Positions 1-64,000 of a DNA stretch of 64,000 nucleotides are shown here, piece after piece. How positions within the stretch are numbered: position 1 is the first letter of the stretch; each line of letters begins with the position of its first letter. This DNA is from Rossellomorea sp. AcN35-11. GTDB lineage: Bacteria > Bacillota > Bacilli > Bacillales > Bacillaceae_B. A program made the position numbers and the translations under genes. The stretch spans positions 248,001 to 312,000 of the forward strand of contig CP128836.1 in NCBI GenBank assembly GCA_030388825.1, given 5' to 3'. The notes under the pieces are model-generated. The model made no database searches. It was given only the letters and a program-made list of their open reading frames with translations, and was not told where the DNA came from.

Positions 1-1
1 A

Positions 2-43
2 AACACCCACTTCTAATTTATAGACTTAGAAGCGGGTGTTTTT
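2..43. terminator. bidirectional intrinsic terminator
   Basis: AACACCC pairs with GGGTGTT, and an inner ACTTCTAA/TTAGAAGC stem extends the hairpin. A T-run follows on the plus strand and A-rich sequence lies on the other side. It sits just past the stop of the minus-strand CBS gene and probably ends that transcript. The window edge cuts its outer flank. Confidence 0.75.
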
Positions 44-44
44 G

Positions 45-677
45 TTAGTTCTTTTTAACATCTAGGACCCGGAAGCCATGAGACTCTAACTTCTTAAGGA
101 ATTTTTCCAGGTTAGGGTTATCTTCGATTTTCATAACAATACGACGTACCAATTTATCACTTTCATCGAATGTAGTGAGTGAAATAATCTGTTCATGATA
201 TTGACGAGCAATTTGGGCCAATTTTGCAATTCTACCCTCTGTTTCGACAGAAGTAAAAGTGATTCTAACACCTTTGGTATTCATTCCAAAAGCACTTTGA
301 AATTGCTCAATAGCATCGTATCTGGTCACAAGTCCTTTGAATACCATGTTTTCGTCTACGACCGGGACAATAGGAGAGTCCTGAACCAAAACAAGTACTT
401 CCTCAAAGACTCCAGTTTCATCAACAGATAATTCTTGGTTTATAACGATCTCTGAAACCTTCTTGTTCTTCAAAAACTCCTCTCTATCGATAGACCTTTC
501 GAAGAACGCTTTGTAAATACTATTCCTCGTTACCATACCAGCATACTTATCTTTATCTAGAACGGGAACTGCATCAATTTCTTGCTCTTCCAATTTATCT
601 AAAGCCACTTTTATAGGTGCATCTTTTTCTACAAAGAAACATTTACGAACGTCTTTCATTACGCTTTTGACAAACAT
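45..677 (-). CDS. AcuB-like CBS-CBS-ACT protein
   Basis: A 210-aa cytosolic protein with no membrane segment. Two CBS modules span about residues 1-60 and 70-130; the first starts VKSVMKDVRKCFFVEKDAPI and each ends in a PVLD/PVVDE strand. An ACT-like domain of about 75 residues follows (GVRITFTSVE onward). This order and length match Bacillus AcuB, whose CBS pairs usually bind adenine nucleotides. The start has an upstream GTGAGG ribosome site. It is transcribed away from the glycan cluster, and a hairpin lies in its leader (707-748). No acuA or acuC is adjacent, so a role in acetate metabolism is not supported; a general nucleotide-sensing role is inferred. Confidence 0.7.
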   Translation of the reverse strand: MFVKSVMKDVRKCFFVEKDAPIKVALDKLEEQEIDAVPVLDKDKYAGMVTRNSIYKAFFERSIDREEFLKNKKVSEIVINQELSVDETGVFEEVLVLVQDSPIVPVVDENMVFKGLVTRYDAIEQFQSAFGMNTKGVRITFTSVETEGRIAKLAQIARQYHEQIISLTTFDESDKLVRRIVMKIEDNPNLEKFLKKLESHGFRVLDVKKN

Positions 678-760
678 TTAAAAAAACCTCACTTTCATCT
701 CTCAAAATAGAGGCATTATCACTGAGTAAAACTATTGAACTCAGCCTCCCAAAAGAAGTC
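678..760 (-). promoter_or_regulatory. leader hairpin of the CBS gene
   Basis: Read on the minus strand, GAGGC ... GCCTC (707-748) encloses CTGAGT ... ACTCAG and is followed by TATTTTG, then the GTGAGG ribosome site. This two-part hairpin just before a start resembles the plus-strand leaders elsewhere in the window, but its U-run is weak and I do not see the small upstream hairpin. Confidence 0.4.
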
Positions 761-882
761 TACCACAACGCACGACCAATTCTCCATTATGATTAGAATT
801 ATTAGTTTCCCCTGTGTTTTACACTGAATATAGGTATCTGTTAAACTATCTACAATCTTAATAAAAACACGTACAGGAAGCA

Positions 883-931
883 CCTGACAAATAAACCTCC
901 TTAGGGAAGGTCTATTTTGTCAGGTTTTTTT
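883..931 (+). terminator. two-part terminator hairpin upstream of the glycan operon
   Basis: CCTGACAAA (883-891) pairs with TTTGTCAGG (916-924), an inner ACCTCC/GGAAGGT stem extends it, and seven Ts follow. It lies about 50 nt upstream of the first glycosyltransferase start, so it acts as an attenuator or ends an upstream transcript. The rest of the 678-978 interval is AT-rich with no ORF; a promoter probably lies near 810-860, but no clear -35/-10 pair stands out. Confidence 0.65.
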
Positions 932-978
932 GTTTGTTTTATAGGATCTTCATCAGAGGGGAGAGACAAGAGCTCGTA

Positions 979-2202
979 ATGGCGAAAAAAACATTAATCA
1001 TTTCTCAGAATTTTTACCCAGAGATAGGCAGCGCGGGTAACAGAATCAAAAATATATACAAACAACTGAATGGAAAAGTCGGAAAGGTCAATGTTCTGAC
1101 AACATCTCCAACGTACCCAAATAGGAATATATATGATGATAAACAATTTTGGGATGATGAATCTCTAAATCATGATCACGACAATGTTACCCGCATAAAA
1201 GTGTCCAACAAAAAGTATTCTTCAAGCATCATTAATCGCCTTTTCTATTACTTAGAAATCACTTTTAAGATGATCCTATTCATCCTAAAAGACAAGAATA
1301 CATATGATATTGTTTTTGTTTCTTCTCCCCCCATATTCATTGGGTTTGTAGGTCTGATCGCCAAACGTAGATACAGAGCAAAATTGATTACAGACATAAG
1401 GGATTTATGGCCTGAGTCATTGAAAGGAGTAGGAGTCTTTAACTATCCCTTCATTCTTTACATCTTCGGCTTGTTAGAAAAGTTATTATATAAAGCTTCA
1501 GATGAAATCATTGTGAATAGCAAAGGGTTTATTGAACACATTCAGAAAAAAGCTAATCCTGAGAAAGAAAAGATCACTCATATCCCCAATGCAGCTTTAG
1601 AAGAAGAGATTTATTCCATAGCGAAAGAACCTGATGAGTTTAGGGTTATTTATGCCGGTAACATCGGCCTAGCGCAGGACGAAAAGATATTGATGGCCTT
1701 AGCTCGTAATTTAACTAACTACAATATCCAATTAACAATTATAGGATATGGATACAATCGCCAACTGCTAGAGAAAAAAGTAAAGGAATACGGACTGAAA
1801 AACGTCCAATTTATCAAACCCAAAACACGTAAACATACCCTGGAATTAATTCGCCAGCACGATATAGGTATTGTCACGTTAAACGACAAAGAGGTATTTG
1901 ATACAGTCCTCCCGGGCAAAGTGATCGATTATATGACATGCGGAGTGCCTATAGTGGCATCAGTATCAGGTTTCTCAAAGGAAGTTATCCAAAAAGCTGA
2001 AGCAGGGTATGTCTCTGATTCTAAAAATGCTGATGAAATGACAGATAAGATTCTTCACCTATATAACAACCCTATTGAAAAAGACCGCCTTTCAATGAAC
2101 GCTATCAGCTATGTGCGGACCCATTATCGGTGGGAAAGTAACATCGAGAGCCTTATAGGGTTGATTAATAGACATTCTATTAAAAAAGAAAATGAGGGCT
2201 AA
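979..2202 (+). CDS. GT4 glycosyltransferase, WbuB-like
   Basis: A 407-aa retaining glycosyltransferase of the GT-B fold. The N-terminus (LIISQNFYPEIGSAGNRI) is typical of the WbuB/WcaI type of GT4. The C-terminal nucleotide-sugar lobe has GNIGLAQDEK and, near the end, a PGKVIDYMTCGVPIVAS segment with the acceptor/donor Glu-type loop. Residues about 90-150 are hydrophobic and may bind the membrane. The ATG at 979 is preferred to a TTG at 934 inside the terminator U-run, because similarity begins with MAKKTLIISQ. It is the first gene of a run of tightly spaced glycan genes. Donor and acceptor sugars cannot be told from sequence. Confidence 0.8.
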   Translation: MAKKTLIISQNFYPEIGSAGNRIKNIYKQLNGKVGKVNVLTTSPTYPNRNIYDDKQFWDDESLNHDHDNVTRIKVSNKKYSSSIINRLFYYLEITFKMILFILKDKNTYDIVFVSSPPIFIGFVGLIAKRRYRAKLITDIRDLWPESLKGVGVFNYPFILYIFGLLEKLLYKASDEIIVNSKGFIEHIQKKANPEKEKITHIPNAALEEEIYSIAKEPDEFRVIYAGNIGLAQDEKILMALARNLTNYNIQLTIIGYGYNRQLLEKKVKEYGLKNVQFIKPKTRKHTLELIRQHDIGIVTLNDKEVFDTVLPGKVIDYMTCGVPIVASVSGFSKEVIQKAEAGYVSDSKNADEMTDKILHLYNNPIEKDRLSMNAISYVRTHYRWESNIESLIGLINRHSIKKENEG

Positions 2203-2207
2203 GAGGA

Positions 2208-3506
2208 ATGAAGAAAAAAGTTTGCATGTTTGTATGGAATCACTTCACTAATGATGCTCGAGTACTGAGAGAGTGCACCGCATTATCAGAAACCGAATAC
2301 GATGTAGACCTTATATGTATACATGATCCAAATGATAAAGAAATGTTGAAATACGAGGAATACAATGAAAACTTTAGGATTCACCGAGTAAGAAGGTACC
2401 CACTGTTTTTTCAACTGTTAAGTGGTGTCCTTAGAAAGGTGAGAGGAAATAAGTATCTTACAGCATTAACCCTATTGAGTTTATTTGCGGGTTTTTATTT
2501 CATCCCACTCTTAACAGGAATTGCTTTAGCTTTTGTGATGGGAGCTTGGAAGTTTAGGAAGCTATGGGTTGCTGGAAGTGTGTTTGCCAGAATGATCATC
2601 AAGGGATTCTCTAGGAATTACGACATATATCATTCAAACGACTTAAACACGCTACCACAAGGTTATATATGCTCAAAATTCCGCCTTAAAAAGAAGACGT
2701 TGATCTATGATTCTCACGAAGTTCAAACCAGCCGAACAGGGTACGATAAGCCAATCTTTGGCAAGTTGGAATCCTATTTAATCAAAAAGATGGATTCTAT
2801 GATTGTAGAAAATCACACTAGGGCAACTTTCAACGAGCAATTATACGGATTCTATCCTAATGTTGTCTACAACTATCCCTTCAAACCAAAAGAACAGAAT
2901 CTACATGATATAGCACCAATTCGGGAATTGCTTGATTTACCAGCAGACGAGAAAATACTACTCTATCAAGGCGGTATACAGACCGGGCGAGGTTTAGACA
3001 AACTAATTGAAGCCGCTCCACTATTTAAAGAGGGGACCCTCGTATTAATCGGTGATGGGAAAATTAAAGAAGAGTTACAAGCAAAGGTAAAGGAAATGGA
3101 CCTTGAAAATAAGATTAAATTCATTTCGAAAGTCCCTTTAGAAGATCTGCCGAAGTATACAAGAAACGCTTATCTCGGTTTCCAAGTTTTAAATAATGTT
3201 TGCTTTAACCATTACTCAGCTTCTTCCAATAAATTGTTCGAATATATGTCCAGTGGGGTTCCGGTTGTTGCATGTGAGTTTCCCGAGATCAAAAAAGTGG
3301 TTGAGGGAGAAAGAACTGGAATTTGCATAGATTCACATGATTACAAACAGATAGCAAAAGCTGTAAATACACTACTCACCGATAAAGAATTACACGATGA
3401 GTTCAGCAGAAATGCACTAATTGCTAGAGAGAAATATAACTGGGAAGTTGAAAAAGATAACTTCTTAAAAGTATATGGGGAACAAACAGGGGAGTGGAAA
3501 GAATGA
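2208..3506 (+). CDS. GT4 glycosyltransferase with membrane-associated insert
   Basis: A 432-aa GT-B glycosyltransferase starting 6 nt after its neighbour, behind a GAGGAATG-type site. The N-terminal lobe begins KVCMFVWNHFTNDARVLREC. A strongly hydrophobic stretch near residues 80-115 suggests membrane insertion. The C-terminal GT4 lobe has YQGGIQTGRGLDKLIEA, LIGDG and NKLFEYMSSGVPVVACEFPE, which carries the conserved E-x7-E type loop. It probably adds a sugar to a lipid-linked intermediate at the inner membrane face. The stop overlaps the next start (ATGA), indicating translational coupling. Confidence 0.8.
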   Translation: MKKKVCMFVWNHFTNDARVLRECTALSETEYDVDLICIHDPNDKEMLKYEEYNENFRIHRVRRYPLFFQLLSGVLRKVRGNKYLTALTLLSLFAGFYFIPLLTGIALAFVMGAWKFRKLWVAGSVFARMIIKGFSRNYDIYHSNDLNTLPQGYICSKFRLKKKTLIYDSHEVQTSRTGYDKPIFGKLESYLIKKMDSMIVENHTRATFNEQLYGFYPNVVYNYPFKPKEQNLHDIAPIRELLDLPADEKILLYQGGIQTGRGLDKLIEAAPLFKEGTLVLIGDGKIKEELQAKVKEMDLENKIKFISKVPLEDLPKYTRNAYLGFQVLNNVCFNHYSASSNKLFEYMSSGVPVVACEFPEIKKVVEGERTGICIDSHDYKQIAKAVNTLLTDKELHDEFSRNALIAREKYNWEVEKDNFLKVYGEQTGEWKE

Positions 3507-5056
3507 CTATAAAAAAAGTTAACCAATTAGACATCACATTGAAGGACGGCAGTACCATGAGAACCTTTAATGATTACATAGGGAAATTCATAAATGATTC
3601 TAAAGACTATTACGAGAAGAACATCTTGGATTTCTTTAAAGATTACATTCCACATTCATCAGTGATCTTTGATTTAGGTTCAAACATCGGTAACCATACC
3701 CTTTACTTTTCAAAACAGACCAATGCAAAAACAATTTACTCATTTGAACCATCAAAGGAAACTTTTGAATTGTTGGGAGAAAACATTAAGCGAAACCAGT
3801 TGGAAAACGTAATCTCATTCAATGTGGGTGTAGGACAGGAAAACAGTAAGGCCACCTTGTTTTCCGATTCAGATAATATGGGTGCCTCTTATCTGCAACC
3901 TGCCGACAACGGAGAGATTGAAGTAGTTGCTCTAGACACCTTAGATTTGCTGCCACCAGACTTCATTAAGATCGATGTGGAGGGCTATGAGCAACAGGTC
4001 ATTAAAGGAGCTTCAGAAGTAATAAGAAAATCAACACCAGTTATCTGGATAGAAATATTTGAAGAAAATTACAAAGAGGTTGATGGTTTACTTACTGAAT
4101 ACGGATATATTCAAATTGACCGATGGTTCGATAACTATATTTACGTCCACCCAAAGAACGATAGGGAATTATTAGACTACACTGTTAAATTCAAAGAACG
4201 TCCTTTAAAACGTTTTACAGAATACGCTAAAGAGACGAACCGCAAATACAGAAACGTCACTTCAAAAGTAACTGAATTGACCAATAGGTTAAAAAAGACA
4301 ACAGAAGATATAGCTGCTAAAGAAAAAAATAGTGATTATGAACGAGAATTATTAATTAAGGAACTAGAAAACAAGTTCTTGAATTCAGTTATTCAACTTA
4401 AAGCGGAAATCACTAAATTAGAATCAGACAAAAACGCAACCCTAAGAATCCTCGGCGGACATGGAGATATCAACTCTAACATCCTTAAACTACAGCAAAA
4501 GATTAGTGCAATCCAAGAAGAAAAAAACCAGTTGAACGAACTTTATAACAACTCGAAAGAGACGGTAATTGTTCTAAGAAAAGACATAGAACACAATAAA
4601 GAAATTCACCAACTCCACTTGGAAAGCATGAAGGAACACTCTGAAAAGCTAACTGCCATGTTGAAACAACTTCAAGATGAAGTTGATACAGAAAGAAGTA
4701 ACGGGGATAAATTTAAAAGTGAGCTAGAACAATTGAAAAGAAAAGAGAGCGGTTTAACGACCTCAGAAAACAAACGACTAAATGATGAATTAACTAAAAC
4801 TAAAGCAGCTTTACAACAGGCCCTTAAGGAAAATGAGGGATTGAAGAATACCCTTCAGACTAGTCTTACCGAAGAAGAGAAAGCATTAAAACATATATTA
4901 GTTCAACAAAATGAATTAAAGGATACAAAAACGGTTCTATTCAAAGTAGAAAACGAGTTTTCTAAGTTAGAGAAAAAGTATCTTTCTCTAAAAAAATCAA
5001 GGCTGGGTAGAATAACACTCAAATACTGGAAATTACGAAAGAAAATACGGATATAA
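3503..5056 (+). CDS. FkbM methyltransferase fused to a coiled-coil tail
   Basis: A 517-aa protein. Residues about 30-210 are a class I SAM methyltransferase of FkbM type, with the SAM loop FDLGSNIGNHTLYFS and the later FIKIDVEGYE and PVIWIEIFEE segments. It would O-methylate a sugar in the polymer. From about residue 235 to the end the sequence is a long charged coiled coil ending in SRLGRITLKYWKLRKKI, a basic aromatic tail likely to touch membrane. The ATG at 3503 overlaps the upstream stop (ATGA); a GTG lies 9 nt earlier. The tail is clearly related to the free-standing coiled-coil protein at 7285. Confidence 0.8.
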   Translation: MTIKKVNQLDITLKDGSTMRTFNDYIGKFINDSKDYYEKNILDFFKDYIPHSSVIFDLGSNIGNHTLYFSKQTNAKTIYSFEPSKETFELLGENIKRNQLENVISFNVGVGQENSKATLFSDSDNMGASYLQPADNGEIEVVALDTLDLLPPDFIKIDVEGYEQQVIKGASEVIRKSTPVIWIEIFEENYKEVDGLLTEYGYIQIDRWFDNYIYVHPKNDRELLDYTVKFKERPLKRFTEYAKETNRKYRNVTSKVTELTNRLKKTTEDIAAKEKNSDYERELLIKELENKFLNSVIQLKAEITKLESDKNATLRILGGHGDINSNILKLQQKISAIQEEKNQLNELYNNSKETVIVLRKDIEHNKEIHQLHLESMKEHSEKLTAMLKQLQDEVDTERSNGDKFKSELEQLKRKESGLTTSENKRLNDELTKTKAALQQALKENEGLKNTLQTSLTEEEKALKHILVQQNELKDTKTVLFKVENEFSKLEKKYLSLKKSRLGRITLKYWKLRKKIRI

Positions 5057-5081
5057 GGGTTAATTAGAGGAGGAGTCCCTT

Positions 5082-7256
5082 TTGAAAAGAGATGCAATAT
5101 TAACAAGGTTGGAAGACATCAAAGTCACAAGAAAAAAACTAAACATCTATACTCCTAACGCCTCTAACATACACACAAGAGAGTCTCTTCATGACGGTAT
5201 AAGTGTGATCATTCCTAGCTATAAAGGAGAAGACGTAATATCCAAGTGTTTAGAATCTCTACTCAAACAAACAATAAAAAAAGATTTGTTTGAAGTTATC
5301 ATCGTGTTAAACGGCGAAAAAGATTCAACAGAAAAAATAGTAAGCGACTTTAAAGGGAAAAACAACATGAATAACATCCGCTTACTGTATTCTGAGAAAC
5401 CAGGTGCCTCTCTTGCAAGAAACGTCGGCATTTCTGAAGCCAAGAGGGAGTACTCGGTATTCCTTGATGACGATGATTATGTCTCTCATAATTTCTTAGA
5501 AGAAATGTATCGTTTAGCTAAACCAAATAAGGTTGTAGTTTCACAGATAATCGATGTAAATCAAGAATATGAAAATCAAGGGAATAATCCGATTAATAAC
5601 CAGTTAATTAAGGCTGTTGAAAAAGACAAAAGAGACTTAATGTCCTTAAATATGGTGGCTACAATAAACGCTTGTAAGTTAGTTCCAACTCGGTACATAA
5701 AAGAGGTAGAGTACGACACCAAGTTACGCAGCGGAGAAGACGTTGTGTTTTTCATGACACTCTTCGTGAAGAACGAACTTGAAATTGAGGTAATCCCTCC
5801 AGCAAATAACGCAATATATTTCAGGTTACTAAGAGAAAACTCAGTATCGAGAAAAGCAATGTCATTTGATTTTAATGTCGTTCAAAGACTGATGGTGATC
5901 AAGGAATTAGACAAGCTGTTTAGCAGCACAACAGATATCAACAAATCCTCACTGATAAAACAGAAAATTAACGCTCAATCACAGTTCATAAACAGATATA
6001 TCAAAGAACACCCAAGTGAAAGAGAAACTGTCATCAAAAAAGTGAGAGAATACAACCTGTCATATACACCTTATTCGATAATCAATAAAGGATTAGCAGA
6101 TACACTTGTTATTTCTTATTGTTTTCCACCTTATGTCGATACAGCAGGAACGGTTATGGCTAAACGTATCCTTGAAGCTAACGAGGCAGTGGACGTAGTA
6201 TACAACAAGATGGATAATGTCCGTCCAAAGGACATGAACCTGGACAAGCTCGTTGATCACATGATTGAAGAACGCTTTCCTATACCTTCTTATTCTAGTT
6301 TCTCTAATTGGAAAGCGATTAATGAATTCGCTAAATCTGGAATAGAGAAGTTAAACAAAAGCTATTCCAAGATTTATAGCCGGGCCATGTGGCCAGGATC
6401 ACATTTTTTAGCTTATGAATATAAGAAAAAACATCCTAATGTTAAATGGGTAGCGGAATTCTCCGACCCGCTTATATTAGATATCCATAGCAAACAAAGA
6501 ATGTCAGTAATTGATGATACCACCTTTATAAAGAACGCTAACCACTTCATTAAAAAGACAACAGGATTAGGTCCTGTTAAAAAGGAAGATAATCTGTTCT
6601 TTTGGTGTGAATATTTACCTTATGTATTGGCAGATGAGTTGATATTCACGAATGAACATCAACTATCCTATATGGTAGAGAACTTTCCTATTAAGGAGGT
6701 AAGGTGGTTGATCAAAAAGAAAGCACGGATCGTACCTCACCCAACCTTATCGAAAGAGTTTTACCATAACCGAAAAAGTTCGTACTCGCTAGATAATGAA
6801 ATGACAAATGTAGCATATTTCGGGACTTTCTATAAAACTAGAAATCTTAACGTATTGTTCGACGGCTTAGAGAATGCCGACAAGACAACCAGAAATAATA
6901 TTAAACTACACATCTTTACATCTAATCCTAAAGAACTAAAAGAAGAGTTAAAGGGAACCGGAATAGAAAATAACATTGAGGTTAACCCATATGTGGATTA
7001 CTCAGAGTTCCTTAATCTTACTACTAAATTTGACTGTTTAGTTGTTAATGATGCCCATACCAAAGCGTACAAATCTGTTAACCCATATTTGCCTTCCAAA
7101 CTAAGTGACTACATTGGTAGTGGCACTAAGATTTGGGGGATTTGTGAAGATGGAAGCATCTTGAGTAATTACAATTTAGATTTTAAATCTGAATTAGGAA
7201 ATACTGAACAAACAACAAAAGTTTTTAGGGATATTGTAAATTCGAAAAAGCTTTAA
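5082..7256 (+). CDS. two-domain glycosyltransferase (GT2 plus GT4-like)
   Basis: A 724-aa cytosolic enzyme. Residues about 38-250 are a GT-A family 2 domain: ISVIIPSYKGEDVISKCLES, then the metal-binding VFLDDDDYVS. After about residue 345 a second GT-B-like unit starts with LVISYCFPPYVDTAGTVMAKR and carries a late VAYFGTFYKTRNLN segment. The two units could add two successive sugars. The start is TTG behind an ideal AGAGGAGGAG site 7 nt upstream; the first in-frame ATG would lose a well-spaced site. Confidence 0.75.
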   Translation: MKRDAILTRLEDIKVTRKKLNIYTPNASNIHTRESLHDGISVIIPSYKGEDVISKCLESLLKQTIKKDLFEVIIVLNGEKDSTEKIVSDFKGKNNMNNIRLLYSEKPGASLARNVGISEAKREYSVFLDDDDYVSHNFLEEMYRLAKPNKVVVSQIIDVNQEYENQGNNPINNQLIKAVEKDKRDLMSLNMVATINACKLVPTRYIKEVEYDTKLRSGEDVVFFMTLFVKNELEIEVIPPANNAIYFRLLRENSVSRKAMSFDFNVVQRLMVIKELDKLFSSTTDINKSSLIKQKINAQSQFINRYIKEHPSERETVIKKVREYNLSYTPYSIINKGLADTLVISYCFPPYVDTAGTVMAKRILEANEAVDVVYNKMDNVRPKDMNLDKLVDHMIEERFPIPSYSSFSNWKAINEFAKSGIEKLNKSYSKIYSRAMWPGSHFLAYEYKKKHPNVKWVAEFSDPLILDIHSKQRMSVIDDTTFIKNANHFIKKTTGLGPVKKEDNLFFWCEYLPYVLADELIFTNEHQLSYMVENFPIKEVRWLIKKKARIVPHPTLSKEFYHNRKSSYSLDNEMTNVAYFGTFYKTRNLNVLFDGLENADKTTRNNIKLHIFTSNPKELKEELKGTGIENNIEVNPYVDYSEFLNLTTKFDCLVVNDAHTKAYKSVNPYLPSKLSDYIGSGTKIWGICEDGSILSNYNLDFKSELGNTEQTTKVFRDIVNSKKL

Positions 7257-7284
7257 AGTGAACATCTTGGAGGGAGTGAATCCT

Positions 7285-8226
7285 ATGCTAGTTACTAAAG
7301 AAAGCGATAGAACGTACTCAGGGAAAGTAAGTGACTATAAGCAAAAATTAAATATTATGCAAATGGAAAGTGATCAACTAAAAAGGACCTACGAGAAAGA
7401 TTCAAAGATCATAAAGTTAGAATCAGAGAGGAAGGCACTATTGGCATTCTTAGGCAATGGAAGTGATCTAATATCTTCCTTCCTTAAATTCCAACAAAAA
7501 TTCAATGCCCTCCAAGAAGAGAATGGCAGATTGAAAGATGACAAACAAGCGAGTAGAGAAAAAGTTATTGCTCTTAGTAAAGACTTGGAAAAGTTATCGA
7601 AAGTACATGAAATACAACTAAGAACAAAAGATGTGACCATTAGTGAGCTAGAAGAACAATACGACCTCAAGATCCTTAATAGTCGATTTAAAGAACTTGA
7701 GGAACAGAGCAAAAGAACAGAGTTAGAGCTCACAAATAAAATAAGTGATTTACTAGGTCAAAAAAGTGAAATTGAAAATCAACTTAAGACCGCTGTGGTT
7801 GATAATATTAATTCTCTCAAAAGAGAAGAAGAAGCGGTTATTGAATTAGACCAAGAAAAGGCTAAAAGTACAAACTTAACCCTTGAATATGAAGGTCTGT
7901 TAGAACAAGTCAACCAACTCGAGAAGTACAAAGAAATAGGTAGTAAATCCGAATGTCTTGCAAAAGAGGTTAAACAATTAGAAAGAGAACATAGAGAACT
8001 AACTGGCGAGCATCATTCTTTATCAAAGAGATTTGAACTCTTGGATGAAGAGCACAGTAATTTAAAATCTGACCTCGAATTCTTAGTTAAGCAGATCAAA
8101 ATAAATGAAACCAAATATAATAATCTTCTTAATCGCTACAATGCTTTGAAGGACTCGAAACTAGGAAAACTAACATTGAAATACTGGAAACTCTCAAAAA
8201 GATGGGCAAAAGGGAGGCAGCGATAA
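7285..8226 (+). CDS. coiled-coil protein paralogous to the FkbM tail
   Basis: A 313-aa protein that is almost wholly coiled coil, rich in Glu, Lys and Leu, with no catalytic domain. The block LAFLGNGSDLISSFLKFQQK parallels LRILGGHGDINSNILKLQQK in the FkbM protein, and the end SKLGKLTLKYWKLSKRW parallels its C-terminus. Start chosen at the ATG with GGAGGGAG 8 nt upstream; an in-frame GTG at 7258 has no site. A scaffold tying glycan enzymes together at the membrane is inferred, not shown. Confidence 0.6.
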   Translation: MLVTKESDRTYSGKVSDYKQKLNIMQMESDQLKRTYEKDSKIIKLESERKALLAFLGNGSDLISSFLKFQQKFNALQEENGRLKDDKQASREKVIALSKDLEKLSKVHEIQLRTKDVTISELEEQYDLKILNSRFKELEEQSKRTELELTNKISDLLGQKSEIENQLKTAVVDNINSLKREEEAVIELDQEKAKSTNLTLEYEGLLEQVNQLEKYKEIGSKSECLAKEVKQLEREHRELTGEHHSLSKRFELLDEEHSNLKSDLEFLVKQIKINETKYNNLLNRYNALKDSKLGKLTLKYWKLSKRWAKGRQR

Positions 8227-10335
8227 ATGGACACTTCACTTACAAATCGATTAGAAAAAATTACTGCAGAAAGAGACAAAGCTAAAAAATTGTTGAGGAC
8301 GATGAGCCCAAATGAGAACGTCCCTAAGGAAATTAAAGAAACACATCAAATCCAATTCGAAGCTAATACCTTAACTAAAGAAGTAGGGGTAGTTGACCAT
8401 CCTAAAGGTGTTAGCCTATATTCCGAACTCGAGGCGAGCGAACATAAATACACATATTTTGTTCAAAAACAGTCGATTTCAGAACTTCTTAAGTTTTTCC
8501 AAAAGCATAATGATGAAGTATTTACATTGAATTTCCCTGGGTACACCTTGGATAAATGCAATGCCGAATTCCACTTAATCTTCATTCGAAAGGATGGGAA
8601 AAGGGATACTCAAAAATTACTGTTAAACGAAAAGAAAACATTTACTCTAAACAAAGCTAATGAGATTGACCAAATTAAGATTGCTATTAGGGTAACAGGT
8701 ACCGGTAGAACTTACATACACCACCCCAGCATTGAAGTCGTTAAGCGTATCGAATTCGGCACACCTCTTTCACAAAAGAGAAAAGTAAAAAGAATAAAGG
8801 ATATGAATGTAATATTCATAGCAGATGAATTTACAACCAGATCCTTTGAACCAGAGTTTAATGCCATCAAAGTAACACCCGGGAGTTGGGAGGAAGAGTT
8901 AAAAGGAAAAGACGTTGACCTATTCTTCTGTGAATCAGCTTGGTTAGGGAATAATGGCTCGTGGACAAATAAAGTCGGGACCGGTGGACCTCGAAATCAC
9001 GAGACGCTACTACAGATTATCCTATGGTGTAGGGACAAAGGTATCCCAACGGTCTTTTGGAACAAAGAGGACCCGTTCCATTACTACGCTTTTGGAGAGA
9101 CCGCAAAGCATTTCGATTATATCTTTACAACAGACGCTAATAGTATTGATGAATACAAAAAGAATAATTGCAAGAATGTTTTTACACTCCCATTCGCCGC
9201 ACAGCCGAAATATCACAACCCAATCGAAAAGTACGAAAGGGAGAATAAAGTCGTTTTTGCAGGTGCCTATTATGGCGACAAATTTCCCGAACGAACAAGA
9301 GCAATGGATAACATGATTGAAGTCTCAGGAAATCATGGAATAGACATTTTTGACAGGAATTACAATAATCCTGGCTCTCCAAACCAATTCCCTGAAAAGT
9401 TTAAAAAGCATATTGTAGGGACCTTGAAAGGGGACCAAATAGAACGCGCATACAAAGGGTATAAAATATCTCTTAATGTGAACAGCATCATCGATTCACC
9501 TACAATGTTCTCAAGAAGAGTATTCGAGATTTTAGCATCCAATACTCCAGTAGTAAGCTCAGAGTCATTAGGTGTAAGAAATGTTTTTGGAGATCTAGTT
9601 TTAGCGACTTCCAACTTTGAAGAACTAAAAGAACGAATTGATCTATTCTTCAATGACGAGCATTACTTCAAAAAAAATAGGCTCCAAGGACTAAGAACTG
9701 TCCTGGAAGACCACACCTACAAAGTACGTATTGAAGAAATGTTAAACCATATGAACTTCCCGTTCATAAAAGAAGACTTAGCAGTAACAGCGATCGGTAT
9801 TGTCCGTAATCATAAAGACTACGAAAATATAATGACACAATTCAACCGACAAACAATCAAAAACAAAAAACTTGTTATTCTATTAGATCTCTTTGAAGGA
9901 TACTTAGATATATTCAATAAAGAGAACAATGAAAATGTGAAGACTTACCTTCTAGATTACGTGCACCATTATGACACCATAAATCAACTTGTAGAAACTG
10001 AATACTTTGCCCCATTACATTTAGATAATTATTATGGACCCAATTATCTAAAGGATATGGCTTTAGGTACGCTATATACAGAAGATACAGTAATTGTGAA
10101 GTCAGAAGGAAAAGAATACACATATGTCACTAACGGGGCAATCGACCGTTCTTTATTACCCAAGACTTCCACGAAATTATTAACTCCAAAAGAGTTTGTA
10201 ACCAAATTAGAAACTAAGGACCGCTTTGATGACTGGCACTTATTTGGTCACCGTTTCTTTAACATAGATAACTTCAATTTCATTACGGACAATCTTGAGG
10301 AACCGTTAAGCACGTTAGAAAAGATAAACATATAA
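8227..10335 (+). CDS. CgeB-family glycosyltransferase, multidomain
   Basis: A 702-aa protein. A short N-terminal coil (NRLEKITAERDKAKKLL) resembles the coiled tails of its neighbours. A beta-rich segment of about 100 residues follows. From about 195 to 470 comes a CgeB/DUF3880-type GT-B domain: NVIFIADEFTTRSFEPEF, a TVFWNKEDPFHY segment, VVFAGAYYGDKFPERT, and the donor-lobe MFSRRVFEILASNTPVVSS. The last 200 residues look like a further domain of unclear type. CgeB is known for modification of the Bacillus spore surface; here the context is a secreted polymer. Confidence 0.75.
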   Translation: MDTSLTNRLEKITAERDKAKKLLRTMSPNENVPKEIKETHQIQFEANTLTKEVGVVDHPKGVSLYSELEASEHKYTYFVQKQSISELLKFFQKHNDEVFTLNFPGYTLDKCNAEFHLIFIRKDGKRDTQKLLLNEKKTFTLNKANEIDQIKIAIRVTGTGRTYIHHPSIEVVKRIEFGTPLSQKRKVKRIKDMNVIFIADEFTTRSFEPEFNAIKVTPGSWEEELKGKDVDLFFCESAWLGNNGSWTNKVGTGGPRNHETLLQIILWCRDKGIPTVFWNKEDPFHYYAFGETAKHFDYIFTTDANSIDEYKKNNCKNVFTLPFAAQPKYHNPIEKYERENKVVFAGAYYGDKFPERTRAMDNMIEVSGNHGIDIFDRNYNNPGSPNQFPEKFKKHIVGTLKGDQIERAYKGYKISLNVNSIIDSPTMFSRRVFEILASNTPVVSSESLGVRNVFGDLVLATSNFEELKERIDLFFNDEHYFKKNRLQGLRTVLEDHTYKVRIEEMLNHMNFPFIKEDLAVTAIGIVRNHKDYENIMTQFNRQTIKNKKLVILLDLFEGYLDIFNKENNENVKTYLLDYVHHYDTINQLVETEYFAPLHLDNYYGPNYLKDMALGTLYTEDTVIVKSEGKEYTYVTNGAIDRSLLPKTSTKLLTPKEFVTKLETKDRFDDWHLFGHRFFNIDNFNFITDNLEEPLSTLEKINI

Positions 10336-10348
10336 ATGAGGTGAGAAG

Positions 10349-11323
10349 ATGAAGAAAATTGCTTTTATCGGCCGGGATTTAAAATTCATATCTCACATAA
10401 TAGAAGCATTCAAAATGACACACGATGTAAGGATTGACCAATGGGAAGGCCCAGAACATCATGATGAAGTAAAGAGTAGAGAAATCGTAGAATGGGCCGA
10501 TATCCTTTTCTGCGAATGGGGACTAGGAAATGTAGTATGGTATCAAGAACACAAGAAAGAGCACCAAAAGCTATTTGTCCGACTTCACCGTTATGAAATG
10601 AATACAAAATATCCTGCCCTATTCGATTACAAAAAAATAGATAAGCTCATAGCGATTTCACCATATATATTTGAAGAGTTTCACAGAGTGGCCAAAGTAC
10701 CGCGAGAGAAGATGACCGTCATCTACAATGCAGTTGAAACGGCTCGGTTTAAAAAACCAAAAAACAACGACTCACAATTCAACATTGGAATTATAGGGAT
10801 CGTTCCAAAACTTAAAAGAATAGATAGGGCATTAGACATCTTTGAAGAATTGCATAATAAAGACAGCCGATACAAACTCTTCATAAAAGGAAAACACCCC
10901 AAAGAGTTTGGGTGGGTATGGAACAACAAAGAAGAAAGAGAGCACTACGAAGAAGCTTTCAAACGAATCGACAAATACAAAGACAGCATCTTTTTTGAAG
11001 GGTGGGGAGATGTGTCTACATGGTTACAAAACATTGGATTCGTCCTTTCTGTAAGCGACTATGAAAGCTTCCATATGGCCCCTATTGAAGGGATGACTTC
11101 AAATGCATACCCTGTGGTTCTTAAGAGGGAAGGAGTCAATACAATATTTCCTCAAAAGTATATTCATGATTCATTAGAAAAAGCTGCAGAATTCATTTAT
11201 GCTCACCAAGAAAGTCCACCAGAGAATTTGTCCAGGTTTGTAGAGAATAATTACTCTCTGGGAAAAGTGTGCAAAGGAATAGAAAACTTATTTCAAGACA
11301 TAGAAAAAGGAGAGGAAGCATGA
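10349..11323 (+). CDS. GT4 glycosyltransferase
   Basis: A 324-aa GT-B enzyme beginning MKKIAFIGRDLKFISHIIEA behind GAGGTGAG. The middle has LIAISPYIFEEFHRV and VIYNAVETARF, the hinge of GT4 enzymes. The donor lobe has IGIIGIVPKLKRIDRALDIF and the loop SVSDYESFHMAPIEGMTSNA with the conserved Glu. Short for the family. Its stop overlaps the ATG of the next gene. Confidence 0.8.
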   Translation: MKKIAFIGRDLKFISHIIEAFKMTHDVRIDQWEGPEHHDEVKSREIVEWADILFCEWGLGNVVWYQEHKKEHQKLFVRLHRYEMNTKYPALFDYKKIDKLIAISPYIFEEFHRVAKVPREKMTVIYNAVETARFKKPKNNDSQFNIGIIGIVPKLKRIDRALDIFEELHNKDSRYKLFIKGKHPKEFGWVWNNKEEREHYEEAFKRIDKYKDSIFFEGWGDVSTWLQNIGFVLSVSDYESFHMAPIEGMTSNAYPVVLKREGVNTIFPQKYIHDSLEKAAEFIYAHQESPPENLSRFVENNYSLGKVCKGIENLFQDIEKGEEA

Positions 11324-12036
11324 AGAATGTAACCATTTTAGGAAGTTGTGTTACTAGAGATGCATTCGAACAAACAACCGGCAAATACAACATTGAACAC
11401 TATTTTGCTCGAACATCGTTTGTTAGTTTGACTTCACCCCCCCTTGAACTCAAAGAAGAAGATATTCTACTTGATTCAAAGTTTCAACGACGATGCGTTT
11501 ATAACGACCTAACAAACCAATTCTTTAATAGCAAAAGGTCAGACTTCATAATCATTGACTTAATCGATGAGCGCTTCAACCTTTTGAAAATTGGTGATTC
11601 TTACATAACTAGATCAAATGAATTCGCTAATGCAAAATTGACTAGTGATTACGAATCCACTTTAATAAAAAGAGATTTAGATTTTCGCTCGGAATGGACT
11701 GAAGCTGCTGAATCATTTATAATTCAATTGCTTGATAAATATCGCCCTGAAGAAATAATCTTACACAAAACGTTATGGCAAGATTATTACTATGATTCAA
11801 AAGGGAACAAGCAACGCTACGAACAGAAAATAAATGAGATTAAACACCACAATAGACTTTTAGAAAGCTATTATGGATTTCTAGAAGCAAGATTCCCAGA
11901 GATCAAGGTAATCGATATGACTACCGAACCGTTTCTTGCTTCAGAAAACCACAAATGGGGTTTAAGCCCATTCCATTTCGAAGAAAACTACTATCGTCGT
12001 TTTCTTGAAATACTGTCGGAGTCAATAGATAGATAA
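11320..12036 (+). CDS. DUF6270 (SGNH-like) protein
   Basis: A 238-aa protein. The start ATG overlaps the preceding stop (ATGA) and has AAAGGAGAGG upstream. It opens MKNVTILGSCVTRDAFEQT; the GSCVTRD block is the signature I associate with DUF6270, a family with an SGNH-hydrolase-like beginning. FIIIDLIDERF and a late HKWGLSPFHFEENYY complete the match. DUF6270 genes often lie in polysaccharide clusters, which suggests acyl transfer or removal on the glycan; activity is not established. Confidence 0.65.
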   Translation: MKNVTILGSCVTRDAFEQTTGKYNIEHYFARTSFVSLTSPPLELKEEDILLDSKFQRRCVYNDLTNQFFNSKRSDFIIIDLIDERFNLLKIGDSYITRSNEFANAKLTSDYESTLIKRDLDFRSEWTEAAESFIIQLLDKYRPEEIILHKTLWQDYYYDSKGNKQRYEQKINEIKHHNRLLESYYGFLEARFPEIKVIDMTTEPFLASENHKWGLSPFHFEENYYRRFLEILSESIDR

Positions 12037-12059
12037 ACGAAATTAATAGTTTGAGCGGA

Positions 12060-12116
12060 AGCACCGCCTAAGTTTGAGGAAATTAACAAATTCCTCTTCT
12101 TTGGCGGTGCTTTTTT
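12060..12116 (+). terminator. two-part terminator between the DUF6270 gene and wecC
   Basis: AGCACCGCC (12060-12068) pairs with GGCGGTGCT (12103-12111); an inner GAGGAA/TTCCTC stem extends it and six Ts follow. The wecC ribosome site GGAGGAG begins about 20 nt later, so this is either the end of the first transcript or an attenuator for the export half of the cluster. Confidence 0.75.
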
Positions 12117-12148
12117 ATATAAAAAATTGCTTTTGGAGGAGATTTTAA

Positions 12149-13423
12149 ATGAAACTTTGCACAATGGGATTAGGATATATCGGATTACCAACTTCAATTA
12201 TGTTCGCAAAACACAATGTAGACGTAGTAGGTGTAGACGTTCGACCAGAAGTGATCAATAGTTTAAATGCAGGTAAAATCCACATTGAAGAACCAGGTTT
12301 ACAAGAGGCCTTAACAGAAGTCGTGGACAACGGGAAGTTCAAAGCTTCTTTGAACCCAGAAGCGGCTGATGTGTTTATTGTAGCTGTTCCAACTCCTAAC
12401 AATGATGACCTAAACAAATCTTGCGACCTTTCATACGTAATGAGCGCAGTTACAAATGTATTACCTTATTTAGAAAAAGGTAATACACTTATTGTCGAAT
12501 CAACTATCGCTCCACGCAGCATGGATGATCATGTGTTACCACTAGTTGAATCCGCTGGTTTTAAAGTAGGAGAGGATTTATTCCTGGTACATTGCCCTGA
12601 GCGTGTTCTTCCAGGACAAATCATGCATGAGCTTATTTATAACAATCGAATCGTCGGAGGAGTTACTGCAGCATGTACACAAGCGGGAGTGGATGTTTAT
12701 AAAACATTTGTTCAAGGAGAAATCATCGAAACAACTGCCAAAACCGCGGAAATGTCTAAGCTAATGGAAAACACCTTCCGTGATGTCAATATCGCATTGG
12801 CTAACGAAATGACAAAGGTGTGCAACGAATTAGATGTCAACGCACTGGACGTTGTACAAATGGCTAACAAGCATCCTCGAGTAAACTTACATACACCAGG
12901 ACCGGGTGTTGGGGGACATTGCTTAGCTGTAGATCCGTATTTCATTGTTTCTAAATCACCAGAAACAGCTAAGTTAATCAAGCTAGCTCGAGAGATCAAT
13001 ACATCTATGCCTCATTACGTTGTAGAAAAAGCGAATAGACTCTTAGAGAACGCTGATGGAAAAGTCATCACAGTGTTCGGCTTAACATACAAGGGGAATG
13101 TAGATGACATTCGTGAAAGCCCAGCCTTAGAAATTTTCGAAATGTTAAAAGCGGAAGGGAAGTATGAAGTACGAGCTTACGATCCTCACGTTCATAACGA
13201 AATGGTTACTGAAGATATTGTAGAGGCAACTCAAAACTCTGATTTAATTCTGATTCTAACTGATCATAATGAATTCAAGGAATTGAACTACAACCAGTTA
13301 AAAGGGATGTCTACTAAGCAGATATTTGATACCAGAAATGTAGTACAAAATCATACAGAGGAGTTCGACTACATTAACTTCGGCAACTTATCTAAATTCG
13401 TCAAGAGTACGGTGTTAGCATGA
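12149..13423 (+). CDS. wecC: UDP-N-acetyl-D-mannosaminuronate dehydrogenase (WecC-type)
   Basis: A 424-aa cytosolic NAD-dependent enzyme that would oxidise UDP-ManNAc to UDP-ManNAcA. The Rossmann start is MGLGYIGLPTSIMFAKH, with VDVR as the NAD-ribose acidic region. VAVPTPNNDD, CPERVLPGQ, NRIVGGVT and TAEMSKLMENTFRDVNIA follow, then PGPGVGGHCLAVDP with the catalytic Cys. The C-terminal UDP-binding domain has VFGLTYKGNVDDIRESP. CPERVLPGQ and VGGHCLAVDP are closer to WecC than to UDP-glucose dehydrogenases. No WecB-type epimerase lies in the window, so UDP-ManNAc must come from elsewhere. ATGA overlap with the permease gene. Confidence 0.85.
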   Translation: MKLCTMGLGYIGLPTSIMFAKHNVDVVGVDVRPEVINSLNAGKIHIEEPGLQEALTEVVDNGKFKASLNPEAADVFIVAVPTPNNDDLNKSCDLSYVMSAVTNVLPYLEKGNTLIVESTIAPRSMDDHVLPLVESAGFKVGEDLFLVHCPERVLPGQIMHELIYNNRIVGGVTAACTQAGVDVYKTFVQGEIIETTAKTAEMSKLMENTFRDVNIALANEMTKVCNELDVNALDVVQMANKHPRVNLHTPGPGVGGHCLAVDPYFIVSKSPETAKLIKLAREINTSMPHYVVEKANRLLENADGKVITVFGLTYKGNVDDIRESPALEIFEMLKAEGKYEVRAYDPHVHNEMVTEDIVEATQNSDLILILTDHNEFKELNYNQLKGMSTKQIFDTRNVVQNHTEEFDYINFGNLSKFVKSTVLA

Positions 13424-14223
13424 ACAATGTGCTACACATTATAAAAGAACAAATCTCAAATAGGCAGCTAATCTTAAGATTAGCTGCTTACGAATTAAAG
13501 AGTAGCTATCGCATGAACTATCTAGGTTTATTTTGGTCTTTCCTAGTCCCAGTTCTACAGATTCTAGTTTTTTGGGTAGTTTTCGGCATGGGGATTCGTT
13601 CAGGTAGTCCCGTTGGAGACACACCTTACTTCGCATGGTTAGTCATAGGACTTGTTCCATGGTTTTACATAAGCCCTTCTATACTCCAAGGTGCCAATAG
13701 CGTTTACTCGAAGGTGAATCTCGTATCAAAAATGAAGTTCCCTGTTAGTATACTGCCGTCAATCGAGATTGCAAAAAACACATTCAATTTTTTAATAATG
13801 TTAGGCATCCTAATTATAATTCTCTTAAGTTACGGAATTAACTCAGGCTTGTACCTATTACAACTGCCGTATTATTTAATTGCTCTGTTTACATTTTTAT
13901 ATTCAGTATCACTACTTTTGTCTACGTTATCAACAATAATTAGAGATGTGCAATTATTATTACAAGCAGCTATGAGAATGCTTTTTTTCCTAACTCCAAT
14001 TTTTTGGGACCCTAACAATTTACCTGAAGCATTTAAGACCACTCTACAACTCAATCCGCTGTATTATCTAGTAGATGGATTCCGGAACACCTTCTTAGGG
14101 TATAGTTGGTTTTTCGAGGACATGACATACACTCTTTATTTTTGGTATTTAACCTTGTTGCTACTTTTCGTAGGAGCAGCACTTCATGCCAAATTCAAGG
14201 ATAAATTTGTGGATTACTTATAA
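13420..14223 (+). CDS. TagG/Wzm-like ABC-2 polysaccharide permease
   Basis: A 267-aa integral membrane protein with about six hydrophobic helices. The N-terminal amphipathic start (LILRLAAYELKSSYRMNYLG) and the LFWSFLVPVLQILVFWVVF helix are typical of ABC-2 polymer exporters such as TagG and Wzm, as are MKFPVSILPSIE and LTPIFWDP. It moves lipid-linked polymer across the membrane with the ATPase encoded next. The start overlaps the wecC stop by 4 nt. Confidence 0.85.
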   Translation: MNNVLHIIKEQISNRQLILRLAAYELKSSYRMNYLGLFWSFLVPVLQILVFWVVFGMGIRSGSPVGDTPYFAWLVIGLVPWFYISPSILQGANSVYSKVNLVSKMKFPVSILPSIEIAKNTFNFLIMLGILIIILLSYGINSGLYLLQLPYYLIALFTFLYSVSLLLSTLSTIIRDVQLLLQAAMRMLFFLTPIFWDPNNLPEAFKTTLQLNPLYYLVDGFRNTFLGYSWFFEDMTYTLYFWYLTLLLLFVGAALHAKFKDKFVDYL

Positions 14224-14236
14224 TTTGGAGGCTAAT

Positions 14237-15154
14237 ATGGAGCCAAAAGTTAAGTTTAGCAATGTATCAAAGGAATATAGTTTATATGGAAGCCAAACCG
14301 AGAAGCTCAAAGACTTCTTAAATTTTTCTTCAAGCCGAAGAAAGAAACAATTTTTAGCGTTAAATGATATATCTTTTGAAGTTTCTAGAGGAGAGACGAT
14401 TGGTGTAGTTGGAATAAACGGGTCAGGTAAATCAACACTATCCAACCTCCTAGCCCAAGTAGTTCCTCCAACGAAGGGTAGCATAAACATCCAGGGAGAG
14501 ACTTCATTAGTCTCAATTTCAGCAGGATTAAACAATCAACTGTCGGGGCTTGAAAACATCAACATGAAATGTTTAATGCACGGTTTAAGTAAGGAGGAAA
14601 TCTCCGATATCACTCCGAAGATTATTGAGTTTGCTGAAATAGGAGATTTCATAAAACAACCTCTAAAAACATACTCAAGTGGAATGAAATCAAGATTAGG
14701 CTTTGCTATCTCAGCTTACACCAACCCGGATATAATTGTGGTAGATGAGGCTTTATCGGTAGGGGACCAAACCTTTTACCAGAAGTGTTTAGATAAATTC
14801 AATGAATTTAAACAAGAAGGCAAAACCATCTTCTTCATTAGTCACTCACACTCTCAAGTGAGGAAATTGTCTGATCGAACAATGTGGGTTCACTTTGGAG
14901 AATTGAAAGAGTTTGGAAATTCCAAAACGGTAATTGATAACTATGAATCGTTCATTAAATGGTTTAACGGTTTAAGCGAAACAGAAAAGAAAAGATATAA
15001 AACAAAAATGCTTATGGAAAAGAAGCACAAAGAAATTCAAGAGAACAAAAGCAGGTTAATTAAACACGCAGAGGAACAACGAGAATTCCCTTGGCCTGTT
15101 GTACTACTGTCAATCGCCACTATTATTAGCGGTTATTTAATGTTTCAGATTTAA
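14237..15154 (+). CDS. TagH/Wzt-like ABC ATPase with C-terminal membrane anchor
   Basis: A 305-aa protein. Walker A GINGSGKST sits near residue 60, the signature YSSGMKSRLGFA near 155, and Walker B PDIIVVDEALSVGD follows. After the ATPase core comes a charged linker and one transmembrane helix (WPVVLLSIATIISGYLMF) at the very end. TagH of B. subtilis also anchors its ATPase through a C-terminal membrane segment, but has a longer extracellular tail; Wzt proteins carry a carbohydrate-binding domain instead, which is absent here. Start ATG at 14237 follows TTTGGAGG. Confidence 0.85.
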   Translation: MEPKVKFSNVSKEYSLYGSQTEKLKDFLNFSSSRRKKQFLALNDISFEVSRGETIGVVGINGSGKSTLSNLLAQVVPPTKGSINIQGETSLVSISAGLNNQLSGLENINMKCLMHGLSKEEISDITPKIIEFAEIGDFIKQPLKTYSSGMKSRLGFAISAYTNPDIIVVDEALSVGDQTFYQKCLDKFNEFKQEGKTIFFISHSHSQVRKLSDRTMWVHFGELKEFGNSKTVIDNYESFIKWFNGLSETEKKRYKTKMLMEKKHKEIQENKSRLIKHAEEQREFPWPVVLLSIATIISGYLMFQI

Positions 15155-15158
15155 TGGG

Positions 15159-15193
15159 AGTACCGCCAGCTATTTGCCAGGCGGTACTTTTAT
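15159..15193 (+). terminator. terminator-like hairpin before the LCP gene
   Basis: AGTACCGCC (15159-15167) pairs with GGCGGTACT (15180-15188), followed by TTTTAT, and the LCP ribosome site AAAGGAGAAG starts at about 15200. Its short U-run allows partial read-through, so the LCP gene is probably expressed as an attenuated tail of the export operon. Confidence 0.6.
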
Positions 15194-15216
15194 GCTTTGA
15201 AAGGAGAAGAGGGTAG

Positions 15217-16104
15217 ATGAAATTTTTTATAAAGGTTTTCCTTTGGGCACTTCTAATTACAGTAATCATTGCAGGTGTATATGCCTTTTATCTTAATAAC
15301 GAGGTCAAAACCACTGTAGACAATATGTATTTTGAAACCAATAAAGAGAAAGAGGAGAAAATACAAAAGAGAGATACCATATCTTTTTTATTGTTGGGTA
15401 TTGATAGTAAGGAGTCAGAAAAGGGAAGATCTGATGTAATAATTGTAGCTACAGTCAATCCTCACACAAATTCAATTAATATGGTCAGTATCCCGCGCGA
15501 CACTCTAACCCTGATTAAGGGGAGAGGTTATGAAGATAAGATCAATCACTCATACGCTTTTGGTGGCCCAGACATGACGATAGCCACTGTCGAGAACTAC
15601 TTGGATATTCCTATCGACTACTTCGCAAGCGTTAATATGTGGGGATTCAGAGATATGGTGGTTGATGCAGTAGGAGGGGTTACAGTTTATAACGACTTAC
15701 ATTTTATTCAGAATCAATATACTTTTAATAAAGGAGACGTTTACCTGACAGGAGACAAAGCATTGTCTTATGTACGTCATCGAAAAACCGATCCCAAAGG
15801 CGACTTAGGAAGATCAGAACGTCAGAAACAAGTGATAAATGCTATTGTAGATAAAGTCTCAGGACCAACTGCAATAACAAAGGTACAAGGCATTCTTGAG
15901 GTTTTAGGAAGCAATGTAAAAACTAATTTATCATACGATGAAATGATTACTTTACTAACTGATTATAGAGGGACGAAGGACAACATAAACTCTCTGCATT
16001 TAACTGGCGGTGGAGTTACAATCAATAATATTTATTATTACAGCATACCAGACGAAGAGAGAAACAGAGTCTCCGGAGAACTAAAAGAACACTTAGAAAT
16101 TTAA
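15217..16104 (+). CDS. LytR-CpsA-Psr (LCP) family glycopolymer transferase
   Basis: A 295-aa membrane protein. Residues about 4-24 form one transmembrane helix, so the catalytic domain lies outside the membrane. The LCP domain shows LLLGIDSKESEKGRSDVIIV, the arginine-bearing SIPRDTL, the KINHSYAFGG segment and YVRHRKTDPKGDLGRSERQK, including the conserved Arg residues that bind the lipid pyrophosphate. LCP enzymes transfer undecaprenyl-linked polymer onto peptidoglycan. As the last gene of the cluster it suggests the glycan ends up bound to the wall. Start behind GAAAGGAGAAGAGG. Confidence 0.85.
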   Translation: MKFFIKVFLWALLITVIIAGVYAFYLNNEVKTTVDNMYFETNKEKEEKIQKRDTISFLLLGIDSKESEKGRSDVIIVATVNPHTNSINMVSIPRDTLTLIKGRGYEDKINHSYAFGGPDMTIATVENYLDIPIDYFASVNMWGFRDMVVDAVGGVTVYNDLHFIQNQYTFNKGDVYLTGDKALSYVRHRKTDPKGDLGRSERQKQVINAIVDKVSGPTAITKVQGILEVLGSNVKTNLSYDEMITLLTDYRGTKDNINSLHLTGGGVTINNIYYYSIPDEERNRVSGELKEHLEI

Positions 16105-16137
16105 GTGACTCTTATCTACAAAAAACTTCACCATAAT

Positions 16138-16180
16138 AAAGGCCCACTCCGATTATAAAAGGAGTGGGCCTTTATATTTA
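16138..16180. terminator. bidirectional terminator
   Basis: A 13-bp perfect stem, AAAGGCCCACTCC (16138-16150) with GGAGTGGGCCTTT (16161-16173), lies between the convergent LCP and YngK-like genes with T-rich flank on the plus side and A-rich flank on the other. Confidence 0.85.
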
Positions 16181-16190
16181 TGGGGTATAG

Positions 16191-17400
16191 TCAACCCCCA
16201 GGGCTATATTTATTTGAAGCATTCCAAATCAAGTATTCTTTGATACCTTGATCGTTTAAACCTTTAATTTGAGCTTCAACCTCATTTTTACCGTACACTT
16301 TGTAATTACCGGCACCCAACCAACTCGCAGTGAAGTCTTGAATCCAAGGTCTTGAAGTTGGTTTGTTGTTTAGTGCTGCAATTTTTTCGTTTTCTACTTT
16401 TGCATATTCAGACACCAAGTTATACGGCTCTAAGTCAGGCCTAGCAATACCAAAGTAAGAAGTCCAGTGGCTTGGATATATCATCGAAGAAATAACATCA
16501 ACATGCTCAGAAATTTTAGAGAAGTTCTGACCAATTCCAGGGGGCTTCAGGCAAAGTTGCTGTATATCCGAAGATATCGACAGAAACATCAACGTTATAG
16601 GGCTCAAGGCGTTCCTTGGCATACGCAACAAAATCCGTCACAGCCTCAACACGCCTTTGAACATTATCAAGTTCACTGTTCACATATTCTCCTTGAGAGT
16701 ATGTAAGTTGGTCATCTCTACGTTCAAAACCTTCTGGAAAACGAACGTAATCAAATTGAATTTCTTGAAACCCCATTTTAGCTGCTTCGATGGCTATATT
16801 AACGTTATAATCCCATACTTCTTTTAAGAAAGGATTTACAAAAGATTCCCCACGCCCGTTCGCCCAAACTCTATTACCTTCTGTATAAGATAAATCAGGA
16901 CGCTTTTTTGATAATACAGAGTCCTTGAATACAACAACTCGTGCGATAGGGTATATCTTATTTTTTTCTAAGGTTTCTAACATAGCACGAGGATCTTTAA
17001 TAAATGGCTTACCTATATCGGCAAACGGGACATCTTCTTCAGGAACGTATGTTACATTTCCCCAATCGTCTTTAATATCGATAACCATTGAGTTTAAATC
17101 TGACTCACTTACAAGTGAAACCATATCATCAAAGCGACTACCACCAGCAGTATGGCTTGTCAGAAAGATCCCCCTTACTGCGTCAGGGTACTCAAAAACA
17201 AGACCCGAACTAGATAAAAAGCGAGGTGCTTCCGATAATTCTTTTAGTCCTGGAAAAACATCTGCTCTATTACTATTGTACGAAACTTCTTTAACCACTG
17301 GCTTCTCCTCAGATTGCACATTATTTAGTGCGATAAAAGATAAAGGGGCCAATACCAGCGCGCTCAAACCAGCTACTTTTACAAATTTATTTAATTTCAT
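16191..17400 (-). pseudogene. YngK-like putative glycoside hydrolase (DUF4015), frameshifted
   Basis: Together the two frames encode about 400 residues. An N-terminal signal peptide (MKLNKFVKVAGLSALVLAPL) is followed by a TIM-barrel domain of DUF4015 type: VRGIFLTSHTAGGSRFDDMV, MVIDIKDDWG, FQEIQFDYVRFPEG and VDIFGYTATLPEA. The frame then breaks at a G5 run (16540-16544; C5 on the coding strand). The family sequence resumes one frame over as GIGQNFSKISEHVDVISSMI and runs to a stop at 16191. Removing one C restores it. Either a null mutation, a base-calling error or recoding. An exported glycosidase next to a glycan cluster suggests polymer trimming. Confidence 0.75.
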
Positions 17401-17547
17401 AGTAGTACATCTCCTTGTTCTATTTTATTCGTTTGAGGACGAATTATGATTACCTGTAGATATACTACCAAGAACAAATATCGATGGATATTCAAAGCGA
17501 TAAAATGATTAACGCTTACTCGAATATAAATGATTTATATAAATATA

Positions 17548-17693
17548 TCTGATATAATTTTAGACAAATAGCTTTTAATTACTTTTACCTAAAACTTCTC
17601 ATGAGGGAAGTTCACTTTTTTATATAAAGGCACCCATCAAAGTGCTCGAACTGTTATTGCAGAAATTCGAGGATTTTGATGGGTTTTTTTATG
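17548..17693 (+). promoter_or_regulatory. leader RNA D: promoter, AWGM hairpin and two-part terminator
   Basis: Extended -10 TGATATAAT (hexamer 17553-17558). The small hairpin is CTTCTC-ATGA-GGGAAG (17595-17610). The terminator pairs CCCATCAAA (17633-17641) with TTTGATGGG (17675-17683), with inner CTCGAA/TTCGAG, seven Ts and then ATGCCCAAAAAA. The AGAGGAGC ribosome site follows at once. It precedes the ubiquitin-like operon. The wider gap 17401-17721 holds only this and presumed divergent promoter sequence for the minus-strand gene. Confidence 0.75.
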
Positions 17694-17721
17694 CCCAAAA
17701 AATTTCGAGAGGAGCTTAGTT

Positions 17722-18087
17722 ATGAGTATTAACGTAGATGACGTGTGGAGAGAATTATGTACTTATCCAGAAGTGGGAGATAAACAGAAAGAGGAATTGA
17801 AAGTTTATCACACTATTCACTACTCGGCAGCGACAAGATTCGGATCCATCAAAGAGTTTATCTCAGAAGTATCTGAAGAAACCTTAACACAGTGCATAGA
17901 AGAGTTAAACACGATGCCAACCTTGGACGGCGGCGGATATGATGATGTTGAAGAAGAAATTAGTTTCGAGGGCAGGTTTCATCTTCATGGAAATATGTTT
18001 CATGAGTTGCACCGCCTGGATAGTTTTTATATTCACACCTGGGACGCGACTCCAAAAAAGAGCAGGAAGAAACGATCATTCTTTTAA
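17722..18087 (+). CDS. hypothetical protein, first gene of the ubiquitin-like operon
   Basis: A 121-aa acidic soluble protein I do not recognise. It starts behind GAGAGGAGC. The middle has a GGGYDDVEEEISFEGRFH stretch, and the end is basic (KKSRKKRSFF). No membrane segment or catalytic motif is seen. It is followed after 12 nt by the 184-aa gene and shares its leader promoter, so it probably works with the E2/JAMM/E1 set; a substrate or accessory role is only inference. Confidence 0.6.
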   Translation: MSINVDDVWRELCTYPEVGDKQKEELKVYHTIHYSAATRFGSIKEFISEVSEETLTQCIEELNTMPTLDGGGYDDVEEEISFEGRFHLHGNMFHELHRLDSFYIHTWDATPKKSRKKRSFF

Positions 18088-18099
18088 GGAGGAAACCGA

Positions 18100-18654
18100 A
18101 TGTACTTTTCCGCTGAAGGAAGAGAAGAACTGATAGACACACTAGATAGATTATTATTAGCAAAAAAGATGCAAAAGAGAGGAAGATACTTCCCAGATAA
18201 AGAAAGATTCTGGATGCAAAGAAGAAATGCTGACTTAGGTAAACTCGAACAACTTGCCTACACCTTAGAACAGACTATTGATGCCAGAGTGAACATCGAT
18301 TTAGACCAAGAACCACAAGTAGGAAAATATGATGAGGTCTATGTTTTTGATGTCTTCATGAGTGAACTAGATGAATTCAATAATCTCAACAGGAAAACTA
18401 AAAACCAATCAAAATGGAAAGAAGAATTACAAAAAATAATAAAAATAAATCTAGAAGAAGTCCTATCAGATGGATTTATAGATGCTCAAATGAAGGTGGT
18501 ATTAGGAGATATTCCAAATGTGCTCCATGTGAGTATTGAATCAGTTTCTTTCTGTACCACATATACCTTTTTTCAAGGTTTTTTGGATTTCCAAACAGAC
18601 TTAATAAAATTGCTGAAGCAAATCAAGCAAAAGAAGGGAAGAATCAGCGCATGA
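18100..18654 (+). CDS. hypothetical protein of the ubiquitin-like operon
   Basis: A 184-aa protein with an excellent AAGGAGGAAA site. The N-terminal third is helical and basic (LLLAKKMQKRGRYFPDKERFW), the rest mixed, ending in a lysine-rich tail. No known domain recognised. Its stop overlaps the E2-like start (ATGA), so expression of the two is coupled. Confidence 0.6.
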   Translation: MYFSAEGREELIDTLDRLLLAKKMQKRGRYFPDKERFWMQRRNADLGKLEQLAYTLEQTIDARVNIDLDQEPQVGKYDEVYVFDVFMSELDEFNNLNRKTKNQSKWKEELQKIIKINLEEVLSDGFIDAQMKVVLGDIPNVLHVSIESVSFCTTYTFFQGFLDFQTDLIKLLKQIKQKKGRISA

Positions 18655-21600
18655 GTAACGAACTAATGGTACGAATACAAGATTTTGATACTCCTATATC
18701 TGTAAGTAAAATGATAAATGGAGTAGAAGTTGGCAAAAGAGAAGTTCTGGTTGACGATTATATCCGATCTCTCATTGGGAGCCTGAATGACGAAGAGTTA
18801 CTAGGCTACCTAATGCATGAAAACTTCTTGGAAACAGTACAAACCTACCTGACAAGAGAAGTGGATGAGGACATATACAATGAAATCTTCAAATTGTTCA
18901 TCAACAACAGTAATGAATTCACTGATACTGATATCAAAAAGCATGAACAATTCACCAAACTAATCACTATTTTACTTGAGAAGGTTAATGTCAAAGAGGT
19001 TAACGAAAATTTATTAGAGGATTTACTCAAGAACATCTTTTTAAATGTGAAGTCAGCAGACTTAAAAGACATGGCCGCTTACAATAAATTGTTCAGAGTA
19101 TTACTTGAGAAAATAGATATCCATAAAGGGTCAAGTATTGTTATTCGAGATTTCATGAGTCGAATTCTAGATAAAATGAATAACACCAAAAACGAGGAAG
19201 ATTTAAAGGCTATCTTTGATGTGATTGTTGAAAAGGGAGCTAAGAGAGATTGGTTAGAAAAGGTCATAAGTGACAGAAAGCCACACACATCTTTTCAAAA
19301 AACACCAATACTTCCAGCCGGTACAGTATTTTACAAGGAATCGATTGGCGGTTTGAAAACCATCATCATGGAAGTCCCAAAGCATCAAAGAGATGTCGAA
19401 TTCAAACAACTACAATACAAAAGTGTGGGGCATCCAAACCTACTAGTGCGCCCATAAGGGTATGAATCGAAACCAATTTCTTTAAAAGCGGAAATTGCGG
19501 GGGAAAATGGACAACGAAACACCCTGTCATCACGCAACTTACTCATAGGGAAACTGAACCGGGGAGTGTAGCATGTTGCGAAAGCCGAAAGTCACTTAGT
19601 TATCAAGGTGCGACTGAATGGCGAGATGAAACATTACAGACAAGGTTGAAAGCTAAACTGCCTGAACGATAGACAGAAGGGGGAAATTTGGCCCGGATGC
19701 GGAAGATAGCTATAAACGCACTCAAGTACAGGAGGATGTGATGGTAATAGTAGACATCACAGACAAGTTGTTCATCCGTACTTCCTATCTATAATAAATA
19801 GAAAATGTCGAAAGTCGCAACCGACACTGTAAGTAGCTATGTTCATTCATATCTAAATGGGGATTACCTAACCTCAAATGCCATCAATTCTGGCTATGGA
19901 GGATGATTCCAAGTTGAAAAACAAGGAATGTGGCTCCTGAATATTGAGTATGGTAACGGAGCTCTCGTAGTAGTCCGAGAATCCTGAAATGACAGGAATA
20001 GCCGTAAAATCGGAAGCGGGAAAGCCGCTCACATGGCGAAGGGGAGCAGTTTGTCAGCTTAATACGTAACATACATGGAAGGTGTGAGAGACACAATGAG
20101 AGATCCAAACGTAGTATTAGGCAATCTAGCAAAAATGAGCGCTCAAAAAGACTATAAGTTTGACAGATTGTACCGCAATCTCTATAACCTAGAATTCTAT
20201 TCACTAGCATATCAAAACATCTACGCTAATGAAGGCAACATGACTAAGGGAACAGACGGTAACACAATTGACGGAATGTCCATTGAGAAAATAAATGTAC
20301 TAATAGACGCTCTAAAAAACGAAACATATCAACCAAAACCTGCAAAAAGAATATATATCGATAAAAAAAATGGTGGAAAAAGACCTTTAGGAATACCATC
20401 TTTTAACGACAAACTTATCCAGGAAATTATTAGACTAGTTCTCGAAAGCATTTTCGATGGCAATTTCAGTTCAAATTCACACGGGTTTAGAAAGAATCAC
20501 AGTTGTCACACAGCGTTATCACAAATCAAGAACACTTTCGTAGGTGTAAAATGGTTTGTAGAAGGCGATATAAAAAGATGTTTTGATGATATCAATCACC
20601 ACATCCTAATTAAAACTCTCAGAAAAAGAATTATGGATGAAAAATTCCTAAGACTTATTTGGAAGTTTCTTAGAGCGGGTTATCTAGAGGACTGGAAATA
20701 TAACAACACGTATAGTGGTACACCACAAGGTGGTATCATCAGTCCTATATTAGCAAATATCTTCTTAAATGAATTTGATACATTCATGGAGAAGCTGAAA
20801 GATAACTTCGACGAAGGAAAAACAAGAAAAGCAAATCCTGCGTACAGAACATTTGAAGGTAAGATTTATCGCCTAAAGAAAAAAATGACTGCACAATGGG
20901 AAACCGCTGATAACGAAACTAAACAACGTCTTCTCAAAGAACTCCGTGAACTTAAAAAAAATAGAAGAGAACTCTCTTACTCGGACCCGATGGATAGCAA
21001 CTACAAAAGATTACAATATGTAAGATATGCTGACGACTTTATTATTGGTGTAATCGGCAACAAGCAAGAAGCTGAAGAAATTAAGAACAAAGTCGCAGAT
21101 TTCCTATCCAATAAGTTAGACCTTCAACTCTCTAAAGAAAAAACATTAATAACACACAATAGTAAGAGAGCTAAATTCTTAGGGTATGAAATCACCATAA
21201 CTAACGACAACACTCCTAAGAAAGACAAAAACGGGTCAAAAAACAGAGTATTCTCCAATAAACCTGAATTATATATGCCAGGAAAAGCTTGGAAAAACAA
21301 ACTATTTGAACTTGGTGCAGCAAAATTCGACGGAATCAAATTAGTATCTAAACACAGACCGTACCTAATAAGTCTAGATAACCTAGAAATCCTTTCCACG
21401 TACAATGCAGAAATCAGAGGTATGTATAACTACTATAAACTAGCCAGAAATGCAAGTAATTTGCAAAGCTTTAAACACATCCTAGAATACAGTATGTATA
21501 AAACCTTTGCCAACAAGTACAAATCATCTGTACGGAAAGTTGTGAGAAAACACAAAATAGGAAACGAATTCGGGATCAGATATAAGACAAAAGAGGGCGA

Positions 21601-22358
21601 TAAAATAAGATTCTTCTACAACGCTGGATTCAAACGCAACTTAGTACCAGCAACAAGTACCAACGTCGAATTAGTACCGAACACGAACCTTTATCAAGCT
21701 AGGGGTTCTTTAATGGATAGATTAGTCAAAGAAGTTTGTGAATACTGTGGGACAACTGGAGTACCACTAGAAATGCATCATGTCAGAAAGTTAAAAGACC
21801 TTAAAGGTAAGAAAAAATGGGAAGCCATTATGATATATCGTAAACGCAAAACTATGGCACTCTGCAAAGGATGTCACACTGACTTACACGCAGGTAGGTT
21901 AGATTAATCGAAGCTAGATTGGCGAATGGAGAGCCGTATACATCGAGAGGTGTACGTACGGTTCGGGGGGGAGTATTTGGAAACCTATCATAGAAATATG
22001 ACAAGGCGCTGGGTACTTACCCTACTTTGTATACCAAGTATCAGGCAAGCAGATACAAAACATGATGATCTTTGCAAAGGATTCAAAACCACTATCTGAA
22101 GAATCACAGTTGTACCATTATCCATTTGCACATGTTTATGAAAATGGTAAGGTGTGCTGGGGTTTTCGCAATGAAGTAATTAATACTTTAGCCCAACTAA
22201 GGATATTAACTAGAGTATTTTTAGATACTCCGAACAATCATGATTTAGCTAGAGAAGGGTCTGTAGAAAGATTAGTTAAATTACAAAGAAAAGAATTCGA
22301 AGATAATTTGTTAGAACCTACCATTCTCACATTTGAGAAACTAGTAGATTTAATATAA
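18651..22358 (+). CDS. E2-like protein (PRTRC protein B / Prok-E2 type), split by a group II intron
   Basis: Exon 1 is 18651-19445 and exon 2 is 22035-22358; together they encode 372 aa. Exon 1 ends after GHPNLL; a GTGCG intron start follows. Exon 2 opens in frame with QVSGKQIQNMMIFAKD after an intron ending in AC. The C-terminal part, SQLYHYPFAHVYENGKVCWG, is the conserved block I know from PRTRC protein B, an E2-fold family; C306 there is the candidate catalytic cysteine and lies in exon 2. The N-terminal 200 residues are helical and unassigned. Without splicing the product stops at RP* just inside the intron and lacks that cysteine. Neighbours encode a ubiquitin-like protein, JAMM protease and E1. 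Confidence 0.7.
19446..22034 (+). mobile_element. group II intron 1, inserted in the E2-like gene
   Basis: Begins GTGCGCCCATAAGGG, the classic 5' end of a bacterial group II intron, and ends ...TATAC just before an in-frame exon (AY 3' rule). Domain V is the 34-nt hairpin at 21931-21964, GAGCCGTA ... TACGGTTC, with a GAGA-type loop. Domain VI lies between there and 22034. The ribozyme core (19446-20070) is non-coding. It carries one maturase ORF. Insertion is on the coding strand in phase 0, so splicing can restore the host gene. Confidence 0.88.
20096..21907 (+). CDS. group II intron reverse transcriptase/maturase with HNH nuclease
   Basis: About 603 aa. RT blocks are present: KRPLGIPSFNDKLIQE, SHGFRKNHSCHTAL, GTPQGGIISPILANIFLNE and the catalytic YADD in VRYADDFIIG. 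A thumb/maturase domain follows. An HNH endonuclease with paired cysteines (CEYCGTTG, LEMHH, CKGCH) closes the protein. It would aid splicing and retrohoming of intron 1. The ATG at 20096 has GGAAGGTGTGAG upstream; an in-frame ATG at 20075 is the alternative. Confidence 0.9.
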   Translation: MRDPNVVLGNLAKMSAQKDYKFDRLYRNLYNLEFYSLAYQNIYANEGNMTKGTDGNTIDGMSIEKINVLIDALKNETYQPKPAKRIYIDKKNGGKRPLGIPSFNDKLIQEIIRLVLESIFDGNFSSNSHGFRKNHSCHTALSQIKNTFVGVKWFVEGDIKRCFDDINHHILIKTLRKRIMDEKFLRLIWKFLRAGYLEDWKYNNTYSGTPQGGIISPILANIFLNEFDTFMEKLKDNFDEGKTRKANPAYRTFEGKIYRLKKKMTAQWETADNETKQRLLKELRELKKNRRELSYSDPMDSNYKRLQYVRYADDFIIGVIGNKQEAEEIKNKVADFLSNKLDLQLSKEKTLITHNSKRAKFLGYEITITNDNTPKKDKNGSKNRVFSNKPELYMPGKAWKNKLFELGAAKFDGIKLVSKHRPYLISLDNLEILSTYNAEIRGMYNYYKLARNASNLQSFKHILEYSMYKTFANKYKSSVRKVVRKHKIGNEFGIRYKTKEGDKIRFFYNAGFKRNLVPATSTNVELVPNTNLYQARGSLMDRLVKEVCEYCGTTGVPLEMHHVRKLKDLKGKKKWEAIMIYRKRKTMALCKGCHTDLHAGRLD

Positions 22359-22393
22359 TTCTAAAATTAATCACACAAGGGAGAGAGTTAACT

Positions 22394-22768
22394 ATGACAA
22401 CAGAAATGAACAAAAAACAAATCGATTTATTCGGAGATATCTACGGGGAAGATTCAGAAATTACAAAGTCTATTACTAAAAAGCCAGCCACACCAAAACC
22501 AGCAGCTATTCCTACTATGCCAAAAGTTGAACCGAAACCACCAGTAAAGGTACACGGCGATTGGAAAGCGGACTTTTACGGGAATGTATTTGATGTCATT
22601 GATTACGTTGAAGAAATTCCTGAAGAAGGCATTGAAGTAGAGGAACTTCGTAAAGAAATGCAAAAAGATTTCTTTGGCCTTTCAAAAGAACGTGCTTATT
22701 GGGAAATTGATGAAGAAAATAAATATATCTTCTTATTTCAAAAAGGCACTTCCAAAGGAGCTCTATAA
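22394..22768 (+). CDS. ubiquitin-like protein (PRTRC protein C / Prok_Ub type) with N-terminal clamp motif
   Basis: A 124-aa protein. Residues 9-13 are QIDLF, a sliding-clamp-binding peptide. A proline-rich linker spans about 30-52. The C-terminal 65 residues (FDVIDYVEEIPEEGIEVEEL onward, then EENKYIFLFQKGTSKG) follow the layout of PRTRC protein C, a short beta-grasp family that ends ...YxFxxxxGTKG. The chain ends GTSKGAL, so a short tail after a glycine could be trimmed by the JAMM protease encoded next. Start behind GGGAGAGAG. Assignment rests on pattern and context. Confidence 0.6.
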   Translation: MTTEMNKKQIDLFGDIYGEDSEITKSITKKPATPKPAAIPTMPKVEPKPPVKVHGDWKADFYGNVFDVIDYVEEIPEEGIEVEELRKEMQKDFFGLSKERAYWEIDEENKYIFLFQKGTSKGAL

Positions 22769-23433
22769 TGGGGATTCGAAAGTATTATTGGAAAGCAAAA
22801 GAATTCCTTTCAGATAAAACTAAAAAGCCTGTTTCCGTGATAGCTTCACGGACAGGCCAACTTTTTGAAATCCGCGAACTCTTTATTGGACGCTTAGTAC
22901 AGCCAGCTCATGATATTCATGAGTTGGATGAAATTGAAGCGGGATTTAAATTGAAAATACCCAAAATCCCCGGACATTATTTAGAACAGATCCTTTCTTT
23001 CTTTAGAGATTACTGCGATAAGTACGAGACAGAAGTATTAATTCACATATATATGGACACTCATTCTAATGAATACATCCTGGACTGCCCATATCAAATC
23101 GTAAATAAACATCTTGTTAATAATTCTAACTATGTACCATTGGATCCTAGAAGGTACATAAAAATAATGGACCTACATTCACACAATACTATGGAAGCCT
23201 ACTTTTCTCCAACAGATAATGTCGATGAAATTAATCCAATATTGTTTGGTGTCATCGGGCGATTAGATAAAGAACCAACAATGGTTTATCGAGTAGGGGT
23301 TAATGGTTATTTCATTGAGTTACCCCCTACACACTTATTTACAGAATTTAATGTAAGCAAGCAAGTAAAATATCCGGAAGAATGGAATGACAGAGTAGTT
23401 GTCAAAGGAGAGAACTTATCATGGACGGAATAA
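22768..23433 (+). CDS. JAMM/JAB metalloprotease (PRTRC protein A type)
   Basis: A 221-aa protein. The zinc motif is complete: H137-S-H139, then S147-P-T-D150 (DLHSHNTMEAYFSPTDNVDE). LILxxEV-like strands and the YILDCPYQIV region precede it as in JAB domains. JAMM enzymes cleave isopeptide bonds or process ubiquitin-like precursors. The ATG overlaps the upstream stop by one base, and the gene overlaps the E1 start by 13 nt, so the four proteins are made together. Confidence 0.8.
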   Translation: MGIRKYYWKAKEFLSDKTKKPVSVIASRTGQLFEIRELFIGRLVQPAHDIHELDEIEAGFKLKIPKIPGHYLEQILSFFRDYCDKYETEVLIHIYMDTHSNEYILDCPYQIVNKHLVNNSNYVPLDPRRYIKIMDLHSHNTMEAYFSPTDNVDEINPILFGVIGRLDKEPTMVYRVGVNGYFIELPPTHLFTEFNVSKQVKYPEEWNDRVVVKGENLSWTE

Positions 23434-26400
23434 ATATCACAAAACCAGACTTTGCTAATGTTATATTACAAGTAGTTATCGTTGGAGCGGGCGCAAACGG
23501 AAGTCATTTCTTCCGTAGCTTCCTTCAAGATATAGCTACCCACATTAAAGATCCAAGTTTGAAAAGATACAATGTCGATGTGACTTTAGTGGATAAAGAC
23601 AAGGTAGAAATGAAGAATTGTGCGTCAGGCATGCGTAAACTAGCAGCTTAATCAACTGTTGGGGGCAACGCACACAGGTACTAGAGTACCCAGATGGTGG
23701 AATTCCATCGAAGTGAAGTTAAATGAGTGAAATAATAGGCGAAATTCCTATTCCATAGAGAATCTACATCGTTGAAGGGTTGATAACCCAGAGATGCTAT
23801 GCGGGCTGAGAACTGACCCAAGGCGGATCATTTAGTACGTGCACACCGTCTTAAAGCGGGTTGTAAGAGCGTAACCGAAAGGGGTTTGGTGTAACAATTA
23901 TTAACCTAGTAGGTGCGGGCCTCCATGATAGGATATGGTGAACTTCTGTGAAGTGATGTATGCCTCGTAACTTTCCTCCCTTGTACCAAACTGAGGGATA
24001 AAACTGGGATTATTGTTGGAGTTCAAATTTTTGCTCCAACAATCTTGTGTATGAAAGGACACATAGAAGAAGATGGAGTAACTTTAGATTCACACCATCT
24101 CTGGAATCCTCGGGGTAAAGTCACCACCTAAGTCCCATCAAAGATAGGATAACTCATTTAATCACCTGAGATTGCCGGACAGCGGAGCGGTACTAACGCT
24201 AGGAACCTGTACGAGCAACAGAGGCATCGTAGTAATCCGCGCTTAGTAAACTGTACCCAAAAGGACAGTTGAAACGAAAAACGGAGGGAATAACCTAAGC
24301 ACACCTATATCGAGGGATATAGGACACCATTGTAAGGGTGACCATGCAATGGTGCTGGTGAAGGATGCTAGTCAATAGGAATAGAATCACTGTCAAAAAG
24401 GATCGTGAAGACTCCCATTAGGGTAAAATTGCCAACGCAAAACCCACTATAACTTAACAAGAGGTGGAAAATATGCGGGTTAAAAACACGATTCAAAACG
24501 AACAACAACTCAAAGAAACACTTGACGAATTATACGCTATGTCTAAAGAAGGAAAGTCCTTCACCGGATTACTGGAACTAATTACAAATGAGCAAACCAT
24601 TGTCTCAGCAGTTCACAAACTAAAAGCTAATTCAGGGTCTAAAACACCAGGTATGGATGGAAAGACCATCGAACACTACCTACAGATGAAGTACGAGCAA
24701 CTAATCGGCCTTGTAAGATACCATTTTCGTAACTACAAGCCCCGCCCAGTGCTGAGGAAGTACATTGAAAAGGACAACGGAGGTCTTAGACCTCTCGGAA
24801 TCCCAACAATGATGGACAGAATCATACAGGAATGTATCAGGCTAGTTCTAGAACCTATCTGCGAGGCTCAGTTTTATCCATACTCCTATGGATTTAGACC
24901 TTATCGAGCGCAGGAACATGCTATAGCGAGAATCGTTGACCTTCAGAATATGGACAGAAAATGGACCATTGAGGGAGACATCAAAGGATACTTTGACAAC
25001 GTGGACCATGGCATCCTGCTACACAAGATAAGGAAAATGGGAATAATCGATAAAAGAGTAATTGCCATAATAAACAAAATGCTAAAATCGGGGTTCTATG
25101 AAAACGGAGTAGTGGTTGCTACACCAAAAGGCACACCTCAAGGAGGCGTGTTATCGCCATTACTTGCGAACATCTACCTTAATGATTTTGACTGGACAGT
25201 TGCAAGAATGTGGCAAGATCCTAAGATAGGCGACAAATTTGCTAATGAGGGAAATGCCAGGAGATACCTTAAAAGAACTAAAGGTAACTCACCAACTTTC
25301 CTTACACGTTTCGCGGACGACTGGGTTATACAATGCGCGGAAGAAGATGACTGCAAGAGATTATTATCTTACCTTAACAAGTATTTCAGACATAAGCTGA
25401 AACTTGAGCTTTCCGAGGAAAAGACTGTAATCACTAATGCTGGAGAAGAACCAATTAAGTTCTTAGGGTTCAACATTGCTCTCCAGAAAAGAAGCGGTCC
25501 AGCTGGTAAAGACAAGCCAAAACAAATAGTTGCGAAAAATTACCCCCAAACAAAGAAACTGCTGAAACAATGGAATGAATGTAAAAGGCTAATTGACTCA
25601 GCCTTCATGCAACCAAACGAGGACAAAATGGCTCTGAAAATCGAAGAATTGAACATGAAAATAGTCGGGATAGCCGAATACTGGAAATGTGGAACCTCCA
25701 AGAAGATGTTGACCAAGCTCGACCATCTCATCAACTACAGGTTCTATATCAAGGGGAGAAAGAAATGGAAAAATAGGGTGCTAGAGCACTTCATCCCTAT
25801 CCATCAACTAACCAACCGACCAGGCAGGCACCATCTCGACACTAAGGGCAAGCCACTCGTAAGGATAACTAAAACATGGGCTGTTAAAGTTGACGACCAG
25901 TGGATAGGAGTAACAAAAGCGAGTATCACGCCAATTGTCTACGCCAAAAAGTTTGGAGCAAAACTTACCCCTTACACACCTGAAGGTAGGAAATTAAGGG
26001 AAAAGGTTGGCAAAAAACCACCGAATTCAAGGGCTCCGCTGTACAATGCATTTCAACTGTACGCAGCCAGGTTTGAAAAGGATGACAAACACAACTTTGA
26101 ATTTATAATGAACAGAGAATACGCGTTCAACCAAACATGGAGAGCGAGTAAAGGATACTGTTGCCAAGCTTGTGGTGAAAAACTCATAAAAGGCAAGTGG
26201 AGTTGCCACCATAAAGAACCAAACTTACCACTAGAAGAAGTTAATAAAGTCAAAAACCTTACATTCTTATGCACCATTTGCCATGAACTAATTGAATACG
26301 GAATCCGAGAAGGCACCATACTCAATACTAGACATAAAAACAAGATTACAAAACTTATTGCATTAAGGAATAAATAAAGAGTTGATCCTTTAAAATGACA

Positions 26401-27289
26401 GAGATTCTTAATCGGGTAACCCGTAATGGTTACCAAGATACTATAGCTAGAGCAGCTTAGTTGGGCTCTCATAGCTAACTCCTATTGATGGAGAGCCGGA
26501 TGCATCGAAAGGTGCCCGTCCGGTTCGAGGAGGGGGGAAAAGCACGAGCTTACCTATCCTCAGAGGCAGGTTTAAACCGTATCGTTCATTCGATACGGTG
26601 AAACTGCCCAATTGTCTAATCAACTATTTGATCATGAAGATATCGGAGATTATAAAGTCACTGCCCTTGCAGAAAGATACGGTCATCACTATGGATTAGA
26701 GGTCAAGGAAGTACAAGACTACATTACAAATCAAGATACTTTACACCGCCTATACACCCCACTTACAGTGAATGAGGAAGTTCAAGTCCTACCAGTGCTT
26801 ATCTCAATGGTAGATAATAACGCAACAAGGAAAATATTTGATGAATTCTTTTACTCTGACTACCTACCAGACCTAGTATATTTAGATGCCGGAGTTGAAG
26901 GAGTTTCTTTAGATAACTCCTTATCTACACAAGAAAAAGAGTGCACAGGTTTTTCAGGACAAGTTTGCACAGGATTAAAAATGAGTGGAGAAGTTTGGCT
27001 TGAACCTGTAATGAGGGTATATCCAGATATGTGGGAAGATGAAGACCATTTACCAGAGCAATCTTGTGGTGAAGCGATCGTAAACAACCCACAACGGTGC
27101 CAGACGAATAAAATGGCAGCCACTCTAGCAAACGGTGTTATGAATAATCTTCTGCACAACAATACTATTTATGTACATCATGTAGATTTTAATGCTCAAT
27201 TCGGAGGGAGTAGACCAACTTTTATAAAATCTAAGTTAATTAGAGAATATAATTCAACCGTATTAAAAGCAGAACAAAACAACCGGTGA
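23421..27289 (+). CDS. E1/ThiF-like adenylating protein, split by a group II intron
   Basis: Exon 1 is 23421-23619 and exon 2 is 26613-27289; joined they encode 291 aa. Residues 18-30 hold the ATP loop VVIVGAGANGSHF and D58/D60 the next acidic pair (LVDKDKVE). The splice restores a leucine codon (T|TG) to give VEMKNLSNQLFDHEDIGDYK, the N-L-x-x-Q block of E1 enzymes. The arginine normally before that Gln is asparagine here. PEQSCGEAIVNNPQRCQTNK holds the candidate catalytic cysteines. The intron sits exactly in the ATP-site motif, so unspliced product (stop at 23649) is inactive. Start has AAGGAGAG. Confidence 0.75.
23620..26612 (+). mobile_element. group II intron 2, inserted in the E1-like gene
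   Basis: Starts GTGCGTCAGGCATGCG and ends ...GCCCAAT (AY). Domain V is at 26493-26526, GAGCCGGA ... TCCGGTTC, with a GAAA loop. The structured non-coding core (23620-24470) is about 850 nt. It is clearly different from intron 1 in 5' sequence, domain V and encoded protein, so the two were acquired separately. It lies in phase 1 of the E1 frame on the coding strand. Confidence 0.88.
24473..26377 (+). CDS. group II intron reverse transcriptase/maturase with HNH nuclease
   Basis: 634 aa from the ATG at 24473 (site GAGGTGG); a GTG 9 nt earlier is possible. RT blocks: GLRPLGIPTMMDRIIQE, SYGFRPYRAQEHAI, GTPQGGVLSPLLANIYLND and the catalytic FADD of TRFADDWVIQ. A group II maturase domain follows. 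The HNH region has CCQACGEKL, WSCHHKEP and CTICHEL. Of LtrA-like architecture, more so than the intron 1 protein. Confidence 0.9.
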   Translation: MRVKNTIQNEQQLKETLDELYAMSKEGKSFTGLLELITNEQTIVSAVHKLKANSGSKTPGMDGKTIEHYLQMKYEQLIGLVRYHFRNYKPRPVLRKYIEKDNGGLRPLGIPTMMDRIIQECIRLVLEPICEAQFYPYSYGFRPYRAQEHAIARIVDLQNMDRKWTIEGDIKGYFDNVDHGILLHKIRKMGIIDKRVIAIINKMLKSGFYENGVVVATPKGTPQGGVLSPLLANIYLNDFDWTVARMWQDPKIGDKFANEGNARRYLKRTKGNSPTFLTRFADDWVIQCAEEDDCKRLLSYLNKYFRHKLKLELSEEKTVITNAGEEPIKFLGFNIALQKRSGPAGKDKPKQIVAKNYPQTKKLLKQWNECKRLIDSAFMQPNEDKMALKIEELNMKIVGIAEYWKCGTSKKMLTKLDHLINYRFYIKGRKKWKNRVLEHFIPIHQLTNRPGRHHLDTKGKPLVRITKTWAVKVDDQWIGVTKASITPIVYAKKFGAKLTPYTPEGRKLREKVGKKPPNSRAPLYNAFQLYAARFEKDDKHNFEFIMNREYAFNQTWRASKGYCCQACGEKLIKGKWSCHHKEPNLPLEEVNKVKNLTFLCTICHELIEYGIREGTILNTRHKNKITKLIALRNK

Positions 27290-27312
27290 TCATCATCACC
27301 GGTTGTTTTTTT
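27278..27312 (+). terminator. intrinsic terminator of the ubiquitin-like operon
   Basis: AACAACCGGTGAT (27278-27290) and ATCACCGGTTGTT (27295-27307) form a 13-bp perfect stem with a 4-nt loop and eight Ts. The stem overlaps the E1 stop codon. Confidence 0.9.
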
Positions 27313-27394
27313 GTCCTCATACATAACGAAATGTTGAAATTCTTTATATGAGTATACTTTTAAATATCATGAGAAGTTTGACAAATTTGTGTAT

Positions 27395-27512
27395 AAAAAG
27401 GATAATTTAATTTAGAAACTTATCATAGAAATTAATACACCAAATAATAATTTTACTTTAATAGAACTAGGGTATATTGACCAAAAATTCGGTTGATGTG
27501 CCCTTTTTTGTT
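27395..27512 (+). promoter_or_regulatory. leader and terminator hairpin before the aldehyde dehydrogenase
   Basis: An AT-rich promoter region (around 27395-27415, GGATAATTTAAT as a candidate -10) leads to AGGGTATATTGACC (27469-27482) pairing with GGTTGATGTGCCCTT (27491-27505), then TTTTTTG. The gene starts 75 nt later behind AAAAGGGGAG. The small AWGM hairpin of the other leaders is not seen here, so this may be a plain attenuator. The rest of the 27313-27588 gap shows nothing else. Confidence 0.5.
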
Positions 27513-27588
27513 TGTGAATATATTATCGCCATATAGCATTGACCGACACAGAAGGTAAGTTGACAACTAGAAAAGGGGAGATTTATTA

Positions 27589-29109
27589 ATGATTTACGCA
27601 AATCCAAACACGAAAGGTTCACTAGTACAATTCAGAGAGAAGTATGACAACTATATTGGAGGAGAATGGGTGCCACCAGTAAACGGTCAGTACTTTGAAA
27701 ATAAGTCTCCAGTGAACGGACAGGCCTTTACTAAAGTAGCTCGCTCTTCAAAGGAAGATATCGAATTGGCTTTAGATGCTGCACATAAAGCTAAAGCAAC
27801 CTGGGGAAAGACATCTCAAACCGAGAGAGCGATACTTTTGAACAAGATTGCTGACCGATTAGAAGAAAACTTAGAGTTACTAGCTGTGGCAGAAACATGG
27901 GAAAACGGAAAACCAGTACGCGAAACTCTAAATGCCGATATACCATTAGCTATTGATCACTTCCGATATTTTGCTAGTACTATCCGGGCTCAAGAAGGAC
28001 GTACTACTCAATTAGATAACGACACAGTGGCATACCACTTCCATGAGCCACTTGGCGTAGTAGGACAAATTATTCCATGGAATTTCCCGATTCTTATGGC
28101 AGCATGGAAAATCGCGCCGGCACTCGCTGCAGGTAACTGTATTGTTTTAAAACCAGCGGAACAAACTCCTGCGTCTATTCTTGTGATGATTGAGTTAATT
28201 GAGGACTTACTTCCAGCGGGGACACTCAACATTGTAAGCGGTTTCGGTGTGGAAGTAGGTAAACCACTTGCCACTAGTCCACGTATCGCTAAAATCGCAT
28301 TCACAGGATCTACTGCTGTAGGCCGTCAGATCATGCAATATGCAACTGAAAATATCATTCCAGTAACACTAGAGCTAGGCGGTAAATCACCAAACGTATT
28401 CTTTGAAGATGTAATGGATAAAGATGATGAGTTCTTTGATAAAGCAATTGAAGGCTTCGTCATGTTTGCTCTTAATCAAGGGGAAGTATGTACTTGTCCA
28501 TCCCGTGCTCTAATCCAAGAATCTATCTACGATAAGTTTATGGAGCGAGCTTTAGAACGTGTCAAAGCTATCAAAGTAGGTAATCCACTTGATACAGATG
28601 TAATGATGGGTGCTCAAGCTTCTAGTGAGCAAAAAGAGAAGATTCTTTCTTACATTAAGCTAGGAAAAGAAGAGGGAGCTGAATGTTTAATCGGTGGTGA
28701 AGAGAACCATATCGGAGAAGGTTACGAAAATGGTCACTATGTACAACCGACAGTATTCAAAGGAAACAACAAAATGCGGATTTTCCAGGAAGAAATCTTT
28801 GGACCGGTTCTTGGAGTTACTACCTTTAAAGATTTTGATGAAGCGATGGAAATTGCGAACGATACTCTTTATGGACTAGGAGCAGGTGTTTGGTCTAGAA
28901 GCGGAGATCTAGCTTATCGTGCCGGAAGAGCAATTGAAGCTGGTCGCGTATGGACAAACACTTATCATCAATATCCTGCAGGGGCAGCTTTCGGCGGATT
29001 TAAAATGTCGGGTATTGGACGAGAAAATCACGCTATGATGTTGGAACACTATCAACAAACTAAAAACTTATTGGTAAACTACAACCGGAATCCACTAGGT
29101 TTCTTCTGA
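27589..29109 (+). CDS. NAD(P)-dependent aldehyde dehydrogenase, AldB/ExaC type
   Basis: A 506-aa cytosolic enzyme of normal length. Catalytic Cys301 is in [11 protein letters not shown], the general-base Glu in [10 protein letters not shown], and the cofactor region in [20 protein letters not shown] and [11 protein letters not shown]. The ending ([12 protein letters not shown] ... PLGFF) closely parallels E. coli AldB (acetaldehyde dehydrogenase). Start behind AAAAGGGGAG. Downstream lie a nucleoside transporter and a DUF779 gene; DUF779 genes are commonly next to this enzyme class. Metabolic cargo rather than plasmid upkeep. Confidence 0.88.
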
Positions 29110-29185
29110 TTTAAACGTTACAAATAACGTAGGTGGTGTAGAAAACGCACCACCTTAAAATAAAACAAATCAAAGGAGAATGTTT

Positions 29186-30367
29186 ATGTCTATTTTTATT
29201 GGTGTTATAGGGTTACTTCTCACCTTAGGACTGGGTTACTTACTAAGTAACAATCGTAAAGGAATAAACTTCAAGGCAATCGGGGTAATGTTAGCACTTC
29301 AAGTAGTGATTACATTGGTTATGTTCAAAACGACCGTCGGATTAAAAATTGTAGAGTCTATATCCAACGGGGTAACTAAAGTTCTTTCGTATGGATATGA
29401 AGGTGTTAACTTTGTGGTAGGCGGTTGGGTCCCACAAGGGGCTATGGTCTTTTTCGTAAACGTTCTCATGCTAATTATTTTTACATCTACTTTGCTGTCT
29501 ATTTTGACTCACATAAAATTACTACCACTTGCAATTAAATATGTCGGTGGCGCTTTAGCAAAAGTGACTGGGCTATCAAAAGTAGTAACCTTCAATTCTA
29601 TTAATTCTATATTTTTTGGCCAATCTGAAAGTTTACTAGCTATTAAAACTCACCTAAATAAAATGAGTGATAATAAATTATTCATTGTTTCTACTTCAGC
29701 TATGGCTTCTGTTTCAGCTTCGATCATGGGAGCCTATATGCAAATGATTCCACCCAAGTATGTATTAGCAGCAATGATTCTAAATGCTTTATCTGCATTA
29801 ATTATCGCTACTATGGTAGCACCGATTGAGAAGGACGAGGACGAGGAAATTAACATTAAAGATGTGTCGCAATCTAAATCATTGTTTGAAGCTATCTCTG
29901 TAGGTGCTCTGGATGGGGGTAAGGTAGCGCTTATTGTAGGCGCAATGCTTGTTGCTTATGTTGGTCTAATGGCCATGATTGATGCTGGCTTCCTTGCTAT
30001 ATTCGGCATGACTTTCACAGAGGCATTAGGTTATATCTTCAGTCCAATTGCTTTTATGATGGGTATTCCTGCAAGTGAAATACAATCCGCCGGTTCAATT
30101 ATGGGAGTTAAGCTCGCAACGAATGAATTTGTAGCTATGCTTCAACTCCAACCCTTAATTCCAGAACTTTCTGCTAAGACAGTAGCAATTATTTCTACAT
30201 TCTTAGTATCGTTTGCAAACTTTAGTTCAATTGGTATCATTAGCGGATCCATTCAAGCTATCAACGGCGAGAAAGCCGGTATCGTTGCCAAGTTTGGTCT
30301 GAGGATTCTTACAGTTGCTACTATGGGGTCAATTATTACAGCTACAATGGTGGGCTTATTCTCTTAA
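29186..30367 (+). CDS. nupC: NupC-type concentrative nucleoside transporter
   Basis: A 393-aa polytopic membrane protein (about 8-10 helices). Family signatures are FNSINSIFFGQSESLLAIK, where the Q-S-E residues bind nucleoside, and the late GVKLATNEFVAM. It imports nucleosides with H+ or Na+. The ATG at 29186 is 7 nt after AAAGGAG; an ATG at 29180 is too close to the site. Length is normal for bacterial CNT proteins. Confidence 0.88.
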   Translation: MSIFIGVIGLLLTLGLGYLLSNNRKGINFKAIGVMLALQVVITLVMFKTTVGLKIVESISNGVTKVLSYGYEGVNFVVGGWVPQGAMVFFVNVLMLIIFTSTLLSILTHIKLLPLAIKYVGGALAKVTGLSKVVTFNSINSIFFGQSESLLAIKTHLNKMSDNKLFIVSTSAMASVSASIMGAYMQMIPPKYVLAAMILNALSALIIATMVAPIEKDEDEEINIKDVSQSKSLFEAISVGALDGGKVALIVGAMLVAYVGLMAMIDAGFLAIFGMTFTEALGYIFSPIAFMMGIPASEIQSAGSIMGVKLATNEFVAMLQLQPLIPELSAKTVAIISTFLVSFANFSSIGIISGSIQAINGEKAGIVAKFGLRILTVATMGSIITATMVGLFS

Positions 30368-30398
30368 TCTATATTGGTATCGAAAGGAGTTAAGGGAA

Positions 30399-30726
30399 AT
30401 GGTAGAGCAAGTAAAAGCAACTCAAGAAGCTATAGACTTCATGAGTTATCTTAGAGAAAAACACAACTCTATCATGCTATACCAGTCTAGCGGCTGCTGT
30501 GATGGAGCAGTACCTATGTGCTATCCAGTGAGTGATTTTCAAATAGGTGAGTCAGATATCTTGATCTCAAAAATTGAAGGCACCGCATTCTATATGCACA
30601 AAGCTCAATATAAATATTGGCAGCCATACAAAATTTATTATTGATGTGGCAGAAGGAAGAGGGGCCACTTTTTCACTTGATAGCGTAGAGGAACGACATT
30701 TCATATTGAAACCTATATTAGTCTAA
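30399..30726 (+). pseudogene. DUF779 protein, frameshifted
   Basis: The first frame gives 81 aa (MVEQVKATQEAIDFMSYLRE ... QSSGCCDGAVPMCYP), a clear DUF779 start with its GCCDG and MCYP cysteines. It then stops at 30644 after YKYWQPYKIYY. From about 30612 the +1 frame continues as HTKFIIDVAEGRGATFSLDS to a stop at 30724, exactly the missing DUF779 ending. One extra base at about 30610-30614 explains it. Partner of the aldehyde dehydrogenase; probably inactive unless recoded or a base error. Confidence 0.75.
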
Positions 30727-30732
30727 TTGAAG

Positions 30733-30760
30733 GAGTAGCCTGGACAGGCTACTCTTTTTC
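30733..30760 (+). terminator. intrinsic terminator
   Basis: GAGTAGCCTG (30733-30742) pairs with CAGGCTACTC (30745-30754), then TTTTTC. It ends the aldehyde dehydrogenase-nupC-DUF779 unit. Confidence 0.85.
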
Positions 30761-30795
30761 TAATTCAACCAATTCATGATAATCCGTGTTAAGAA

Positions 30796-30929
30796 TGTTA
30801 TAATAAAATCATATAGTACTCATAACTTATATTTAAAATACTTTTCAAGAGAAAAGTATCCAAAGCGCCGATTCAAGTGCTCGAGCTGATTTATTCAGAA
30901 TGACGAGTTTTTGAATGGGCGTTTTTTTT
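30796..30929 (+). promoter_or_regulatory. leader RNA F: promoter, AWGM hairpin and two-part terminator
   Basis: Extended -10 TGTTATAAT (hexamer 30799-30804). The small hairpin is a 9-bp perfect stem ATACTTTTC-AAGA-GAAAAGTAT (30838-30859). The terminator pairs GCGCC...ATTCAA (30865-30875) with TTGAAT...GGGCG (30911-30921), with inner CTCG/CGAG and CTGA/TCAG steps, eight Ts and then GATCCCAAAAAA. It shares the GTGCTCGA loop sequence with leader D. Confidence 0.75.
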
Positions 30930-30965
30930 GATCCCAAAAAACCAGTGAAAGGAGATTTGACTCAA

Positions 30966-31097
30966 GTGGCCAACTCAGTATTTTTAGGAGAAACAGATTA
31001 TTACGGGAAGACAGCAAAAGCATATCGCCAACTTGGGGAAGGGTATAAGTATTTCTTCCTTCTAGAAGATGGTAGTGTAAAACACATTTGCCTTTAA
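30966..31097 (+). CDS. small hypothetical protein
   Basis: 43 aa from the GTG at 30966, or 46 aa from the TTG at 30957; GAAAGGAG at 30947-30954 suits the GTG better. The sequence (FLGETDYYGKTAKAYRQLGE ... FFLLEDGSVKHIC) looks like a compact beta protein. No family recognised. First gene after leader F, followed 31 nt later by the next gene. Confidence 0.5.
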   Translation: MANSVFLGETDYYGKTAKAYRQLGEGYKYFFLLEDGSVKHICL

Positions 31098-31128
31098 TAC
31101 CTAAAACTTATAATAAGGAGTGTTATTG

Positions 31129-31866
31129 ATGGACAGAAAAAATATTTTCACAAGAACAGAAAGAGATGTTATCCCTCAAGGTCTAACCTACTATGACTCA
31201 CACGCACAAATGTCATTTTTAGACATTGGTGAACCGATCATATGTTACAAAGAAGACGTTCTAAAAAACTTACCCAAAGAAAGAATTACCAATATGAAGC
31301 TTCTAAACGCCCTTAATCAATATGATCGCATTAAATACTGTCACAGTTTAGGTGAGGTTATGGATTTAAGAACACACGAATTGGGATTTCATGCGATTGT
31401 TACAGAACAATGCACTCATGTATTAACCGGTGTAAGCACCATAACCATTCAATTGATTCCAGACTTCAAATTCACATCTGAACAGATCAAATACTTATTT
31501 AAAAATTATAGTGAAAAATTTAATGATGTTCGCTCTGTTCTTTTGGATTTGAAACACCCATACCGAAGTGAACTAGTCATAAGAATGAACGAGGTATTAA
31601 AAAGTTGGACCCTGATCCAAACATATGAGGCCCTCATCCCAAAAGATTACTATATCGAGCAAAAAGGTAATCGATTTGAGGTTTTTGATTTATACGACAT
31701 GAGAACTTCACAAAGGAGCGGATGTAGTAAAACCTTTAAGACATTAAAGATGGCAATTCAATTCCTTTGGACGGTAGAAAATAACGGTTACGGCTGGGAA
31801 AAGATACGAGATGTTAAAGACATACCCAAAGAAGTGAAAATAAAGATCAAAGAGGTCGCAACCTAA
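31129..31866 (+). CDS. hypothetical protein
   Basis: A 245-aa soluble protein, unrecognised. ATG at 31129 follows AAGGAGTG; an in-frame ATG 9 nt earlier lacks spacing. Beta-rich centre (HELGFHAIVTEQCTHVLTGV) and a basic C-terminus (WEKIRDVKDIPKEVKIKIKE). The stop overlaps the next start (TAATGG), so it is coupled to the GNAT/Mom-like gene. Confidence 0.55.
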   Translation: MDRKNIFTRTERDVIPQGLTYYDSHAQMSFLDIGEPIICYKEDVLKNLPKERITNMKLLNALNQYDRIKYCHSLGEVMDLRTHELGFHAIVTEQCTHVLTGVSTITIQLIPDFKFTSEQIKYLFKNYSEKFNDVRSVLLDLKHPYRSELVIRMNEVLKSWTLIQTYEALIPKDYYIEQKGNRFEVFDLYDMRTSQRSGCSKTFKTLKMAIQFLWTVENNGYGWEKIRDVKDIPKEVKIKIKEVAT

Positions 31867-32846
31867 TGGAACAGATGACACTTTTTCCAGAAGTAAAAAC
31901 AGTAGCTCAACATACGAAAATTCAATATAAGAGAAACATACCAATTAGACCTGACTCTTTCTATGAGAAAAAAGAAGAAGCTCAGTTAATAGTCAACTTC
32001 TCACTGTTAGATGAGAGAGTAGGGATGTACTACGGGGAGTGGATTGTAACCACTCCTTATGATCCTGCTTTGCAAGTGTTATCTGACCGCCACTATTCAA
32101 GGCAAACAAAAGGATCTCCACATACTGGTCGCCCAGGATATAAATTAGCACTGAGAACAAGCGATGGGAAAGCAGGCTGGAGAAGTTGGTATGGGAAACG
32201 AGATGACGGTTTAACCAATGTGTGGGAGTGTTCATTCTTCAGGAACGAAGCACCTCGCAAGTACCTAGCTTCTACAATGATCAAGTTCGGTGTCTACGCC
32301 ACTATCTGCGAATGGAAAAAAAGAGAGGGTGAAATCCCATATGCAGAAGAAGGGTTCGTGACCTACGTTGATCCTTGTAAGGTAAATACCAAAACAGAAG
32401 CGGGATTCTCTTATAAAAAAGCCGGCTTCAAAGAGATTGGTAAAAGTAAATCTGGAAAAATCCTTCTTAAGCTGGACCTTTATGATAACTATTTGACGAT
32501 TCTCGAAATGCAGTGGATAGAATACTTTCGTTACTTGCAAAAGGTAATTAGAGTCCTGATGAATTCTGAGAGTAACGATATATATTACCTTGCAGCATTG
32601 AAAAGAGAGGCATCTAGTGCAGAAAGCGAGATAACAGCCATAAGAGCAGAAATGAAGATGAGAGGGTTAGAAGAATCCATGTACGACTTCAAACCTCTAT
32701 ATATATTAAATATGGATGAAATGAACAAAATGATTGATACAATCAATTATTTGAAGGGAGAAGGTAGAGTAGAAGATTTAGCTAAAATGTACCCCCTTAT
32801 TGATATATTCACCGATCCAACATTAATCCAACAATGGAAATATTGA
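31866..32846 (+). CDS. GNAT/Mom-like protein with N-terminal clamp-binding motif
   Basis: A 326-aa protein. Residues 3-7 are QMTLF, a sliding-clamp-binding peptide. The core (RHYSRQTKGSPHTGRPGYKL, then WECSFFRNEAP, LASTMIKFGVYATICEW, EEGFVTYVDP and AGFSYKKAGFKEIG) is a pattern shared by phage and plasmid GNAT-fold proteins; the HYS motif and overall layout recall Mom-type DNA-modifying acyltransferases. The C-terminal 110 residues are helical and unassigned. DNA base modification is an inference from that resemblance and the nearby DndC-like gene. Confidence 0.5.
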   Translation: MEQMTLFPEVKTVAQHTKIQYKRNIPIRPDSFYEKKEEAQLIVNFSLLDERVGMYYGEWIVTTPYDPALQVLSDRHYSRQTKGSPHTGRPGYKLALRTSDGKAGWRSWYGKRDDGLTNVWECSFFRNEAPRKYLASTMIKFGVYATICEWKKREGEIPYAEEGFVTYVDPCKVNTKTEAGFSYKKAGFKEIGKSKSGKILLKLDLYDNYLTILEMQWIEYFRYLQKVIRVLMNSESNDIYYLAALKREASSAESEITAIRAEMKMRGLEESMYDFKPLYILNMDEMNKMIDTINYLKGEGRVEDLAKMYPLIDIFTDPTLIQQWKY

Positions 32847-32869
32847 CAGAAGAAAAAGGAGATATGATA

Positions 32870-33346
32870 ATGAATACAATAAAAGAATTACACGAGAATT
32901 TAAAGATATTTCTATATAGAAAAGACGTATTCGAATTACTTGAGGAAGCAGGGTGCGGATGGCTAGATGGAGGGTGTCGATCCCTTATGAAGGCCATAGC
33001 TCTTTGGTTAGGAGAAGAACACATTACCTACTATCAGATTGTAAAGCATCCTAACGATAACCACAGTGAACACGCATTAATTAAAGTTGGAAACTTTTTT
33101 CTAGATGGAGATGGTATATCCACCTATGATGAAATGCTTCATCGTTGGCTTACTGAAGAACTAGTAGGCATAAGAAATGGGATTCTATATATTCAAATGT
33201 TTAACCCTGGTACCGAACCCCCACATAAGCCAACCGGAGAAAAACCTTTCTACATTGAAGAAGATAAGATACTTTTACTTTCAGCGAAACTAGAAGAAAC
33301 CTTTGATAAAGAAAATGTACTCAAGACGTTAAAGGAGCAACGCTAA
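32870..33346 (+). CDS. hypothetical protein with possible Cys-His-Asp arrangement
   Basis: 158 aa from the ATG at 32870, 8 nt after AAAAAGGAG; an ATG at 32864 is too close. GCGWLDGGCRSLMKAIALWL, then HSEHALIKVGNFFLDGDGIS gives Cys-helix, His-strand and Asp in the order of papain-fold enzymes. Most residues are otherwise novel to me. The stop overlaps the next start (TAATG). Confidence 0.45.
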   Translation: MNTIKELHENLKIFLYRKDVFELLEEAGCGWLDGGCRSLMKAIALWLGEEHITYYQIVKHPNDNHSEHALIKVGNFFLDGDGISTYDEMLHRWLTEELVGIRNGILYIQMFNPGTEPPHKPTGEKPFYIEEDKILLLSAKLEETFDKENVLKTLKEQR

Positions 33347-33735
33347 TGTATCAAGTTAAAAGACCCTGCAAAGATTGCCCTTTTGTAAAAGGAAGTAGCA
33401 CCAATATAACTTTAGCTGAAGGAAGAATAGAAGACATAATAAATGAATTGCACTCTGATAAAACGTTTTCATGTCATAAAACTGTTAACTACAATGATTT
33501 AGAAGATACCAGCAAGAATAATTTTTGTGCTGGTGCGATGAATTACCTCATAAAAGAAGGAAAACCAAACCAACCTATGCAAATAGCTGAAAGATTAGGT
33601 TGGTTAGATATTTCTACGTTAAGAGGCCAAGAGGATATTATTGATATCATTCCTATGAAAATGCCATGGGAGAGAATGCTAGAAGAAAGAATAAATTCTC
33701 GAAAAGTAGAAGAACTAAACGAGTTAATGAAATAA
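33346..33735 (+). CDS. DUF6283-like cysteine-rich protein
   Basis: A 129-aa protein. CKDCPF near residue 8, FSCHKT near residue 42 and FCAGAMNYL near residue 60 form the C-x2-C, C-H and C-x-G set of the small DUF6283 family seen in phages and plasmids. The four ligands could bind zinc or an Fe-S cluster. Last gene of the leader F operon. Confidence 0.6.
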   Translation: MYQVKRPCKDCPFVKGSSTNITLAEGRIEDIINELHSDKTFSCHKTVNYNDLEDTSKNNFCAGAMNYLIKEGKPNQPMQIAERLGWLDISTLRGQEDIIDIIPMKMPWERMLEERINSRKVEELNELMK

Positions 33736-33742
33736 ACTTAAT

Positions 33743-33789
33743 AAAAGTACCCCTGATTTTAAATAACTATCAGGGGTACTTTTGTTTTT
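33743..33789 (+). terminator. intrinsic terminator
   Basis: AAAAGTACCCCTGA (33743-33756) pairs with TCAGGGGTACTTTT (33770-33783), followed by GTTTTTG. Ends the 30966-33735 operon. Confidence 0.85.
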
Positions 33790-33805
33790 GGGAAGTTTAA
33801 ATTCG

Positions 33806-33853
33806 TGGTATAATTATCTTGTAACTTAAAGATTAACCTCATTAGGTGTCTTT
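33806..33853 (+). promoter_or_regulatory. promoter and 5' hairpin of the tRNA-like RNA
   Basis: Extended -10 TGGTATAAT (hexamer 33809-33814), TTGGGA upstream as a weak -35. The transcript would start near 33821. A 5' hairpin ACCT-CATT-AGGT (33836-33847) lies 22 nt beyond the -10, with AAAGA/TCTTT flanks able to extend it. It resembles the small hairpin of the other leaders, but the loop differs. Confidence 0.6.
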
Positions 33854-33885
33854 ACTTATACAATGTATAAAATGATTAATTACAA

Positions 33886-34024
33886 TGCGGAGAAAGGGTT
33901 ATTCGGGCGCTGCCTACAGTATTTATCGCGCGCATTTAAGGAAGAAGATCTTGGAGTCCAATTCCTTTACGGATCCTTATAGGTAGTTTCCGTCTGGCAA
34001 GTTCAAGTCTTGCCTCCGCAACCA
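33886..34024 (+). ncRNA. tRNA-like RNA with encoded CCA and an enlarged body
   Basis: TGCGGAG (33886-33892) pairs perfectly with CTCCGCA (34014-34020); A and an encoded CCA follow (34021-34024). The T-arm is canonical: GCAAG-TTCAAGT-CTTGC (33997-34013), matching TTCRANY. The ~104 nt between acceptor and T-arm do not fold into normal D and anticodon arms. They can form hairpins GCGC/GCGC (about 33907-33931), AAGGAA/TTCCTT (33938-33967) and ACGGA/TCCGT (33969-33993). At 139 nt it is too long for a tRNA and too short for tmRNA, and no tag ORF is seen. Function unknown. Confidence 0.65.
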
Positions 34025-34040
34025 ATATCACTTATCACTA

Positions 34041-34077
34041 ACCGTAATGAGCTTTTTTGCTCATTACGGTTTTTTTC
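34041..34077 (+). terminator. strong terminator of the tRNA-like RNA
   Basis: ACCGTAATGAGC (34041-34052) and GCTCATTACGGT (34059-34070) form a 12-bp perfect stem with a T6 loop and seven Ts. Together with the promoter it defines a free-standing RNA of about 250 nt. Confidence 0.92.
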
Positions 34078-34087
34078 TTATGTATAT

Positions 34088-34234
34088 GATAAAATAAATA
34101 TAAATCACCATATAAGTATATAAATTCACTCTCCTCGACTTAGGCAGAAGGGGATATCGATATTCAAAAGCATCAAATCAGGTGCTCAAACTATGAAAAG
34201 AAAGAAGTTTGAGAATCAGATTTGGTGTTTTTTT
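34088..34234 (+). promoter_or_regulatory. leader RNA G upstream of the DndC-like gene
   Basis: Extended -10 TGATAAAAT near 34088. The two-part terminator pairs CATCAAATC (34171-34179) with GATTTGGTG (34219-34227), inner CTCAAACT/AGTTTGAG, seven Ts and then ATGCCAAAAAACA. It shares GTGCTCAAACT with leader D. A pyrimidine-rich segment with AGGCAGAAGGGG lies where the small hairpin should be, but no clean AWGM tetraloop is visible. Confidence 0.65.
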
Positions 34235-34315
34235 ATGCCAAAAAACAAATAGGGAGGGTTTAATGAAATGAAAAATCAATTAGAAACCGTGTTGTACAGC
34301 CTGTAGTAGCTGTTA

Positions 34316-36298
34316 ATGAAAAACTTGATAGAATTTATACAATCTAAAGGAGGGAAGCCCTCTTTGCTTAGAAATTGTTGGCAGAGGGGGAACCCTTTTC
34401 TGTCTCCTAAGCAAACGGCGAGCAATATGAGTAAAGAACAAAAGAGAATAGAACAAGCAGCATCAGATACTAGATGGTTTACAAATCCAGAAAGAGAAAT
34501 GAGAAGGTTTCAAATTCTAATTGAACGAATGAAAAGGGTATACTTACAGGACACCAATGATTGGATTGTAGCTTTTTCTAGCGGAAAAGACTCAAGTTTG
34601 ACTTTAGATTTAACCTTCAAAATGCTCGAAAATTTAAAACCTGAACAACGAAATAAATCAATCCATGTTGTGTCAGCAGATACTCAAGTGGAAACTCCGC
34701 AAATGGTATCTTTTTTGAGAAAGAACCTAAACCTTATTAAGAAAAAAGGAAAGGGACTAGGCATTAAAGTTCACTATGTTGTTCCAGAAATGAAAGAGAA
34801 CTACTGGTGGAACATTATTGGCCGTGGTAACCCCGCACCAACGCCAAAATCGCCCTTTTCCTGGTGTTCCAAAAAATTGAAATTACAGCCAATGTCTCGG
34901 AAGCTAAAGGAAATTAACAGATTACAGGAAGTAGGGATGTTTGGAGAAAATATCCCTTATGATACAACACTGTTGTTAGGTGTAAGGAATGCCGAGAGCG
35001 CAAAACGAAAACGATCTATTAAGAAACATTCACTAGATAATTATTTTGCTCGTCACCATGACATTGACAGCATCCGGGTATTCCATCCTGTTAAATTCAT
35101 AAAGGACGCAGACTTGTGGAATTACATCCATTATAATCAAGAATTGGCATGGGGATTACCTTCCATGGAACTTTGGAAGATGTATTCTGAGGGGCAAGAA
35201 GAATGCGCAATCGTTCGTACCGAGAAGGACAAATCATGCGGAGCATCCTCTTCAAGATCTGGTTGCTGGACCTGCCTTTACAGTCCGAGAGAGGATCCAA
35301 TGCTTGAAATCCTAATAAAAGCCGGGAATGAAAATATCAATTACCTAAGTGATTGGAAGAAATTCCTCTTCGACGTTAAGTTTGACGTTCGTTATAGGGA
35401 GCCACTTCGCAGGGATATTTATAAAGAGCGTTTAAAGGGAAAGGTGATTGACCTATTTTCTGCAAGCGATTTTTATTACAATCATTACCAACGCGCTGAA
35501 AAAGGAGAGGAAGGAGCATACAAACCCGGTTCTTACACATTTGAACTGCGGGTAATGCTTCTAGAAAAACTTTTATATGCCCAAGAAAAGTCCGGATACC
35601 TCTTAATTACTGATGAAGAGTATAAAGCAGTATTACAGTGTTGGAGAGAAGACGGATACGATGTAGACTCACTAAATATTCAACCCAGAAATCATCAGCA
35701 TGATGGAGCGGTTGTACTTAAACCAGATTGGAGACTAGTGACAAGCGGATCAGACAACCCAAGACCTAATCCTAATCCTGTGTTTTACGTTCCTGTTGAG
35801 TTTCAGTTCGAGGGAAGAGAATTAGTATCTTTTGTACAAGAACGACAACGACTTACCGGAAAAAGTATCTTTTGTTACTTTGATTATGAAGAACACGAAA
35901 ACATTAGATTAGTTAACAATAAATTAGTCTTTATTGTGTGTGAGAAAGATATCCAATCACAAGAAGAGGCAAAACAAAAGGTTATGAATTATTTATTTAT
36001 CGAAGGAACCAAAGAATCGACAGGAACAGATGGAGAACCTTATCAAAGCATGCAAGGGAAATCCTTTGACGCTGCTTTACAGCATATCCTATTGGACTCA
36101 CTGAAACCAACGATCAATCGCTTAAGCAATAAGGAGGAGGAACTTAGTAAATTCAATGAAAAAGACACAAAAACAGTTGTGTTCATGCACCAAATCCTCG
36201 GAAATATAAAAAAAGAAAAGCAAGCACAGGAAGATACCAAGAAAATCCATACTATATCACCGAGTCAACGAGTACCAAAGCAGATGTGCCTATTTTAA
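34316..36298 (+). CDS. DndC-like PP-loop sulfurtransferase with C-terminal clamp motif
   Basis: A 660-aa protein. The PP-loop is SSGKDS (88-93, in WIVAFSSGKDSSLTLDL). RGNPAPTPKSPFSWCSKKLK, LLLGVRNAES and CGASSSRSGCWTC match DndC, which provides cysteine-derived sulfur for DNA phosphorothioation and carries an Fe-S cluster. It is about 150 aa longer than DndC, and ends KQMCLF, a clamp-binding peptide. No dndB, D or E lies in the window. The start is uncertain: ATG 34316 has no ribosome site; a TTG at 34364 follows AAAGGAGGG with good spacing; ATG 34427 is internal. Confidence 0.7.
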   Translation: MKNLIEFIQSKGGKPSLLRNCWQRGNPFLSPKQTASNMSKEQKRIEQAASDTRWFTNPEREMRRFQILIERMKRVYLQDTNDWIVAFSSGKDSSLTLDLTFKMLENLKPEQRNKSIHVVSADTQVETPQMVSFLRKNLNLIKKKGKGLGIKVHYVVPEMKENYWWNIIGRGNPAPTPKSPFSWCSKKLKLQPMSRKLKEINRLQEVGMFGENIPYDTTLLLGVRNAESAKRKRSIKKHSLDNYFARHHDIDSIRVFHPVKFIKDADLWNYIHYNQELAWGLPSMELWKMYSEGQEECAIVRTEKDKSCGASSSRSGCWTCLYSPREDPMLEILIKAGNENINYLSDWKKFLFDVKFDVRYREPLRRDIYKERLKGKVIDLFSASDFYYNHYQRAEKGEEGAYKPGSYTFELRVMLLEKLLYAQEKSGYLLITDEEYKAVLQCWREDGYDVDSLNIQPRNHQHDGAVVLKPDWRLVTSGSDNPRPNPNPVFYVPVEFQFEGRELVSFVQERQRLTGKSIFCYFDYEEHENIRLVNNKLVFIVCEKDIQSQEEAKQKVMNYLFIEGTKESTGTDGEPYQSMQGKSFDAALQHILLDSLKPTINRLSNKEEELSKFNEKDTKTVVFMHQILGNIKKEKQAQEDTKKIHTISPSQRVPKQMCLF

Positions 36299-36304
36299 AG
36301 AAAT

Positions 36305-36340
36305 AGCCTATTCACTCAATGAGTGAATAGGCTTCTTTTA
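36305..36340 (+). terminator. intrinsic terminator of the DndC-like gene
   Basis: AGCCTATTCACTCA (36305-36318) pairs with TGAGTGAATAGGCT (36320-36333), then TCTTTT. Confidence 0.8.
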
Positions 36341-36436
36341 TTAGGAAAAGGAGAATTTGCTAAATGTAGTAAGGTATTTCTTCACTGAACTAGAAGGGCT
36401 AAGGCAAGTGACCAAATATAAAAGCAAAACTGCGAA

Positions 36437-36475
36437 CATAAAAAACCCCTGCCAATAATAGCAGGGGCAAAAATA
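36437..36475 (-). terminator. terminator of the minus-strand membrane-protein gene
   Basis: On the minus strand GCCCCTGC and GCAGGGG pair around TATTATTG and run into TTTTTT. It lies directly after the stop at 36482. Confidence 0.85.
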
Positions 36476-36481
36476 TTAACC

Positions 36482-37546
36482 TCAATTTTTCTTATGGAAA
36501 GCAACCACTTGACCAATTTCATGATCTCGTGTTTCCTGAATCGCTTTTACAGCTTCTGTATTATATTCAACTTCCCATTTAGTTTTAATAGCTTTAACAT
36601 ATTTTCGAGTTTCATCTACCCAAGACATATCAAGACCATCAAATGGTCCTTTGTTATCAATAGATGGGTTAATCCATTGTATTTCTTCATTATTACTAGG
36701 AAAACTCCAACCTTTCAATTCGTAAGTAAGACGGATCCTTCTCATGCAATCACGTTCCCACATCATTTCTACTCCATATCCAGCGTCAGTGTCTGGAAGC
36801 ATTCCAACCCATGGAATGCGGGGCTCATGGTGGAGATAATCTTCTTTAAAGTACATAGTCAACTTGTTATCAAGAAGTTTCCAAGATGCCACCTTGAGTG
36901 CAAATAGCATCATTAGAATATATCCCATAAGGTGAAGAATTATAGGAATAAGGTATTTAGCATTTGTTTGAGTGAATACATGTAGAAAGTCTTGCGAGCT
37001 AGAAAGAGCGAAAAATGCGATAACAAAAAGTGTTAGCGCGTGTAAACCCAATACACCGAAAATTTTCAGCCCAATTACCCTTAACACTGATACCCTTTGA
37101 TCAGGTTCATCACTAGAAAAGTTAGCATCCATTGTTACTCTATCTCGAAAATCTCGAAGGATAAGTGGATAAAAATCATTGTGAGCTCGATCCTTTTTAT
37201 AAGGAGAGAATGACTCAGGCGGCGACATTAAGTAGTAGTATAAAATAGGCGGAATAAAAGGTGTGCTGCTCCATCGTTTATACTCAAAAAAGTATTGTCT
37301 CTTTCTAATCTCCTCTTGATATCTGTATTTAACCTCATCCTTACGACCAAGAAGAAAGAGCGAAGTAAATATAATAAAGGCCCAATCTAAATGTTCCGTT
37401 ATATAAGGATAAACAGAATCCATAAGTTTTACATAATCGTCATACGCTGAGATATCTCCTCCTGAAAATATTTGAATAGCCCCCGTTATAGGGAATAGAG
37501 CAACAGCGATTAGTGCAATTTTAAATCCCATCTTTAGTAGTTTCAT
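36482..37546 (-). CDS. multi-pass membrane protein, unknown
   Basis: 354 aa from the ATG at 37546, behind AAGGAGGAG; an upstream in-frame extension of 44 codons runs through the leader terminator and is not credible. Four hydrophobic segments: FKIALIAVALFPITGAIQIF, a second near 55-70 (AFIIFTSLFLLG), a third near 180 (VLGLHALTLFVIAFFAL) and a fourth near 215. A soluble C-terminal domain follows (WERDCMRRIRLTYELKGW). No family recognised. It is the only minus-strand gene in the plasmid backbone and has its own AWGM leader, so it belongs to the same regulon as the replication genes. Confidence 0.6.
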   Translation of the reverse strand: MKLLKMGFKIALIAVALFPITGAIQIFSGGDISAYDDYVKLMDSVYPYITEHLDWAFIIFTSLFLLGRKDEVKYRYQEEIRKRQYFFEYKRWSSTPFIPPILYYYLMSPPESFSPYKKDRAHNDFYPLILRDFRDRVTMDANFSSDEPDQRVSVLRVIGLKIFGVLGLHALTLFVIAFFALSSSQDFLHVFTQTNAKYLIPIILHLMGYILMMLFALKVASWKLLDNKLTMYFKEDYLHHEPRIPWVGMLPDTDAGYGVEMMWERDCMRRIRLTYELKGWSFPSNNEEIQWINPSIDNKGPFDGLDMSWVDETRKYVKAIKTKWEVEYNTEAVKAIQETRDHEIGQVVAFHKKN

Positions 37547-37570
37547 AATTATTTCTCCTCCTTGTGTAAT

Positions 37571-37716
37571 AAAAAAACACTTCCTCAAAGGATAGAAATT
37601 TCTGATGAAATCAGAATAATCCCCAGACGAAGTGTCGGTTTTAATAATTAGTAAGTCAATTACGCTTGTAAAAGACATATGAAAATATTAGAAACAGTAT
37701 ATATATTTATTTTAGC
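37571..37716 (-). promoter_or_regulatory. minus-strand leader RNA: promoter, AWGM hairpin and two-part terminator
   Basis: Read on the minus strand: extended -10 TGCTAAAAT (hexamer 37709-37714), then 38 nt later TTAC-AAGC-GTAA (37660-37671). ACACTTC pairs with GAAGTGT around an inner TTCTGA/TCAGAA hairpin, followed by seven Ts and TTACACAAGGAGGAG. The same order as the plus-strand leaders on the opposite strand supports a real element. Confidence 0.75.
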
Positions 37717-37755
37717 ATATTAGTCATAGGTTTTGTTACTAAAACTCACCCTGTC

Positions 37756-37900
37756 TGCTATAATTAATAGTATATTCATTTAATGCCATACATTTATTTG
37801 TCCATGAGGACGAATCCACCAAAATTTAAAATGACTCAATCTGAGTTACCAATTTACAAAAAATCTTGGTATTTCAGATTGGGTTATTTTATTTTCCCAA
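37756..37900 (+). promoter_or_regulatory. leader RNA H: promoter, AWGM hairpin and two-part terminator (ligA)
   Basis: Extended -10 TGCTATAAT (hexamer 37759-37764). Small hairpin GTCC-ATGA-GGAC (37800-37811). Terminator-like hairpin AATCTGA/TCAGATT with inner ACCAA/TTGGT, then TTATTTTATTTTCCCAAAAC and the ligA site GAGGAG. Divergent from the minus-strand leader; together they fill 37547-37926. Confidence 0.75.
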
Positions 37901-37914
37901 AACATTTAATATGA

Positions 37915-39906
<1,992 letters not shown>

Positions 39907-39915
39907 TAGATGAGA

Positions 39916-39965
39916 AGAACTCACTTGTTTAGAAAGGGAAACTTTCTTAAGTGGGTTCTATTTTT
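39916..39965 (+). terminator. two-part terminator-like hairpin between ligA and the exonuclease gene
   Basis: AGAACTCACTT (39916-39926) pairs with AAGTGGGTTCT (39949-39959), inner AGAAAG/CTTTCT, followed by ATTTTT. The next start is 38 nt later without an obvious new promoter, so it probably attenuates read-through. Confidence 0.7.
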
Positions 39966-40002
39966 AAATATGATTCTAAAACTTATGAAGGCGGGTATTT
40001 AA

Positions 40003-40992
40003 ATGATTAAACAAATGACTTTAGAAGAATTATTCCTTAATGAGGGAACTAACGAAGAAATTAGTGGACAAAAAGAAGAGAGTTCTAGAAAAGTGTTATT
40101 ACTTCTAGACGGCCCAAACATACTAAGTAGGGCATATTATGCAACTAGCATATTCCCAGAAAAGATGATGAAGACAGAAGACGGACAATACGTAAATGGT
40201 GTTCATGGATTTCTTCAAATGTTAAATCAATATATGACAACCTTTAAACCTACACACATTGCAGCTTGTTTTGATGAGAATAGCGCTACTACATTTAGAA
40301 AGAAAATGTATCCAGATTATAAAGAAGGTAGGAAAGAAACCCCTCCTGAATTAAAGTCGCAATTTCCGATAATTAGAGATATATTGCCGAAAATCGGCAT
40401 ACAAACATTTGCAGGTGAGGTCTATGAAGCGGACGATTTCATAGCGAGCCTAAAAGAGAAATTTTTGAACGAACATCCAGAAGGTGAAGTTTTTATCATT
40501 AGCAAAGATCAAGACTTATTACAACTTGTCGATGATAGTACAACAGTAATCTCTAAGAAGAATAAATCTGAAATCCATTACGATCCTTCAAGATTCTCAG
40601 AAGACTATTATGGATTTAACCCTGAACAAATCATTGACCTTAAAGCGATCCAAGGAGACACCTCAGACAATATAAAAGGGATCCCAGGGATAGGCGAAAA
40701 AGGAGCGGTAAAACTATTACAAAAATATAATTCGGTTGAATTGTTACTTGAGAATAAAGATTCATTAGATAGCAGTTTTAGTCGATACCGGAAGAATGTA
40801 TTAGAAAGTGGAGACGAAGCAACTTTCTGCAAAAAATTAACTACATTAGTTAAGAACATAGAGGAAGTAACAGAATTGAAAACCTCTAACATTAAAGCAA
40901 ATATAGATATCAGTTCATTAATTGAGATATGTAAGAAATATCAATTTCCTAAGATTCTAAATGCAATAGAATTTGGGAAGTGGGATAAATAA
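40003..40992 (+). CDS. 5'-3' exonuclease (PolI N-domain/FEN type)
   Basis: A 329-aa stand-alone flap/RNA-primer nuclease. The core starts at about residue 29 with LLLLDGPNILSRAYYATS, and has CFDENSATTFRKKMYPDYKE, VYEADDFIASL, FIISKDQDLLQLVDD and LKAIQGDTSDNIKGIPGIGEKGA, which supply the metal-binding acidic residues and HhH. An N-terminal tail of 28 residues carries QMTLEELFL, a looser version of the clamp-binding peptide. With LigA it would process Okazaki fragments. Confidence 0.9.
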   Translation: MIKQMTLEELFLNEGTNEEISGQKEESSRKVLLLLDGPNILSRAYYATSIFPEKMMKTEDGQYVNGVHGFLQMLNQYMTTFKPTHIAACFDENSATTFRKKMYPDYKEGRKETPPELKSQFPIIRDILPKIGIQTFAGEVYEADDFIASLKEKFLNEHPEGEVFIISKDQDLLQLVDDSTTVISKKNKSEIHYDPSRFSEDYYGFNPEQIIDLKAIQGDTSDNIKGIPGIGEKGAVKLLQKYNSVELLLENKDSLDSSFSRYRKNVLESGDEATFCKKLTTLVKNIEEVTELKTSNIKANIDISSLIEICKKYQFPKILNAIEFGKWDK

Positions 40993-40997
40993 AAGTT

Positions 40998-41030
40998 AAG
41001 ACTTGCAGAGAATAGCTGCAAGTCTTTTTT
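40998..41030 (+). terminator. intrinsic terminator after the exonuclease gene
   Basis: AAGACTTGCAG (40998-41008) pairs with CTGCAAGTCTT (41016-41026), followed by six Ts. Confidence 0.85.
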
Positions 41031-41353
41031 AATTCAGTAATGGAGAAGTTTAAATGACATTATTAACAAATATATTTCAAACATATAACATTATATTTTA
41101 ACCCCTCTAAAATATTATAGTTATCGAATAGTATAGCGAGAACAACAAACAACAAATTGTTATGTGTTAAATTATTAAGAATTATCTTTACTCAATGTAT
41201 TAATATACTTTATAATGTATCTAAAGTCCTAACAGGTAATATATACTAATTAGAACCATTTCTTCCAATTAGTGTTATGGAATTTCTTTACTCAGGTTAA
41301 TTATCGAACTAATAAATAGACTAAATATTATTTAAACAAGGAGTGGCCTTAAC
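41031..41353 (+). promoter_or_regulatory. AT-rich intergenic region with promoter
   Basis: About 320 nt without a gene. TATAAT at 41211-41216 is the best -10. An ACTAATT/AATTAGT hairpin lies near 41247-41276. No U-run terminator or AWGM hairpin is visible, so this leader differs from the family. The gene at 41354 starts behind AAGGAGTGG. Confidence 0.4.
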
Positions 41354-41560
41354 ATGGAACTAAATACAAAATTTTGGATGGTAGTATGGAATAAAAAGAG
41401 TGGAGATTTTAGAAATGCTAAAATAGAAGGAACTGATAAAGACAATACAGACCTAATATCTGAGAAGTTTGAAAAAAATTATCCACAATACAGAGTTATA
41501 CATGTAGGTGAAGGGGAACAGCCTCCTAAAACTTATCGTTCTTTACAATATGTAAACTAA
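41354..41560 (+). CDS. small hypothetical protein
   Basis: 68 aa, with AAGGAGTGG upstream. FWMVVWNKKSGDFRNAKIEG and YPQYRVIHVGEGEQPP suggest a small single-domain beta protein. No family recognised. Stands alone between the exonuclease and the 98-aa gene. Confidence 0.55.
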   Translation: MELNTKFWMVVWNKKSGDFRNAKIEGTDKDNTDLISEKFEKNYPQYRVIHVGEGEQPPKTYRSLQYVN

Positions 41561-41568
41561 CCAAAGTA

Positions 41569-41698
41569 TGATAAAATATATTTTATAGATGTTACTTAAT
41601 TTTAAATTTTTCCCCTTCCAAGAGGAAGGTATTGAAACGCCTAGTTGAAAGGTTAAACATTCTAGTTTTCTAGAAGAAACTTTCTCTAGGTGTTTTTT
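41569..41698 (+). promoter_or_regulatory. leader RNA I: promoter, AWGM hairpin and two-part terminator
   Basis: Extended -10 TGATAAAAT (hexamer 41572-41577). Small hairpin CCTTCC-AAGA-GGAAGG (41614-41629). Terminator AACGCCTAG (41636-41644) with CTAGGTGTT (41686-41694), inner TTCTAG-TTTT-CTAGAA, six Ts. Precedes the 98-aa QMDLF protein. Confidence 0.75.
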
Positions 41699-41757
41699 GT
41701 TGTCTAATTTTAATTTAGTAACCCTACTATTATATTCACATTTAAGGAGAGATAACG

Positions 41758-42054
41758 ATGCCAGCACAAGCGAAGAAATATGAATATGACCAGATGGACC
41801 TCTTTGAATTTGCTTTAACAGAGGAGGAACCAGTAGTTAAAACACCAATGGAAACCACATTTGGAGAATCAGAAGGTGCACAAGTAGAACAGAAAGATAA
41901 TATAGAACAAAAGTACAGAAAAGGTGCATCTATCTATTATAGAGGAGAAGCGGGTGTTTACTTGAATCCGTATTCGAATGATCATAAAACCTCTACGATA
42001 AAGATAGGAGAGTCACACATCGTTGTTTTAACATCAGCGATTGAAGAAAGGTAA
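41758..42054 (+). CDS. small protein with N-terminal clamp-binding motif
   Basis: 98 aa behind AAGGAGAGA. Residues 12-16 are QMDLF, followed by an acidic low-complexity linker and a C-terminal 45-residue beta-rich part (GASIYYRGEAGVYLNPY ... HIVVLTSAIEE). No catalytic motif. It could be a clamp adaptor or competitor; this is inference from the motif alone. Confidence 0.6.
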   Translation: MPAQAKKYEYDQMDLFEFALTEEEPVVKTPMETTFGESEGAQVEQKDNIEQKYRKGASIYYRGEAGVYLNPYSNDHKTSTIKIGESHIVVLTSAIEER

Positions 42055-42076
42055 ACCCCGAAATTCGGGGTTTCTT
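42055..42076 (+). terminator. intrinsic terminator
   Basis: AACCCCGAA and TTCGGGGTT form a tight stem, then TCTTT. It ends the 98-aa gene, and the dnaX leader promoter follows within 30 nt. Confidence 0.75.
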
Positions 42077-42104
42077 TATGTTAATGGTAATCAATAATGA
42101 CCGG

Positions 42105-42275
42105 TGATATAATAAATATATATATTTATTTAATTAATTTAAATTTACTTCTAAGCAGGGGGAAATTAATTTTAAAAAACACTCTAATTAAACGAGTGAT
42201 CACAGCTGCTAAAATGCAGAAACGGCAATTCGCTGCTAGTGTTCATTCCTTTAATTAGGGTGTTTTTTTGTACCC
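42105..42275 (+). promoter_or_regulatory. leader RNA J: promoter, AWGM hairpin and two-part terminator (dnaX)
   Basis: Extended -10 TGATATAAT (hexamer 42108-42113). Small hairpin CTTCT-AAGC-AGGGG (42148-42161), extended by AATTT/AAATT. The terminator pairs ACACTCTAATTAAA (42179-42192) with TTTAATTAGGGTGT (42250-42263), a larger branched inner part (42193-42249), seven Ts, then GTACCCTAAAAAATA. The 140 nt from here to dnaX hold an AAAAAGGAGTG site opening only GTG AGG AGT TAG, plus open but start-less frames. Confidence 0.7.
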
Positions 42276-42417
42276 TAAAAAATAAAAAGGAGTGAGAAAG
42301 TGAGGAGTTAGAGGTACTTATTGTATCCATGCCAGATGCAAGAGGGTTACACTAAAACCAATAAACCTGGCAGAAATTTTTGAGAATACAAAAAAAGAGA
42401 TGAAGGAGAGAGTAAAC

Positions 42418-44373
42418 ATGCATTTAGCTTTATATCGTGTACACAGACCACAGTTTTTTAGAGAGGTAGTAGGACAGGTAGCTCCAACCAGAGTACTTAG
42501 AAATGCTATTACAAAAGAAGAGTTCACACACGCTTATCTATTTTCAGGTCCCCGAGGAACAGGTAAAACTAGTATAGCTAAAATTCTTGCAAAAGCGGTA
42601 AATTGTACGTCTCCTGAACAAGGCGAACCATGCGGAAAGTGCGAAAACTGCAAACAGTTAAATCCGTCCGATATTATCGAAATCGATGCTGCGTCCAACA
42701 ATGGTGTTGATGAAATACGTGAAATCAGAGAAAACGTGAAATATGCTCCAACTAACGGACGTTACAAAGTGTATATCATTGATGAAGTTCACATGCTTAC
42801 AATTGCTGCATTCAATGCACTACTGAAGACTTTAGAAGAACCACCTAAACATGTTATTTTTATTCTTGCCACAACAGAACCACACAAGGTACCGTTAACA
42901 ATTATCTCTCGTTGCCAACGATATGATTTTAAACGGATCTCAATTAAAGATATCGTAAGCCGCATGAAAAATGTTTTAGAGCAAGAAGGTGTATTAGCAG
43001 AGGACAACGCGCTGGAGTTAATTGCTAGAGTTGCTCAAGGGGGCATGCGTGACGCTCTAAGCCTTTTAGATCAGGCCATCTCTCATGCGGAAGGTACCGT
43101 AACACTAGAAGATGTAATTGCTATCACCGGTACTGTCGGACTAGATCTTTTGACAAGAACTATTGAACTAATTCATTCCAAAAAAACCTCTGAAGTTTTA
43201 AACGTTGTGAATGAGATCATTGAGGGAGGAAAAGAACCTCATTTCTTTCTTGAAGACCTACTAACATACTACCGTGACATTATCTTATACCAAACAATCG
43301 GCCAGAAAGCGGACTTATCCAAAGCGATGCTTGATGAATCATTCGTCAGATTAGCGAAGAAAATTCCTTCAGCGGCTATTTATTATATTACAGATATCCT
43401 TAACGAAAAATTAAAAGACATTCGTTATTCCAATCAGAGTAAAGTTCTATTGGAACTAGCTTTAGTGAAAGTCTGCCAACCAGAGACTGGTGTTGATCCA
43501 CTTCTAAAAGAGCAAATTAAGAAAGAAATTCTCCAAGAGCTAGGCAATGGAGAAATAACTTTACCTAATCCTCCAAGCAAAGAGGATACAAAACAAGAAG
43601 TGTCACACCAGGAGTCAAACACCACTTCACCAAACCAAAATATGCAAACTAAACAAGAGGAAACAGTTAAGGAAGAAATGATTGAAGCAGACTTGAGTAT
43701 ATTAGACCTGGTAGCAGCAGATTTGAAAGAAGAAGAACAGTCGAATGTAGAATCATTACCTAATCCAAAAAAAGAAGAACAGAATAATGTAGAATCATCA
43801 CCAGATCCGAAAGAAGAATCTGAGGAAGTCCCATTTGACATCCCGGAGGACAGTTCGATTCCACCTTTAACCGAGGAAAATTTCTTTGAAAAATTAGTCG
43901 AAGAAGATATAAAAAATGGAGCAGAATATATTGATTTTGTAGACGGAGAAGAAAAACGAAGTTCTAGTACTGAAACAGACAATGGCATTGTAACTGATGA
44001 AGCTACAGCAGGTCAGGAAGATGACATTTTCCATATCCTCAACAATAGCACGAAGGAACATAAAACTGAGTACTTAAAAAAGGAAGAAGAATTCCTTGAT
44101 AAACTTAAGAAAACAAAAGTACCAGTTTATAAATTGTTTAGCGCTGCGGAGAAATTACGTGCTGTTTCTAACACTCACATGGTAATAGAGTACAAGCAAT
44201 CCTTCCAATCAGGAATGATCCAAAAGAAGAGCAATCAAACAGTCTTAAAATCAGTATTCGCAGAGGTTTTAGGAAGAGAACTTGAAGTCAAGGCATATAC
44301 AACTGAAGAATTAACCCCAGTACTGTATGAATTCTCACAGAAAAAAAAAGCCGAAGCTAATGCCCGGCTTTAA
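42418..44373 (+). CDS. dnaX: DNA polymerase III gamma/tau subunit
   Basis: 651 aa from the ATG at 42418 (site GAAGGAGAGAG). The clamp-loader ATPase has Walker A GPRGTGKTS (44-52), the zinc site C63, C72, C75, C78, the DEVH box in IIDEVHMLT and the SRC motif in IISRCQRYDF. Domain III follows, then a long acidic linker with the repeated segment PNPKKEEQNNVES / PDPKEESEE, and a C-terminal tau-like domain. With HolB it would load the clamp encoded at 45603. An A9 run and a short hairpin lie at the last codons. Confidence 0.9.
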   Translation: MHLALYRVHRPQFFREVVGQVAPTRVLRNAITKEEFTHAYLFSGPRGTGKTSIAKILAKAVNCTSPEQGEPCGKCENCKQLNPSDIIEIDAASNNGVDEIREIRENVKYAPTNGRYKVYIIDEVHMLTIAAFNALLKTLEEPPKHVIFILATTEPHKVPLTIISRCQRYDFKRISIKDIVSRMKNVLEQEGVLAEDNALELIARVAQGGMRDALSLLDQAISHAEGTVTLEDVIAITGTVGLDLLTRTIELIHSKKTSEVLNVVNEIIEGGKEPHFFLEDLLTYYRDIILYQTIGQKADLSKAMLDESFVRLAKKIPSAAIYYITDILNEKLKDIRYSNQSKVLLELALVKVCQPETGVDPLLKEQIKKEILQELGNGEITLPNPPSKEDTKQEVSHQESNTTSPNQNMQTKQEETVKEEMIEADLSILDLVAADLKEEEQSNVESLPNPKKEEQNNVESSPDPKEESEEVPFDIPEDSSIPPLTEENFFEKLVEEDIKNGAEYIDFVDGEEKRSSSTETDNGIVTDEATAGQEDDIFHILNNSTKEHKTEYLKKEEEFLDKLKKTKVPVYKLFSAAEKLRAVSNTHMVIEYKQSFQSGMIQKKSNQTVLKSVFAEVLGRELEVKAYTTEELTPVLYEFSQKKKAEANARL

Positions 44374-44388
44374 GTTGGAGGGAATAAA

Positions 44389-45372
44389 ATGAGTTGGAAT
44401 AAGATAGAAGACAAACAACCTAAAGTGACAAGAATCGTAAAAAACAGCATTACAAACGATAGAATCTCTCACGGATATCTCTTCAAAGGTGGTAAAGGGG
44501 TAGGTAAGGAAGAAATCGCCATACACTTTATTAAGCGATTTTTTTGCAAATCTCCAAATGGTGCCGAGCCTTGTGGTGTTTGCGAACATTGCAAAAGGAT
44601 TAAATCTGAAAATGTTCATCCAGATTTCCATATTGTTCGACCAGATGGCAATTCAATTAAAATTGATCAAATAAGAGAACTTCAAAAGGAATTTAATTGG
44701 AAGTCTGTTGAGGGAGAGAAAAAAGCGTATCTTATAGTGGATGCTGAAAAGATGACCACTCAATCCGCGAATGGATTGCTTAAGTTTTTGGAAGAACCTA
44801 GCCAAAACACTCTCGCCATCCTTTTAACAACACAACCTCAGAGAATATTGACAACCATTAAGTCACGGTGTCAAGAAATTGCTTTCCAACCCTTAAAATC
44901 TTCAGCTCTAGTTGAAGAACTAGAATCAGAGGGAGTAGACAAAACATTAGGGATGGTAGTATCTCAACTAACTAATGACTTTGAAAAAGCAACCGAGTTA
45001 GTAAATGATGAATGGTTTCTTAAATCACTTTCAATCGTCAAACAACTAACCAATGAAATTTACAATAACCCTGATAATGCCGTCTTTATGGTACAAGGAG
45101 AGTGGATAAAACACTTTAAAGAAAAAGAACAACAACACATGGGACTTGAGCTTTTACTCCTATGGTATCGCGACATTCAAATGTATCAACTGGACAAGGA
45201 ACTAATCTTTGTAAATGAAAAAGTACAAATCGAGATCCAAAACATCGAATTAGCTACTTTGTATGAGATTATGAATGATGTTATTCAAGCAAAAGGTAAA
45301 TTATATAGTAATTCCAATCACCAAATGGTGATGGAACAGCTTGTTTTTTCTATAACTTCAAAAGTTTTATAA
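44389..45372 (+). CDS. holB: DNA polymerase III delta-prime subunit
   Basis: A 327-aa clamp-loader subunit. It has a P-loop-like GGKGVGKEE (34-42), zinc-site cysteines (C53, then EPCGVCEHC), AYLIVDAEKMTTQSANGLLKFLEEP and the SRC motif in TTIKSRCQEI. Start behind TTGGAGGG, 16 nt after dnaX. The usual chromosomal holB neighbours are missing, so this is an element-specific clamp-loader operon. Confidence 0.88.
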   Translation: MSWNKIEDKQPKVTRIVKNSITNDRISHGYLFKGGKGVGKEEIAIHFIKRFFCKSPNGAEPCGVCEHCKRIKSENVHPDFHIVRPDGNSIKIDQIRELQKEFNWKSVEGEKKAYLIVDAEKMTTQSANGLLKFLEEPSQNTLAILLTTQPQRILTTIKSRCQEIAFQPLKSSALVEELESEGVDKTLGMVVSQLTNDFEKATELVNDEWFLKSLSIVKQLTNEIYNNPDNAVFMVQGEWIKHFKEKEQQHMGLELLLLWYRDIQMYQLDKELIFVNEKVQIEIQNIELATLYEIMNDVIQAKGKLYSNSNHQMVMEQLVFSITSKVL

Positions 45373-45373
45373 T

Positions 45374-45411
45374 CCAACAAGGAGGGGTAAACAACCTCTC
45401 CTTGTTTTGTT
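45374..45411 (+). terminator. intrinsic terminator after holB
   Basis: AACAAGGAGGGG pairs with CCTCTCCTTGTT around TAAACAA, followed by TTGTTTG. It separates the clamp loader from the clamp transcript. Confidence 0.75.
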
Positions 45412-45433
45412 TGTATTCATTAGTAAAAACAGG

Positions 45434-45569
45434 TAGAATAATAATATATCCATTTTAATCTTAAGATACTATTTTGCTCATGCGAGTGAATAATAACCTT
45501 GTTATGAAAACGCCTTTGGGTGACTATTGCATTTTTACATGCGAATAGCACCTAGAGGCGTTTTTTTAT
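45434..45569 (+). promoter_or_regulatory. leader RNA K: promoter, AWGM hairpin and two-part terminator (clamp gene)
   Basis: -10 TAGAAT (45434-45439) or the overlapping TAATAAT. Small hairpin TTTGCTC-ATGC-GAGTGAA (45473-45490). The terminator pairs AACGCCTTTGGGTG with CACCTAGAGGCGTT around CTATTGCAT...ATGCGAATAG, seven Ts. The clamp gene ribosome site AAGGAGAGAG follows. Confidence 0.72.
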
Positions 45570-45602
45570 ATATCCATTTTTAAATATTAAGGAGAGAGAG
45601 TA

Positions 45603-46799
45603 ATGAAAACAATCACAAAAGGAGCAACTATCAATTCAGAGGTACTACAAGAAATAGGAAAAGTATTTGGTAAGGTAGCGGATAAGAAAGGATTAAGAGA
45701 TAATAATCTTTATTTATCCGAAAAGGAAGGTAAACAAAGTTTCTATCTGAGTGGTTCCGACATCAGTGTAGAAAGAACAATTCCTCTTGAGAGTGGGGTT
45801 CCGATTTCAACTGTTGTTCCAACTAAGGAATTTCGTCATAAAGTAGGAATTACTCCAAATAACACAGAAATCACTTTAATGGAGGCTAACAGTAAATTGT
45901 ATTTCACCTGGGGCAAGGGAGCGAAATTAAGAGTACCACACTGCAACGAGCAGATCCCTTTATTGTCCATCCCTGAAATCTCAGATTGGATCGAATGGAA
46001 GCCCGGTACATTACATGAGGTAACAAGAGAATTCATGGAATTTTCGTGCCAAGAGAGTGATGAACGCGCTGACAGAGAACCCGTTTACACTGGAGTTAAT
46101 TTTCAAAGAGACTCAGAATTCAATGAAACATACATCCGTGCTACAGACAAAAGAAAAGCAGCATCGATGTCTAAAGAAATTAATTGGTTTAATAAAACAA
46201 TTACAATATCTACAACAACATTAGTTGCAGTAGCAGAAATTATTTCAGCTGAAAAGTCTATTCAGGTTGGAATAAATGATGAAGCGACACTTATCGTTTT
46301 TAAAACTAGCGATACAGTGGTGCTTTCTAGAGTGCTTGACGGACAGTTCAACAATGCCGCCATAGACAAGGTGTTTACTCTTGCACCATCAATGGCAGAA
46401 ACATGGTACCGAGTGGACCTTGCAGACATTGAAAATGCTTGTTACAGAGCTATTAAACTCGCGCCTACATCACGATTAATCAAAATCTTTAGTGATGGAA
46501 GTGAAGTTTTATATCAGGCAGGTCAAAATGTACACCTTCCTAAAGAAGGAAGAGATGAAGAGGATTTGATCGAGCCAATCGGAGGTGTAGTCGATAGCGT
46601 AAAAGGTGTGGTTAAACCTATCATTGTTGATGCAGCAAACCTTTTAGCAGCAACAAAATTATTTAAAATGGATAGTACACCTGAAATCACCTTATTGACT
46701 GCTTTACCTAACGAAAGCCGACCAGGGCCCGGACCAGTTACAGTTATTGATGAAGATAATCAAGCAGCGCAAGCGCTAATCGGACAAATTAGGCATTGA
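45603..46799 (+). CDS. divergent DNA polymerase sliding clamp (DnaN-like)
   Basis: A 398-aa protein. Overall identity to chromosomal DnaN is low, but the clamp landmarks occur in order: IPLESGVPISTVVPTKEFRHKV in domain I, the domain II segment INWFNKTITISTTTLVAVAEI, DGQFNNAAIDKVF in the position of the L-x-G-x-F-P element, PIIVDAANLLAATKLFK and a final strand region. Length is near the usual 370-380. Its place right after dnaX and holB and under the same leader type supports the call. It is the expected receptor for the Q-[IM]-x-L-F peptides in neighbours. Confidence 0.62.
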   Translation: MKTITKGATINSEVLQEIGKVFGKVADKKGLRDNNLYLSEKEGKQSFYLSGSDISVERTIPLESGVPISTVVPTKEFRHKVGITPNNTEITLMEANSKLYFTWGKGAKLRVPHCNEQIPLLSIPEISDWIEWKPGTLHEVTREFMEFSCQESDERADREPVYTGVNFQRDSEFNETYIRATDKRKAASMSKEINWFNKTITISTTTLVAVAEIISAEKSIQVGINDEATLIVFKTSDTVVLSRVLDGQFNNAAIDKVFTLAPSMAETWYRVDLADIENACYRAIKLAPTSRLIKIFSDGSEVLYQAGQNVHLPKEGRDEEDLIEPIGGVVDSVKGVVKPIIVDAANLLAATKLFKMDSTPEITLLTALPNESRPGPGPVTVIDEDNQAAQALIGQIRH

Positions 46800-46814
46800 A
46801 TATGAAGGTAAGAG

Positions 46815-46853
46815 AGGCTTTACGATCAAGAAGTATCGTAGAGCCTTTTTTTA
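46815..46853 (+). terminator. intrinsic terminator after the clamp gene
   Basis: AGGCTTTACGAT and ATCGTAGAGCCT pair with one mismatch, followed by seven Ts. Confidence 0.82.
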
Positions 46854-46947
46854 ATTCAATATGCAATACGAAATTTGACAGCCATCAATATGAAAAAAAA
46901 AACTAAGGAAACAAACTATCTTAACGTAAAGGAATGGAGGATTATAA

Positions 46948-48045
46948 GTGGGAATAAATTATAACAAGGACCGCAAAAAGATTACTATAGATTGGGATGA
47001 AAAACAAAAGAACGAAGTAAAGCATTGGCATGCAGAGTTTACACCAATAAATATATTCTTCCACCCGAAAAGAAAAACACAACTTATAAGAGTTACCTTA
47101 GAGGGGAAGATCCCGAAATGGGTAGAACGGTTCGCATCTACTATTAAGTTCAAATTTGGGATTACATCTGATAATAATGGAAAACAAGGTTTCTGGTTGG
47201 CGAATTGGAATGCATGGGAAAGCGGTGAATTTCCTATAACCTATACCAACCTAGACGGAGCTATACAACAACTCATAAAGAAAATTCCAGATGATCTGAA
47301 ACCATTAAAGGAAAGAATAAAGAGCGGGAAATCAATAATTAAGGAAAACCTCTTTAACAGAACTAGTTTTTTTGAAAGGTTAGGGATATATTACAGACCC
47401 GAAGAACTCCATGGCAATTGCGGGACACTTTTATTCGGAAATAATATCTTCCCGGATAAAGAAAAATGGACAGATGAAGAATACGCAGGAATCTTAGAGA
47501 ATGATGGCAAACTAGAAAAAATAATTGGGGAACTAACAACATCTATTGCAGATAGAACAGACGCTGAACAACAAGAGGGGGACTCAGAGTACAATCCTCT
47601 TCATTATGAAGTACTCCAGTTAGAGGAACTTGGTGATATTAAACTAGAAGAGTATTATGAGGAAATTCAAGAAGCACAACTTTCAGAGACTTCAGTTGAA
47701 ATAAAATTAAATGAAAACTGTGCTGAATTGATACCTAATGAGGACTATACCCTCTTTAATTCAGATACCTTATCTGAATTAAATTTATTAGAATCTGAAA
47801 TACCTGAAGAGAGAGGTATTTCATTCTTGAATACAAATAAACCAAGAGGAATAGAGGAGGGACACGACAAAGAATATTCGAAACACACAGAAGTATTAAA
47901 AAAGGACGTGGGTTTGGAATCTGATAAAGGAAAGGCAGATTCATTTTTCATATTAAATAAAGAAAACGAATCAGTTATAAGTAAAAACAAAAAGAATAAA
48001 AGACGGAAAAAGCCTTTAGAACAAGAAACAATTCCTCTATTTTAA
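46948..48045 (+). CDS. hypothetical protein with disordered tail ending in IPLF
   Basis: 365 aa from a GTG behind AATGGAGG. The N-terminal 140 residues are folded and basic (VKHWHAEFTPINIFFHPKRK, NNGKQGFWLANWNAWESGEF). The second half is acidic and disordered, then basic (KNKKNKRRKKP), ending QETIPLF. That end is a relaxed form of the clamp-binding peptide. No family recognised; position next to the clamp gene hints at a replication role. Confidence 0.55.
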   Translation: MGINYNKDRKKITIDWDEKQKNEVKHWHAEFTPINIFFHPKRKTQLIRVTLEGKIPKWVERFASTIKFKFGITSDNNGKQGFWLANWNAWESGEFPITYTNLDGAIQQLIKKIPDDLKPLKERIKSGKSIIKENLFNRTSFFERLGIYYRPEELHGNCGTLLFGNNIFPDKEKWTDEEYAGILENDGKLEKIIGELTTSIADRTDAEQQEGDSEYNPLHYEVLQLEELGDIKLEEYYEEIQEAQLSETSVEIKLNENCAELIPNEDYTLFNSDTLSELNLLESEIPEERGISFLNTNKPRGIEEGHDKEYSKHTEVLKKDVGLESDKGKADSFFILNKENESVISKNKKNKRRKKPLEQETIPLF

Positions 48046-48050
48046 AGAAA

Positions 48051-48082
48051 GAGACCTCCTTCCATTAGGTAAGGGAGGTCTC
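48051..48082 (+). terminator. terminator-like stem without U-run
   Basis: GAGACCTCC (48051-48059) pairs with GGAGGTCTC (48074-48082). No T-run follows, so termination is doubtful; it may protect the 3' end. Confidence 0.5.
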
Positions 48083-48111
48083 AAGTATAATTGAAAAAAT
48101 TCATTTCAGAG

Positions 48112-48330
48112 TGATATAATTATCATATATATTATATAAGTTAATCATACATTCTTACTCATGAGGGTAGGAAAATTCAAAAATAAGCAGTCAATTGACT
48201 GATTACATACTAATAAAAGTAAACCATAGTTGTAACAACTATGATTTTTTAATGTCCAAAACCCAAATAAAGGGAGTATAGACACAATAAATGTGTTTTA
48301 CTCATCTTTATTTGGTTTTTTTATATAAAA
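48112..48330 (+). promoter_or_regulatory. leader RNA L: promoter, AWGM hairpin and two terminators
   Basis: TTGAAA and extended -10 TGATATAAT (hexamer 48115-48120). Small hairpin CTTACTC-ATGA-GGGTAGG (48154-48171). First terminator AACCATAGTTG/CAACTATGATT with six Ts then AATGTCCAAAACC; second hairpin ACCCAAATAAAG/CTTTATTTGGT with seven Ts. Two serial terminators before the 341-aa gene make this the most heavily gated leader. It fills the 48083-48361 gap. Confidence 0.75.
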
Positions 48331-48361
48331 ATCTTATAGAGCACTTAAGGAGAGAGAGTGA

Positions 48362-49387
48362 ATGACAGCAACTCAACTAGTAATTCTTGCATTTTTTACA
48401 CCAGTAATTTTAATAGGTATAGTCAGTTTTGCAATCGAGTTAATAGCAGATCGCAGCAGAATCAACAAATCAGCACCATCCTGGACATCTCAATCAGCAA
48501 AAATTCACCGTCCTAATTTCGCTACAAATCGAAAACCAGTACAAGTACCAGTACAAGTACCAGTACAAAAAAATGAACCAGAATACTTATTTGGAGAAGA
48601 GGAATCGAACGATATACCAGATTTCAACTCATTAGCGGATTCAGCTGCAGTAGAAGAATTATCATATTCTACATCACAGCAAAACGAACCGCAATTAGAG
48701 GAAGTGGATCTTACATCCTTACAAACGGCAATGCCACCGAATGAAAATGTAAAATTCTCAGTAGAAGATAAAAACATTTTAGACATAACACCAGAAAACG
48801 ATAACATCTTACCGTTTGAAATCGAAGGAACCAAAAAGGAAGAAAAACAAGAATTCGAACCATCAATTCCAACTGAAGATATGGAAAGTAGTATTCGTGA
48901 GCTTATCGCTGCCACCTCCGGCATTCCTGATTCAGTGGAAGAAACACCAGTAATCGAAACAATAGAAGAGGAAAAAACAAACGAAGAACAGAGCAAAATG
49001 CTGTCAGATATGGAAGCACCACCAGAACAGGAAAACGAATCGCTAGAAGATTATACTGTAGAATCCCCTTTGGGAATCAATTATATTGAAGTTTATAAGA
49101 TGTTTGGAAAAGATGTTGCCGATAAGGTTACTGCTTCTCCTGATTGCGCACTAGAACGAGGGGTTGATTATGTGATGTGCGGTGAAGTCAATGGAGAATT
49201 TTTGAATTGTTTTGGAGAAACCATCAAATTAAAGGGTTTACCAAAAGACTATGATAGTAATGGTGAATTTATTTTACTGAGTGGTCAGTTTGTGACGGCA
49301 GAACTATTTCATGTAGATACTTATATGCAAGCAATCGAAGCTTCAAATAGTAACGATATTGAAGTGTTAAATGTCGCTTATTCATAG
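48362..49387 (+). CDS. membrane-anchored acidic protein, unknown
   Basis: A 341-aa protein behind GGAGAGAGAG. One transmembrane helix near residues 5-27 (VILAFFTPVILIGIVSFAIE), a VPVQ triple repeat at about 60-70, a long acidic disordered linker (70-230) and a C-terminal folded domain of about 110 residues (GINYIEVYKMFGKDVADKV onward). No family recognised. Placed just ahead of the conjugation genes; a secretion or membrane-tether role is possible. Confidence 0.55.
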   Translation: MTATQLVILAFFTPVILIGIVSFAIELIADRSRINKSAPSWTSQSAKIHRPNFATNRKPVQVPVQVPVQKNEPEYLFGEEESNDIPDFNSLADSAAVEELSYSTSQQNEPQLEEVDLTSLQTAMPPNENVKFSVEDKNILDITPENDNILPFEIEGTKKEEKQEFEPSIPTEDMESSIRELIAATSGIPDSVEETPVIETIEEEKTNEEQSKMLSDMEAPPEQENESLEDYTVESPLGINYIEVYKMFGKDVADKVTASPDCALERGVDYVMCGEVNGEFLNCFGETIKLKGLPKDYDSNGEFILLSGQFVTAELFHVDTYMQAIEASNSNDIEVLNVAYS

Positions 49388-49392
49388 TAGTC

Positions 49393-49424
49393 TCTCCTGC
49401 GTATTATCGCAGGAGATTTTTTTT
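49393..49424 (+). terminator. intrinsic terminator
   Basis: TCTCCTGCG (49393-49401) pairs with CGCAGGAGA (49408-49416), followed by eight Ts. Confidence 0.9.
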
Positions 49425-49454
49425 TGGAAAAAATACGGTTTTTAATTGTACTAG

Positions 49455-49640
49455 GATAGTATATAATAATTATTATTAGAAAAAATACCTTCAAACTATA
49501 GTGCCCGAAGCTCACTAAATTACCAGTTTTTCCAGTAAAAAGATATAAAGGAAAAACTTTATCGCTTATAATTGATAACGTTTAAGTAGATTCGTTATAA
49601 TTATAATAAGGGTGTCATGCTTTTTTACCCTTCGCTTCAA
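49455..49640 (+). promoter_or_regulatory. promoter and structured leader of the 127-aa gene
   Basis: TATAAT near 49461-49466 follows the terminator. TAGTG/CACTA forms a hairpin at 49498-49516. A long AT-rich stem (CTTATAATTGATAACG with CGTTATAATTATAATAAG, about 49564-49610) and GGGT...TTTTTTACCC follow. It resembles the leader family in order, but the tetraloop is not AWGM. Confidence 0.45.
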
Positions 49641-49703
49641 TATGGGGATTGTACATACAAACAGATAGAGAGAGAAAAAAGACAATCTGAGGGGGAAGTA
49701 TTA

Positions 49704-50087
49704 ATGTCAACAAAGCTCAACGAAGGTTTGAGTGAAGAAATTCAAACCGAAATGTTGGAGTGTCAAGGGTTAAAAGAATCCATTATGACAAACAGCGAAG
49801 GAACATTTGAACTATTTGTACGAAATGGAAGCCTTCAGAAAGCCTGGCCAGTCCCAAGAAAAAGCATATCCAGCCTAAACGACGATGATGATGACGGAAT
49901 TCGATATAGTGTGTATACAGACATTGTTAGCAGCATTGTTAACACTGTAAATATACAGGAAGAAGCTTTTAAGTTCGGATACATTTTGGTTTCTTATGTA
50001 GGAACTCCAGAAGGTGACGAACTAGAAGTATTAAATATCCGTTTCCAAGAAGAGATCCACTTCGCAAGAGAAAAAAAGAGGAAATAA
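49704..50087 (+). CDS. hypothetical protein
   Basis: 127 aa from the ATG at 49704 behind GAGGGGGAAG; an upstream in-frame start at 49617 lies in the leader hairpin. Soluble, acidic, with FELFVRNGSLQKAWPVPRK and a DDDDD stretch. No family recognised. Last gene before the conjugation operon. Confidence 0.55.
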   Translation: MSTKLNEGLSEEIQTEMLECQGLKESIMTNSEGTFELFVRNGSLQKAWPVPRKSISSLNDDDDDGIRYSVYTDIVSSIVNTVNIQEEAFKFGYILVSYVGTPEGDELEVLNIRFQEEIHFAREKKRK

Positions 50088-50101
50088 TAAAGTTATATCC
50101 T

Positions 50102-50265
50102 AACGGGAGGACCGTTCAGTTATTCTACTAGCAATAGAGAATCAACTGAACGGCCTTCTTGTTTCTATAAGAAAATTTCCTTTAAAACTAAATAAACAAA
50201 CGGGAGGACCGTTCAAGTAATTTTCTAGTTTGAAAGAAAGTTACTTGAACGGTCCTCTTGTTTTT
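50102..50265 (+). repeat. tandem near-identical terminator/attenuator hairpins
   Basis: AACGGGAGGACCGTTCA occurs at 50102-50118 and again at 50199-50215. Copy 1 pairs CCGTTCAGTT with AACTGAACGG (to 50153) and runs into TTCTTGTTT. Copy 2 is a perfect 17-bp stem, GAGGACCGTTCAAGTAA (50204-50220) with its complement (50241-50257), then TTGTTTTTAT. The second hairpin lies 20 nt before the pilin ribosome site. They end the upstream transcript twice or gate entry to the transfer operon. Confidence 0.8.
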
Positions 50266-50297
50266 ATAAAAGAGAACATCAAAAAGGGGGTTTTAGA

Positions 50298-50573
50298 ATG
50301 TTTAACAACTTTGTTTTAGGTGCAACTGGCGATGAAATCAACAGTGCATTACAAAGGGTAGTTGATATCGTTACATTAATTGGTGGTACTGCTTTCACAT
50401 TAGCAATCATGATTATTGGACTAGTAATTATTTTCGGATCTGTATCTGCGGCAAAAATGAGAGGTTTGTGGATCGCACTAATTTCTTGTATCGCCGGCGC
50501 ATTCATCTTCTTTAGTGCTAATTGGCTTTCTGGCGCTATCGATGGGATTGCGATGTTTGCACACTTCTTGTAA
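50298..50573 (+). CDS. VirB2/TrbC-like pilin-type small membrane protein
   Basis: 91 aa behind AAAAAGGGGG. Two transmembrane helices (about 25-50 and 58-78) joined by a short positively charged loop (VSAAKMRG), with a short polar N-terminus. Size, topology and position at the head of a type IV secretion operon fit the VirB2/TrbC fold. No long signal peptide is seen. Confidence 0.65.
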   Translation: MFNNFVLGATGDEINSALQRVVDIVTLIGGTAFTLAIMIIGLVIIFGSVSAAKMRGLWIALISCIAGAFIFFSANWLSGAIDGIAMFAHFL

Positions 50574-50609
50574 GGAAGCCAACCCAATAGGTAAAAGAGT
50601 ACGATTTGA

Positions 50610-50645
50610 GAAAAGGTGGATAAAACCACCTTTTCTTTTATAAAG
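50610..50645 (+). terminator. terminator between the pilin gene and the rest of the transfer operon
   Basis: AGAAAAGGTGG and CCACCTTTTCT pair around ATAAAA and run into TTTTAT, directly before the next site AAAGGGGG. It would leave pilin mRNA in excess over the later genes. Confidence 0.75.
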
Positions 50646-50657
50646 GGGGTTGAATCT

Positions 50658-50969
50658 ATGAATAACGAAATAGTTTTGTCGATTGACCTTACCCAGGAAG
50701 ACAAAGAAGTTCTAGCTATTTTCTCTATGCGTCAATTTCTTTTATGTTTCCCAGCTGTAGTAGGAGGATTGGCATTCTTAATATGGGGAAAACTACCGTT
50801 TCTGAGCGGCGCATTCGAATCGATACTCAGGATTGTATTGATTGTCACCATAATAGGGATTGCAGGGGCACTTGCATTTATTAAATTAGAAAAGTATGAA
50901 CAATATCTATCTCAATACATTCTAACAATGCTTAGATTCCGGAGATCTCAAAAAACGTATACATCTTAA
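50658..50969 (+). CDS. PrgI-like (VirB3-position) membrane protein
   Basis: 103 aa from the ATG at 50658 behind AAAGGGGG. An N-terminal soluble segment (IDLTQEDKEVLAIFSMRQFL) and two transmembrane helices (about 28-46 and 52-75) with a basic C-terminus match the PrgI family, the VirB3 counterpart in Gram-positive conjugation systems. It binds the inner membrane complex near the VirB4 ATPase. Confidence 0.7.
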   Translation: MNNEIVLSIDLTQEDKEVLAIFSMRQFLLCFPAVVGGLAFLIWGKLPFLSGAFESILRIVLIVTIIGIAGALAFIKLEKYEQYLSQYILTMLRFRRSQKTYTS

Positions 50970-50990
50970 AAATGAAAGGGGGACTCCCAG

Positions 50991-52061
50991 GTGTCCTTTA
51001 TGGATATTTACATTTATATATTGCTAGGTATCTTGGCCATCTTTTTACCATTCATATTTATCGCTAAAAAGAGGATCGATAACAACGAACCCATTGCAGG
51101 GTGGAAAAGAAAACAATATCTAGCAGAACAAAGAGGAGAGGATTCAAGCAACTCCAATCAGGATGATTCCACCTCCAAAGAACAAACGCGAAACAAATCT
51201 CTTCCCAAGAAAGAGAGTGTAAAAGATGTAATAGGTATAGAAGATGTCAAATTTGGAGTGTTCGAGAAAACTAGAAATGAGTATTCCATTATATTAAGTA
51301 CAGACTCTGTAAACTTCGATTTATTGAATCCAAGTGAGCAACAAACAATTATTCTAGGCTACCAAGCACTATTCCGCGTTATAAACTTCCCAATTCAAGT
51401 ACTCGGCCAAGCAGTTCGTCAAGATTTAAGAAAAGACGAACAACGCTTCAAAGAAAACCTCAAAAACATGAACTCCCAAACTCAAGATTATAACTATCGT
51501 GTTATTGAAAATATTAAAGCTAAATCAGAACAAGATTTCCGTATTGCTATGAGAATTTATTACGTTATCAGTTATATTTATGAGCCATCAAAAATGGCCA
51601 AGTTAACAAAGGAACAGAAAGAAAGAAAAATCATAGAGAAGTTATATCAACAAGCTCATATAACAATGAAAATGTTAAATCGAGCTCGTATCGAAACCGA
51701 TATCTTAGACTCTGTTCAGGCCATCGAGGTCCTAAAAAGAGCAATGAATCGCGACCGCATGCTTGCCAACCCGATAGATAATTTAATCGAGCCTGGGAAA
51801 GAGAAGATTACTACATACATTACTGGTGACCCTTCTTCTTTACCATTATTCGAGGAGCTCGTACAAGACCCTGATGAGTATAACGCTCTTATTAAGGACA
51901 GTTTGAGCCAAAGTGCATTTGACGGTGTAGAAATGACTGTGAAAATGGAAGATTTACCTGAATCTAACGTATTAAGTGACATCTTAAACAACAAACAATC
52001 GGATGAAGAGGAAGGAGAGAAGTCCAGTGAAAAAACAAAAGAAAAAACAAAAGAAAAATAA
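50991..52061 (+). CDS. conjugation-operon protein with one N-terminal helix
   Basis: 356 aa from the GTG at 50991 (site AAAGGGGGA); an ATG at 51000 is the alternative. A single transmembrane helix (about 6-25) is followed by a cytosolic part. The region FGVFEKTRNEYSIILSTDSV resembles the start of VirB4-type N-domains, and the C-terminus is a KTKEKTKEK tail. It overlaps the VirB4 start by 35 nt, so it may be a detached partner of that ATPase. Family not recognised. Confidence 0.6.
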   Translation: MSFMDIYIYILLGILAIFLPFIFIAKKRIDNNEPIAGWKRKQYLAEQRGEDSSNSNQDDSTSKEQTRNKSLPKKESVKDVIGIEDVKFGVFEKTRNEYSIILSTDSVNFDLLNPSEQQTIILGYQALFRVINFPIQVLGQAVRQDLRKDEQRFKENLKNMNSQTQDYNYRVIENIKAKSEQDFRIAMRIYYVISYIYEPSKMAKLTKEQKERKIIEKLYQQAHITMKMLNRARIETDILDSVQAIEVLKRAMNRDRMLANPIDNLIEPGKEKITTYITGDPSSLPLFEELVQDPDEYNALIKDSLSQSAFDGVEMTVKMEDLPESNVLSDILNNKQSDEEEGEKSSEKTKEKTKEK

Positions 52062-54006
52062 ACAGGCAGAAATAGCACCAGAATGGGATGGTGGGTTGTC
52101 ACAAGAATTAGACTTTCCCTCACTGGTAGATTATGCAGTTAATGAAGGTATCCATTTCGAAAAAGATCATTTTATCATTCAGACAGGACTAGGGAGCCTT
52201 AAATATGGTAGGACTATCTTCATTAAACCATCTGGATATCCAAGGTCTGTTCGAGTAGGCTGGTTGGACAGTCTATTTCACTCAGATGATGCTGATGTTA
52301 GTGTTCACATTGAACCCTTCCATCGCACAATTGCAACGAAGAAACTTAAAGATAAACTCGATAAACTAGAAGCAGTATATTATTCAGCAGTTAAGAACGA
52401 AAACCATGCGAGGGTAGAGGAATCCCAACAAAAGATCGCAGACACCAAGAGACTCCAGTATCAAATACGTAACAACACAAATGGTTTATATTATGCAGCT
52501 GTACAAGCAACAGTGTATGCAGACACTCTTGAAGAACTGAATGCAAAGTGTGTAAATATCGAAACAAGTTTAGGAGGGGAGAGCATTGAATTAATTAATG
52601 CTTTCGGCAGACAAAAAGAAGGATGGTTAAGCACTCTGCCATTAGGAAGAAATGCGCTATCAAATTCTGCCCGTAACCTAGATCAACTTGCATTAACAGC
52701 AATGTTTCCACACTCTTCATCCAGACTAAACCACAATGGCGGTATCCCTATAGGAATCTATGGAAGAGAGTATGTGTATTTTAACCAGTTTGATAAAAAA
52801 CTAAATAACTATAATCTAGGAATCTTCGGAGAATCCGGTTCCGGTAAGTCTGTTTTCGTTAAACAAATTATTGGACGGGGATTTAGTGATGGAATATCAA
52901 GATGTTGCATAGTGGATGTGGAACCAGAGTACACCGAGCTAACTAAAGCCCTGGGGGGTATAGTGATTGAGTTGCGTACCGATACTACTAAAGGAGTATC
53001 CAGCAGAATTAACCCTCTTGATATCTATGTAGAAAAAGATGTAGTTAACAAGAATACTAAAGATGAATATGAAGTTGAAAAGATCAACCTGAATGAAAAG
53101 GTCAAAGAAGTCATTGAGTTCTTTAAAGTAATGAAAGAAACTACTTCAGGGACAAATGGTATTACACTAACGCCAGTAGAATTAGGGATTCTGAATGACA
53201 TCATTGAAGAATTGTACAAAGAAAGAGGAGTAACCGAAGATCCCGATAGCATCTATGAACAAATTGAAACAATAGACGAAGACGGAAAGGTACAGTTCAC
53301 AAGGAAGTACATTGATATGCCAACAATCACAGACGTTTACAATAAATTGCTTTCGACGCTAGAGGAATACCCTGAACTGAAAGATATGGTTAACATTGTA
53401 AAATTATTCACTAAAGGAAAAGCCTTCGGAATGTTCGATGGTCAAACAGAAATTATTTCAACTGCCGAAAATGTCGATTTAGATACAGCTCCTATTGTAA
53501 CTTTTGATATTTCTAGATTGAGTGAAAAAGGGATTGATAGACCAATAGCACAACACGTTTTGATGAGCTGGATATGGAATAGATTTATAAAGAACGACCC
53601 GAAATCGATGAAACGTGTAATTCAGGATGAAGCCTGGATGACATTACAATACTCTTCAATGGTAGAGTTCTTTAAATTACTAAGTGCCCGTGGCCGTAAG
53701 TGGAACGTCTCACTTACATTAGTAAGTCAAAGATATTCGATGTTTCATAGAACACCAGCTGCAAGTGACATAGTTGCTCAGCTTGCGAGTGTCGCGTTTT
53801 TAAAACAGTCTGATCAGGATATTGATCCAATCTTAGATACTTTTAGATTCAGTGATGAAGTAGGGCAAAGAATAAGAACAAGCGAAATAGGAGATGTTCT
53901 CCTTAAAGCAGGTAAAGAAATAGTTTACTTTAAGTCTTCACCGACTCCAGATGAGTGGGTATACCTGAATACCAACCAAAACATCAAAACAGAAGATTTA
54001 CTATAA
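52027..54006 (+). CDS. VirB4-family conjugation ATPase
   Basis: 659 aa from a GTG 9 nt after AAGGAG. A lysine-rich N-terminus is followed by the VirB4 N-domain (RVGWLDSLFHSDDADVSVHI). Walker A GESGSGKSV is near residue 270, Walker B VIQDEAWMTL near 530, and the SLTLVSQRYSMF motif follows as in all VirB4/TraE proteins. It powers assembly and substrate transfer at the inner membrane. Confidence 0.9.
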   Translation: MKKQKKKQKKNKQAEIAPEWDGGLSQELDFPSLVDYAVNEGIHFEKDHFIIQTGLGSLKYGRTIFIKPSGYPRSVRVGWLDSLFHSDDADVSVHIEPFHRTIATKKLKDKLDKLEAVYYSAVKNENHARVEESQQKIADTKRLQYQIRNNTNGLYYAAVQATVYADTLEELNAKCVNIETSLGGESIELINAFGRQKEGWLSTLPLGRNALSNSARNLDQLALTAMFPHSSSRLNHNGGIPIGIYGREYVYFNQFDKKLNNYNLGIFGESGSGKSVFVKQIIGRGFSDGISRCCIVDVEPEYTELTKALGGIVIELRTDTTKGVSSRINPLDIYVEKDVVNKNTKDEYEVEKINLNEKVKEVIEFFKVMKETTSGTNGITLTPVELGILNDIIEELYKERGVTEDPDSIYEQIETIDEDGKVQFTRKYIDMPTITDVYNKLLSTLEEYPELKDMVNIVKLFTKGKAFGMFDGQTEIISTAENVDLDTAPIVTFDISRLSEKGIDRPIAQHVLMSWIWNRFIKNDPKSMKRVIQDEAWMTLQYSSMVEFFKLLSARGRKWNVSLTLVSQRYSMFHRTPAASDIVAQLASVAFLKQSDQDIDPILDTFRFSDEVGQRIRTSEIGDVLLKAGKEIVYFKSSPTPDEWVYLNTNQNIKTEDLL

Positions 54007-54045
54007 ATCTTTTAAAATCCAATGTCAGGTAGAAAGGAGGTAGTT

Positions 54046-56556
54046 ATGTTAAAGCGTATATTAATTTCTTTTGTATTCCTTTCATTCATATTTAGTTTTT
54101 CACAACCGTCTATGGCAAGTGCGGCAGAAAGTGATGCATGTGATGGTGCGCTCTTCAGTGGTGACGACGAAGAAGAATGGGAGAACAGAAGAGATGATAA
54201 AGACTTAGCTGAAAAATTCATGATATCCCAATTAGAAAACCTTTCAATGATGGGTACAATCAGCAGTCTACCTACTCTAGTGTTTGATAACCCATATTGT
54301 ATATGGGCAGGAGAAGAGTTGTCTTCAAACGGTGTCTTTACCAACGAAGAAAAAGAAAAAATTATTGATCCTGTATTTGGAGTAATAGCCGTTATTTATA
54401 GCACAGTTATCACACTAGCAATTATGATCAGTGCACTGAAATTGGGATTTAACGCCACTTCTCCTCAAGGAAGAGCGGACTTCTGGAGAGATGTAATGTA
54501 TTGGGTGTTTTCTGCTCTCTTTATAGCAGGTTTCACCACTTTCACTGATCTACTATTCGGAATGAACATGGCGATCGTTAATACTTTTGAATCAATGACT
54601 CCTGGAACAGACGATACTTTTATCATGACGGATTTTAACCCTTTCTTATGGTTGGCGGAGTGGGTGTTAACCCTTGCATTAAACTTTATCTATATTGCTA
54701 GGAAAATTATTATTCTCTTATTAATGATTATGGGAGTAGTAGCGGCTGCGTCTTTAATATTCGCGAAGACTCGTTATTTCTTTGGAGTCTGGCTAAAAGA
54801 GTTAGTAGGAAATATATTTCTTCAAAGTATTCACGCAATTATATTATTCAGTTTTGCTACCATGGCCTCAACAGATGCAAGCGAAATCTTTAAACTTGGC
54901 ATGCTGATCATGTTTATCCCTGTAACCGGAATGATCTCTAAGTGGTTAAGTTTAGGTGATAGCTCTTCAAAACTGGGAAGCACTTTAACTATGACCGGTC
55001 TAGCCGGAGTAGGTGGAGCAGTGATGCTTACCAAAAAAGCGGGTAGTGTTATCCGTGGCGGAGGACCAGGAGGAGGAGAATCTGCAAACGGAAACTCTTC
55101 AAGTAATCCATTTGGAAGCACTGCTAAACAAACAGAAAGAGGCGGCGGAGCTGATACTGCACCAACAAGTATATCTACTAAAGCTTCTGGATCTGGAAGC
55201 AGATCATGGGAACTTGCTAAGACAGGAGCAGAAATCTTTGGTACTGTAGCCGGTGGCGTAGCAGGTTCTGTATTAGGTCCTGGAGGTGTAGTGGTTGGAG
55301 CGGGTGCCGGAGGAGCATTAGCAAGAGGCGGTACTCAGTTCTCTAGAAATGTTGCAGGCTCTGCTGCAGGCACTGGCCGCACACTTGCAGATGCATATAA
55401 ATTCGGTAAGGAGAGCAAGGAAAATGGCGGATCGGGCTTCAAAGAGAACTGGACCAACTTAGAACAGCGGAGAAAAATATTTGGTATGGCAGGTGAATCC
55501 GCAGGATCTCTATTAAGCTGGGGAGGAACAAGCGCGGCTACCGCAGGTAAGAGTCTAGGACAAATGGCTTCAGGGGTCTCTCAGAAACGATTAATGGAAA
55601 CATCTCAAGAACGTGGTGGTTTTGCTCTAGCTGACGGAAGAGCACTTACTCCAGATACGCTTCAAGAGTCGTATGGCGGAAAAGACGCTATGTGGGTACA
55701 AAATAAAGACCACAGTTACTTCGCACTTAAAAATGATGATGGTACAGCAGGGAAACGCATCACTCCTTATGGAGCTGGGGACACAAGCTTAAAAGGCGAC
55801 ACTACTAGATATATGGACTATAAGGTAGGAAGGGCTCCTATGGATGCTGAAAACATTTACAATGAAGCAACCTCTACAACACAACAACAAACTCAAAAAT
55901 CACCAATAGTAGGGGTAAATGGAATACCTATAAACTCCCAACCTACAGGCAGGGCAATAGTAGATACAACAGGAACACCTATAAGTTCTAATACCACAAC
56001 AAATTTAAGTTCTGAACTTTCAACTCCTATAAGCTCAGGGGCTACAGCACCTGTACAAAGTAACACCGGAATCCAAGTACAACCAAATGCTGTAACATCT
56101 GTACAATCCAATACAGGAACCCCTGAACAACCATCAACTAAAAAAGGAGAAAACATATCACCACAAAGAGGGATGCAACAAGGGTCTTCTTTTAATTTCC
56201 AAAGGCAGTCAGACGTTTACACTATATCATCTAGTGGAGAAAAAATGTTTGATACAGGAATGAAGCCAGCAAATATCAATCCAGACACATATGTATCTCA
56301 CGCATCTGTAGAAGGAAGAAACAGAACTAAATCTGACCGAGGAGCGGATCTCACACACATGGCAGCAGAAACGACACGAGAGAAAGCACAGCAAATGGGA
56401 GCAGGGTTCGGGTCAGCAGGCGAAAAAGTATCAGATACTGCAGGGAATATAGGAAGTAGTATTCATGAGTGGAACATTAGAGAATCAGCATGGGCGGACA
56501 ACTACAAGGAAGTAAAAGAGGAAAACTACAGGAAGAGAGGAAGGGAGTGGCTTTAA
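54046..56556 (+). CDS. VirB6-like polytopic protein with long extended tail (paralogue 1)
   Basis: 836 aa behind AAAGGAGG. A signal peptide (ISFVFLSFIFSFSQPSMASA), an extracellular loop, then about six helices between 110 and 330 with VITLAIMISALKLGFNATSP and YIARKIIILLLMIMGVVAAA. A glycine-rich linker (350-400), a hydrophobic glycine-alanine patch and a long soluble Ser/Thr/Gln-rich tail follow. The helical core fits VirB6/TrbL, the conjugation channel. Its core is homologous to the next gene. Confidence 0.75.
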   Translation: MLKRILISFVFLSFIFSFSQPSMASAAESDACDGALFSGDDEEEWENRRDDKDLAEKFMISQLENLSMMGTISSLPTLVFDNPYCIWAGEELSSNGVFTNEEKEKIIDPVFGVIAVIYSTVITLAIMISALKLGFNATSPQGRADFWRDVMYWVFSALFIAGFTTFTDLLFGMNMAIVNTFESMTPGTDDTFIMTDFNPFLWLAEWVLTLALNFIYIARKIIILLLMIMGVVAAASLIFAKTRYFFGVWLKELVGNIFLQSIHAIILFSFATMASTDASEIFKLGMLIMFIPVTGMISKWLSLGDSSSKLGSTLTMTGLAGVGGAVMLTKKAGSVIRGGGPGGGESANGNSSSNPFGSTAKQTERGGGADTAPTSISTKASGSGSRSWELAKTGAEIFGTVAGGVAGSVLGPGGVVVGAGAGGALARGGTQFSRNVAGSAAGTGRTLADAYKFGKESKENGGSGFKENWTNLEQRRKIFGMAGESAGSLLSWGGTSAATAGKSLGQMASGVSQKRLMETSQERGGFALADGRALTPDTLQESYGGKDAMWVQNKDHSYFALKNDDGTAGKRITPYGAGDTSLKGDTTRYMDYKVGRAPMDAENIYNEATSTTQQQTQKSPIVGVNGIPINSQPTGRAIVDTTGTPISSNTTTNLSSELSTPISSGATAPVQSNTGIQVQPNAVTSVQSNTGTPEQPSTKKGENISPQRGMQQGSSFNFQRQSDVYTISSSGEKMFDTGMKPANINPDTYVSHASVEGRNRTKSDRGADLTHMAAETTREKAQQMGAGFGSAGEKVSDTAGNIGSSIHEWNIRESAWADNYKEVKEENYRKRGREWL

Positions 56557-56613
56557 GCCACCTCTCCTTTTCCATACATATAACATGCACTTAGTAAAAG
56601 GGGGGAGAGAAGG

Positions 56614-57876
56614 ATGAAAAAAAGAGGTATACTCACGATTTTCATATTAACATTCTTGTATCTATCGATAAATCCTTCTGCAGCTATGGCATATGTACCA
56701 GGTGACCCCGGATCAGATGGTGGTGGCGGAGGATTAGTTGATATTTGGTACGAAAGCTCTTGCAATGAAGATGCTATCGGCGGAGACGCAGAAGATAAAT
56801 TATTGAAGTTTAGAGAAGATGAAGCAAGTATTCCAGAAAGGTTTCTAGTAGATGTAGTAATCGTTATTGTTATCGGTCTCCAACCAACACCTATACCTGA
56901 AACTATACTAGGGAATCCCTATTGCCACTGGACGGACAGTGATGAGTTCAATGCTTTGGCCTATGGCATTTTTTCAGAGAAAGAGATAGAGGAATCTATT
57001 AAACCAGGCATGCTAATTTTTACAGGCATATATGGATTGGCTGTAACATTATCGATAATGATTTCAGCCCTTAAATTAAACTTAAATTCTATATCCCCAA
57101 GAAGCTCTACTGAATTTTGGGAAGACGTAAGGATGTTAATTGGTTCTGCACTGTTTATAGCATGCTTATGGCCATTTATAGGGATAATTTTTACTATAAA
57201 CGACAGCATTATTAAGACAATTGTTGATTTGATGAGTGAACAAGGAGTGAACCTCGAAAACTTTACTCTGACATCAGAGAACGAATATAAATCCATAACC
57301 GATATATTTCTTCATTTAGCAGAATGGATACTTACATTTGTTATCAATATTATATATATGGCTCGAAAAATGGTGATGTTCATTGTTTTAATCATTTCAC
57401 CTATAGCTGGTATAGTTCTTCTATTTAAACCAACAAGGCAATACTTTGGAATTTGGATTAAAACCTTTATATCAGCAGTTTTTATTGCTTCTCTACACGC
57501 AATCACTCTTTTTATCTTTGTTATGGTATCTCAAGTAGTTGTTCAGATAGATTCATTCTTCTTCAAAGTCGGCATGATGCTTATGTTTATACCAATAACA
57601 ACTATGATCGTTAGCTGGATAGGGATGGATAACTCTGCAAGTGACTTGGGACAAAACACAACAAAATCAATATCTAAAGGGACCAAAAAGGCAGGTCAAG
57701 GAATAGGGAAAATTGCTGACAAAGCAACCTCAGCTGGCGGTTCAATATTGAATAAAACAAGAGGAAATAAATCAACTAAGCCTACAAATATACCAACTAA
57801 TAAACCAACCCCATCAAACAACCAACCTACCAAAAACTCCACTAATACAATAAACTCTAAAAACACTAAACTATAA
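56614..57876 (+). CDS. VirB6-like polytopic protein (paralogue 2)
   Basis: 420 aa behind AAAAGGGGGG. Signal peptide ending in AAMAYV, a GGGGG linker, then a core matching paralogue 1: AVTLSIMISALKLNLNSISP aligns with VITLAIMISALKLGFNATSP, and YMARKMVMFIVLIISPIAGI with YIARKIIILLLMIMGVVAAA. It lacks the long soluble tail, ending in a short Thr/Asn/Pro-rich stretch. A tandem duplication followed by divergence is the simplest account. Confidence 0.75.
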   Translation: MKKRGILTIFILTFLYLSINPSAAMAYVPGDPGSDGGGGGLVDIWYESSCNEDAIGGDAEDKLLKFREDEASIPERFLVDVVIVIVIGLQPTPIPETILGNPYCHWTDSDEFNALAYGIFSEKEIEESIKPGMLIFTGIYGLAVTLSIMISALKLNLNSISPRSSTEFWEDVRMLIGSALFIACLWPFIGIIFTINDSIIKTIVDLMSEQGVNLENFTLTSENEYKSITDIFLHLAEWILTFVINIIYMARKMVMFIVLIISPIAGIVLLFKPTRQYFGIWIKTFISAVFIASLHAITLFIFVMVSQVVVQIDSFFFKVGMMLMFIPITTMIVSWIGMDNSASDLGQNTTKSISKGTKKAGQGIGKIADKATSAGGSILNKTRGNKSTKPTNIPTNKPTPSNNQPTKNSTNTINSKNTKL

Positions 57877-57916
57877 AAAATCCTAAAAGAAATTTTGAAA
57901 GAGAGGTGAATAATTC

Positions 57917-60349
57917 ATGTCAGATGAAAATAGAAACAGTCAGGACCTCGGGCAAGACCTCGCTAAACAAGGAGGGGCAGCTTCTAAAAAACTCATGGGC
58001 AGCAAGGCCGGCAGAAAGGCATTTGGTAAGATAGCAAAGCTTTTAGCGAAAATAATGATCAAAGTAATCGGCACAATACTAAAATCTCTTCTTTGGATAC
58101 TTGGTCCGTGGGGAATAGTGATCTTAATTGCAGTTATATGTATGTTACTCGTACTTAACTCAGTAGTTAAATTTTTTGACTGGTTTAGTTTAGGAGGAGA
58201 AAGAACAGAAGTTCAAGAATTATTCGATAAGACTTTAGAGCAAGTGTTAAAAGATAAACACAAAGAGATATCGTCACCGTTAGAAGTGGAACTATTCTTC
58301 CCAAGTGATGTGATCTCAGAAAACAAAGGCTTAAATAAATCTGACGTTCAGACAAACGCTGAGTGGATTAGTAACGCAGTAAGAGCTTTAACTCCAAGTT
58401 ACACCCTGTCTGTAGCAGCATTCACCAATCACGTAATATTAGATGGTGATGACTGGCATAAAGACTATGACGAAGATGATTTTGAATCCAGCCTAACTGG
58501 TACGGATGCAGACTTCACTTCAACCCCCCACCATACAGATAAATCGTCTATCAGCTCAAGACTAAAAGGGGTAGCTAAAAATAAAGCAGATGTTTATATT
58601 TCTGTAGGCGAGAAATATGGAATTAATCCAGCGTTTATAGCTGCTGTTTCCATGTTAGAAAGCGGAAACGGGGGAAGTTATTTAGCGACTACTCACAATA
58701 ATATGGGCGGGATAACATGCGCAAGTAGCAACCCCTTGGTATCAGGTTGTTATACCGCATCAACTGGACGAGATTGGTCATATTACGACAGTGTAGATAA
58801 AAGTATTGAGCACATGGCGCAGATTTTCAAAAATGTTTGTAAGGATAACGGCAGAACAACTGTTTACGAATGTTGGCAGGTCTACTCTCCACCAAGCGAT
58901 GGGAATCCTCATTGGGGGCCAGATGTTATTACTATTATGAAACAGATGACTAATAATGATGATTTATACATTGAAGATGGAAGAATGCCGGGTGGAGGTT
59001 CAGCTGCATCTGGATCTGATATGAGGAAAGATATAGAAAAAGCATTTGAATACTATTTCAACGATCCTCAATTGACAATGCAAATCAATCATTCTAAAGA
59101 GACTGGCGAAACCGTCACTACCAAAACTAAAAAGGTATGCCATATAACAGAAGATGTAAAAGTAGGAGAGAAAACGGTTTATTCCTATCAAGTGAAAACC
59201 AAAACCGTTGTAGATAAATGTAGATTGGTACAAGATGGTTATATAATCGTATTTGATCCACTGTTAGGAAGATCGAAGCGGGTACCTAATTATAAATATG
59301 AATGTGAAGAGAGTAGCAGTGTTGATACTGTTGACGTTGGATCGAAACCAGGGTATCCAGAGCATCCAAACTATAGACACGTAATCTCTTACAGAGAAAA
59401 TAAGTCTAATGGGTATAATGACGTTGCCATTTATAAAAGTACTGTCACAGATTCCAGAACAGAAGACATTTATGAAGAACAAACGAGAGTGGAAACTACC
59501 ACAACCGGTCCGACTACAAAAAGTTTGCCGTCAAGAAATATAGCAACGAGCGTTAGCTCGATGTATCTTTCAGGGTCAATTAATTATAAATATAAAGAGA
59601 CACCTTATAGAGAAGTAAGTGCTGAAGAAAATGGTGATTGTACCACTCACACCTATAAAAAGTACAAGGTAAAAGTCGTAGATGATTCTATCGGGATCAG
59701 ACCTAACAAGGATGGAGGATGGATAGAGAATTTCCTCACATCTACTATGCCAGAAGGCGATAAAACAAAACTTGTGAGAGAAAAAGATTTGGATTTCTTC
59801 GCTGAAATGATGCATGAAATGGATAAAACCCTTCCTACCATAGGGGAAGTTGAAGGTGAAGGTGGTGGTGGAGGTAGTGGATCTTATGATTATGGCAATG
59901 GACCTGCGATAGATATCCCTATATCAGCAGGTGCAATAACCGCTCCTACAGCAGGACGAATTACCACTGACTTTGGGCCGGACACACTAAATGGTAGTTC
60001 TCGATACCACTATGGGATTGACATCGCAAAAAGCGGAACTGTACCGATTGTTTCTGTTGCGGATGGAGTAATAAGTGACTCACGCTTCTCTTCTTCTTAC
60101 GGAAACCTTGTGAAAGTAAAACATAATATCGAAGGAAAACAATGGGAATCGCTTTATGGTCACATGCGTGGCCCAGGACCAGCAGTGGGAACTACAGTGA
60201 GTAAAGGTCAACAAATTGGTCTTATGGGTAATACAGGTTATTCATTTGGACAACATTTGCATTTTGAATTACATTCACCACATTGGACTTACCGAAGCAG
60301 TGGTGGGACAGCAGTAAACCCTTTGAATTACTTCACAGTATCAAAATAA
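57917..60349 (+). CDS. bifunctional cell-wall hydrolase of the conjugation system (lysozyme-like plus M23)
   Basis: An 810-aa protein with one transmembrane helix near residues 60-82. Residues about 228-330 are a glucosaminidase/lysozyme-type domain (GEKYGINPAFIAAVSMLESG, then NNMGGITC). A 260-residue beta-rich spacer follows. An M23 peptidase (about 670-808) has H698 and D702 in YHYGIDIAK, and HLHFELH near 780. It would open peptidoglycan for the channel, the VirB1 role of Gram-positive systems. Both catalytic sets appear intact. Confidence 0.85.
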   Translation: MSDENRNSQDLGQDLAKQGGAASKKLMGSKAGRKAFGKIAKLLAKIMIKVIGTILKSLLWILGPWGIVILIAVICMLLVLNSVVKFFDWFSLGGERTEVQELFDKTLEQVLKDKHKEISSPLEVELFFPSDVISENKGLNKSDVQTNAEWISNAVRALTPSYTLSVAAFTNHVILDGDDWHKDYDEDDFESSLTGTDADFTSTPHHTDKSSISSRLKGVAKNKADVYISVGEKYGINPAFIAAVSMLESGNGGSYLATTHNNMGGITCASSNPLVSGCYTASTGRDWSYYDSVDKSIEHMAQIFKNVCKDNGRTTVYECWQVYSPPSDGNPHWGPDVITIMKQMTNNDDLYIEDGRMPGGGSAASGSDMRKDIEKAFEYYFNDPQLTMQINHSKETGETVTTKTKKVCHITEDVKVGEKTVYSYQVKTKTVVDKCRLVQDGYIIVFDPLLGRSKRVPNYKYECEESSSVDTVDVGSKPGYPEHPNYRHVISYRENKSNGYNDVAIYKSTVTDSRTEDIYEEQTRVETTTTGPTTKSLPSRNIATSVSSMYLSGSINYKYKETPYREVSAEENGDCTTHTYKKYKVKVVDDSIGIRPNKDGGWIENFLTSTMPEGDKTKLVREKDLDFFAEMMHEMDKTLPTIGEVEGEGGGGGSGSYDYGNGPAIDIPISAGAITAPTAGRITTDFGPDTLNGSSRYHYGIDIAKSGTVPIVSVADGVISDSRFSSSYGNLVKVKHNIEGKQWESLYGHMRGPGPAVGTTVSKGQQIGLMGNTGYSFGQHLHFELHSPHWTYRSSGGTAVNPLNYFTVSK

Positions 60350-60372
60350 CACCCTTTTTAAAGGGTGTTTTA
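60350..60372 (+). terminator. short terminator-like hairpin
   Basis: AACACCCTTT and AAAGGGTGTT pair across a 3-nt loop, followed by TTAT. Probably a weak attenuator, because the next gene starts 27 nt later. Confidence 0.55.
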
Positions 60373-60398
60373 TCCATAAATAGATAGGAGTCACTAAG

Positions 60399-61094
60399 AT
60401 GAAATTAAAGTATACACTTATTATAGTTGGTGTCCTCCTCGTTAGCTTAACTATCTATGGGCTGATCAAAGAAATTTTAAACCCGGATGTTAAGGAAAAT
60501 GAGGTATTGGTTGAGCAAAATGCTTCAGAGTTTAGTAATGAAATTGAGAAGATTAAGGAATTCGAAGAACAAAGAGCAAACGGAACGATTAGTACCGAGG
60601 AATTAAAGAACTTCGAGAAGCACTTAAAAGAAAAATACTCAACACCTGAATCCACAATTGGATATTTGTTTTCTCTTGCCATGACTAAAGACACTAACAA
60701 TTATTCCAGTGCATTTATAAATGAAACCTTTAATAAAGATATTCATAAACAAGCAGACCTAACAAAATTAAATGGAAAAATCGATCTGATTAATGAAGCA
60801 ATGGATAAATTGACTCAAACCGGTACTTTGGAAAAGATAGAATATCAAGACATCCAATGGACAACAGACTCTAAATCCGTTCGTGTATTAACAGACCTCT
60901 ATTACAAAGGGTGGAAAGAACCAGTAAGGGTTAATATTCTGCTAAAGACAAATGAAGAATACGACCTTCATACTCATTCTCACAACAGAACAGAGGAGCA
61001 TAATGAAGAGGGATCCAATTCTTATTATGTAGCATCCTCAGTCTGGGACATGATTAGTAATATAGAGAAGGGGGCCACCGAAAATGACCGGTGA
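60399..61094 (+). CDS. VirB8/TcpC-like single-helix protein
   Basis: 231 aa behind ATAGGAG. One N-terminal transmembrane helix (about 5-24), a helical charged stretch, and a C-terminal alpha/beta domain of about 130 residues (DQWTTDSKSVRVLTDLYY region). This topology and place fit VirB8/TcpC NTF2-like proteins, but no sequence signature is decisive. It overlaps the next gene by 11 nt. Confidence 0.5.
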   Translation: MKLKYTLIIVGVLLVSLTIYGLIKEILNPDVKENEVLVEQNASEFSNEIEKIKEFEEQRANGTISTEELKNFEKHLKEKYSTPESTIGYLFSLAMTKDTNNYSSAFINETFNKDIHKQADLTKLNGKIDLINEAMDKLTQTGTLEKIEYQDIQWTTDSKSVRVLTDLYYKGWKEPVRVNILLKTNEEYDLHTHSHNRTEEHNEEGSNSYYVASSVWDMISNIEKGATENDR

Positions 61095-61557
61095 ATTTTT
61101 AGGGACTCTGGGATATAAAGCTCTCCAATTCTTTCAATACATTTTTATCCCAACATTCTTTGTAATGTTCACCTGGGGAATCATTACATTTTTAATAGCT
61201 AGAAAAAATCCCACCAGAAAAAGAAAAGGGTATCTGCTTACCGTTTTTGGAGGTATTGGAATACTGTTTGTCCTGTATGCACCTGTATTCGGCATGTTTT
61301 ACTGGTCATCCGGTATCGACACTCAGTCTATTCTCAATGCTTCAACACCAATAAATGAAATTATTTATAACATATTCTTAGCAATTGTAGAACCCATTCT
61401 ATTATTTTTGACTTATATGGGAGTAGGATATCTATTATTAGCAGCAAAAGAACCCACTAGGAAGAGGTTAGGACTCCTACTAATTATAGGAGCACCATTT
61501 ACGTGGTTTTGTCTACATTATGCGATTGAGATTTATACATTTTTTAGTGGTATATAG
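61084..61557 (+). CDS. small polytopic membrane protein of the transfer operon
   Basis: 157 aa with four hydrophobic segments arranged as two similar halves: each half ends ARKNPTRKRKG or AKEPTRKRLG, so the protein looks like an internal duplication of a two-helix unit. The start overlaps the upstream gene. No family recognised; resembles accessory membrane proteins of Gram-positive T4SS. Confidence 0.6.
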   Translation: MTGEFLGTLGYKALQFFQYIFIPTFFVMFTWGIITFLIARKNPTRKRKGYLLTVFGGIGILFVLYAPVFGMFYWSSGIDTQSILNASTPINEIIYNIFLAIVEPILLFLTYMGVGYLLLAAKEPTRKRLGLLLIIGAPFTWFCLHYAIEIYTFFSGI

Positions 61558-61565
61558 TCATTTTA

Positions 61566-61595
61566 GCCCCTTCTAAACAATAGAAGGGGTATTTT
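61566..61595 (+). terminator. terminator of the conjugation operon
   Basis: CCCCTTCTA pairs with TAGAAGGGG across AACAA, followed by TATTTTT. Confidence 0.85.
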
Positions 61596-61649
61596 TATGA
61601 AAAAAATGATATTTTTAATAAATTTTGGATTTTCTTTTTCTTTTCTTAA

Positions 61650-61704
61650 CCTAAGTTCATATAATAGTAGTAACAACAATAAAAATTGAAAGGGGAAACA
61701 CTTA
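61650..61704 (+). promoter_or_regulatory. promoter of the 186-aa gene
   Basis: CATATAATAG supplies a TATAAT -10 near 61661; a TTAACC about 17 nt upstream may be a weak -35. The AAAGGGGAAA ribosome site follows. No terminator-type leader is present. Confidence 0.5.
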
Positions 61705-62265
61705 ATGAAAAAAACAATTCCATCTTGTAGCATGTGTCAACACTTCGATCCCCTTCGTAATAAATGTAATATTTATAATGAAGAGGTAGAAGCAAGAGAA
61801 ACTGAACGTGCTAAACAATGCCAAGAAGAAGGACTATTTGTAAGAGAATTAAATGTACTACCAGATTCCTTTAATATATATGAAAACCCTGAAGATGCAC
61901 CATCAGATTGGAGACCGGACTTTTCTAAGCTAGCGAAGGATAGCAAAGGAAGAGAGTTATATATAACCACATACAGAGGATATGAGAGAGCCTTACCAGC
62001 TTATGATGGTATCGAAATGGAAGCATCTTTCTTTAATCGAGTTCCGCGATGGATTACCTATCAAGGCCAACGCGAAATGGTTTATGAATACGGATATGAG
62101 CTAGCAAAGAAAATTATTGAAGAAAAAGGATATAAGCTGAACGCTCTTCCTGGAGAGGAAAACTTCGAGGGTCTTGAAACATACAAGCGATACTATCGAC
62201 AAAATAAACCACAAAACAAGAAGTTAGTCATGATGTCCGAAGAACCAGTAGAAGTTTGGGATTAA
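61705..62265 (+). CDS. cysteine-motif protein, unknown
   Basis: 186 aa. C8, C11, C21 and C39 (SCSMCQHFDPLRNKCNIY ... AKQC) make a likely zinc site. The rest is soluble (PSDWRPDFSKLAKDSKGREL, VPRWITYQGQREMVYEYGYE). No family recognised. Single gene between the transfer operon and dnaD. Confidence 0.55.
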   Translation: MKKTIPSCSMCQHFDPLRNKCNIYNEEVEARETERAKQCQEEGLFVRELNVLPDSFNIYENPEDAPSDWRPDFSKLAKDSKGRELYITTYRGYERALPAYDGIEMEASFFNRVPRWITYQGQREMVYEYGYELAKKIIEEKGYKLNALPGEENFEGLETYKRYYRQNKPQNKKLVMMSEEPVEVWD

Positions 62266-62396
62266 AGAGTTGAGAACTCTTTTGCACGAGGAGAGAAATT
62301 TTTCGGGAAGTAGACTCGAAATTATGGTATATAGATTTAGAATATCGTCACTCTTTGCAATATAAACCTACATCTAGATAGAAAAGAGGGGGAAAA
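62266..62396 (+). other. intergenic region before dnaD
   Basis: AGAGTT-GAG-AACTCTTTT (about 62268-62282) is a short terminator-like hairpin at the 186-aa stop. The remaining 110 nt probably hold the dnaD promoter, but no convincing -35/-10 pair stands out and no AWGM hairpin is visible. Confidence 0.35.
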
Positions 62397-63098
62397 TTGA
62401 ACAGTCATCAGTTAATGAACGAATGGATGATTGCAGGTAATCTGACAATACCATCGATTCTCTTGAAGAGTTATACCAAACTCGGCTTGTCGAATGCGGA
62501 GTTCATATGTTTACTTAACATATACGAAGCTTCAGAAAAAGGGGAGCGGTTTGTTTCGCCAGAAAAAGTACATACCTATATGGATTGTACTCAACAAGAA
62601 TGCGCACACCTATTCAGAAGTTTAGTTCATAAACAGGTGATCGGAATAGAAAAAAACAGAGATTCAAATAATGTATTTTCATTCTCACCATTATGGAAGA
62701 AGCTAACCATGTTAATACAAGAACCCGAAAACAAATATAAAGAGCACCCAAGTAAGTTGGAACCTAATATATATACGATTTTTGAACAAGAATTTGGCAG
62801 ACCATTATCTCCAATTGAATGCGAAACGTTATCTTCGTGGATTGATCAAGATTACCACCCAAGTGACATCATAAAACAAGCTTTACGAGAAGCAATCATT
62901 TCAGGCAAAGTAAACTTTAGATACATCGATAGAATATTATTTGATTGGAAGAAAAATGGCATACAAACGATTGAAGCAGCTAAGCAACACAGCCAACGTT
63001 TTAGAACGCATCAAAACCCACCAACAAAGACAGAAGAGAAACAACAGAAACAACAGAAACGTAAAACTATGGCATTTTATAATTGGCTAGAAGAATAA
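62397..63098 (+). CDS. dnaD: DnaD-type replication initiation protein
   Basis: 233 aa, the length of B. subtilis DnaD. Start TTG behind GAGGGGGAAAA; an ATG at 62415 is possible but would trim the winged-helix domain. The N-terminal domain has TIPSILLKSYTKLGLSNAEF. The C-terminal DnaD/DnaB domain has YTIFEQEFGRPLSPIECETL and VNFRYIDRILFDWKKNG, and the end FYNWLEE matches chromosomal DnaD. It helps load the helicase with DnaA/DnaB/DnaI; here it probably serves the element's own origin. Confidence 0.9.
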   Translation: MNSHQLMNEWMIAGNLTIPSILLKSYTKLGLSNAEFICLLNIYEASEKGERFVSPEKVHTYMDCTQQECAHLFRSLVHKQVIGIEKNRDSNNVFSFSPLWKKLTMLIQEPENKYKEHPSKLEPNIYTIFEQEFGRPLSPIECETLSSWIDQDYHPSDIIKQALREAIISGKVNFRYIDRILFDWKKNGIQTIEAAKQHSQRFRTHQNPPTKTEEKQQKQQKRKTMAFYNWLEE

Positions 63099-63109
63099 TT
63101 AACTCATTT

Positions 63110-63143
63110 GACCACTGCGTTCCTTTGCAGGTGGTCTTTTTTT
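63110..63143 (+). terminator. intrinsic terminator after dnaD
   Basis: GACCACTGC and GCAGGTGGTC pair around GTTCCTTT with one bulge, followed by seven Ts. From here to 63267 I see no gene. Confidence 0.8.
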
Positions 63144-63267
63144 GTTTCTGATGGAATTCCAGTAACACTATAATATATTTCAGTAACTGCGGGTAGGAGA
63201 GAATTCAGAGAAAAAAGCAGCGCAAAAGCGGTGCTTCAATAAAGTTGTGAGTAATAATTAATAATGT

Positions 63268-63875
63268 CACAAAAAAGTTGCATCTGTAGGGTGGGTTACT
63301 AGGCATTTAGGTTGGAAAACCCAAAGAATACATCACACTCTTTCAACAAACGAAAGGAAATTTTCATATTTATTGGAATGGATTGATGAAGTTATTGATA
63401 TCCGAGAACAGTTTCCTCTTCTTAGCAAAACAATAGAAATCGTAAGTAGGCTTGCAGTAAAACATGCAAACGTACAAGGGGTCACTGTAGTAATGACAAC
63501 TGACTTTATGATTACAATCAAGACTTCACAAGGACTTATGGATTAGGTTCGGACTGTTAAGCCCGCTTCAAAATTGAGTAAACGTACTTTGGAGTTTTCG
63601 AAATTGAAAGGAGGTTTTATCAGGAACAAGATATTGGTTTGGGCATAATAACAGAGAAAAGTATGCCAGATACATTAATAAAGAATATAGAGTGGTTAAA
63701 TGAGGGACCTTATTTAGATACTAGGACAATCGTTAATGAAGAACTTATTTAACTAATAGAACACGATCTTTTTAAGGATAAGGGAGGTACATCTATAAAT
63801 TTAATCTTCCTCAGGTGTGATAAATCTTTGGAATGCAGTCTGGAACGAATATGTTTATCCTTAAATATAATTTAG
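63268..63875 (+). pseudogene. decayed Tn7-type TnsA endonuclease
   Basis: From 63277 one frame reads VASVGWVTRHLGWKTQRIHH, then LLEWIDEVIDIREQFPLL and VMTTDFMITI, the catalytic core of TnsA-family transposon endonucleases. A TAG at 63544 interrupts it; the same frame resumes RTVKPASKLSKRTLE, shifts near 63600 to EIERRFYQEQDIGLGIITEK, and meets further stops (63749 region, 63873). The N-terminus is also missing. An ATG at 63898 with TTGAGG upstream may begin a tnsB remnant running off the window. No Tn7 end repeat was recognised. Confidence 0.72.
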
Positions 63876-64000
63876 CAACAAAAAATGGGTTGAGGATATG
63901 AATCAGAAGTTCAAAAACTCTAACACTTTGATAAACAATTGGGAAAAGAATAAGATATTATCTCGGGGGACAATTGGTATTATTAAAAGTATTATAATAC

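Follow-up and report, generated by a model that had tools for sequence, protein, structure and literature searches.

A conserved two-hairpin leader RNA of a Bacillales megaplasmid lineage as a putative transcription attenuator

Introduction

Which RNA element precedes a series of separate genes in a 64,000-nt stretch of Rossellomorea sp. AcN35-11 (contig CP128836.1, 248,001 to 312,000; the window, whose own positions are used throughout), and what reads it? An earlier note on this DNA had described eight units in which an extended -10 promoter is followed by a hairpin with a constant tetraloop and by a two-part terminator, and it had offered processive antitermination, by a put-like RNA or a LoaP-like factor, or attenuation by an element-encoded regulator as mechanism. 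The window's own element is a 628-kb contig (C2), accompanied by a chromosome of 4.19 Mb. As detailed below, a conserved RNA element that stands before many genes and acts via termination is well supported, and its reader is probably a regulator encoded on the element. The leader, consisting of a promoter, a hairpin (P1, with a loop that is mostly A-[U/A/C]-G-[C/A]) and a two-part terminator ahead of the gene, is found on related Bacillales megaplasmids with 1 to 30 model matches per plasmid. No Rfam match falls inside any leader in a search of the whole window at E <= 1, L011-L015 contain group II introns only and no leader family at the Rfam gathering score, and no paper describing such a leader was found by title or abstract start in open-licence PMC text.

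Results

Anatomy of the leaders in the window

All eight units, D, F, the minus-strand unit and H to L, could be read where they had been placed (Table 1). They are likewise recovered by our model R2, which was trained on six of them and also finds J (42095, E 0.8) and the minus-strand unit (37643, E 0.05), both outside its training set; unit J is not among the matches of model R1 at E <= 5. The description of the promoter holds in part: an extended -10 is present in units of the family, but the motif TGNTAWAAT by itself occurs at chance level (15 found, 12.4 +- 3.7 expected) and is not shared by unit K. The distance to the hairpin had to be corrected, the median from the start of the -10 to the loop being 44 nt (5-95% range 40-48), as measured only among -10 elements sought at 38-54 nt. 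The spacing between P1 and the terminator is variable (14-42 nt).

Table 1. Parts of the leaders identified in the window.
Unit	Feature	Position	Strand	Remarks
D	-10 TATAAT, extended, TGATATAAT	17553..17558	+	
D	P1, loop ATGA, 8 bp, -7.5 kcal/mol	17593..17612	+	
D	P2 GCAC-CCATCAAA-GTGC	17630..17645	+	4 bp by eye
D	Two-part terminator	17631..17690	+	121-aa gene next, at 17722
F	-10	30799..30804	+	
F	P1, loop AAGA	30838..30859	+	
F	P2 AGCGC-CGATTCAA-GTGCT	30864..30881	+	
F	Two-part terminator	30865..30929	+	
G	-10	34090..34095	+	unit extra to the earlier eight
G	Non-canonical P1-like hairpin, without AHGM loop	34130..34154	+	by eye
G	P2 AGCATC-AAATCA-GGTGCT	34169..34186	+	by eye
G	Two-part terminator	34170..34234	+	PAPS-reductase-like gene (34316) downstream
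Minus	-10 TAAAAT	37709..37714	-	
Minus	P1, loop AAGC, weak (-2.1 kcal/mol)	37656..37675	-	
Minus	Two-part terminator, P2 weak or absent	37571..37635	-	gene after it starts at 37546, ends at 36482
H	-10	37759..37764	+	
H	P1, loop ATGA	37797..37814	+	
H	P2 TGACTCA-ATC-TGAGTTA, 7 bp	37832..37848	+	
H	Two-part terminator	37830..37890	+	ligA (37927) next
I	-10 TAAAAT	41572..41577	+	
I	P1, loop AAGA	41614..41629	+	
I	P2, 4 bp, weak	41639..41653	+	
I	Two-part terminator	41636..41698	+	98-aa gene (41758) next
J	-10	42108..42113	+	
J	P1, loop AAGC, closing pair U-A	42144..42165	+	
J	P2 CACTC-TAATTAAAC-GAGTG	42180..42198	+	by eye
J	Two-part terminator	42178..42269	+	dnaX-holB (42400) downstream
K	-10 TAGAAT, without TG	45434..45439	+	
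K	P1, loop ATGC	45470..45492	+	
K	P2 CGCC-TTTG-GGTG	45511..45522	+	
K	Two-part terminator	45509..45567	+	clamp-like gene (45603) next
L	-10	48115..48120	+	
L	P1, loop ATGA	48152..48173	+	
L	Extra terminator-like hairpin	48225..48243	+	between P1 and main terminator
L	P2 CCC-AAATAAA-GGG, 3 bp, weak	48262..48274	+	
L	Two-part terminator	48260..48322	+	341-aa gene (48362) next

Covariation and loop of P1

The stems of P1 covary, as had been claimed. Across 18 hairpins, 85.4% of the stem cells are paired compared to 61.1 +- 2.8 upon shuffling, and the covariation score amounts to 0.761, against 0.262 +- 0.041 in shuffled and at most 0.224 in slid versions, a result that recurs on 64 sequences (0.774 against 0.236 +- 0.019). 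The constant loop of the first 18 hairpins is a consequence of their selection by the pattern CA[ACT]G[AC]G. In a loop-blind scan, whose null is empty once the second hairpin described below is demanded, C-AHG[CA]-G appears in all 41 cases on W02-W05 (with a duplicated segment of W05 counted twice), and on C2 the proposed constancy is confined to part of the tetraloop, with AHGM in only 10 of 16 loops and G at the third and A or C at the fourth position in all 16. P1, the putative recognition site, is located near the 5' end of the RNA; its upper stem is short and frequently followed below by a 1x1 mismatch, and its tetraloop, in most cases A-N-R-M, has a Y-R closing pair. That the pattern arose by chance, or as by-product of A+T-rich promoters and ordinary terminators, might be argued from the chance-level frequency of TGNTAWAAT, but is hardly credible in light of the covariation, the loop-blind scan and the results on the chromosome, on distant plasmids and on fresh loci presented below.

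A second hairpin within the terminator

The two-part terminator is real, and it hides in its 5' foot a second hairpin, P2, which had previously been missed. A strong terminator is located downstream of 68 of the 72 model matches, compared to 201 of 2000 random positions. Both the terminator and the -10 are features outside model R1; among its 54 matches beyond the training set, 50 are followed by a strong terminator and 46 combine it with a -10, numbers that for R1 matches of at least 25 bits become 39/39 and 37/39, whereas only 25 of the 2000 random positions show the combination. An antiterminator upstream was sought and rejected: pairing of the terminator's 5' arm with the RNA that separates it from the start is weaker than with shuffled RNA (0.165 compared to 0.258), and exceeds the shuffled level in only 9 of 62 leaders. 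The failure of this search directed attention to the arm itself, and thereby to P2. By using the terminator's 5' arm, P2 and the terminator exclude each other. A P2 score of at least 10 is reached in 47 of 62 leaders, compared to 60 of 257 other terminators on the same plasmids and 8 of 62 mirrored arms, and when partner arms are exchanged between leaders, the mean score drops from 10.48 to 7.61 +- 0.40, with none of 1000 swaps reaching the original value. The loops of P2 are varied, 3-9 nt long and not conserved. Since the score stays below 10 in 15 of the 62 leaders, and since P2 is weak in units I, L and the minus-strand unit, the hairpin may not be needed everywhere; the low automatic score of unit D was computed with a later terminator start.

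These features are consistent with a two-part transcription attenuator, in which a plasmid-encoded RNA-binding factor would promote read-through at termination, a reading to which we assign a probability of about 0.6. While standing, P2, formed at the terminator's 5' foot, would block the terminator. By default, the terminator, with a predicted median stability of -29 kcal/mol compared to -3 kcal/mol for P2, would outcompete it and the gene would be off. A plasmid factor bound to the loop of P1 would keep P2 standing, by acting on either the nascent RNA or the polymerase, and the plasmid's replication and other genes would then be read through together. What we infer here comprises the protein that would read P1, the read-through upon its binding, the signal that would be sensed and the direction of control, the last of which is not readable from sequence alone. 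Conversely, a plasmid-encoded repressor might read P1 and promote termination, for example in replication feedback, and P2 would form in time to leave the genes on when the repressor is missing. Negative feedback is common for replication genes, several of which are among the targets, and the anatomy of P1 and P2 would permit such action. We nevertheless consider a repressor quite unlikely, since P1 and P2 do not overlap, no sign that P1 aids the terminator can be seen in the sequence, and even unaided the terminator is far stabler than P2.

Distribution of the leader

The refutation proposed by the earlier note, as many matches in chromosomal DNA, was pursued in the own genome, where the chromosome shows matches at chance level only. 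With R1 (150 of 1,304 first-look candidates scored), nine matches at E <= 0.68 are all located on C2, six of them being training sequences, and weaker ones comprise one more on C2 (E 9.4) and four on the chromosome (E 1.8-9.6). With R2 (150 of 2,988 candidates scored), all 11 matches at E <= 1 are found on C2, three of them outside the training set. Eight of nine distant plasmids contain no match at E <= 1 and the ninth a weak one, and R1 yields one weak match in the distant locus L193 (E 0.34). On fresh loci, 10 R2 matches are distributed over 9 of 15 close relatives compared to 0 of 13 distant ones, and four Paenibacillus loci taken with 10 kb upstream show no R2 match. An order-wide R2 scan, with 11 candidates scored in each of 397 genomes, contains only two of the own leaders among the matches listed and carries no weight here. 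Related leader sequences are not independent events, and leaders with other loops may be missed because both models were trained on G at the third loop position. With the clamp as single-protein query across genome contigs and a VirB4-like alignment across viral contigs, no relative was found. Within the material searched, the restriction to one plasmid lineage can, as the anatomy, the covariation and the plasmid-specific loop code, be read directly from the compared sequences.

Two plasmids of the same host species with different loop codes

Among matches with a terminator, the loop is A-N-A-C in all five leaders of the Lysinibacillus fusiformis plasmid pG5.M11b_1 and A-H-G-[CA] in all 15 of pHJ.T1, which resides in the same species; a plasmid of L. 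irui carries A-N-A-C in 12 of 12. Copies of the upper P1 hairpin resemble each other more on one plasmid than across plasmids (0.722 compared to 0.630, 0/300 permutations), part of which may reflect composition or duplication, as the lower stem (0.469 against 0.409 and 0.416 against 0.353, 0/300 each) and the spacer (0.346 against 0.303, 0/300) behave in the same way, although less strongly. The differing loops of two plasmids in one host species suggest that the reader of P1 is probably plasmid-encoded and protein-like, and they render the factor-free, put-like version of the earlier proposal unlikely. For a reading by RNA alone there is precedent in the put system of phage HK022, where, according to an excerpt of PMC8955417, the antitermination factor is RNA and not protein, and a strain-specific host gene retains a small probability because the two L. 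fusiformis strains differ. Still, as these two plasmids differ in the loop of every leader detected on them, and as the own chromosome shows no leaders beyond chance level, we hold RNA alone or a host factor for very improbable.

Candidates for the reader

A LoaP-like factor, as suggested earlier, finds no support: the NusG model PF02357 matches once in the own genome, on the chromosome, and phmmer with the chromosomal NusG has no match among 1,818 plasmid ORFs (all of W02-W05, parts of W01 and C2). NusB is found on the chromosome only, with none on the plasmids searched. Both results speak against processive antitermination as by LoaP or lambda N, where a factor bound to P1 would ride the polymerase past successive terminators and P2 would be incidental. 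The order of the LoaP leader, with hairpin, NusA-dependent terminator and gene (excerpt of PMC12691694), matches the one described here, and the second terminator-like hairpin in series of unit L points in the same direction. However, P2 is enriched and covaries, and a factor riding the polymerase would not need it. Of the mechanisms offered by the earlier note, attenuation thus fits better, because the mutually exclusive P2 sits in the terminator's 5' arm, and we regard the processive version as unlikely.

Families of known antiterminators gave no candidate on the plasmids searched. No ANTAR domain (PF03861) was detected at E <= 1 on W01-W05, the own genome showing two chromosomal matches of 12.5 and 12.1 bits, below the cut-off of 27.3, and no BglG-type CAT_RBD (PF03123) on W01-W05 and W07 at the same threshold, both matches in the own genome being chromosomal. 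A conserved 112-aa protein on six complete plasmids was rejected as regulator, as it was not detected in the leader-bearing W18. The best, although weak, candidate is an S1-domain protein (C2 144631; W05 88139), which is present on all seven leader-bearing plasmids compared and is the sole product in that list recognised as RNA-binding, in family searches that covered part of the list. Homologues of at least 34% identity occur in 15 records, and each of the 10 searched contains at least one match to the leader model (one in W06, two in W08). Against this candidate, distant homologues are found on plasmids without detected leaders, and its location between conjugation-type genes suggests that it may serve transfer.

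Discussion

Judged by its predicted structures, the leader is a dual-hairpin attenuator resembling those of ANTAR targets, from which it differs in its loops. As described in an excerpt of PMC3369931, the leaders of EutV, NasR and AmiR similarly contain two hairpins, the second at the terminator's 5' base and mutually exclusive with it, and several of them per genome are subject to one regulator; their loops, in contrast, comprise six nucleotides, with A1 and G4 in either hairpin, whereas the plasmid leaders combine the tetraloop of P1, mostly A-N-R-M, with the varied loops of P2. The same source describes the RAT of BglG/Sac-type systems as a hairpin stabilised by protein and overlapping the 5' arm of the terminator, but as a single one, while here a conserved recognition hairpin stands apart. 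The dfn leader of Bacillus velezensis shares the succession of promoter, small tetraloop hairpin, intrinsic terminator and first gene; its hairpin is of the UNCG type and read by a NusG paralogue (PMC12691694), in contrast to the A-H-G-M or A-N-A-C loops, the P2 and the copies before many separate genes of the plasmid leader. By description, conAn of pLS20-type conjugative plasmids is likewise RNA-based antitermination on Gram-positive plasmids, but consists of one bipartite system of protein and RNA starting one long conjugation operon (PMC8955417), in contrast to many short leaders before replication and other genes.

A wider reading, which we advance tentatively and rate somewhat below even odds, is that in this Bacillales megaplasmid lineage much of the gene set, including parts of the replisome, may form one termination-controlled regulon via the P1-P2 leader. 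The reader would belong to an RNA-binding protein family not known as antiterminator, and its specificity for G or A at the third loop position would have switched in concert across all detected sites of a plasmid, so that plasmid lineages sharing a host species would each keep an RNA code of their own. If termination were the step at which one factor controls ubiquitin-like, replication and other genes, separate from host promoters, this would be an unusual self-government of a large plasmid. The two L. fusiformis plasmids form a natural experiment through which the reader may be identified, as it should travel with the plasmid and differ in specificity between pG5.M11b_1 and pHJ.T1, and the leader pattern may be used to search for the plasmid lineage and its uncharacterised co-regulated genes. 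Concerning the targets named earlier, leaders do precede ligA, the clamp-like gene and dnaX-holB, and the ubiquitin-like genes (22062 onward), putatively in one operon with the 121-aa gene at 17722, are located downstream of unit D, beyond a group II intron gene.

Conservation of the leader and its plasmid lineage

All eight leader units described in the earlier note were found in the window, each composed of a -10 element, a hairpin with a tetraloop (P1) and a two-part terminator preceding the gene, most of them with a small hairpin in the 5' foot of the terminator (P2). The same type is evident by eye on plasmids of relatives, where P1 reads, for example, GCC-AUGC-GGC, CCC-ACGC-GGG or ACC-AAGC-GGU, and the gapless alignment of 18 P1 hairpins displays strong covariation. 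A covariance model built from these hairpins (R1) found nine matches at E <= 0.68 on C2, the contig of 628,214 bases that contains the window at 248,001-312,000 (six of them training sequences), and one at E 9.4, compared to four matches at E 1.8-9.6 on the 4.19-Mb chromosome, the other contig of this 4.8-Mb genome, so that the proposal of a conserved element withstood the comparison with the chromosome. On the plasmid stretches examined, R1 detected 72 matches including the 18 training sequences. The remaining 54 are accompanied by a strong terminator in 50 cases, by a -10 element at the right distance in 50 and by both in 46, compared to 201, 273 and 25 of 2,000 random positions. The four matches lacking a terminator (W03 213196 and 16517, W02 143320 and 142134) look false.

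Within the window, C2 encodes a DNA ligase, a 5'-3' exonuclease, DnaX, delta', a T4SS pilin and a divergent clamp-like protein (25.5 bits against a Pfam cut-off of 27). Relatives of the latter were detected at E <= 1e-5 on nine plasmids (156-392 kb) of Bacillales in PLSDB, and none in the phage collection at the same threshold. From these similarities, C2 is taken to belong to a megaplasmid lineage; among 199 genomes of relatives, the protein is present in its own genome only. The first five relatives chosen were W01 (P. polymyxa pPPM1a), W02 (Sporosarcina pSP10-266k), W03 (A. pseudofirmus pBpOF4-01) and plasmids of Peribacillus asahii (W04) and L. sphaericus (W05).

Distribution

The successor model R2, trained on 64 sequences, gave under strict filters 11 matches at E <= 1 in its own genome, all on C2, and one, nine and two matches on the further plasmids W06, W07 and W08. 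With the same filters, none was found at E <= 1 on W09-W16, eight plasmids carrying this T4SS in a distant version, or in four other genomes, where the distant set overlaps in that genome G027 seems to carry the 138,020-base plasmid W09, and a single match (E 0.95) appeared on the distant plasmid W17. A piecewise scan of C2 yielded 30 matches at E <= 5, and the 20 examined by eye mostly look like leaders. In fresh loci, drawn by a VirB4-like protein and thus blind to leaders, R2 found 10 matches in nine of 15 close relatives (a sixteenth, W03 itself, being omitted), some of which are close to each other (L165 and L176) or to W01 (L172), and none in 13 distant relatives. Among the six close loci without a match, L168 and L177 extend upstream of the match by no more than about 2 kb; the other four are from Paenibacillus, with 10 kb upstream each. 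R1 found 12 matches at E <= 1 in the fresh loci, including one (E 0.34) in the distant locus L193. A scan for a -10 element, a hairpin with a four-base loop of any sequence, a terminator and P2 detected 60 leaders on six plasmids, and none on three distant plasmids (W13 in part only) or on reversed sequences. When P2 was not required, the scan returned 82 leaders, compared to 8 on reversed sequences.

A second hairpin within the terminator

When the terminators were folded, the motif R-R-G-Y-G recurred in their 5' arm; GTG by itself is found there in 40 of 60 leaders versus 87 of 481 other terminators. This motif forms the 3' half of P2, and the foot of the same arm supplies the 5' half (CACUU-UUUA-AAGUG, CGCUC-AUCU-GAGUG, CGCC-UUUG-GGUG). 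A P2 score of at least 10 is reached by 47 of 62 leaders (the 72 R1 matches less the four without terminator and six with duplicate, short or ill-placed terminators), compared to 60 of 257 non-leader terminators on these plasmids, which were chosen more strictly than the 481; for mirrored arms the figure is 8 of 62. When partner arms are exchanged between leaders, the mean score falls from 10.48 to 7.61 ± 0.40, and to 7.88 ± 0.38 when the exchange stays within plasmids, with none of 1,000 trials reaching the observed value in either case. The median energy is -3.1 kcal/mol for P2 (53 hairpins of at least 4 bp) and -29.2 kcal/mol for the terminators. By eye, P2 comprises 4-7 bp in units D, F, G, H, I, J and K of the window, of which D and I have low automatic scores, and 3 bp in L, and it is weak or absent in the minus-strand unit; it is also seen in fresh loci (CGCC-UAUU-GGCG, CACC-UUU-GGUG).

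Proposed mechanism

Judged from these sequence features, the leader is most likely a dual-hairpin attenuator, in which a putative reader would bind P1 and favour P2 over the terminator, allowing transcription to pass into the gene. Of the antitermination or attenuation by an element-encoded regulator inferred earlier, attenuation is thus retained as most likely, and a LoaP-like factor is not supported: the LoaP/dfn leader has a similar order of parts (PMC12691694), yet its UNCG loop is missing here and no NusG paralogue was found among 1,818 plasmid ORFs. The ANTAR scheme, outlined as dual-hairpin termination control in PMC3369931, shares its architecture with our leaders, but these are unlikely to belong to it, given their different loops and the lack of an ANTAR domain on W01-W05 (E <= 1). 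No antiterminator is provided by the RNA that precedes the terminator.

Rfam contains no match within the window leaders and, at gathering score, nothing but group II introns in L011-L015, and no description of such a leader was found in open-licence PMC text searched by title or abstract start. We rate the recognition code and the plasmid-wide scale as new, and dual-hairpin termination control as known.

The loop code and its putative reader

In 61 leaders from five plasmids (11 matches omitted, including all five from W01), the upper P1 hairpin is the part most alike within a plasmid, as in W02, where all 11 read A.CCC-AHGC-GGG.A; a weaker trend of this kind is seen in the lower stem and spacer, and none in the -10 region. 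In W07, an L. irui plasmid, inspection by eye shows a terminator for 12 of 13 R2 matches, each of these 12 with an A-N-A-C loop. The same loop is found in all five matches of W18 (pG5.M11b_1), and A-H-G-[CA] in 15 of 16 matches of W19 (pHJ.T1), the sixteenth being without terminator. Because W18 and W19, both from L. fusiformis, differ in loop code, neither bare RNA polymerase nor a host factor is a likely reader: two codes within a single species would hardly be expected of either, but can be explained by a plasmid-borne reader. Strictly, a host gene borne by the strain is still conceivable, as both plasmids come from different L. fusiformis strains. As position 2 of the loop varies freely, the putative reader is more likely to be a protein than an antisense RNA. 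An S1-domain protein, encoded on W18, W07, C2 and W02-W05, is a weak candidate, with distant homologues on plasmids without detected leaders; a 112-aa protein was rejected since it was not found in the leader-bearing W18.

C2 contains a second P1 subclass with a U-A in place of the C-G closing pair (L113 4099, L114 1308, L111 9647, L209 15913 and one in the window), and some of its loops start with a base other than A; it perhaps carries two overlapping codes.

Genes behind the leaders

Assigned by downstream position, the clamp gene follows a leader in C2, W01, W02, W03 and W05. In W04, a leader precedes a 138-aa clamp-like fragment (231,233), and another clamp-like ORF (195,564) has none. 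A DnaG-like primase follows a leader in all of W01-W05, and the C2 homologue (192,291) has no R2 match nearby at E <= 5. Further replication genes preceded by leaders comprise ligase and dnaX-holB (C2), dnaX (W03), 5'-3' exonuclease (W05) and DNA polymerase III delta (W02, C2), besides JAB/ThiF operons (W02-W05), an NYN-domain protein (W03, W05) and several genes without known function.

Features located in the window
Position	Feature	Remarks
20075-21904	group II intron reverse transcriptase	near ubiquitin-like genes
21929-22025; 26491-26563	two group II domain-V matches	near ubiquitin-like genes
33887-34024	tRNA-like ends, ~138 nt apart in all	T-arm-like GGCAAGTTCAAGTCTTGCC, then CTCCGC (could pair with upstream GCGGAG) and AACCA; named neither by ARAGORN nor by Rfam (E <= 1)
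34087-34234	unit G, ninth leader	-10, P2, two-part terminator; non-canonical P1 (TCTCCTCGACTTAGGCAGAAGGGGA); upstream of PAPS-reductase-like gene
37571-37890	two leaders back to back	opposite strands
42144-42165	P1 of second subclass	U-A closing pair
48112-48322	leader of the 341-aa gene family

Divergent leader pairs are also found at W05 115693/115821, W07 183261/183358 and W19 64406/64505, that of W05 lying in front of the 5'-3' exonuclease gene and of a gene homologous to the minus-strand one in the window. The conserved 341-aa gene family has further leaders at W03 130194, W04 195400, L165 6104, L169 5979, L171 5559 and L178 5723; its stretch from P1 to the main terminator is long in C2 (95 nt), W03 (103 nt), W04 (77 nt) and several fresh loci, but not in W02 (27 nt) or W01 (36 nt).
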